Source: Coemansia sp. RSA 922 (lineage: Eukaryota; Kickxellomycota; Kickxellomycetes; Kickxellales; Kickxellaceae). From it: a stretch of DNA of 29,630 bases. Below the pieces are notes generated by a model. That model made no database searches and was not told the origin of the DNA. It saw only the letters and a program-made list of their open reading frames with translations. Below are positions 1 to 29,630 of the stretch, one piece after another. The translations under genes were made by a program, and so were the position numbers. The stretch spans positions 1 to 29,630 of the forward strand of contig JANBQS010000168.1 in the NCBI GenBank assembly GCA_027577415.1. Direction: 5' to 3'. Positions within the stretch are counted from its first letter, which is position 1; each line of letters begins with the position of its first letter.

Positions 1-91
1 AATTCTCTCACTACTATGAAATTTCTGGATACTCTTTAGATATTTGGACATTTGCACAGATGTGCTTGACCCTCACTCCCTTTTTTTGTAA

Positions 92-190
92 GCCATGGAG
101 GCTTTGTTCTTTGAAAATAAATTGGTGTGTTTACCAGAAAAGGCCGTAATTGCAGCCTCAGCTACGTCATTTTGGGTAATACGTCATTTT
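92..190 (+). promoter_or_regulatory. Distal class I upstream region of the 510 gene with paired TACGTCAT sites
   Basis: A CTTTGTTCTTTGAA box lies at about 99-115 and matches the box in the longer class I repeats upstream of the genes at 3012 and 7810. It is followed by two direct TACGTCAT copies at 163-170 and 180-187. TACGTCAT on the reverse strand reads ATGACGTA, which contains the ATF/CRE-like heptamer bound by Atf1-type bZIP factors in fission yeast. The rest of the class I repeat is too diverged to follow here or lies beyond the window edge. Regulation by bZIP or HMG-box proteins is inference from motif identity only. Confidence 0.45.
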
Positions 191-364
191 CCAATAGCAA
201 TATAAAAAAAGAGGCCTCAACCATTTGTCTGCCTTTTTTGCACTTCTTTTTGGAGTGCAGAGAGACCTGCTGTTCAAAAGGGAATATATTTTTTGCACTA
301 CTTTCAAGCGAGCTTGTACTGAGAGTAGGGAGGGGGCGTCTTTACGTCTCCTATTGAATTCTCT

Positions 365-395
365 TATAAAAATGCGAGCAAAGGAGGCCGCCCAC
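365..395 (+). promoter_or_regulatory. Core promoter of the 510 gene (TATA plus GGCCGCCCAC)
   Basis: TATAAAA at 365-371 is followed 21 nt later by GGCCGCCCAC at 386-395, the arrangement shared by nearly every copy of this family. The preceding bases (CTATTGAATT-like) also match the TATA-proximal bases at 2870 and 4540. The second element sits where transcription should start, so it may be an initiator. A second TATA-like run occurs at 201-207 without the paired element. Confidence 0.7.
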
Positions 396-509
396 TTTTT
401 TGAAGCATTTCTCTTCACCACACCTTTTTTGATTTTTTTTTCTCTCCTCAGCTTCACATATTTTTTGTGGACATTATTCAAGCACTAAGACACGCCCAAG
501 AAATCAAGG

Positions 510-1001
510 ATGAACTTTCTACCATCATTCAAACAATTTTCAGAAATTAGAAATCAAGTAGAAGCTCAAGGATCACAGATGTGTGTAATATTTGTCGTAC
601 ATGAGATCACTGTCGACCTTCCACCTTTGCGTTTTACTAAAGAGCTTTTAAATCTATCGACAGGTAAAAATGGATGTTTTCTAGCTGTCTACTCGGGCTC
701 AGAGGACCTTGATTCTCTGGTTGACTCCAGGTTTATACCAAGTCATATTGGTAAAGTAAAAAATGATGGTGTCAAAACCGCTACTCTCCATGTAAAAAGA
801 ACTGTTAGAACGTATTACTCTGACCCAAATATGATACTCGATATTATTATGGAAAGAATTGGCCATATTCAAGATAGGCTAGAGAATAGCAAGTGGAATA
901 GTGAATTGGAAATTCCATCACATCTTATCCAGAAATTATCAACGGAATTGCCCAAGATCCTTGCTAGTGAATGGTACTTGCAATACGTAAGATCGCAGTA
1001 A
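510..1001 (+). CDS. Lineage-specific small-protein family member 1 (163 aa)
   Basis: The product is 163 aa with no signal peptide, no membrane segment and no recognised domain. It is one of nine related copies in this window. The N-terminus is probably helical, then comes a strand starting at Cys25 (CVIFVVH), a helix at about 40-52, and a second strand from Cys56 (CFLAVYSG, with Tyr61 and Gly63). The first 80 residues are about 45% identical by eye to the product of the 3012 gene with no gaps, and both key cysteines have the same residue numbers, which supports this start codon. A C-terminal part of about 80 residues, mostly helical, is only loosely conserved. The gene has a class I promoter with TATA 145 nt upstream. 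Codon use is AT-rich, unlike the conserved genes nearby. Function is unknown. Confidence 0.75.
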   Translation: MNFLPSFKQFSEIRNQVEAQGSQMCVIFVVHEITVDLPPLRFTKELLNLSTGKNGCFLAVYSGSEDLDSLVDSRFIPSHIGKVKNDGVKTATLHVKRTVRTYYSDPNMILDIIMERIGHIQDRLENSKWNSELEIPSHLIQKLSTELPKILASEWYLQYVRSQ

Positions 1002-1320
1002 ATAAGTGGTTATAATAGAGCTAAATATAAAAAAGTTTATTTAATAGGACCACACTAGCTGTCCTACAGGTAGTTGTGTGCAAGATAGAGAAACAACGAC
1101 CCTCGTCTAGCTGGAAGCACACGTTTGCTCAGGGCTGGATACACCACTCAAGCTTGGTCGCCTACTATCCTATTTATTTTTTAAAGTATATAATAAACGA
1201 CCTTATATTCTCTACTTTCAAATTGCTATTGGGACTGGTAGTAGCAATATACTAAGTGGCTTGTAGCACTAGTCGTCATCCTCATCCAACCTTCCACTCC
1301 AAATCCAAGAAATTATAAGT
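1002..1320. other. Gene-free 3' flank of the 510 gene with a duplicated element
   Basis: This stretch is AT-rich and without a convincing ORF. GGGCTGGATACACCACT at 1132-1148 and about 70 bases after it resemble the region after the 3012 gene at 3458-3545. The 3' flank was therefore duplicated with the gene. An AATAAA-type signal lies in the tract near 1192. Nothing else was recognised. Confidence 0.5.
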
Positions 1321-1324
1321 ACAA

Positions 1325-1640
1325 GCAGAGCTAACTCTTATACACCTCTCCTGGTGACAAATGCCAGTCTGAGACGACACCTACATTTTGGCCCAAAGTT
1401 GAAGCAGAGAGGAACTTGTCTATCAACCACTACCCCCAAAGAAAAGAAAACAGGTTTTCCAACTTGGAGTCGTTATTGAAATTTGTCTTTGAGCAAGCGG
1501 TGTGGTTGCAGAGAGGGTAGTATAGTCTGGCTTTAAAAATTAGCGCCAAAGAGAATCAAGGTAGGTGCTTCCAGTCAACACCCCTTGTAAGAAGTGGGAG
1601 AAAGCTGCCTATATAAAATGAGAAAACGCAGGCAGCTACT
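1325..1640 (+). repeat. Class II promoter repeat, copy 1 (upstream of the broken gene at 1750)
   Basis: This region is homologous to 5880-6190. Shared stretches include CTCTCC(T/A)GGTG, TTGAAG(C/T)AGA, AAAGAAAACAGGTTT, a GCAAGCGG/GCGAGCGG stretch and TGCTTCCAGTCAAC. TTCCAGTCAAC is at 1569-1579, TATAAAA at 1612-1618 and GGCAGCTAC at 1631-1639. The region therefore still carries a complete-looking promoter although the gene below it is broken. Confidence 0.7.
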
Positions 1641-1749
1641 CCTCCCCCCTACATTTTACCTTATCAGCATTATATTCGTCTCACTAGCAATTAAGTTTTA
1701 ACGTTAAAGTATTGTTAACTGATGTGACAACTAGCAAAGTTAAGTCTAC

Positions 1750-2077
1750 ATGTTTACAATGATTGGGGTATGCTTAAAGCTGCTGTGTTTGATTCCAAGT
1801 CAAAAAAGTGTGTGTTTTCTTGGCACCAAATTTAGTGAGTAAAATCCCTAATGTTCCAGTATATCGATTGACACTTGCTAAGAAAGTTTTTATTCCAAAG
1901 TGCCTCTTTGTCATATACACAGGAAATGCTCCTGCCTTACTCAATATGTGTGATGCTACATTCGGGTACTAGTTGGTTGACATCTCTGCTACAACTGTTG
2001 AGGCTGTCATCCAAGAAATAAGTGACATGATTGCAATGGTAGAGCGAGATTACGTGCTCTATAATGCTGTTGAGTAG
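1750..2077 (+). pseudogene. Broken small-family copy (class II type)
   Basis: From 1808 the frame reads through a Cys-Val-Phe strand, a second Cys-x4-Tyr-Thr-Gly strand (CLFVIYTG) and a C-terminal helix to a TAG at 2075-2077. It is interrupted by an in-frame TAG at 1970-1972. The likely start at 1750 (or 1759) is in a different frame from the body; the switch fits a frameshift in the six-A run at 1802-1807. Spacing between the two Cys is 30 residues against 31 in the intact relatives. The best match is the 6272 gene, which has the same promoter class. The two lesions make it a pseudogene, unless recoding or sequencing error is involved. Confidence 0.65.
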
Positions 2078-2375
2078 AAAGAATAAAAATAGCATTCAAG
2101 TTCTGGATTCCCATGTAATAGGATGGGCTCCGACCAAAGTACCAGGTCCATTCAGCAAGGCTTGTCTCTTAAATAAACATGGTTATACGTTTACTTGCTA
2201 GCTTTTAGCCAAAGCATGCTCTTGGTAGAGGCTAACTCGTAGTTTTATTTTTTACTTTATGTTATTTTTAAATACCTGGTAAAGTAGATTGCTGCGATGA
2301 GAACGCAATTAATACATATAGAGAAAGCTGCAACAGTTATATTCAGGTGCCGCACGGGCTAACATTCAGTTTTCC
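2078..2375. other. Gene-free spacer
   Basis: AT-rich sequence between the broken copy and the next class I promoter repeat. I see no ORF with family features and no RNA gene. It contains a TTAAATAAAC stretch near 2168 that could serve as a poly(A) signal for the upstream transcript. Confidence 0.4.
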
Positions 2376-3000
2376 CGTGTCTAAACCCTGCATTCTCTGT
2401 GTCCGCAGTACGCTTTGTCCACCTCCCTCAAAAGCCGTTAAAAGAAAGCATTTTCGTCTTTCTAAAATAATGTCATTGGAAGTGGGCGGGCATGGTCGAG
2501 TGTAAAGAAAAAAGAAAATGCTTTGTTCACCAACAGCTTCTTTGAAAGTGCAAAGACTTTGTTCTTTGAAAAATGCTGTGTGTCAGCATGAGATGTCATT
2601 ACATCATTAGAAACCCCATTTGCGGTTTTCGTCCTCTCAAAAATAAGGGGGAAAAGAAGACATCAATCCATTAGCCACGAATGACACGGGTTTGGCGCTT
2701 CTTGGCTAATAGCAGTGGGGGAATGATTGCGTAATGTGATGCAACAATTAGAGAAGGTGGTTGTTTTCTTGCCTGGCACTTCTTTGAAAATATGGTGACA
2801 CCATTAAAAGAAAGCGTTTGCTTGGTTTTCGGCATTACTTGCGTTGGGAGCCGCAATGCCTCTACATTGCCATTGGATTTTCCTATAAAACGTGAGCTCG
2901 GGTGGTTGCCCTCTATACATCTTCTCTTTACCCTACTTCTACCTTTTCTCATTACACCTACTTTGCATTTTATTCAATCAAAAGAACAAACGTACGTCTG
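2376..3000 (+). repeat. Class I promoter repeat, copy A (serves the 3012 gene)
   Basis: This is the longest intact class I region. It is matched almost base for base by 4057-4671 and more loosely by 7120-7500. The core at about 2430-2610 is roughly 97% identical to copy B by eye. It carries GTCATTGGAAGTGGGCGGGC, then CTTTGTTCACCAACAGCTTCTTTGAAAG and CTTTGTTCTTTGAAAA boxes at about 2521-2571, then ATGTCATTACATCAT. Similarity continues to the TATA box and into the leader. Its length and conservation show that it duplicated together with the gene. Confidence 0.8.
2884..2913 (+). promoter_or_regulatory. Core promoter of the 3012 gene
   Basis: TATAAAA at 2884-2890 is followed 20 nt later by GGTTGCCCTC at 2904-2913, then a pyrimidine-rich leader up to the ATG at 3012. 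This places transcription start well after the GTG at 2892, so the upstream in-frame extension is not translated. Confidence 0.65.
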
Positions 3001-3011
3001 AACAATCAATA

Positions 3012-3425
3012 ATGAATTACCTACAAACATTTAATAAAATAGATAATGTTAAGCATCGTGTAGCAGACTTAAAATCTAAGATATGTGTTGTATTTGTCGT
3101 GCACCCGAGCACTGCTGACATTCCTTTATTAGAATTGACTAGGGAGCTACAGTTTATGTCTTCAAGAGAGAATGGATGTTTCCTCGCTCTCTACAAAGGC
3201 TCAGAAGACATTAGTTCTCTGGCCAAGGAAACATACATTGTGAGTCATATTAGATACTCTACTGGCAGTGGTGTCAACGATGTCGATGCTATCTTCGACA
3301 TCATTCTAAATAGGCTTTGTTATATTTACGATGTTTTAGAGAAAGCTAAGTCAGGTGGTAGATTGCAAACTACACCAGATCAAATCGAGCTACTATCTAC
3401 GCACTTGCCTACTATTCTACTATAA
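3012..3425 (+). CDS. Lineage-specific small-protein family member 2 (137 aa)
   Basis: The product is 137 aa and the closest relative of the 510 gene product. Cys25 opens the first strand (CVVFVVH) and Cys56 the second (CFLALYKG, Tyr61, Gly63). A segment SEDISSL follows and then ends in SHI at residue 80, as in member 1. The C-terminal half is predicted helical (about 90-135). I chose the ATG at 3012 over a longer open frame from 2892, because the alignment with member 1 begins exactly here and the TATA box lies at 2884. The stop overlaps an AATAAA (3424-3429). It lies downstream of class I copy A. No signal peptide or membrane segment. Function unknown. Confidence 0.75.
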   Translation: MNYLQTFNKIDNVKHRVADLKSKICVVFVVHPSTADIPLLELTRELQFMSSRENGCFLALYKGSEDISSLAKETYIVSHIRYSTGSGVNDVDAIFDIILNRLCYIYDVLEKAKSGGRLQTTPDQIELLSTHLPTILL

Positions 3426-4056
3426 TAAAAAGCATAGTTTGGTCTTACGTCATGGTAGGGCCGGATACACCACTTTGGCCTAGCCATCTAATACCCTAGT
3501 TATTATGTTTACTTTAATAAACTATAATATAACTATTATATATTTTCTAGCAATGGGCTACAGAGTAAATATGTAAGTGACGTCTTGCAATGACAGGAAC
3601 TTTAACATTTTTGGCTATAGGATAGTTTCTGCTTAGTGGTTGACACTGAGCCAACAAATAGCCTGACCTGCCATGCGAGATGGAAGGGTTGCAAGGTTAG
3701 AGGTCAACATTTAGACATCCAAATCTGCAAGGGATACCATCAAATCCATGGGAGTTCAACTTCAACTAGTAGGTAAAAATACAGAGTTGGAGTAAGAGTA
3801 ATTCAAGGGAGTAAATGTCATTTGCTATTGAGCATGGCAAATACTGACACATGTAATGCTTGCTCAATAGTGTGCCGCACAACTCAGTGTCATGTGGGAC
3901 CAATTAATGTTTTGCTATGGCCTGACATTTTAGGTGGTTAGTTAGCTTGCGTCCAAATTATTTGTCAAAGCCCGCTGACATTGCTAAAGAAAGTTTTAGG
4001 GGTATAGTCGCTTGTAGATTGTTTTATGTATTACCCACCATACTTTGCCGCTGGTG
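3426..4056. other. Gene-free spacer with duplicated 3' element and a hairpin
   Basis: TACGTCAT at 3446-3453 and GGGCCGGATACACCACT at 3458-3474 follow the 3012 gene. The second matches 1132-1148 after the 510 gene. A perfect 10-bp inverted repeat lies at 3825-3834 and 3861-3870 (CTATTGAGCA and its complement, 26-nt loop). No ORF with family features was found. Confidence 0.5.
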
Positions 4057-4671
4057 TGTGTCTAAATCTTGCATTCTCTGTGTCCACAGCACACTTTTGT
4101 CCATTTCCCCCAAAAGCCGTTAAAAGAAAGCATTTTCGTCTTTCTAAAATGATGTCATTGGAAGTGGGCGGGCATGGTCGAGTGTAAAGAAAAAAATGCT
4201 TTGCTCACCAATAGCTTCTTTGAAAGTGCAAAGACTTTGTTCTTTGAAAAATGCTGTGTGTCAGCATGAGCTGTCATTACATCATTAGCAACCCCAATTG
4301 CAGTTTTCGTCATCTCCAAAAAGAGGGAGAAAGGAGACTTCAATCCATTACCCGTTGAAGGCACAAGCTTGGTGCTGCTTACCTGTGAGGAAATGTTTGT
4401 GAAATAGGACGCAACAATTAGATAAAGTGATTATTTTCTTGTCTGGCACTCCTTTGAAAGCATGGGGACTTGCCGTTTGAGGCAACACCATGCTCTTTTT
4501 TCAAACTTGGTGGGAAGTGGGAAAGCTTCTGCATCGCTATTGAATTTTCCTATAAAACATGAGCCAGGGTGGTTATCCACTTTACACAATTATCTTAACC
4601 ATACATTTGCTTCTTCTCACCTTACCCACTCTGCCTTCTATTTAAGCACAAGAACCAACGCGCACCCGTGA
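4057..4671 (+). repeat. Class I promoter repeat, copy B (now separated from its gene)
   Basis: This is a near-identical duplicate of copy A (2376-3000), including the CTTTGTTC/CTTTGAAAG boxes at about 4198-4250, TATAAAA at 4551-4557 and GGTTATCCAC at 4571-4580. Similarity ends in the leader near 4671. The related coding fragment only resumes around 4888, so about 200 bases of unrelated AT-rich sequence separate promoter and gene body. That could be an insertion or a rearrangement breakpoint. Confidence 0.75.
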
Positions 4672-4887
4672 AACCAAAAAAGAGCAACCTAAAAATGTTA
4701 ATATCTCTTTTGTCCATCGATACCATTTTCCTGTCTTGACTCGGCTCAGTCCAGTTCCCATGGTTCACTGATTTGTTTGTCACTTTGGATATAGTGTGTG
4801 TCTAACCGGTTAACATCTTTCTTTTGTTTTCTTTAACCTTTTCAATATTTAATTTATTGACACTTAAACTTTTATAAGTTACGCTAG

Positions 4888-5229
4888 TCCCCTTTGCTTC
4901 TAAAACTTGATAAAAAGTTTTCTAACCTTGCTGAAATCAAGGCTTGTGTAGCGGAGCGCAACTCAAGTAGTTGCACAATATATGCCATGCGCAACAGAGT
5001 TGAAGACATTCCAGAAATCTAATTGAGTAATGAACTGCATAAACTATCTGAAAAGCAGGGAGGTTGGTTTTTAGCTCTCTGCACCGACACTGACGGTGTT
5101 TATTCTCAGTTAGACGGGATTTATGAAGTGGTAAATATTGATTCAACCACTCCAAAAGGAGTTTTGAATGAAACCTTGAAAGAATTTGATTTAATCCATG
5201 AATTGCTGAATGTAAATAATAAATGACCA
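4888..5229 (+). pseudogene. Broken small-family copy (class I type)
   Basis: The frame from 4888 to the TGA of about 5226-5228 aligns end to end with the N-terminal 80 residues of the 510 and 3012 products. It shows F-SNLAEIK in the first helix, then Cys-Thr-Ile-Tyr for the first strand, VEDIP, LSNELHKLSEKQGG in the helix and WFLALC for the second strand. Three defects are visible: no ATG at the aligned start, an in-frame TAA at 5020-5022, and loss of most of the C-terminal region. The second motif Cys is Trp and the motif Tyr is Cys. The intact-looking promoter is at 4551 but is displaced. Residual open frame from 5023 lacks an ATG. Confidence 0.65.
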
Positions 5230-5879
5230 TGTCTTTCAGGTTTGAAATATGGATGTGACGACTAGGAGCCCATTGATGGCGATGAGTCCAACATATAACG
5301 AGTGGAGCTAGAACCTTTGTACGGGCCAGCTCACAATGATATGTAGTACAGAATCAAGAGTGGGAACATTGATAAATGTTGGCGTTTTTATTGTTTTTAG
5401 TTTATTTTGTGAACGGCGAGGATGCATAAGAAGATAGTGCTCTGGCACTGTTTCTGTTGTTTCTTCACCGAGAAACAAAACCTCTAAAACTTATATTTCC
5501 CCTTTTCTATTCACTTACAACAGATAGCCTGTGGTTGCGAAGATGGGCCTAATATCGAAATTGCCAAACATCAGCATTATTATTTTTACCTCTTATAAGC
5601 AAGCATAGGTGTCCTAGTATTCTACTGCCTTTAGTTGACAGTGTTCACAATAAAATTTGCAATAATAAATATCCGTCCACCTTAAAAAGTACGCAGTGAC
5701 TAGAATGAGACAGAAAAATCCATAGCAAGGGAGCTGGTATGATGGTACTTGCATCGTTATTTTCAACCCAGAAAAGCTATTATGAACAAAAAATTATTGG
5801 ATATCGTGATACTGTGATATCTTCTTTCTGCATCATCTCCCTGTAGCAGGTTTAAGAAGGATTATATTCAAGTTTAGCT
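5230..5879. other. Gene-free spacer
   Basis: AT-rich, many stop codons in all frames. I recognise no family fragment, RNA gene or transposon end. It leads into the second class II promoter repeat. Confidence 0.4.
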
Positions 5880-6240
5880 CGCTCTTGATGCCCTCTCCAG
5901 GTGGCTAATACCAGTTTGATAATACAAAATTGAAGTAGAAAGGCCTTTGTCGACGAACTTTCTAAAGAAAACAGGTTTCCCAGCCTAAAGCTATAATTAG
6001 CAATTGCCATTGAGAAAGCAAAGCGAGCGGTTGGGGATGGCAGTGCAGTCTTGCTTTAAAAAATAAGCAGCAAAGAAAATCGAGCAGTGCTTCCAGTCAA
6101 CGCCCCATCATTCTTTAAAAGCTTTTTTGAAAGAGAATCGCCTCCCTCCCAAAAAAATTTCTATAAAAAAGGGGGAGAAAGGCAGGCACCTCTTGTTTTA
6201 TTTTTACCCCCCATATTCTCCCTTTTATTTTTATTCTCTA
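5880..6240 (+). repeat. Class II promoter repeat, copy 2 (serves the 6272 gene)
   Basis: Homologous to 1325-1640. It carries CTCTCCAGGTGGCTAATACCAGT, AAAGAAAACAGGTTT and TTCCAGTCAAC at 6091-6101, then TATAAAA at 6162-6168 and GGCACC at 6185-6190. The TTCCAGTCAAC box also occurs twice upstream of the 22081 gene, far away in the other block. The CTTTGTT/CTTTGAA pair of class I is absent. Confidence 0.7.
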
Positions 6241-6271
6241 ATCCAGGCCTATTCTCCTAAAAATTATAAGA

Positions 6272-6619
6272 ATGAGCCCTTTTCCAGTTATTAGCACCTT
6301 TGAGCAACTTGTGGGGTATCTATGTACCACATTTTTCCCGATATGTGTCATATTTACAGGTACTGATCCAAAGGGTACGTTTGGAAGTAATGTCTTGACA
6401 AATGAAAACCTGGATAGTATGTTGAATTTGGAGTACTGCAGCTTAGTGACTTACACCGGCTCTGTAGAAGGCTTGACCGGTTTGAGTATTCCAAAAGTTA
6501 CGACAAAAGTTATTGACATCCAGGAATATGAAAGTTGGACAAGTATTGTCTCCTCCGTAAGAGATTTTTATGGCAACCAACCAAAACCAGAAATAAAAGA
6601 AATACTCCAATTTAAGTGA
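6272..6619 (+). CDS. Lineage-specific small-protein family member 3 (115 aa, class II)
   Basis: The product is 115 aa. It keeps the family frame exactly: Cys25 at the first strand (CVIFTG), Cys56 and Tyr61-Thr-Gly63 at the second (CSLVTYTG). The helix before Cys25 (STFEQLVGYL) matches the FxxLxxLxxY pattern of the 22081 product. After the second strand comes a Leu-rich turn, then IPKVTTKVID, then a final helix. It lacks the long C-terminal extension of members 1 and 2, and its nearest relative is the broken copy at 1750, which has the same promoter class. TATA lies 110 nt upstream. No export signal is seen. Function unknown. Confidence 0.72.
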   Translation: MSPFPVISTFEQLVGYLCTTFFPICVIFTGTDPKGTFGSNVLTNENLDSMLNLEYCSLVTYTGSVEGLTGLSIPKVTTKVIDIQEYESWTSIVSSVRDFYGNQPKPEIKEILQFK

Positions 6620-7119
6620 ACAACTAAGTGTAGTTTTGAATTTAGCAAAAATTCGATAAAGGAAATATCTGATCAACAGGTCGCACTAAGGGGTATATTT
6701 GGAATCAAGAGGAGCTATGAGCTGAAATGTGAAGTGGCTACTTAATTTGCTCTCTAGTTTGTAGTTAAATTTCAAAGACGGGGCCGAATCATGTTCTGGA
6801 TATAGGTTTCTCAAGTAGTTTCTTTTATATATAATTTTTGTTTCTAAGAATTGTTATGACCAATTGTTTTAATGGCTATTTTTTCAGCTATTCATAAAAC
6901 CGACATGCTGAATGTTTACCTGTACTTGAACCTTGCTTTCTCCTGTACACAGTTGGTTTTCACTGCCCTCCTTTAACAGCAATTAGCAAGGGTGGCTTTC
7001 CTTTTTTACATAAGGAAGGGGGAAGCCGATGCCCTTGGAAGTGGGTGGGCATGGTGATTTTGTTCTTCAAAAATTGCTGTGTGGATGCCAAAATGTGCTG
7101 CCATGTCTACTTTTGCTAC
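6620..7119. other. Gene-free spacer with a fragment of the class I repeat
   Basis: Mostly AT-rich filler. At about 7035-7082 there is a short partial copy of the class I promoter (CTTGGAAGTGGGTGGGCATGG, then TTTTGTTCTTCAAAAATTGCTGTGTG). It lies just before the fuller copy C, so this promoter region was partly duplicated in tandem. No ORF with family features. Confidence 0.5.
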
Positions 7120-7500
7120 TCCAACAGCACGCTTTTGTCCCCTCCCTCAAAAGCCGTTAAAGGAAGCTTTTTCTTCTTTGTAAAATGATGTCATTGGAAG
7201 TGGGTGGGCATGGTCGAGTGTAAAGAAGAAAAGAGAATGCTTTGTACACCAACTGCTGCTTTGAAAGTGCAAAGGCTTTGTTCTTTGAAAAACTACTGTG
7301 TGTGTCATGAGCTTCAATTACATCATTGTCTACTTCAACTGCGGTTTTCGTCATTCCCAAAAATAAAGGGAAAAAAGGCGGCTTCAATACATTAGCCATC
7401 AAAGAAACAGGTTTGGCGCTTCTTTGCTAATAGCAGTGAGGGAATGTTTACGTCATTGGAAGCAAAAATAGAAAAAAAAATAGATTGTTTTCTTGCTTTG
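7120..7500 (+). repeat. Class I promoter repeat, copy C (serves the 7810 gene)
   Basis: Matches copies A and B over AAAAGCCGTTAAA, ATGATGTCATTGGAAGTGGG and the CTTTG(T/A)-CACCAACTGCTGCTTTGAAAGTGC and CTTTGTTCTTTGAAAA boxes (about 7240-7292). It continues through GGTTTGGCGCTTCTTTGCTAATAGCAGTG. It carries a TACGTCAT at 7449-7456 that copies A and B lack. It is more diverged than A and B are from each other, so it is an older copy. Confidence 0.75.
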
Positions 7501-7682
7501 TGGTCTTGTGACAAAAAGGCTTGAGGTAGGAGAAAACAAGTTTTTCTGTAAAAAGAGCAAAAGAGTAAATTCAACTGCGTAAGCGTCCAAAAATAAAGCA
7601 TTTCACTCGTTCCCCCTTTTTTTCTGCTGCTTACATCGAAAGTGGGGAAACATTCCTACCATTTTTTCTTTGCGGCCTATGC

Positions 7683-7713
7683 TATAAAAGAAGAGAAAAA
7701 TCCTGGCGCCCAT
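7683..7713 (+). promoter_or_regulatory. Core promoter of the 7810 gene
   Basis: TATAAAA at 7683-7689, then GGCGCCCAT at 7705-7713, 22 nt downstream. This matches 386-395 and 21979-21987 closely. A pyrimidine-rich leader of about 100 nt follows. Confidence 0.65.
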
Positions 7714-7809
7714 TTTTTCTTCTTCACCCTAACATATTTTCAGTTATTCTCTTTCTTATCCACATTTTTTTGACATTCTGGTTTAAGGAATTAAAACAAG
7801 TAATTTCCG

Positions 7810-8235
7810 ATGATTAAGATACCAGTGTTCGAAGAGATAGATCAGATTATAATGCATGCGAATCATATGGAATGCAGTAACTGCATAGTGTATATACGCC
7901 CTTATATTAAGCTAGATATTGATGTTTATTTGAAGAAGGAACCAGTTAATCAGCTTATGAAACAAATGAAGTGTTGTTTCGTTGTATATTCTGGTAAGCA
8001 ATATAGCGATCTTGCTAAAGGGGATTACGGTATCAATATGTATTTGGAGTATTTTAGCTACCAGTTTGCCGATTCTAATGGTCATTTGATACAAGAAGAT
8101 ATTATTAAGACAGTAGATTTTTACATGCGTGAGAAAACACTTCCACTAAGAAATCAAGATAGTCAATATTGGCATACGACTAGTTCATTGCCCTCAGTAT
8201 CAACCATAGGTGGGATAATAGATTTCGATAGTTAA
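7810..8235 (+). CDS. Lineage-specific small-protein family member 4 (141 aa)
   Basis: The product is 141 aa. Cys25 opens the first strand (CIVYIRP) and a Cys55-Cys56 pair opens the second (CCFVVYSG, Tyr60, Gly62). An extra Cys22 makes a CxxC with Cys25. The middle is more diverged than in members 1-3, and residues 64-85 hold an aromatic segment (YLEYFSYQF). The last 35 residues are Ser/Thr-rich and probably disordered. The ATG is supported by the conserved distance to Cys25 and by TATA at 7683. The gene converges on the M49-like gene, with only 63 bases between the two stops, which includes an AATAAA on the + strand. Function unknown. Confidence 0.7.
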   Translation: MIKIPVFEEIDQIIMHANHMECSNCIVYIRPYIKLDIDVYLKKEPVNQLMKQMKCCFVVYSGKQYSDLAKGDYGINMYLEYFSYQFADSNGHLIQEDIIKTVDFYMREKTLPLRNQDSQYWHTTSSLPSVSTIGGIIDFDS

Positions 8236-8298
8236 CATAAACATTGTTTTCTTGATTTATTTTTTGCAAGCACCTTAAATAAACATCAAGAAAAAAAA

Positions 8299-9999
8299 CT
8301 ACTGTTTACGCAGTTCATTAATATCAACCCAAATCGGCGCAATATCAATAGGCACGTCTCTAAGCCTATCCAACGCAGTCTTGACCTCCGGCAGGATCCT
8401 TCCATACCTATCCCTAAACACCTCAGCTCTTTGCCTATCGCCATCGCCCTGAATAATCATAATATCCCTAGTCAAATCAGCTACCACTTTTCCGATCCGC
8501 TCCATATCAACAGCAAACTTTTCAGTCTCTGGATCATAAATAAAGCCACCCTGCTCCAGCAAATAACTCAACTGCATAGCCTGGCCCAAGCCATGAGCCT
8601 CCGCCAACCCGAACCTAATCGATCTAAACGCAGATGCCAAATACGTGGTATAGAACTGGCGCGCACTAATATCACCAATAACTCCCTGGTCAATCAGCAA
8701 CTGCGCAGCAAACAACCCGGTGATATCTGCCTTCGCCTCCTCGAACGCCGAGTGCAAGTCCAGCAGGCGGCTCCTCACCGTATCACGCGAACCAACAACC
8801 CTATGCGGGCCGTTCGAGTGGGCGACCTCATGGAGCAGCACATGAGTGAAAAACGCATCAAAGGTGACATGCTCCAGATCGGCCTCCGCCAAAACCACGT
8901 TAGCAATCGGCCTCAACACTGAGCTGACCTTCCCCATTTGCACGTTCTTGATAAGCGTAAGCTTGGAGCCCGCCCGCTCAATAGCCTCCTCGTCGTTAGG
9001 CAGATTATACGCGGCTGTCATCGGCACCGCAGTGTCTCCACCATTATACACCTGGTTAACGACAACAATAGGAGGTGGCACCAAATCGCGGTTCCGATAC
9101 TCCTCGGGAATAGGCAAATGATGTTCGACGAGCTCCAAGCTAGCAGTAAACTTGTCCAACATCGAGCTACCCTCAAAGTCGCGCACATGTATCATAGATT
9201 CGAAAAACGCCTTGGCAGAAAATACCTCATCCTCGTACGTCTCATAGGGCCCCACAGCAGCGTCCAAAGCGCTCTCATGGCTAATATTAAGCCACGATAC
9301 TTCCGATTCCAAATACCGATTACTCTCAAACGCGTCACCACGTAGGCGCAAGAACCTAGCAAAACTCTCATCGCTAACCAAGTCCGCCGCCTCTCTCATC
9401 AGCCTAGCAGCAGGAACCAAATGCTCTTTATACTCTGTAGAATACGGTACCAGTTCCAGACCCTTATCACCGCGCTTAACAATATCGTAGAACCCATGAG
9501 CACGCTTCCTATCTGCCTCATTAAGAGTCTCCGTCCAACTGTCAAACTCCTCTTTGGTCATTGACTCTGGGTATACGTTGGCCGATTTGGGCTTTGCACC
9601 GACCGATTCAATAAACGGCTCGTTCTCGAAACTACGGTCCCACGGTCCACGAAACAACTCAAAGAGTTTAAGGCGTTCCGCCGCCTGCTTACTATTCGCC
9701 GCTTCTTCGGTTAGTTGCTGGCGTAAACGTGGGGCGCCAATCCATATCTGCTGGTAGTACGCAGAGTTGAGCAGGTCAGAGACATCAGCCAGTTTGACAA
9801 GTGCCTGTTTGTCACCGTCAGTCAGGTGAGATAGGTCGGCGCGTAATTCAGTGGGCTTGTAATTGCTCAAGCGTTGGTGGATACTGAGACCACTACCAGT
9901 CGAAGTAGAGTTCATGGCAATAGAGACTAGAGACAATGACTGGTATAGTTTGTATGCAGTAGAGTAAATAGAAGAGAATTTAAAGAATTGGCTCAACAT
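8299..9999 (-). CDS. M49-like zinc peptidase (dipeptidyl-peptidase III-related)
   Basis: The frame gives 566 aa, or 538 aa if translation starts at Met29 (9915). It has a zinc-peptidase signature HEVAH-SNGPH at about residues 390-399 and a second motif EEAKAD at about 419-424. These correspond to the zinc ligands and catalytic Glu of the M49 family. Classical DPP III enzymes are about 700 aa with a six-residue HEXXGH. Here the motif is a five-residue HEXXH followed by a GPH, as in the shorter M49-like domain attached to some plant Nudix hydrolases. The substrate is therefore uncertain. The first 28 residues are rich in Ser, Tyr and Leu with Lys and no acidic residues, so alternative starts could give mitochondrial and cytosolic forms. 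It is the last of three minus-strand genes in a row. Confidence 0.8.
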   Translation of the reverse strand: MLSQFFKFSSIYSTAYKLYQSLSLVSIAMNSTSTGSGLSIHQRLSNYKPTELRADLSHLTDGDKQALVKLADVSDLLNSAYYQQIWIGAPRLRQQLTEEAANSKQAAERLKLFELFRGPWDRSFENEPFIESVGAKPKSANVYPESMTKEEFDSWTETLNEADRKRAHGFYDIVKRGDKGLELVPYSTEYKEHLVPAARLMREAADLVSDESFARFLRLRGDAFESNRYLESEVSWLNISHESALDAAVGPYETYEDEVFSAKAFFESMIHVRDFEGSSMLDKFTASLELVEHHLPIPEEYRNRDLVPPPIVVVNQVYNGGDTAVPMTAAYNLPNDEEAIERAGSKLTLIKNVQMGKVSSVLRPIANVVLAEADLEHVTFDAFFTHVLLHEVAHSNGPHRVVGSRDTVRSRLLDLHSAFEEAKADITGLFAAQLLIDQGVIGDISARQFYTTYLASAFRSIRFGLAEAHGLGQAMQLSYLLEQGGFIYDPETEKFAVDMERIGKVVADLTRDIMIIQGDGDRQRAEVFRDRYGRILPEVKTALDRLRDVPIDIAPIWVDINELRKQ

Positions 10000-10094
10000 A
10001 CTCTTTTCAACAAAAAAACAAAAAAAAAAAAGTGATTGAAAGAGAAAAAGGTAAAACCTAATCCTCTCTCTCTGGAATGCGTGAGAACAAAAAC

Positions 10095-13000
10095 TCAGCC
10101 ACGCTTAATATCAGGGCCTTGCACGTGGCGATACGTGAGTTCTGACGCACGGAATGCCGTGTTGCGTCCACAAGCAATGGTCGGGATTTGAGCATCGCCA
10201 AAAGCAGTCAGTTCAGTCGGATAGAGGTGAGCCGAGTGAGTGGCACCAGTGACAAGGCCCTCTGATGAAGACGACAGGCTTGATACGCTGCCAGCCGCCG
10301 GTCCACTGCCGGGCGCCAGAGTGAGTGGCGACGACTGAGCCGAAGAGATATTAGGTCCGACGTGAAGCAGCGAACCACGTGCACCCGAGCGACTAGAAGC
10401 CCACAGAGGAGGCCGACCCAGCGACGACACAGCAGTACCCAGCACAAACGAATCCGAGCGACCATCACCAGTACTGTTGCTTCTCCTACGCTGCCTCCCA
10501 GGCTCCAAGCACCCAAACGGCATATCGTCGTCAATAATACGGCCAGCCCGTGACGGAGGAAGAGGCGGACGCACATACTGAGGCATTGGGCTGTCGAGTT
10601 GCAAGTGGTCAATAGCGTCATCAAACGGCAGTGCCTCCATAACCAAATCAGGCGAAGGTGGAGCAGCTTTGGGAGCCAGCCTAGGGCTATACCGAATGCG
10701 AGCAGCAAGCCCAGTAAGCGGAACAGATTCATCGTCTGACGAGGTTCTGACTGGTGGTGGTGGAGGCTCATAAAGAGTAGCGCGGCTCTCGATAGTCTGA
10801 GCAGCACGCGGGTCAATCATGCGAATAGTCTCCAGTAGTCGCAGTTCCTCGGGAAACCTCACAGACTTGCGCAGAGGCCTCGATGGCCGCACAGGCCGCT
10901 GTCCGGGCACCGCATCGTCCTCAGCAATCGACAGACTACGAGTCGTACGCGTCACCGCACGAGGACTGCTAGGCGCGTCGAGCCAAGGCTGAGCCGGCGG
11001 CGTCGCAAGCTCAGCAGGGGACATTTCAGCCAGCGTGTGCAAGCGCACTGGCTTAACACGCATAGTCCGCCCAGCCTTCAGAATACCGCCCTGGCGATTG
11101 GCACGCGGTGTCAGTTGCGCACCCCCAGCCGAGCCCAGCTTGCTCGGCGTAACAGCAGGCGACAAGCCCAACACAGTCGCCATTGACTCTCCAGTTATGC
11201 TACCACGACGAGCACGGCCAGGTCGGGTGATGCGCCCCGATGCCCGGCCACAGCCAGCAGACGATGATGACGACACCGACGAATTCGAAGTCCGACGACT
11301 AACTGTTGTCTCATAACGTCTTGGCGTAGGCGATGCCCGAATCTCATAAACATCCTCTGCTGAGCCCAGCACAGATCTTTCAATGGCACGGCCAAGTTCG
11401 CGCGAGTCCATAGTCACAGCGCGTCTTGCGTGGCGTCCCCCAGTCATCGGCGACAAGCACAAAGACTCTTCGTCACTGCCAGGAGCTGAGAAGAGATCGG
11501 ACGCGTCGACTGCCTGGCGCATAGGCGAGGAAGCATCGATGCGCTGGCGGCGGCGAGAGCCCATCAACACGCCCAGCTCCGAGCTGATGCGACGCAGGGT
11601 GCCTTCTGAGTACCCGTCGCGCGAGTTCTCGCAGGTATTGGCAATCAGCTGGATCTTGTCCAGGCGCTGAGCGAGAGATGTGTATTTGTCTTCAATCGAC
11701 AGAACAGCCTGCGCCCGGCGCTCAGCACGAGCATCCACTAGCGCCTGCTCACGCTCGATATCGGCCACACCGTCAAAGGCAAAGCCATCGGCCAGGTCCT
11801 CTGCATCGCCCAGCTGCTGCGGCTGCTGCTCAGGCAGTGGCGGCGGAAGGGCCGGAAGAGCCGGCATAGGCACAAGCGGCGGCGACACATTGATCAGCCC
11901 ACGCGACGGCCACAGTGACAATGGCCGCCTGCCCAGGCGCATCGACAGCGGCGACGCTGACACCGACGCCGTCAGCCCGCGCAGTGGGTCAGCCGATGCG
12001 GAGAACTGCTCAAAGCCCGGCGACAGGGTGCGGTCCAGGAAGGTCCAGTCGCCATCGACGTCGTCTTTCTTCCCAGTCTCGGGTGGCTGCTGCAGCTGCT
12101 CGGGCCGAATTGGCGCGCGAGACTGGCGCGTAGTGGTGCGCACCCAGCCGCTCAAGCGCCTCAGCACACCGTTGGCAGCCTTCTCGTCGCTGAGCCCCGA
12201 CGACTGCGAGAACGTGCTGCCTGGCGGTGGCGATGACGTCGCCTCCAGGGAAGGCTGCTCGCTGTGCGTAGTACTGATAGGAAAGGGAATGGGCGGCTGG
12301 CGGCGCAGCTTGGCTGTCAGCGACGCAGCCCGCCGGTGCTGCGAGCCGGCTAGCGAGTCGGCCACTGACGTCGTGCTTTGATTGGGCATCAGCGAGGGCG
12401 GCGCCGGCAGTGGAATCTGAGGCACTGGCGGCGCGCGTGGCGAAGTGGCCCACCCACGCGCCTCGCTGCGCCGCCTGCGCGCCGAACGCGAGTCATCGGC
12501 TGACGACGACGCCTCGGCCTTTGCATTGGCCAGCTCGGCTTGCAGCTCCCGCATGCGCGCCTCCAGATGACCGATGCGCGCCTCCTGGGCCAGCGCCAGC
12601 TCCCGGTACGACTCGGGCTGCACGCCGATGCGCACGGCCAGGGCGCCGTCGGCATCCAGCGCCGGCGCAATGGCCTCCAGCAGGCACAGCGAAAAGACGT
12701 GCTCGGACTTTTGCGCCCACTCGCCAGCGTGCTCAAGCGCAACGCCCAGGCTGGCAATGCTGGCTGACACGCTGAACGCCCGCCGCTCGGCCGGGCCCTC
12801 GACGCAGGCGATCGACAGCGCCAGGCTGGGCTCGCCGACGCTCGTGCGGCTGCGGCTGACTTTGGCCTGCCACACGGCGCCGTGCGCTGAAAAGGCCTCG
12901 CCCAGCACGTGCACGTGGCCGCGCCGCCGGCCCAGCTCGGCCACTGACGTCACGCTGAGCATGCTGTACCGCCACCCCGGCGTCACGTGGTCCGCCATCC

Positions 13001-14321
13001 TCGGCGGCGGCAGCTCGTCGGCCCACTGGCTGGGGCGGGCGGCTTGAGCGGCGGCCAGCAGTCGCACCATGCGCGAGCGCTCCTTGACGGCCTGGGCCGG
13101 CGCCAGGTCGTCGACCATCTGCTGCACGGTGCTCAGCGCGTCCTCCAGCCCGCTGCGCCACGCCGCGCACTCGTCGATGTGGCGCACAAGCTCGGCCTCG
13201 GCCTGCGCACGCGCCAGCTCCACGCGGTCCGTGTCGCGGTCCAGCTGAGCCGAAATGACAGCCATTGCCGCGTTGTAGTCCTCGGCCAGCGCCGCGCTCG
13301 CGTCGTCCAATAGCGCGTTGCGCTGCCGCGTCTCGCCCAGGTGGTGTACCAGATCCAGCTGTAGCGCGTCGACTGCCTCGAACGTGTCGTCGTACGCCGC
13401 AGCCAGCTTCACCACCGCGTGTGCTCGGTGTGCGCCCGTCGCTGTCGAAATGCAGTGGCTGCACACGGCCGCCTCGCATGTCTCGCACCACAGGTCGTTC
13501 CGCGATCCCGGGTGCGTGGCACACCGGTCAGCAAACGCTGGCGCATCGACGCTGTCCACGACAAAGGTCGCCACAGTCAGCGCCTGAGCGATGGTGGTCA
13601 CGGGCTCGAGAGCCTTTCTGCTGCTCTCGTCCTTTTTAGTGCTGCCACGACCACTTCTCCCGCGCCGCTCAGAATTGAGTGTGCGTGTCGACGAAGGCGA
13701 ATGTTCGGTAGATATCTGCTGAATTGGCGTAAGTGATTCGGCAACTGCCGCCTCGTTGTATGTGCCGCTAGACTGAGCGCTGCTGGGTGGCAAGAGCATT
13801 GACCGTTCTAAATGCAAAGCCGTTGTCATGGCGGTCGTAGTAGTAGTCGCCGCTGGTAAATGCAAGAGTGGAGTTGTAGGCGAAATTTGGAAATGTGGAA
13901 TGGAAAGCGAGCCCTCGACAAAGGAAGACGTTTTAAGAGTGGTGATCATCGAGTTGGAAATCTGCCGCCGGTGATTAGATTGTTGTTGTCGTGAATGCCG
14001 TGATGATTGTCGACGTGGTAGTAGCTGCGGTGGTGATGTAGGCGCCGACGGACGCCGACGGTTAGCAGAGCGACGGCGATGCAGAAGTTGTGCTACGCGT
14101 CCAGAAGACCCATGCTTGTTCTTACGCAAAGCCAAGAGCGGAGGAGGATCGGTACGCGAGGGTGGGTGGGACTGCATGATGTGGACAGAGTTTCTAGCCA
14201 TCGGACGCAACAGACTGTCAGCAGCCTCAGTATCAGCACGACGATGCTGGTGGTGGTCTCCGCTAGACCGTGACATACTAGTGCATAGCGCACTCAGCGC
14301 ACATAACAGGCCCTTGGCCAT
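10095..14321 (-). CDS. B-box, coiled-coil and MATH-like protein without RING (TRIM37-like)
   Basis: The product is 1408 aa from one uninterrupted frame. Residues 1-255 are basic, Ser/His/Arg-rich and probably disordered. A B-box type zinc site starts at Cys266 (C-x2-H-x8-C-x2-C-x4-C-x2-C, then H-x2-H, ending near 302). A long Ala/Glu/Gln-rich coiled coil spans about 305-425. Residues about 454-575 resemble a MATH/TRAF-type sandwich, and a short coiled coil follows (about 575-610). The remaining 800 residues are Pro/Ser/Arg-rich low complexity with many SP/TP sites. B-box, coiled coil and MATH in this order recalls TRIM37-type E3 ligases, but there is no RING ahead of the B-box, so ligase activity cannot be assumed. 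A role as scaffold is inference. It starts 145 nt after the stop of the zinc-ribbon gene. Confidence 0.65.
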   Translation of the reverse strand: MAKGLLCALSALCTSMSRSSGDHHQHRRADTEAADSLLRPMARNSVHIMQSHPPSRTDPPPLLALRKNKHGSSGRVAQLLHRRRSANRRRPSAPTSPPQLLPRRQSSRHSRQQQSNHRRQISNSMITTLKTSSFVEGSLSIPHFQISPTTPLLHLPAATTTTTAMTTALHLERSMLLPPSSAQSSGTYNEAAVAESLTPIQQISTEHSPSSTRTLNSERRGRSGRGSTKKDESSRKALEPVTTIAQALTVATFVVDSVDAPAFADRCATHPGSRNDLWCETCEAAVCSHCISTATGAHRAHAVVKLAAAYDDTFEAVDALQLDLVHHLGETRQRNALLDDASAALAEDYNAAMAVISAQLDRDTDRVELARAQAEAELVRHIDECAAWRSGLEDALSTVQQMVDDLAPAQAVKERSRMVRLLAAAQAARPSQWADELPPPRMADHVTPGWRYSMLSVTSVAELGRRRGHVHVLGEAFSAHGAVWQAKVSRSRTSVGEPSLALSIACVEGPAERRAFSVSASIASLGVALEHAGEWAQKSEHVFSLCLLEAIAPALDADGALAVRIGVQPESYRELALAQEARIGHLEARMRELQAELANAKAEASSSADDSRSARRRRSEARGWATSPRAPPVPQIPLPAPPSLMPNQSTTSVADSLAGSQHRRAASLTAKLRRQPPIPFPISTTHSEQPSLEATSSPPPGSTFSQSSGLSDEKAANGVLRRLSGWVRTTTRQSRAPIRPEQLQQPPETGKKDDVDGDWTFLDRTLSPGFEQFSASADPLRGLTASVSASPLSMRLGRRPLSLWPSRGLINVSPPLVPMPALPALPPPLPEQQPQQLGDAEDLADGFAFDGVADIEREQALVDARAERRAQAVLSIEDKYTSLAQRLDKIQLIANTCENSRDGYSEGTLRRISSELGVLMGSRRRQRIDASSPMRQAVDASDLFSAPGSDEESLCLSPMTGGRHARRAVTMDSRELGRAIERSVLGSAEDVYEIRASPTPRRYETTVSRRTSNSSVSSSSSAGCGRASGRITRPGRARRGSITGESMATVLGLSPAVTPSKLGSAGGAQLTPRANRQGGILKAGRTMRVKPVRLHTLAEMSPAELATPPAQPWLDAPSSPRAVTRTTRSLSIAEDDAVPGQRPVRPSRPLRKSVRFPEELRLLETIRMIDPRAAQTIESRATLYEPPPPPVRTSSDDESVPLTGLAARIRYSPRLAPKAAPPSPDLVMEALPFDDAIDHLQLDSPMPQYVRPPLPPSRAGRIIDDDMPFGCLEPGRQRRRSNSTGDGRSDSFVLGTAVSSLGRPPLWASSRSGARGSLLHVGPNISSAQSSPLTLAPGSGPAAGSVSSLSSSSEGLVTGATHSAHLYPTELTAFGDAQIPTIACGRNTAFRASELTYRHVQGPDIKRG

Positions 14322-14466
14322 CAGTTACTATAAAAAAAGGTTATTTACGAAAGTGAGAAGAACGAAAAAAAAAAATAAAAGAAAATTAATGGAAAAAAGA
14401 AAGGTGGCTGCGCGTTGAACAACTCACAGTATATGCGTGGGAGAGAATGTTGTCGCCTTCTGATGT

Positions 14467-15345
14467 TCATTGTTCTTTTTTGAGTATCCCAAAGCAGCTG
14501 GGGCACCGCATAGCGTGGCCTCGCGTACGTCCAGACGCGACAAGTACGCGCTCAAAGCACAGCAGACACGTAATATCGCTAGCTGCCCCCGTCACTGGTG
14601 TCTGCGGCAGTCGAGGCTGCACCGGCGATAAGCTTGACGTGCACGATACAAAGCTACGCAAGTCCTCGACTGACGGCACCTCAGCAACAGACATTGATTC
14701 TTGGGCTTTGGCTGCCGCCGCACGCTGAGGCAATGTCACTGGCTGTGGGTCGCCAGTACGTGGCGAGTGGAGTGACTCTGAGGGTGTTAGGCTCAGTTGT
14801 GGACTAGCGAAAAGCGATATACCTGGTGACAGATCCGGCTCCTTTGGCTCCTCTTTCTCGGAGATACCAGTGACCGGTGAGTTCAGCTGAACCGCATGCC
14901 GTTCCTTGATGCTACCCAGGGACCGGTCCAATGTAGTGTGGCGTGGTTTTAAGCGTACAACAGCGTCGGCTGGGTTCAGTGTCAGTCCTAAACCTATTAT
15001 CGCTCTTGTACGCGAACCACCTACAGGCAATAAGGTCCCTATTGCCGCACTGTGTCGCCGCCCGCCAACTGGCATACGGGGTGGCCGTACAGAGTCTGTT
15101 TTTCCTCCACTATCAGTTACTACGCGTCGAGGCCGAGCCACTGCGAACCGCCGAGAAGCCGGTATATACAATGCCGGGTGCTCCTGTGGTCTGCCTGTGG
15201 CAAACGCTGTGGCGAACGGCAGTACTCGTGTCGTCTGGCTGCTACACGAACTAGTGTTTGTGCTTAGACTACTCTCACGTCTATGCGCCTTTGTCACATC
15301 CATGTGTCGGCTCGGCAACCCTGCTATTGAACCAACACCAGCCAT
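14467..15345 (-). CDS. Protein of unknown function with C-terminal CxxC...CxxC site
   Basis: The product is 292 aa starting at the Met at 15345. The same frame stays open to 15513 but that extension is a Lys/Arg-rich run likely to be 5' leader. Most of the protein is Ser/Pro/Arg-rich and probably disordered. The C-terminus has a compact zinc-binding candidate, Cys260-x2-Cys263 and Cys281-x2-Cys284 (CLLC and CPSC), the spacing of a zinc ribbon or half of a RING. It is divergent from the bZIP gene across an 816-bp intergenic region and lies directly upstream of the RING-less B-box gene on the same strand. I do not recognise a named orthologue. Confidence 0.55.
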   Translation of the reverse strand: MAGVGSIAGLPSRHMDVTKAHRRESSLSTNTSSCSSQTTRVLPFATAFATGRPQEHPALYIPASRRFAVARPRRVVTDSGGKTDSVRPPRMPVGGRRHSAAIGTLLPVGGSRTRAIIGLGLTLNPADAVVRLKPRHTTLDRSLGSIKERHAVQLNSPVTGISEKEEPKEPDLSPGISLFASPQLSLTPSESLHSPRTGDPQPVTLPQRAAAAKAQESMSVAEVPSVEDLRSFVSCTSSLSPVQPRLPQTPVTGAASDITCLLCFERVLVASGRTRGHAMRCPSCFGILKKEQ

Positions 15346-16161
15346 ACTAATAATGATGAAATTTTTTTTGTTTGTGTTAAAATGGAGAGAGAAAAAAAGT
15401 AGGTAAGCAAAAAACATTTGGACACCCTTCCCTCGCTCCCCTTTCCTTTTTCTCTCTTTTTTCTTTCCTTGCCTCAACCTAAAGGCAAGTTGGGGGTGTA
15501 CTCCCCACTCCAAGTGCAGCGCAGTAGCAAGAGCCTACAGCTCCCTAACAAGTATAGCTACGCAGTAACTACGTTAAACACATGTTTGCCTACAGACTGG
15601 ATAGCGTACTTTAGCGTCGTAAATCACTCTTGGTATCGATCACAAATCTACCACATGTGCAATGACGACATCGGCGCTCTTTGCCAGCCACGTGAATCCA
15701 AGGTCTGCCCTTTTTGCGTTTTGGAAAACTTTCTGCACGTCAAGTAAAAAAAATGTACTTTTTTTCCCCAAAAAGTGCCAGTGTTCTCTTTTCGTACTAA
15801 ACACTTTTTTTTTCTAACAATCCTCGTGTGGTTAGAAGGAGCCCTTTTAAAAGCTTTGTAATGTGGTGGAAACCCCAAGGAGACTTTAGCAATCCTTTGC
15901 TTGTCTTTTAGGAAAAGAACACCCTTTTTACTCGTGGCCAAATAAAGTCTCGCCCACCCCCTCCCTCAGCATCCAACTAGCGTCATAGCTTTATTTTTTT
16001 CTTTCTTCTTTCCAAAGTATCCGTTTTTTTGTCTTTTTTTCGTCATAGCCCCACTTTTCTAGCTTGTGTTCAGTCTTTTATTTTTCCTTCAGCCTGCTCA
16101 GGTGTGGACTATTATTTTCTCTGAAGCCGCCAATTTCTTTTTTTTTTCTCTTTTTTTTTAA
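15346..16161. promoter_or_regulatory. Shared upstream region of the zinc-ribbon and bZIP genes
   Basis: This divergent intergenic region is T-rich toward the bZIP start. CGTCATAGC occurs twice, at 15981-15989 and 16041-16049, 60 bases apart. CGTCA is the CRE half-site recognised by ATF/CREB bZIP proteins, so autoregulation is possible. The stretch 15490-15747 has an open + frame ending in a Cys-rich segment (CNDDIGALC...CPFC) that looks a little like coding sequence, but it has no convincing start or relatives. Confidence 0.4.
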
Positions 16162-17652
16162 ATGGAGACACGCAGACACAAGCCCTTGGATTTGGCTCGT
16201 GAGCCAAACCCCTTTGAGCACAGTTTTTCGTTAGTACAGTCAGAGGATGTAGCAGCAACCAAGGCACTCGAAGATACCAAGGTTTACAGTCGTACAAACA
16301 ATAGCCCCAAAACGAGTCCTTCGCATCCCAGCATAACACCCGTTGGGAGGAGTCCACTAGGTTCTTTACTGTCTTCTAGAAACTCGACGCCCTTTTCGCA
16401 AGCCGCTGCCTCGCCCTCGGGAGGCAAGGGTAACCAACTGACTCCCTCGATCAAACTGCCGCCGGTAACAGCTATTAGTGGGCCTGTTGACCCCGCACAT
16501 ATGCCGATGGTCTGGGGCGCAGAGTCCCTGCGCAGCGGACCTCTGTCCCCCGCCATGCTGGGTGGGCCGACAGCTACCAGCGGAACACCAAAGCCTCTGG
16601 GTACCTCGACGCCCGGAGTACCACGTTTGGGAATGACTGACCCTGCCTTGCACACGGGTCTGACTCCCTATATAGCAGGCGAGCCCCAGCCTACGAGAGT
16701 CTTTGGTCCTATTCGTATGCCTCAGGCGGTAGTCACTCCTATGCTTCAAGCCGCGATGCAAGCTACTGTCAATGGTCAGGATATCACGTCGACGCCAGGC
16801 GGTACCTTGCGTGTAGCTCCACCACGCCAACCAATCTCGGACTCCAGGAAACGTAGTCCCTCTGTCACTACACCGCTTGCCCCTTCACAGTCCGAACTGC
16901 GGTCGATGCCTCGAACCTATGGTCCAGAGCCGCCTGCTTTCCCGTCACCCAGACTCCCACCTCCACGGGCCAAGCGCGCAAGACAAGACAGTGTAGATGA
17001 TGTGAGCAATCCGACTGTAATTACGAGACGCAAAAACAGACGCAAAACCCAGGACAGCAACCAAGTCTCGCGTGACTCGTCTATAGCTCCGACCTTTTTA
17101 TTCGCCAACGACAGCGACACAGAAGCCAACGACTTGGACCCCTACGCTACACATGGTGCAGACGGACAGCCATTGACAGAAGAAGAAAAGCGGAAACAGT
17201 TTTTGGAACGAAACCGTATTGCGGCTCTCAAATGCCGTCAACGCAAAAAGAAACAACTGCAGGAGCTACAGGATCGTCACGACTATATGGTACAGGAGAA
17301 CGAGCGGTTACGAAAGGAGTATATGGAGATGAGAGAAATCGCCCTACAAGCTCGTGCCATGTTGGCTGCTCATGCCGACTGCCCTGTTGCTATTGCTAAT
17401 GGCGTACATGGTCTGGATTCGTTGCCTAGTGGTGTCTCTTTTCATTCGCTCGTACCTAGTAATACCGTGGAGGCGGAGTACGCACAGAAAATTATTGCTG
17501 CTATTCCGCCTACTTCCAATGGTATCCCCGTGCATTCTATGATGATGCCTGCTATGCCTGAACGCGGCGGTCGAAGGTCCGTTTCTCACTCCCATAGACA
17601 TATGATGTCTGAGCAAAACTATGAACACGCCCCTCATATGTGGCGAGATTGA
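16162..17652 (+). CDS. Atf1/AtfA-type bZIP transcription factor
   Basis: The product is 496 aa, a nuclear DNA-binding regulator of the ATF/CREB class. The N-terminus contains EPNPFEHSF (residues about 13-21), the hallmark of the Aft1 osmotic-stress domain of fungal Atf1/AtfA proteins. Residues 40-330 are rich in Ser-Pro and Thr-Pro, typical targets of stress-activated MAP kinases. The basic region starts at about residue 342 (ERNRIAALKCRQRKKKQ) and leads into a leucine zipper to about 395. The region after it, with ADCPVAI, also fits this class. Family members bind TGACGT-type sites and control stress, sporulation and secondary responses. The ATG is preceded by a T-rich leader, and two CGTCA half-sites lie upstream. 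No introns. Confidence 0.88.
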   Translation: METRRHKPLDLAREPNPFEHSFSLVQSEDVAATKALEDTKVYSRTNNSPKTSPSHPSITPVGRSPLGSLLSSRNSTPFSQAAASPSGGKGNQLTPSIKLPPVTAISGPVDPAHMPMVWGAESLRSGPLSPAMLGGPTATSGTPKPLGTSTPGVPRLGMTDPALHTGLTPYIAGEPQPTRVFGPIRMPQAVVTPMLQAAMQATVNGQDITSTPGGTLRVAPPRQPISDSRKRSPSVTTPLAPSQSELRSMPRTYGPEPPAFPSPRLPPPRAKRARQDSVDDVSNPTVITRRKNRRKTQDSNQVSRDSSIAPTFLFANDSDTEANDLDPYATHGADGQPLTEEEKRKQFLERNRIAALKCRQRKKKQLQELQDRHDYMVQENERLRKEYMEMREIALQARAMLAAHADCPVAIANGVHGLDSLPSGVSFHSLVPSNTVEAEYAQKIIAAIPPTSNGIPVHSMMMPAMPERGGRRSVSHSHRHMMSEQNYEHAPHMWRD

Positions 17653-17880
17653 GGTGTTTCCCCTCTTTTTTTTTCTTCTCGTTTCTCTTTTTTTCTTCTC
17701 CTTCTGTATTGGCGAGAGGGATATGTGTATAAATTTTTTTGAATATACTAAAAAAAACTACTTGTTTATAATTTACTTGGATAGTCCCTAGCTTGAAGCT
17801 AAACTGTTCTCATGAACAAGATACTTGTCGCCTGTGAAATGCACTACCACCCGTTCGTAGTTGGATAAAAGTGAACGGCA
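17653..17880. other. 3' flank of the bZIP gene
   Basis: Pyrimidine-rich 3' UTR followed by AT-rich sequence with ATATACTAAAAAA near 17742, a possible poly(A) region. No ORF or RNA gene recognised. It leads into the class I boxes of the next small-family gene. Confidence 0.4.
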
Positions 17881-18079
17881 GGAAAAAAAGCAGTTTCTTT
17901 GAACACCAACTGTTTTCTTTGAAGAGTTGGAGACCCTTGTGCTTTGAAGCCTTTAAAAGGAATTGTCGGCTGAGCTTTCACCACGCTTGCTGCGGCTCTC
18001 ACCACCCTTGAAGACGGATGAAAAGAGGGAGACTTGCTCGCTAAAAGAGGGAATGGAAAAGGGGGATGTGGGTGCCTAC
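17881..18079 (+). promoter_or_regulatory. Class I upstream region of the 18164 gene
   Basis: TTTCTTTGAACACCAACTG, TTTCTTTGAAGAG and GCTTTGAAGCCTTTAAAAGG (17892-17960) correspond to the CTTTGTTCACCAAC / CTTTGAAAG / CTTTGTTCTTTGAA boxes of the first block. The region is homologous along most of its length to 20461-20674. The downstream element GGTGCCTAC lies at 18071-18079, but at the expected distance upstream there is only TGGAAAA rather than TATAAAA, so this core promoter is degenerate. Confidence 0.6.
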
Positions 18080-18163
18080 ATTTTTCCTCCTTTACTCTTG
18101 TCCTCACTTTTACATTTCTCAAAGCATTTTCTACGCACTATTAAAAATCACCAGAAACAACAC

Positions 18164-18391
18164 ATGTCTGAGCAACAAGAATCGACACTTGTATTGGTGT
18201 TTCATAACATTGATGACCTTAGAGAATATGTAACGAAACACGCTTCCAAGAAGTGTATAACAGTGATTCTACTTAGTGACAACCCCTATTATGTAATAAA
18301 GCGTTACAGACGCCTATGCAAGTTCAAGCGTATGTTTAACCTCAAGTGTAGGTGTCCACATTTAAAGATAAAATTGGCCAAACAGAACTAA
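18164..18391 (+). CDS. Lineage-specific small-protein family member 5 (75 aa, short form)
   Basis: The product is 75 aa, from the ATG at 18164 that aligns with the start region of the 20755 gene. The frame is open further upstream to 17963, but that part is promoter. It contains the N-terminal helix (VFHNIDDLREYV), the strand beginning at Cys31 (CITVILLS) and a Cys-rich segment, Cys52 then KRM then Cys62-x-Cys64-Pro. The 20755 product has the same segment with Cys55, Cys65 and Cys67. It stops where the relative continues for another 80 residues with the second strand motif. Nothing homologous follows the stop, so it is a short form or a truncated copy. Function unknown. Confidence 0.6.
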   Translation: MSEQQESTLVLVFHNIDDLREYVTKHASKKCITVILLSDNPYYVIKRYRRLCKFKRMFNLKCRCPHLKIKLAKQN

Positions 18392-18684
18392 AGAGAAAAC
18401 AAGTACATTACGTACGTCATGAAAGAATAGCTATTTAAACCGCGCCACTTTTTGTGACCTGGTGGCTCCAATAACTACTACTCTTTAAGATAGAGATTGT
18501 GTTCGCTCAATTCGGGGGAGAACAAAAAATTATGTGCCTTGCTTCACTGACACAGTTCCTCCCGACTCAGCGACAAAGCCTATATAGAGATATGTTTAAA
18601 GTTAATCATAATAAACTTGATAAAGTTAACTATAGCCCAAGATAAACCCTCTCAGCTACTATTTTGATAGACGTGATGTTGGCC
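18392..18684. other. Gene-free spacer
   Basis: AT-rich 3' flank of the 18164 gene, convergent with the retroelement-like ORF. TACGTCAT at 18413-18420 and an AATAAAC at about 18609 are the only sites noted. No similarity to the missing second half of the family protein was found in any frame by eye. Confidence 0.4.
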
Positions 18685-20085
18685 CTATCTTTCCGGCGGG
18701 GGATGTCCTTCGACCATTGACCAGACATTTTTAACCAGCCTTTCTCTATTAATCTTCGTGCGCTGTGATATACCTCCGTCTAAATGCCAAGCGTTTAAGT
18801 CCGCGTCGGACCTACTACAGGGATCTAGACCACGCTCTATGCACCATGTGGCCCAATATCTCCACATCCTGTCGTATTCAATGTTGGTATCTCTGTTAAC
18901 CTGGTTGAAGTAAGCGGCAATTGCTGGCTCTGACTTGCCCTGGCGCAAGAGTGCTGTACGGACAACGTCTCGGCGACTGAGTGATGGGCCAAGATTCTCC
19001 ACTACTACTGTTGCCTCAGACACTGGAGAGCAGTCAGTGTCATTTACGCTCTCAAATGCCGTGCTACCAGTGTCAGACTCTCCGACTAAAGAGGCAGCAA
19101 CAGGAGATTCGCCTTCACCCCTGCAAGACCGTCGATTGCCTGTGGTCTTAGATATGCGGGCTAACAAGCGAGCAGATGAGCGAGTACCCACTGGCGGATC
19201 GCCATGTGGTGCTGTAACAGCGTTGTTTTGGATTGTGTCGCAGCCTCGTGCCTGCCGCCGTGGCAGCCCTGAGGTCTTCGAGCGTCCGAGGTCGCGGCGA
19301 TACGGGTGGCTACGCTTGTTTCCGACAGGTTCATTGCCTCGCCTCTCCCATCTACGTGTATTTGGACCACTATTCTGCCTGGAGCGCTGGTGATGATCGA
19401 TACACTCAGAAACTGGCTCCAACTCTTGGCCTAGACCATGGGCGCCTCTCTGGGCGTCGATCCTTTCAGCGGCCAAACCATTAATCTCGGCCCTGTGGTG
19501 CGCAAGCGTATCAGTGAGCGTTGCGCAAAGCGTGGCAAATATGTCGCTTGCTTGACTTGTCAACCTTCTATCGACCTGCGCACTGCTCAGCGCGATGCGT
19601 AAAAGTTCGACTCCGTAAGCTGTCATGGCCGCCACTTGACTATATGCCTCGTCTACCGCGAGCTTGTTATCCATCTCGGAGGCTTGCGTGTTGGTATTGG
19701 TAGCCTTTTTGCTAGTGATAAGTCTCTTTGGCGAATATATTGATCCTTTAGGCGAGTACTGCTTGCGGAGATCGGCCCATGTCGACTTTTTAGGGCCAAC
19801 ACCCAGCCCAATCTCGTTTAGGCGCTTACTGGTCATCGACTTTACGATATCTCTGGTATTGTCGTCAGTTCCGTTATTGCCACACCCGTTTAGAGCCGAC
19901 TCATCGTGATCATGGCCGACGTGTGCCGCGTTTCCTCCTTCCGTGCAAGTAGAGCGGCTCCTCAGATCCTGTATGGCCTTTTCTGTTGCCTCCACGCGAG
20001 CAAACAAAGTACTAAGCGCGCGATGGGATGCTACGAGCTTTTCAACCGTGTTAAAGATCTGCTCGACTTCTTCTCCGTCCATCAT
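18685..20085 (-). CDS. Retroelement-derived ORF: Gag-like part plus tyrosine-recombinase N-terminal domain
   Basis: The product is 466 aa. The C-terminal 90 residues (about 370-460) have the pattern RQG-(x)n-NIEYDRMWRYWATWCIERGLDP followed by a helical Leu/Trp segment, typical of the SAM-like core-binding domain ahead of the catalytic part of tyrosine recombinases in DIRS/Ngaro/Crypton elements. The Arg-His-x-x-Arg-Tyr catalytic domain is absent; the frame stops at GHPPPER. Residues 1-30 are a short coiled coil and 145-210 a helical region reminiscent of the Gag-like first ORF of DIRS-type elements. The 210-360 middle is low complexity. No reverse transcriptase is present. It lies between two small-family paralogues. 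It may be a decayed element or a captured gene. Domain calls are by eye. Confidence 0.5.
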   Translation of the reverse strand: MMDGEEVEQIFNTVEKLVASHRALSTLFARVEATEKAIQDLRSRSTCTEGGNAAHVGHDHDESALNGCGNNGTDDNTRDIVKSMTSKRLNEIGLGVGPKKSTWADLRKQYSPKGSIYSPKRLITSKKATNTNTQASEMDNKLAVDEAYSQVAAMTAYGVELLRIALSSAQVDRRLTSQASDIFATLCATLTDTLAHHRAEINGLAAERIDAQRGAHGLGQELEPVSECIDHHQRSRQNSGPNTRRWERRGNEPVGNKRSHPYRRDLGRSKTSGLPRRQARGCDTIQNNAVTAPHGDPPVGTRSSARLLARISKTTGNRRSCRGEGESPVAASLVGESDTGSTAFESVNDTDCSPVSEATVVVENLGPSLSRRDVVRTALLRQGKSEPAIAAYFNQVNRDTNIEYDRMWRYWATWCIERGLDPCSRSDADLNAWHLDGGISQRTKINRERLVKNVWSMVEGHPPPER

Positions 20086-20460
20086 AGACTATGCGAGATA
20101 AAAGGTCTACAAAAGTGTTGTTGATAAATGCGCGCAAAAAAAAGGGTAGTCGATGAAAAGAAAACAAAATTTTTTTTTCGCGCCACAGACTTGAGAAAGA
20201 GCCAACCCAAAAGTGTATATGCGACTAGACGACCCTTTCTTCAAGATAATCAACATGAGCCGAACCACAAGCTTAACTGAGCCGTCCTTCATGCTATTGT
20301 TGTAACACAGTTTCGTCAAAATCCAGGTGTTCAATCCATGCTCTCGTTAGTGCAATACCAATATTGTGCACATTTTTCCTGGACACCAGCTTCAGATATT
20401 GCTTGTATGGGCATACACTTGGCTAGGCGCTCACTACTGAATGTGCGTTGTTGGGCACAT
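20086..20460. other. Upstream region of the retroelement-like ORF, otherwise empty
   Basis: AT-rich near the ORF start, then mixed composition. I saw no long terminal repeats, no split direct repeats and no target-site duplications that would define element ends. No other gene recognised. Confidence 0.35.
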
Positions 20461-20674
20461 AAGAATGCTGGAAAAGAAATGCTTTGTGCACCAAGTGCTC
20501 CTTTGAAGGGCTGGAGACTTTGTGTCTTTGAAGCCTTTAAAAGGACCTTTGGCCGAGCTTTCACAGCCCCCTGCTGCGGCCCTCCCTGCGGCTCTCGCTG
20601 CCTTTCTACGATTGGAAAAAGAAGACTTGCTCGCCAGAAGAGCTTGTAAAAGAAAGGGGCATGTGGGCGCCTAA
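20461..20674 (+). promoter_or_regulatory. Class I upstream region and core promoter of the 20755 gene
   Basis: GCTTTGTGCACCAAGTGCTCCTTTGAAGG and ACTTTGTGTCTTTGAAGCC (about 20481-20533) match the class I boxes. They are followed by CCTTTAAAAGG, CCGAGCTTTCAC and GACTTGCTCGC shared with 17881-18079. TGTAAAA at 20645-20651 replaces TATAAAA, and GGGCGCCTAA follows at 20665-20674. Boxes lie about 130 nt from the core promoter here, against 250-400 nt in the first block. Confidence 0.65.
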
Positions 20675-20754
20675 ATCTTTCTCACTTTGCTTGCCCTAAA
20701 AATTTCTTTTATTTTTTTTCTTAAAGTATTTCTATTAGTTGTAGTTAAAATAGC

Positions 20755-21210
20755 ATGAAACGACAATTGCCTGAACAACCAATACCAACACACATATCAG
20801 TTTTTGATAATGTGGGCGAGCTTAGAAAATACGTAATGCAATTCCCATACGGGGGGTGTATGGTATTGGCTATGCACAACCACATGTCCATATATCAGTA
20901 TACGCATAGGGACAAGTGTGTGTTAAAACGCATGCTTGGAGTCGAGTGTGGGTGCCCACGTACACTAAAAGAAGAGTTTGAATCAATCCTGATACCTTCG
21001 TCCACAACACCTGCTCCCAATGTCACAGCAGCATTTGGTCTTGCAGTGTATTCTGGCAAGGATGCCTACACACTCACAAGAATGTTTGATTTCCGTGAGC
21101 TAGGTTATGTTTTGCCTATTAAGCACAAAAATTCTGAAGAAACTCGCAAATTCCTAACCGATCTTCTCAATGCCTTTAGAATATATCGGTGGAAATCAGC
21201 TAGCATATAG
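20755..21210 (+). CDS. Lineage-specific small-protein family member 6 (151 aa)
   Basis: The product is 151 aa. It has an N-terminal helix (VFDNVGELRKYV), a strand at Cys35 (CMVLAMHN) and a Cys-rich insert, Cys55-x3-KRM then Cys65-x-Cys67-Pro. A long helical linker follows, then the second family strand (AFGLAVYSG, residues 93-101, without the Cys) and a C-terminal helix (about 127-143). The insert is shared only with the 18164 product and could bind a metal, but only three Cys are conserved in it. The start is supported by the helix-to-Cys spacing shared with 18164. Class I promoter. No export signal. Function unknown. Confidence 0.7.
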   Translation: MKRQLPEQPIPTHISVFDNVGELRKYVMQFPYGGCMVLAMHNHMSIYQYTHRDKCVLKRMLGVECGCPRTLKEEFESILIPSSTTPAPNVTAAFGLAVYSGKDAYTLTRMFDFRELGYVLPIKHKNSEETRKFLTDLLNAFRIYRWKSASI

Positions 21211-21680
21211 CAACCCCAATGCAGTTCTTTATTTGAGAAGGTGCATCAAAAGTACACTTCTTTCAAAAGTCTAGTAAACGTTTTACCTACTAACAATACC
21301 AAGTGCTCATGCTTACAAAGGTAAAAAAGAACACATGCTAAGGATAATAGACTAAGGTTGTGCATTATGTTCATAGCGTCAGAGCGTTTTCGTGCATGTT
21401 CCTGAGCAGCGTGACGGCCCACATAACCAAGGTAGCAGCTCGCACGTGGATAATCCCGCTGACCAATATATTTCAGCTGAAAAGAACTCCCACAGCCCAT
21501 CGGACGCCGTGCTAGTGGAGAAGCGCCCACGTGTAAGCAGGCACGGCTTGGCGACACCAAGAGTCTTGAGCAAGGCGTAAATTTGGCCGTAGAAGAAAGC
21601 CGTCAAAAAGAGTTATACGCAGCAGTTCGCAGTGCTCTGAGAATAGCACCATTGCCCTCACTTTTGTATATGCTATCAAA
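21211..21680. other. Intergenic stretch with a coding-like GC-richer island
   Basis: The 3' flank of the 20755 gene is followed, at about 21370-21690, by a GC-richer patch. One + frame (21392-21580) is open and runs into a second + frame (to about 21688) that ends with EESRQKELYAAVRSALRIAP. A single frameshift near 21550 would join the two. There is no promoter, no start context and no recognised family. It may be a relic of an unidentified gene. Confidence 0.3.
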
Positions 21681-21863
21681 CAATTGTTAACATGGTTTTA
21701 TTACCTGCAAACTCCTTCGCAGCCTTGATCTGGAAAAGCAGTGCATAATCCGCTTTTTTGCTTGCTCGCAGAGACTTCCTATTGTCAAAAAACAGAAATA
21801 TCGTAAAAGGAAGCTTTGAAACCCCTTGTTCAAGCAGACTTTTGTAGGGAATCCCCCAAAGAA

Positions 21864-21987
21864 AGTCAACGGTATGCTTCCAGTCAACGGTATTCTTCCA
21901 GTCAACACTCTCATTTCAAAACTTTTTTGCAAGGGGAGCTACCCCCACAATTTTTGCTATAAACTGGCGGGCAGGGTAGGCGCCCAC
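21864..21987 (+). promoter_or_regulatory. Class II promoter of the 22081 gene with tandem AGTCAAC repeats
   Basis: The 18-bp unit AGTCAACGGTAT(G/T)CTTCC occurs twice in tandem at 21864-21899 and begins a third time (AGTCAAC, 21900-21906). This yields two full TTCCAGTCAAC boxes, at 21878-21888 and 21896-21906; the other class II genes have one. TATAAAC at 21958-21964 and GGCGCCCAC at 21979-21987 follow. The box is the diagnostic element of this promoter class. Confidence 0.65.
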
Positions 21988-22080
21988 TTTTTGCGTTTTT
22001 CTCTTTTCTATCACTCTATTCTTCTCAAATATATCCAACAGCCTAGTTTTTTTTTATAATTCGAAAACCACTCTACGAAA

Positions 22081-22398
22081 ATGCAGCCACCGACCAATAC
22101 TGAGGCATTTACTGACTTGAAAAAACTAGCGGAATATGTAAAGAGTACTTGGTGTAATGTTTGCGCAGTGATTAGAGGAACTGAGCACCCCATTGACTCT
22201 GCATCTATAAATTTGATTAGGTCATCAGAAGTTGGTGTGCTCGGCAACTATGTTCATGTCGTCTATAATGAACCAGGATACGTCAGCGACGCTAGCATGA
22301 ATATTGCTATGCCAGTGATTGTGAACAATATTTTAACTAAATCTGCGGCCGATTTAGCTAAAGAAATTAAAGATCGTCTAACTGTCAAGAATGAGTGA
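22081..22398 (+). CDS. Lineage-specific small-protein family member 7 (105 aa, class II)
   Basis: The product is 105 aa, the shortest class II type. It has the helix FTDLKKLAEYV, a strand at Cys28 (CAVIRG) with Cys25 three residues before it, a middle helix, a second strand NYVHVVYNEP (Tyr62, no Cys), then MP-containing IAMPVIVNNI and a final helix SAADLAKEIKDRL. The helix-strand-helix-strand-helix-strand-helix order is clearest in this member. ATG is 123 nt after the TATA element. It is separated by about 16 kb and several conserved genes from the class II copies of the first block. Function unknown. Confidence 0.7.
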   Translation: MQPPTNTEAFTDLKKLAEYVKSTWCNVCAVIRGTEHPIDSASINLIRSSEVGVLGNYVHVVYNEPGYVSDASMNIAMPVIVNNILTKSAADLAKEIKDRLTVKNE

Positions 22399-22911
22399 AA
22401 TAGAGAATTTATTTTTTGCTGAGGAGTATCTCCAGCCAGTGCTGCCTTGCATTTAAATACTTCTCGGTCATTCCGACGTTTGACTAAAGCTTATTACTTC
22501 GATGAGAACTCTTCCTCCGTAGGATCTGGGCCCGTTGCTTGCACATGTTTTCGAGCACTGTCCTGCCCAATTTCAGCATAATCTAAAGCAGTAGCTCGTT
22601 ATTTTATAGTCTATTTTAGTATTGACAAAATATAGCTATAGTTTGTTCTTTCTTTTTATGTGTGATTCTAACAGTTATTACCCCTTTCATCGGATTCCAA
22701 TTGGTGTGTAATTCATTCTACAAGTACGTTTTAGCTTAAAGTAGATATCGTGACATAGCAAATAGAGTTCGATGTGTTCAATAAAAAAATGCAGCAGTAT
22801 TGCCGCAGTGCAAGGTAACGGAAGTCGAGAACAACGAGTTGGCAAGTATTTATTTTTAGTTCTTTATTTAGTTTTTTATTGTGATGGTTCTTTTCTAGAA
22901 ATGGATAAAAG
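22399..22911. other. Gene-free spacer
   Basis: AT-rich sequence between the 22081 gene and the converging MFS gene. TTCAATAAAAAAA near 22777 may serve as a poly(A) signal on the + strand. No ORF, RNA gene or further promoter copy recognised. Confidence 0.4.
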
Positions 22912-24483
22912 TTAGCTGGCCTTGTTTAAACGCGACGGTGACTGAGTGGTCACACCCTTGTCAGAGGTAGCAGCAATGGTGGTCACAGGGATGGCGGCAA
23001 CAAACACCAGTGTGATTACAGACACAGCTACAGCGCCCACCAAGTAGCACACTGCAGCGCCAGAGAGCCAGTATACCGAGCAGGCAAAGACAGGGCCTAG
23101 AGCGCGACCAATTTGCCCTGCCGACCGGAAGTCGCCCAAGCGCTTACCCGTGTCGCCCGCCACCTGCTGGGACGCACCAGCCAGTGACACCATCGAGTTA
23201 AGACAGTTGACAACTGTCGCCGAGGCAACAGCAAAACCAACAGCACCAGCCCACAGCCACCACGATGGGTTGCCATCGCTGCTCTTATCGGCGCTTATAC
23301 AGCACAGGGCAATAGACAATAGACCCAATGTGCAACCAACCATGCCCTGAGCGACCAAGGACTTGTCACCGCGGCCGGCAGACTTGCCCTTGACTCGACG
23401 CACATAGCCGCCCTGCAATATCGTCGACGTAATACCAATAAAGCCCAGGAGCCGGCCTTGCTGCATATTGGAAAAGTTAAACTTGTCATGAGTCAGGAAT
23501 GTCAGAGTATACTCCATACCCGAAAAGAAAAACAGGTAGGCAAAATGCACCATATTGAGTCTTCTCAGCACCCGCCGCACATCCGAGTTATTCTCGACGG
23601 TCTGCTTCGTTACCACAGCTTCCTTTTCAGAGACCGTATCAGTGTCGTCGTCGGCAGTGGACTTTTTGAAATGAAGCGTTTCGGGAAGCTTAAAATACAA
23701 GTACAGGCTCTCAGCCAACAGCAAGGCGAGCGAGAATACGGCAGCCGCGGCAAAGGGCGCGTATGTCGAGCCTCCAGTTCCTTCAGCAGACATTTTAGTA
23801 GAAAAGTAAGCGCCAATCGACGGACCCAATGTAAACCCAACAGCAAAGGCGATTCCAACCAAAGCCATGCCCTTAGATCTAGTGCTGGCATCAGTAACAT
23901 CAGCGATAACCGTGTTGGATATCTGTACGTTTCCCTCGCTGAGTCCAGCAATAACACGAGCCAACAAAAAGGACTCGAATGAGCTCGAAAATACCCACAG
24001 CACAGTCCATATGACGTTTCCCGCCATACACACCATCAGAGTACGACGACGACCCAAGCGGTCCGACACACGTCCGATTACTGGCGCCACCACACATTGG
24101 AGCAGTGAGTAGAGCGAGCCCAGCATCCCGCCTAGTAGAACTAGGTCGGCGCGTGCGCCTTGCTGGAGAAAGCGCGACGTCGTCCAGCCCAAGATTCGGT
24201 GACGCAGCTGCTCGACTGACGATAGTGTCCAGCCGAGAAGTGTGGAGGGGTCTGAGCCCTCGCGGGCCTTGTATGCCTCGAGCGAGCGTGGCAACAAGGG
24301 CAGGATAATGGTGAATGAGAGGATATCGAGCAAAAGGGCGATAAACACGATTCGTGTGATTCGTCGACCCTCTGCAGCTTGACGCGCGACAGCTTGGGTC
24401 TGCGTGTCATCATCGCTGTTGCTGTCGGAGTCGTGGACAGCTACCGCGGCGGAACGGCGCTGCGTCGAGGCAGTGGAGGCCAT
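22912..24483 (-). CDS. Major facilitator superfamily carrier (MFSD10/TetA-like)
   Basis: The product is 523 aa from the Met at 24483. The frame is open to 24624, but the added 47 residues contain a Phe run that reads like leader sequence, so I reject it. After an acidic Ser/Asp-rich cytosolic N-terminus the first membrane helix is IVFIALLLDILSFTIILPLLP, followed by a long first loop. Motif A of the superfamily is present (GRVSDRLGRRR, at about residues 138-148). About twelve membrane segments follow, with a charged Asp/Glu/Lys loop between halves. First-helix sequence and loop resemble MFSD10 (Tetran) of animals and bacterial TetA-type drug/proton antiporters. The substrate is not predictable here. 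The gene diverges from the IQGAP gene. Confidence 0.8.
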   Translation of the reverse strand: MASTASTQRRSAAVAVHDSDSNSDDDTQTQAVARQAAEGRRITRIVFIALLLDILSFTIILPLLPRSLEAYKAREGSDPSTLLGWTLSSVEQLRHRILGWTTSRFLQQGARADLVLLGGMLGSLYSLLQCVVAPVIGRVSDRLGRRRTLMVCMAGNVIWTVLWVFSSSFESFLLARVIAGLSEGNVQISNTVIADVTDASTRSKGMALVGIAFAVGFTLGPSIGAYFSTKMSAEGTGGSTYAPFAAAAVFSLALLLAESLYLYFKLPETLHFKKSTADDDTDTVSEKEAVVTKQTVENNSDVRRVLRRLNMVHFAYLFFFSGMEYTLTFLTHDKFNFSNMQQGRLLGFIGITSTILQGGYVRRVKGKSAGRGDKSLVAQGMVGCTLGLLSIALCCISADKSSDGNPSWWLWAGAVGFAVASATVVNCLNSMVSLAGASQQVAGDTGKRLGDFRSAGQIGRALGPVFACSVYWLSGAAVCYLVGAVAVSVITLVFVAAIPVTTIAATSDKGVTTQSPSRLNKAS

Positions 24484-25257
24484 GGAATAAGTTATAAATA
24501 GAGGCGGAAGTTTGGGGGAAGGGGAGGAAATGTGTGAGGAAGGTAAATGCCAAAAACTGATAAGGAAAAGAAAGAAGAAAAAAAAAAAGGAAAGAGCCAG
24601 TCTGTTTGTTTGCAACGACTCCACTCCACCCGATCAGTGCCAGATCACTGGCAGCGCGGAGAGCGAAACATAGTTTTGTGTGTGGAGGCGCTGCGAGAAA
24701 GTCTCCCATGCTATTGGAACCACAGCAACGAAAATCAAACATACGAACTGCGAGCCGCGAACCGTGAGCTGCATTAAGATTGACACAAAGAGGGTCGGCG
24801 ATTGGCTGTGAAAGACTGCATGCGGCCTAGCGCATTGTTTACGCCAAACTGGTTTGTAATTCTCTTTTGTTCTCGTTGTGGTGCCTACTGTCCTTATTAT
24901 TACTCTTAATTCGTTTATTCCTAATCACCTGCTCTTTAAATTCGACTTTACCTCTTTTCTTTTTTTGGTGTGCTGTACTCTAGCCGTCGCGACATAACCA
25001 TTTCACTCCTCCAACTCGGTCTTGCAACTCGATTTCCTTCATTCTTTCTTTCTTTTTTGTACGCGTTTGCTAGCATAAGTGCAGCTAGTAGAACCTAACC
25101 TAGACTACAGCTGAGAAAAAGACCAATACTCTTTTTTTTTTTTTGGATATCCTTTAAGGCCGAGCTCACATTAATTTGGTTCTCGGAAACACAAGTAGCA
25201 GCAGCAGCTTACCCCCAACCGAAATCAATCGGCAACAACAACACCTAACGCGTCGAG
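24484..25257. promoter_or_regulatory. Shared upstream region of the MFS and IQGAP genes
   Basis: A 774-bp divergent region with a T/C-rich stretch (about 24900-25145) and then a CA-rich leader ahead of the IQGAP ATG at 25258. No TATA box at a standard distance from either start is obvious. No small-family promoter boxes are seen. Confidence 0.4.
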
Positions 25258-28200
25258 ATGGACAATCGACCGCGCGCAAGCACATTGAGCATTGACACGC
25301 AGTCTATGCGCAAGACTGCAGCTGGCGATGGGAATACCAGCGGTGGGTCGCGGCGAATGCGAAAGGTGTCTGGCGGACGGGTACTCGAGGAGCCAGATGT
25401 CAGCCATGAGGACCTGACGCTGCACAATCTGCAAGCCAAGGCAGCAGCCCTCGCCCTGCCAGACTCGAGCCGTTTTGCTTCAGCTGTGCCCCAGCCAATG
25501 GCTATGGCGCGCGGGCGTAGCCGTACAGTGGCTGGAGGATCGTCCTCGGCTGAGGCGGCGGGAGAGATGCCGCGGCCATTATCGGCGATGCTCAAAAACA
25601 ACCCTGGGTGGGGCGACACGCACTCGCCTATCAACGGACGACCACTGTCGATGGTCATTGGCGAGCTGCCCGAGTCGCCAAGCGTCACTGGCATGAAGGG
25701 CCGCCATCGGCTGCAGCGCGAGCCTAGCTCAGCCTCGTCGCTGGTAAGTGCTCCTATGACGAGACACCAGGCTGGCAACTGGTGCGACTTGGAGCGGCAG
25801 AACCTGGCGGCGTACGAGTACTTGTGCCACGTATGTGAGGCCAAAGAGTGGATGGAGGCGTGTATCGCCGAGGAGCTGCCCGACATAGTGACGATTGAGG
25901 ACTCTCTGCGCGACGGCGTGGCGCTGGCCAAGCTGGCGCAAAAGTTCTGCCCCGAGGCAGTGGGCAAAATCTACCAATCTCCAGCCGACTCTGGCCGTAC
26001 TCCTCAGATCTCCAGCGGCGTGCGGAGGCGGTTCGTGTTCAAGTATACGGACAACATCAACTTCTTCTTGAGGGCCATCCGCCAGGTGCGGCTCCCCCGC
26101 CTGTTCCACTTTGAGCTGACTGACCTGTACGACCGCAAGAACATGCCGCGAGTGATTTACTGCCTGCACGCCCTCAGTCACTTTTTGCTCAAGATGGGCA
26201 TTGCGCCCGAGATGCAGGATCTGGTCGGCCGCCTAGAGTTCTCTGATGCGCAGCTGGCTCAGACCCAGGCGGAGCTGGATACTCTGGGTCTGAATGTGCC
26301 GTCTTTCCACCGCATTGACTCTGATATTGGCCAGCGCCGTCCTCGGCTCTCGCGCGAGGTGCAGCCGCTTCAGCCTCAGGACCTCCAGGACTTGCACGAG
26401 GATGACGCGGAGGAGCCAGATCCAGAGTCTGACTATGACGACGACGAGTTTGTTGAGCAGCCCTCTGCGCCAGGGCATCTGGATATGGATCTGGCTTTTC
26501 TCGACGATCCCCGCATCGAGAGGCTGGAGAAGGCCAAGCGCTACTGGATGAAGCGCATCGACATTGTCGTGCAGCTGCAGTGTGCTGGTCGTCAGCGCCT
26601 GGCCGAGCGGCTGGTGGAGGAGAAGCGCCAGGCTCGCCGCTACTTGCGCATGGTCGAGTCTGCCACCATCATGCAGGGCTTGGCGCGTATGGCGCTGGCC
26701 AAGCGCACAGTCAAAGAGCACCGCGCCGAAAAGGCCCGCGTGGAGGCTGAGAAGCAGGCTGAGATTGATCGTGCCATTGCCGAGGAGGAGGCTGCGGCGC
26801 AGCGTGTCATTGCCGCAAGAGAGGCCGAGAAGCAGAGAGCCATTGCTGCCAAAGAGGCTGAGAGGCAAAGAGCCATTGCTGAGCGTGAGGAGGCCCTGCG
26901 TGTGGAGCGCGAGCGAGAAGACGCCCGCCAAGAGGCGCTGCTGCAGGAGCGTGTGCGCAAGGACCGCGAGCGTGCCGAGCGCGAGCTGGAGGCCCAACGG
27001 CTCGCAGCGGCTCAGCGAGCCGAAGCGGAGCGGGCTGAGGCGGCTCGGCGGGCGCAGGAGCAAGGGGACCGCTTGGAGGCTGAGCGGTCCGAGCTTGAGC
27101 GGCGGATTGTGGGCGTGCAGGCGCTGGCACGTGGCGCTCTGGCGCGGCGAGTGTTTGGCGAGATGCGCGGGTGGACGGCAGCGATTGCTCGCTTCCAGGC
27201 TGTCTGCCGGGGCGTGTTGGTGAGGCGCGAAGTCGGCAGCCGCTTGACCACGTGGGGCCGTGTTGAGGCTGGGGCGCGGCGTGTGCAGGCGCTCTGCCGC
27301 GGAGCCCTTGTGCGGCGGCGCCTGCGTGAGCATCGCACGCACCTGAAGCGCAATGTCAACGTCATCGTCAAGATGCAAAACTTGTACCGCGCCAAGCTTG
27401 CTGGCAAGGCCTACCGCACGCTGACCGTCGAGGACACGCCGCCAACGCCCGCTGTCGTTGTGTCGTGTGCTCCGCTGCTCGAGGACACAGACCAGGACCT
27501 TGAGGAGGAGCTGGAGCTGGAGCGACTGCGCCAAAAGGCCGTGCGACAGATCAGGGAGAACCAGCAGACGGGTCGTATCTTGGATCAGCTCGACATCAAA
27601 ATCGCCCTGCTCGTACGCAATCGGATCTCGCTCGACGAGGTCGTGCGCATGACGTCGCGTCACTTCCGCTTCCTCGATGAGGTTCGACGCCCGTCGGCGC
27701 TGCAGCCCAACGCCAACATTCGCACGGCGTCAGGGTTCTCTGCTTATGCGCTGTCTGGAGCTGTGCCGGCCACGTCGCTGTACTCGCTGAAGAACATGGA
27801 CAAGGAGTCGCGTCGCCGCCTCGAGGGATACCAGCACTTGTTCTACTTGCTGCAGACCCAGCCTGTGTACCTGGCGCGGCTGCTGTTTTTGCTCAACCAG
27901 GGTGGGTCCAAGGCCATGCGCCAGACGCTGCTTGCGTCCACCACTGCCACCAAGGCCCAGCAACACAACACTGCGAGCACGAGCGCCACGGGTGCATCTG
28001 CAGGCGGCCTGAGCGCAAAGAGCAGCGATACGGGCGGTGGCGGTGAGGACATCTCCATCTCCAAGCTCATCGAGACTATTGTCTTGACGCTGTTCGGATT
28101 TGCCCAGAACGCGCGCGAGGAGTACTTGCTGCTGAAGCTGTTCTGTGCCGCTATCCAGATCGAGCTGTCGTCCATTGATACGCTGCAGGAGTTTTTGCGT

Positions 28201-29630
28201 GGCAACCCTATTTTCATCAAGTTGGCTGTGCACTATAACCGCGGCGCCAAGGAGCGCAAGTACCTGCGCGACTTGCTGCAGCCCCTGATCAAAAAGGTCA
28301 TCGAGGATGCGGACTTGGATCTGGAGTCGGATCCGCTGGTTATTTACCGCACGCTGATTCGCGAGGAGGAGTCGCGTACTGGCGAAAAGTCCCGTCGTGC
28401 TTATGATATTACGCGTGAAGATGCTCTTAACGACATGGAGACCCGCACGACGTTTATTCGCCACCTGCGTCAGCTGCGCGTGCTTGCCGACGAGTTTATT
28501 GCTGCTATTCAGGAGTCGCTCTGCAAGATGCCCTATGGCATGCGGTACATTGCTCGCGAGCTGCGGCGGGCGCTGACGGCCAAGTTCCCCGACGAGCCCG
28601 AGGGCCCGGTCATGAAGGTTGTCGGGCACCTGGTGTACTACCGGTATATCAATCCGGCTATTGTGGCGCCAGAGTCGTTTGACGTCATTGAGACGACCAT
28701 CTCGCCGCTGCAGCGCAAGAACCTGGCTGAGATCGCCAAGATGCTTAACCAGGTCAGCGTTGGCAAGCACTTTAGCGAGGACAATATGTTTTTGCAGCCG
28801 CTCAACAACTACGTCGGATACACGTCGGCCAAGTTCCTGCAGTACACGTTCGAGGTCACTGACGTCGTCGACCCTGAGGTTCACTTCCAGGTCGACGAGT
28901 TTACTGATCTGGCTACGCTGACCAAGCCCAGTATCCTGATGAGCATTGCTGAGATCCAGACCATCCACCAGGCCCTCGAGGCCAATCTGGACTACATTGC
29001 CCCGCCTATCCCCGAGCAGATCAAGCAGCGCTTTGGGTCCTACGACGCCGTCATGGGCATTATTGAGCGTCGCCGTAAGCACGAGGAGGACAAGAGGGCT
29101 GGCGACGTTGCTATGGGTGGCGCCAACGGTGGTGTTCATCAGGCAGAGGACGACGCCGACGAGGAGGACGCTGACCTGGCTGACGCTATTCCTCAAGGCA
29201 CTGTCCTTGTGGAGCGCCCTGCTGGCGCCGATGGCGGTCGGATGCTGGTGCTGGACGATCCGCTGCGTGTGGTTCTGCAGGACCTGGGCTCGGCTCCGCG
29301 GTCGCGTGCTGACCCGTATGCACGCTACGAGATTCAGCTGGACCTGGCGGACCGGTTCGCCGATGACGCCATTACTATCATGTCGGGTAGCGCGTCGACG
29401 TCGGCACTCTCGGCGTCGCAGATCCTTAGCGATGCTGCCATCAGCGCTAGCCAGGCGACTTACAGCAGCGGCGGCCTTTTGCGGCACCAGCCCACGGCCA
29501 AGGAGGCTGTACATGCCAAGGCTGAGCGGGCGGCGAAGCTCCATCGGCTGTTCCTCGAGACCAAGCGCAAGTGGCTGTCCATCCTGCCCGTGCAGTCTGG
29601 CGTCTCGCTGCTGGAGATCTTGGAGCGCCA
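25258..29630 (+). CDS. IQGAP-type scaffold (Iqg1/Rng2-like), partial at the window end
   Basis: The frame is open from the ATG at 25258 to the last base, at least 1457 codons, so the gene is truncated by the window edge. In order: a disordered N-terminus (1-170), a calponin-homology actin-binding domain (about 172-320), an acidic linker, a charged coiled coil (about 490-615), four IQ motifs for calmodulin or myosin light chains (about 616-720, such as VQALCRGALVRR), and a RasGAP-related domain. That last domain starts near residue 830 and includes TLFGFAQNAREEYLLLKLF and YYRYINPAIVAPE, both IQGAP signatures. It continues into the region after RasGAP, with a long acidic insertion near 1300. 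IQGAPs bind Cdc42/Rho-type GTPases and organise the cytokinetic ring; the GAP-like domain lacks GAP activity in studied members. No introns across 4.4 kb. Confidence 0.93.
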   Translation, partial: MDNRPRASTLSIDTQSMRKTAAGDGNTSGGSRRMRKVSGGRVLEEPDVSHEDLTLHNLQAKAAALALPDSSRFASAVPQPMAMARGRSRTVAGGSSSAEAAGEMPRPLSAMLKNNPGWGDTHSPINGRPLSMVIGELPESPSVTGMKGRHRLQREPSSASSLVSAPMTRHQAGNWCDLERQNLAAYEYLCHVCEAKEWMEACIAEELPDIVTIEDSLRDGVALAKLAQKFCPEAVGKIYQSPADSGRTPQISSGVRRRFVFKYTDNINFFLRAIRQVRLPRLFHFELTDLYDRKNMPRVIYCLHALSHFLLKMGIAPEMQDLVGRLEFSDAQLAQTQAELDTLGLNVPSFHRIDSDIGQRRPRLSREVQPLQPQDLQDLHEDDAEEPDPESDYDDDEFVEQPSAPGHLDMDLAFLDDPRIERLEKAKRYWMKRIDIVVQLQCAGRQRLAERLVEEKRQARRYLRMVESATIMQGLARMALAKRTVKEHRAEKARVEAEKQAEIDRAIAEEEAAAQRVIAAREAEKQRAIAAKEAERQRAIAEREEALRVEREREDARQEALLQERVRKDRERAERELEAQRLAAAQRAEAERAEAARRAQEQGDRLEAERSELERRIVGVQALARGALARRVFGEMRGWTAAIARFQAVCRGVLVRREVGSRLTTWGRVEAGARRVQALCRGALVRRRLREHRTHLKRNVNVIVKMQNLYRAKLAGKAYRTLTVEDTPPTPAVVVSCAPLLEDTDQDLEEELELERLRQKAVRQIRENQQTGRILDQLDIKIALLVRNRISLDEVVRMTSRHFRFLDEVRRPSALQPNANIRTASGFSAYALSGAVPATSLYSLKNMDKESRRRLEGYQHLFYLLQTQPVYLARLLFLLNQGGSKAMRQTLLASTTATKAQQHNTASTSATGASAGGLSAKSSDTGGGGEDISISKLIETIVLTLFGFAQNAREEYLLLKLFCAAIQIELSSIDTLQEFLRGNPIFIKLAVHYNRGAKERKYLRDLLQPLIKKVIEDADLDLESDPLVIYRTLIREEESRTGEKSRRAYDITREDALNDMETRTTFIRHLRQLRVLADEFIAAIQESLCKMPYGMRYIARELRRALTAKFPDEPEGPVMKVVGHLVYYRYINPAIVAPESFDVIETTISPLQRKNLAEIAKMLNQVSVGKHFSEDNMFLQPLNNYVGYTSAKFLQYTFEVTDVVDPEVHFQVDEFTDLATLTKPSILMSIAEIQTIHQALEANLDYIAPPIPEQIKQRFGSYDAVMGIIERRRKHEEDKRAGDVAMGGANGGVHQAEDDADEEDADLADAIPQGTVLVERPAGADGGRMLVLDDPLRVVLQDLGSAPRSRADPYARYEIQLDLADRFADDAITIMSGSASTSALSASQILSDAAISASQATYSSGGLLRHQPTAKEAVHAKAERAAKLHRLFLETKRKWLSILPVQSGVSLLEILER

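Follow-up and report, generated by a model that had tools for sequence, protein, structure and literature searches.

A probable recognition or conflict gene family in tandem arrays of a Coemansia genome

Seven small open reading frames (ORFs) on one stretch of Coemansia DNA, i.e. the 29,630 nucleotides analysed here and called the window, are members of a family that we regard, with a probability of about 0.6, as restricted to its lineage, engaged in recognition or conflict and subject to diversifying selection. The evidence comprises the common descent of its members, the allelic divergence of gene 7810 (genes are named after their first position), the turnover of copies between haplotypes, and recombination within shared promoters.

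Family membership, residue pattern and searches for relatives

The window ORFs and their relatives share common descent. In leave-relatives-out profile tests, for which every sequence with at least 38% identity to the target was taken out of the training set beforehand, the seven window ORFs gave E values of 8e-18 to 3e-4, versus 0.05-0.25 for the best shuffled sequence, i.e. a family profile, suggested as a check in the preliminary description, groups them all. Altogether, E ≤3.5e-4 was reached by 24 of 26 sequences, the seven window ORFs among them, and the best among 2080 shuffled sequences ranged from E 0.018 to 0.28. The two sequences that fail, C215_5585 and C599_8786, are doubtful as members and were excluded from the counts; they lie in the same cluster, carry TATA[AT]A at -119 and -116, respectively, and show a divergence peak of 22%. 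Gene 22081 also matched contig C110 weakly (E 0.055, 25%), which was judged to be due to chance.

All nine copies of the preliminary description, two of them broken and the others ORFs of 75-163 aa, were found at their positions (Table 1). Seven of them had been called intact and seven ORFs are indeed present, but the copy at 18164, whose start was inferred from an alignment and which is most likely the true 75-aa form of the ORF listed from 18053, stops before the second strand and is thus a truncated gene. Moreover, the family extends beyond the window: copies form tandem arrays, and members were found on seven contigs of the genome, the assembly of which carries both haplotypes. None of three telomere-repeat patterns was found in these seven contigs.

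Table 1. Family copies and upstream elements in the window
Feature	Position	Strand	Basis or remark
Family member, 163 aa	510..1001	+	ORF, profile test
Broken copy, remnant of second strand onward, frame interrupted	1835..2077	+	DNA match to C236:5755-6079
Upstream box, gene 3012	2377..3011	+	Alignment
TATAAAA, -128 of gene 3012	2884..2890	+	Motif scan
Family member, 137 aa	3012..3425	+	ORF, profile test
Upstream box ahead of broken copy 4906	4058..4660	+	Alignment
Broken copy, one in-frame stop	4906..5223	+	Corresponding C74 copy (about 36829-37158) open
TATAAAA, -110 of gene 6272	6162..6168	+	Motif scan
Family member, 115 aa	6272..6619	+	ORF, profile test
Upstream box, gene 7810	7125..7496	+	Alignment
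TATAAAA, -127 of gene 7810	7683..7689	+	Motif scan
Family member, 141 aa	7810..8235	+	ORF, profile test
Promoter region, 18164 copy	17886..18163	+	Contains the recombination breakpoint, about 17964-18142
Truncated recombinant family member, 75 aa	18164..18391	+	ORF listed from 18053
Upstream region, gene 20755	20482..20754	+	Related to that of 18164
Family member, 151 aa, with insertion of about 35 residues	20755..21210	+	ORF, profile test
Family member, 105 aa	22081..22398	+	ORF, profile test

The members are single uninterrupted ORFs. Genes 510, 3012, 6272 and 7810 have a Cys at residue 25 and, 31 residues on, the motif C-x4-Y-x-G, as described before; this two-Cys pattern is, however, not fixed. 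In the family-wide alignment the first Cys is present in 20 of 24 members. Of the 23 members with a residue at the second position, 12 have the second Cys (4/7 in the window), the Tyr (21/23) and the Gly (20/23) being steadier. Two AlphaFold predictions, both of low confidence (pLDDT 52 and 48; window-only alignments of five rows), agree over the first four elements. Judged from simple hydropathy alone, no clear transmembrane segment is present, the highest 19-residue mean being 1.68 (gene 6272) and 23 of the 26 ORFs staying below 1.5, and the hydrophobic stretch of the main subgroup coincides with the first strand near residues 24-30. The proteins, about 100-160 aa in length, are probably intracellular and of the alpha/beta type, and the weak model suggests that the conserved core (helix, Cys-strand, helix, Tyr-x-Gly strand, strand, helix) may serve as scaffold for a recognition surface formed by variable helices and loops.

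That the family is not a known one, as the preliminary description had stated, is in line with all searches made, and none of them assigned the copies to an already named family. A family-alignment search of 5.8 billion proteins yielded 643 candidates, none with E ≤1, and a search of the protein collection with gene 510 yielded nine candidates without any family member; this protein search rests on five-residue words that two proteins have in common (at most 100), so that relatives may be missed. As the collection contains the proteins of near-identical strains, the family ORFs appear to have been missed by gene calling in the records of those strains. Neither Pfam (21 members) nor NCBIfam gave a credible match, the best match of a PDB profile search was no better than E 0.26, and only scattered single-member matches (E 0.003-0.2) were obtained in Pfam, NCBIfam, the PDB sequences and the protein collection. 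Likewise, none of 21 members matched HET, NACHT or any other known incompatibility domain credibly in Pfam; HET (PF06985) had no match in the whole genome, but the control genomes were silent as well, so that its absence from the genome is not implied.

A highly diverged offshoot of the L7Ae/L30e RNA-binding fold (PF01248) would be one possible origin: in a fold search the model of 3012, itself of low confidence, matched many ribosomal and L7Ae-type chains, some of the ribosomal ones being taken here as eL8 or eL30, and the order of its elements is similar. This lead was not supported by three further tests, among them the Pfam search and a profile comparison (hhalign score 1.9, E 0.8, against three sequences of the same genome and five others) that revealed no relation, and such an origin is very improbable. 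When bacterial and archaeal genomes were scanned for relatives of L7Ae, one locus was returned.

Allelic divergence and turnover of copies

Allelic synteny covers window positions 4913-8622 (contig C74) and 17272-29630 (contig C244). The end of an M49 gene, the end of a bZIP gene, an MFS gene and two further ORFs differ by 1.9-3.2% between the haplotypes, and the dN/dS values of neighbours that served as controls are 0.08 (MFS), 0.16 (M49 end), 0.36 (ORF 18685) and 0.55 (bZIP end).

The allelic pair of gene 7810 is under diversifying selection. The gene differs from its allele by 18%, with 20% change at nonsynonymous sites (69.5/341), 9.5% at synonymous sites (7.5/79) and 4.6% in the upstream flank (37/802). 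Nonsynonymous change exceeds that of the flank (p=1.3e-15), more modestly that of the gene's own synonymous sites (p=0.037) and, clearly, that of the synonymous sites of three neighbouring genes (37/555; p=1.2e-9), also if ORF 18685 is added to this baseline (73/883; p=1.4e-8). The dN/dS ratio is 2.36 (bootstrap 1.18-5.83) and ranges from 2.36 to 3.04 by three methods, i.e. NG86 in two implementations, LWL85 and ML. Changed residues are found at 3 of 25 strand positions versus 41 of 90 elsewhere (p=0.002), the strands having been set by hand from a low-confidence model.

The other pairs differ in their behaviour. Gene 6272 deviates from its allele by 11% and in its flank by 5.4%, with a dN/dS of 1.06 (1.1-1.9 by other methods), its excess weakening to p=0.031 once ORF 18685 joins the baseline. 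Gene 20755 is under purifying selection (dN/dS 0.14, 0.02-0.44; 0.14-0.21 across methods) and is thus coding. No divergence peak is seen for 20755 (2.6% allelic difference) and C215_7403 (4.3%; dN/dS 0.66 against C599_10624); gene 510 differs by 13.5% and its upstream flank almost equally (12.6% at 200-399), and the 18164 copy differs from its allele at 11 of 225 sites (pairwise count). The dN/dS comparison proposed in the preliminary description hence returned diversifying selection at one locus and purifying selection at another. The interval lies wholly above 1 for the 7810 pair only, out of 14 pairs (13 between members, one between C215_5585 and C599_8786), i.e. a dN/dS excess is found in one of the five member allelic pairs (6272, 7810, 18164, 20755 and C215_7403), and several pairs have values of 0.6-1.1. 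These values, together with the two broken and the one truncated copy in the window and the stop-bearing or frame-broken copies on contigs C244, C471 and C215, might reflect ordinary decay, i.e. relaxed constraint on duplicated, non-essential genes without any role in recognition. Relaxed constraint, however, should not raise the nonsynonymous change of 7810 above that of flanks and neighbours' synonymous sites, and 20755 is constrained; we therefore consider decay improbable as an explanation of the family.

Copy number is unequal between the haplotypes, and loss, truncation and insertion differ between them, so that the loss and truncation reported earlier hold and depend on the haplotype. 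The allele of 510 on C74 is interrupted by a 1595-bp insertion containing an RNase H domain, and the counterpart of 22081 on C244 was matched as two overlapping pieces, resembling a frameshift. The turnover of copies would also suit a defence family, i.e. factors inside the cell that engage in an arms race with mobile elements or mycoviruses by binding their proteins, as would diversifying selection on predicted non-core elements, and the retroelement-like insertion within one allele indicates that such elements are present. Yet, a single insertion is no evidence of a target, and the family searches detected neither a nuclease nor an RNA-binding or any other effector domain; a defence role appears rather unlikely.

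Shared promoters and recombination

In 15 of 26 copies (4/7 in the window) the motif TATAAA[AG] is located 110-145 bp ahead of the start, as compared to 5% in shuffled sequence; the exact TATA is missing in the other 11, among them 18164 and 20755. Upstream regions align within subgroups, with 20755/18164 and 7403/14776 having upstream regions of their own; about 60 bases ahead of 20755 are also related to the upstream regions of 3012 and 7810. The upstream box of 3012 has matches at 10 genomic places including itself (one of just 68 bases), all on family contigs. The conserved regulation proposed earlier holds insofar as promoters can be aligned within subgroups, but between the 7810 alleles the promoter region evolves at roughly the rate of the remaining flanking DNA (about 5%), and only in comparisons of paralogues is it conspicuously conserved.

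Copy 18164 arose by recombination, its breakpoint lying in the promoter shared by two copies that stand in tandem on the other haplotype. Promoter and coding sequence are discordant in other copies as well, e.g. 3012 has its closest promoter in C471_8881 and its closest coding sequence in C471_12849. Related promoters would hold the copies in one expression programme and, at the same time, would provide recombination sites at which variants may be swapped, deleted or duplicated.

Possible function and known systems

The earlier view that the genes are of a kind involved in conflict or self-recognition holds in part: related regulation, fast protein change (7810), loss and truncation agree with it, and the fixed two-Cys pattern was not supported. 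A recognition or conflict family of this kind would recognise something that is itself changing. The likeliest single use, tentative as this assignment is, would be that Coemansia individuals or nuclei tell self from non-self, followed by defence against mobile or viral parasites and then by drive or a poison-antidote system. It is doubtful, but conceivable, that the family is the first case in Zoopagomycota (Kickxellomycotina) of a hypervariable system for self/non-self recognition, residing in promoter-linked tandem arrays of orphan genes for small proteins, with balancing and diversifying selection maintaining distinct alleles that are reshuffled where promoter cassettes are common to several copies. 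No member was linked here to a cell-death partner.

To our knowledge, fungal allorecognition and gene conflict are known almost only from Dikarya. In the open-access literature nothing was found that joins Coemansia with heterokaryon incompatibility, early-diverging fungi with allorecognition or Kickxellales with meiotic drive, nothing relevant on a Coemansia gene family and positive selection and, in titles and abstracts, nothing relevant on Zoopagomycota and allorecognition. The family provides named loci to test whether early-diverging fungi own a recognition system. At one locus of an apparently unannotated family coding change outruns synonymous and flanking change, and small ORFs under selection exist outside the searched protein records.

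The msg genes of Pneumocystis form antigen-type arrays in which a common upstream sequence is joined by recombination to different coding parts. The Coemansia arrays likewise have common upstream sequence recombined onto different coding sequences, but nothing points to expression from one site, most copies have their own promoter-like region, and no signal peptide is evident from hydropathy.

A second system to be compared is wtf of Schizosaccharomyces pombe, and the Coemansia genes might accordingly be a selfish drive family, i.e. poison-antidote spore killers working in the same way. Both families are multicopy and fast-changing, have no obvious relatives beyond their lineage, vary in copy number between genomes and undergo recombination between copies that takes in promoters (PMC6526906). 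However, wtf genes mostly have 5-6 exons, alternate transcripts and predicted membrane proteins as products (PMC6526906), whereas the Coemansia genes are single open frames with apparently soluble products that lack a clear transmembrane segment, making drive an improbable use.

The het genes of Dikarya are the counterpart of self/non-self recognition, the use that we rank first. In contrast to them, the Coemansia proteins are small, have no recognised domain and no relatives found outside their own genome, the family is known from its sequence rather than from an incompatibility reaction, and the divergence peak is seen in some members only. The two resemble each other in their alleles: in Aspergillus fumigatus hetA-hetE, allelic difference is limited to the gene and a narrow flank, as it is here for 7810 and 6272, and in both systems null or broken alleles exist next to coding ones (PMC11138114).

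Family membership and conserved residues

Genome searches with seven member proteins as queries identified relatives on seven contigs, i.e. the window (C168), C74, C244, C215, C599, C471 and C236, the resulting family counts being lower bounds; three of the queries contributed no further contig, and a match on C110 was set aside as weak (E 0.055). Twenty-six ORFs from the seven contigs entered a profile test, in which sequences with ≥38% identity to the target were left out of training and the database comprised 2106 sequences. Here, 24 of the 26 were recovered at E ≤3.5e-4, the best shuffled sequence reaching 0.018-0.28, and all seven window ORFs gave values from 8e-18 to 3e-4. The first Cys is retained in 20/24 members, the second Cys in 12/23, the Tyr in 21/23 and the Gly in 20/23, i.e. 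the fixed two-cysteine pattern of the preliminary description fits some members, but not the whole family.

Gene 510 as single query had nine word-sharing candidates and no match in the protein collection. A 21-member alignment searched against 5.8 billion proteins, among them those of near-identical Coemansia strains, yielded 643 candidates and no match at E ≤1; as this search depends on shared five-residue words, distant relatives could escape it. Pfam, NCBIfam and PDB sequences gave isolated, mutually inconsistent matches only. A 115-117-aa ORF inside the family cluster of C215 and C599 (table) has a TATA[AT]A motif at -119/-116, shows 22% allelic difference and fails the profile test; it may be a very distant family member.

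Haplotypes and neighbourhood of the copies

The window is a complete contig of a 20.4-Mb genome in 960 contigs. The assembly contains both haplotypes, as window positions 4913-8622 align to the end of C74 (90% identity) and 17272-29630 to C244 (92-96%), and C215 and C599 form a second allelic pair. Both C74 and C244 end at the highly conserved central part of the window (8622-17272), which suggests that this stretch was collapsed from two haplotypes during assembly. A diploid or hybrid strain, a pair of nuclei or a mixed culture could each account for the two haplotypes, and the sequence comparisons are valid under each. The M49-type protein matches proteins of Coemansia sp. S100, RSA 2337, S16 and RSA 455 at 98-100% identity, the alignments covering 92-95% of its length, with S100 and RSA 455 each being listed with two versions; this places the host in Coemansia (Kickxellomycotina).

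Measured in 200-bp steps, divergence from C74 is 3.5-6.5% over 5600-7800 (interior of 6272 excepted) and 2.5-3.6% at 8200-8600, but rises to 16-22% inside 7810 and, within 6272, to 15% over its second half. The upstream flank of 510 shows 12.6% allelic difference, and a divergence peak is absent at 20755 (2.6%) and C215_7403 (4.3%).

A 466-aa ORF (ORF 18685) located between family copies, without match in a Pfam search, has a C-terminal part that we take to resemble the N-terminal region of tyrosine recombinases. A dispersed repeat at the end of 22081, 72-80% identical between most of its places, may be a short non-autonomous element. The genes 510, 3012, 6272, 7810, 20755 and 22081 have a third-position GC of 0.32-0.39 vs. 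0.50-0.66 in four neighbour genes.

Coordinates of features in the window and on other contigs of the assembly
Feature	Window	Other contigs
Upstream box, ~600 bp	2377-3011	
M49-type gene	8299-9999	
ORF 18685, 466 aa	18685-20085 (-)	C244:20912-22312
Dispersed repeat, ~210 bp	22367-22580	C236:16636-16858; C236:22098-22304; C74:23649-23862; C244:about 17987-18204
ORF, 115-117 aa		C215:5585-5932 (-); C599:8786-9139 (-)
Insertion, 1595 bp		C74:34308-35902

Promoters, exchange and damage

The upstream box is matched at 10 places, its own position counted and one match spanning just 68 bases; every place lies on a family contig. The box is unlikely to be coding, because nine aligned copies include gaps whose lengths are not multiples of three. 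TATAAA[AG] lies 110-145 bp 5' of the start codon in 15/26 copies (24 members, a stop-bearing and a truncated copy, alleles counted separately), 4/7 in the window, vs. 5% of shuffled upstream sequences. The looser TATA[AT]A occurs at -123 in 22081, and neither form was found upstream of 18164 and 20755. The upstream region of 7810 differs by only ~5% between alleles, and thus the coding part is, by this comparison, the fast-changing one. Among paralogues, promoters are much closer than synonymous sites, e.g. 7810 and C471_10951 share 83% identity over 250 bp upstream at a dS of 0.48.

The nearest promoter and the nearest coding part frequently belong to different copies. Identity between C471_12849 and C236_8179 is 87% in the upstream region, 38% at the residue level and 35% in the downstream region, and 3012 is closest to C471_8881 in its promoter and to C471_12849 in its coding part. 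The clearest case is 18164, which upstream of about 17964 matches the C244 copy at 23374 (the first three blocks giving 42/43, 50/51 and 50/53); from 18142 onward it matches the copy at 22611 (58/60, 57/60, 58/60). As C244 has both copies, the window haplotype looks like the product of unequal exchange within the promoter that removed one gene, the direction being deduced.

Damage also differs between haplotypes. Gene 510 is open in the window, its C74 allele being split by an insertion that contains an RNase H domain and comes with a perfect 20-bp duplication; for the copy at 4906, the window has a broken version and C74 an open one; and 22081 is open in the window, its C244 counterpart matching as two overlapping pieces.

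Selection and possible function

The dN/dS comparison of copies proposed in the preliminary description gave different answers for different genes, synonymous counts in the allelic comparisons being small. With nonsynonymous changes at 4/353 and synonymous changes at 8/100 sites (dN/dS 0.14, 0.02-0.44), 20755 is, by its substitutions, under purifying selection and thus a constrained protein gene. For 7810, 69.5/341 (0.204) nonsynonymous and 7.5/79 (0.095) synonymous changes stand against 37/802 (0.046) in the upstream flank (7000-7809), and dN/dS is 2.36 (bootstrap 1.18-5.83), 2.56 in another implementation of the same method and 2.83 and 3.04 in further estimates, pointing to diversifying selection. 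The nonsynonymous excess holds against the flank (Fisher p=1.3e-15), its own synonymous sites (p=0.037) and those of three neighbour genes (p=1.2e-9; 1.4e-8 with ORF 18685 added). For 6272, dN/dS is near or above 1 (1.06-1.89), with an excess over the neighbours' synonymous sites (p=0.0037; 0.031 with ORF 18685). Among 14 allelic and paralogous pairs, one of them formed by the two doubtful ORFs, only 7810 has an interval entirely above 1; neighbour controls gave 0.08 (MFS), 0.16 (M49 end), 0.36 (ORF 18685, between haplotypes) and 0.55 (bZIP end).

Structure predictions were poor (pLDDT 51.7 and 48.1), and both models agree on helix, Cys-strand, helix and Tyr-x-Gly strand. A fold search leaned towards L7Ae-like chains, a lead that three follow-ups did not support. 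Changed residues of 7810 occupy 3/25 strand positions vs. 41/90 elsewhere (p=0.002; positions assigned using a weak model together with the shared pattern). As the 21-member alignment has no invariant column and the Tyr as sole column at 90%, the evidence does not suggest an enzyme. Most economically, the family would consist of binding proteins in which a constant core is combined with a variable face. Their partner might be a drive partner, or a protein belonging either to another individual (allorecognition) or to a parasite. Among these we favour allorecognition, because allelic divergence is narrow, as PMC11138114 reports for het genes of Aspergillus. The wtf family (PMC6526906) likewise changes in copy number and recombines between its copies with promoters included, but its membrane and exon structure is absent here.
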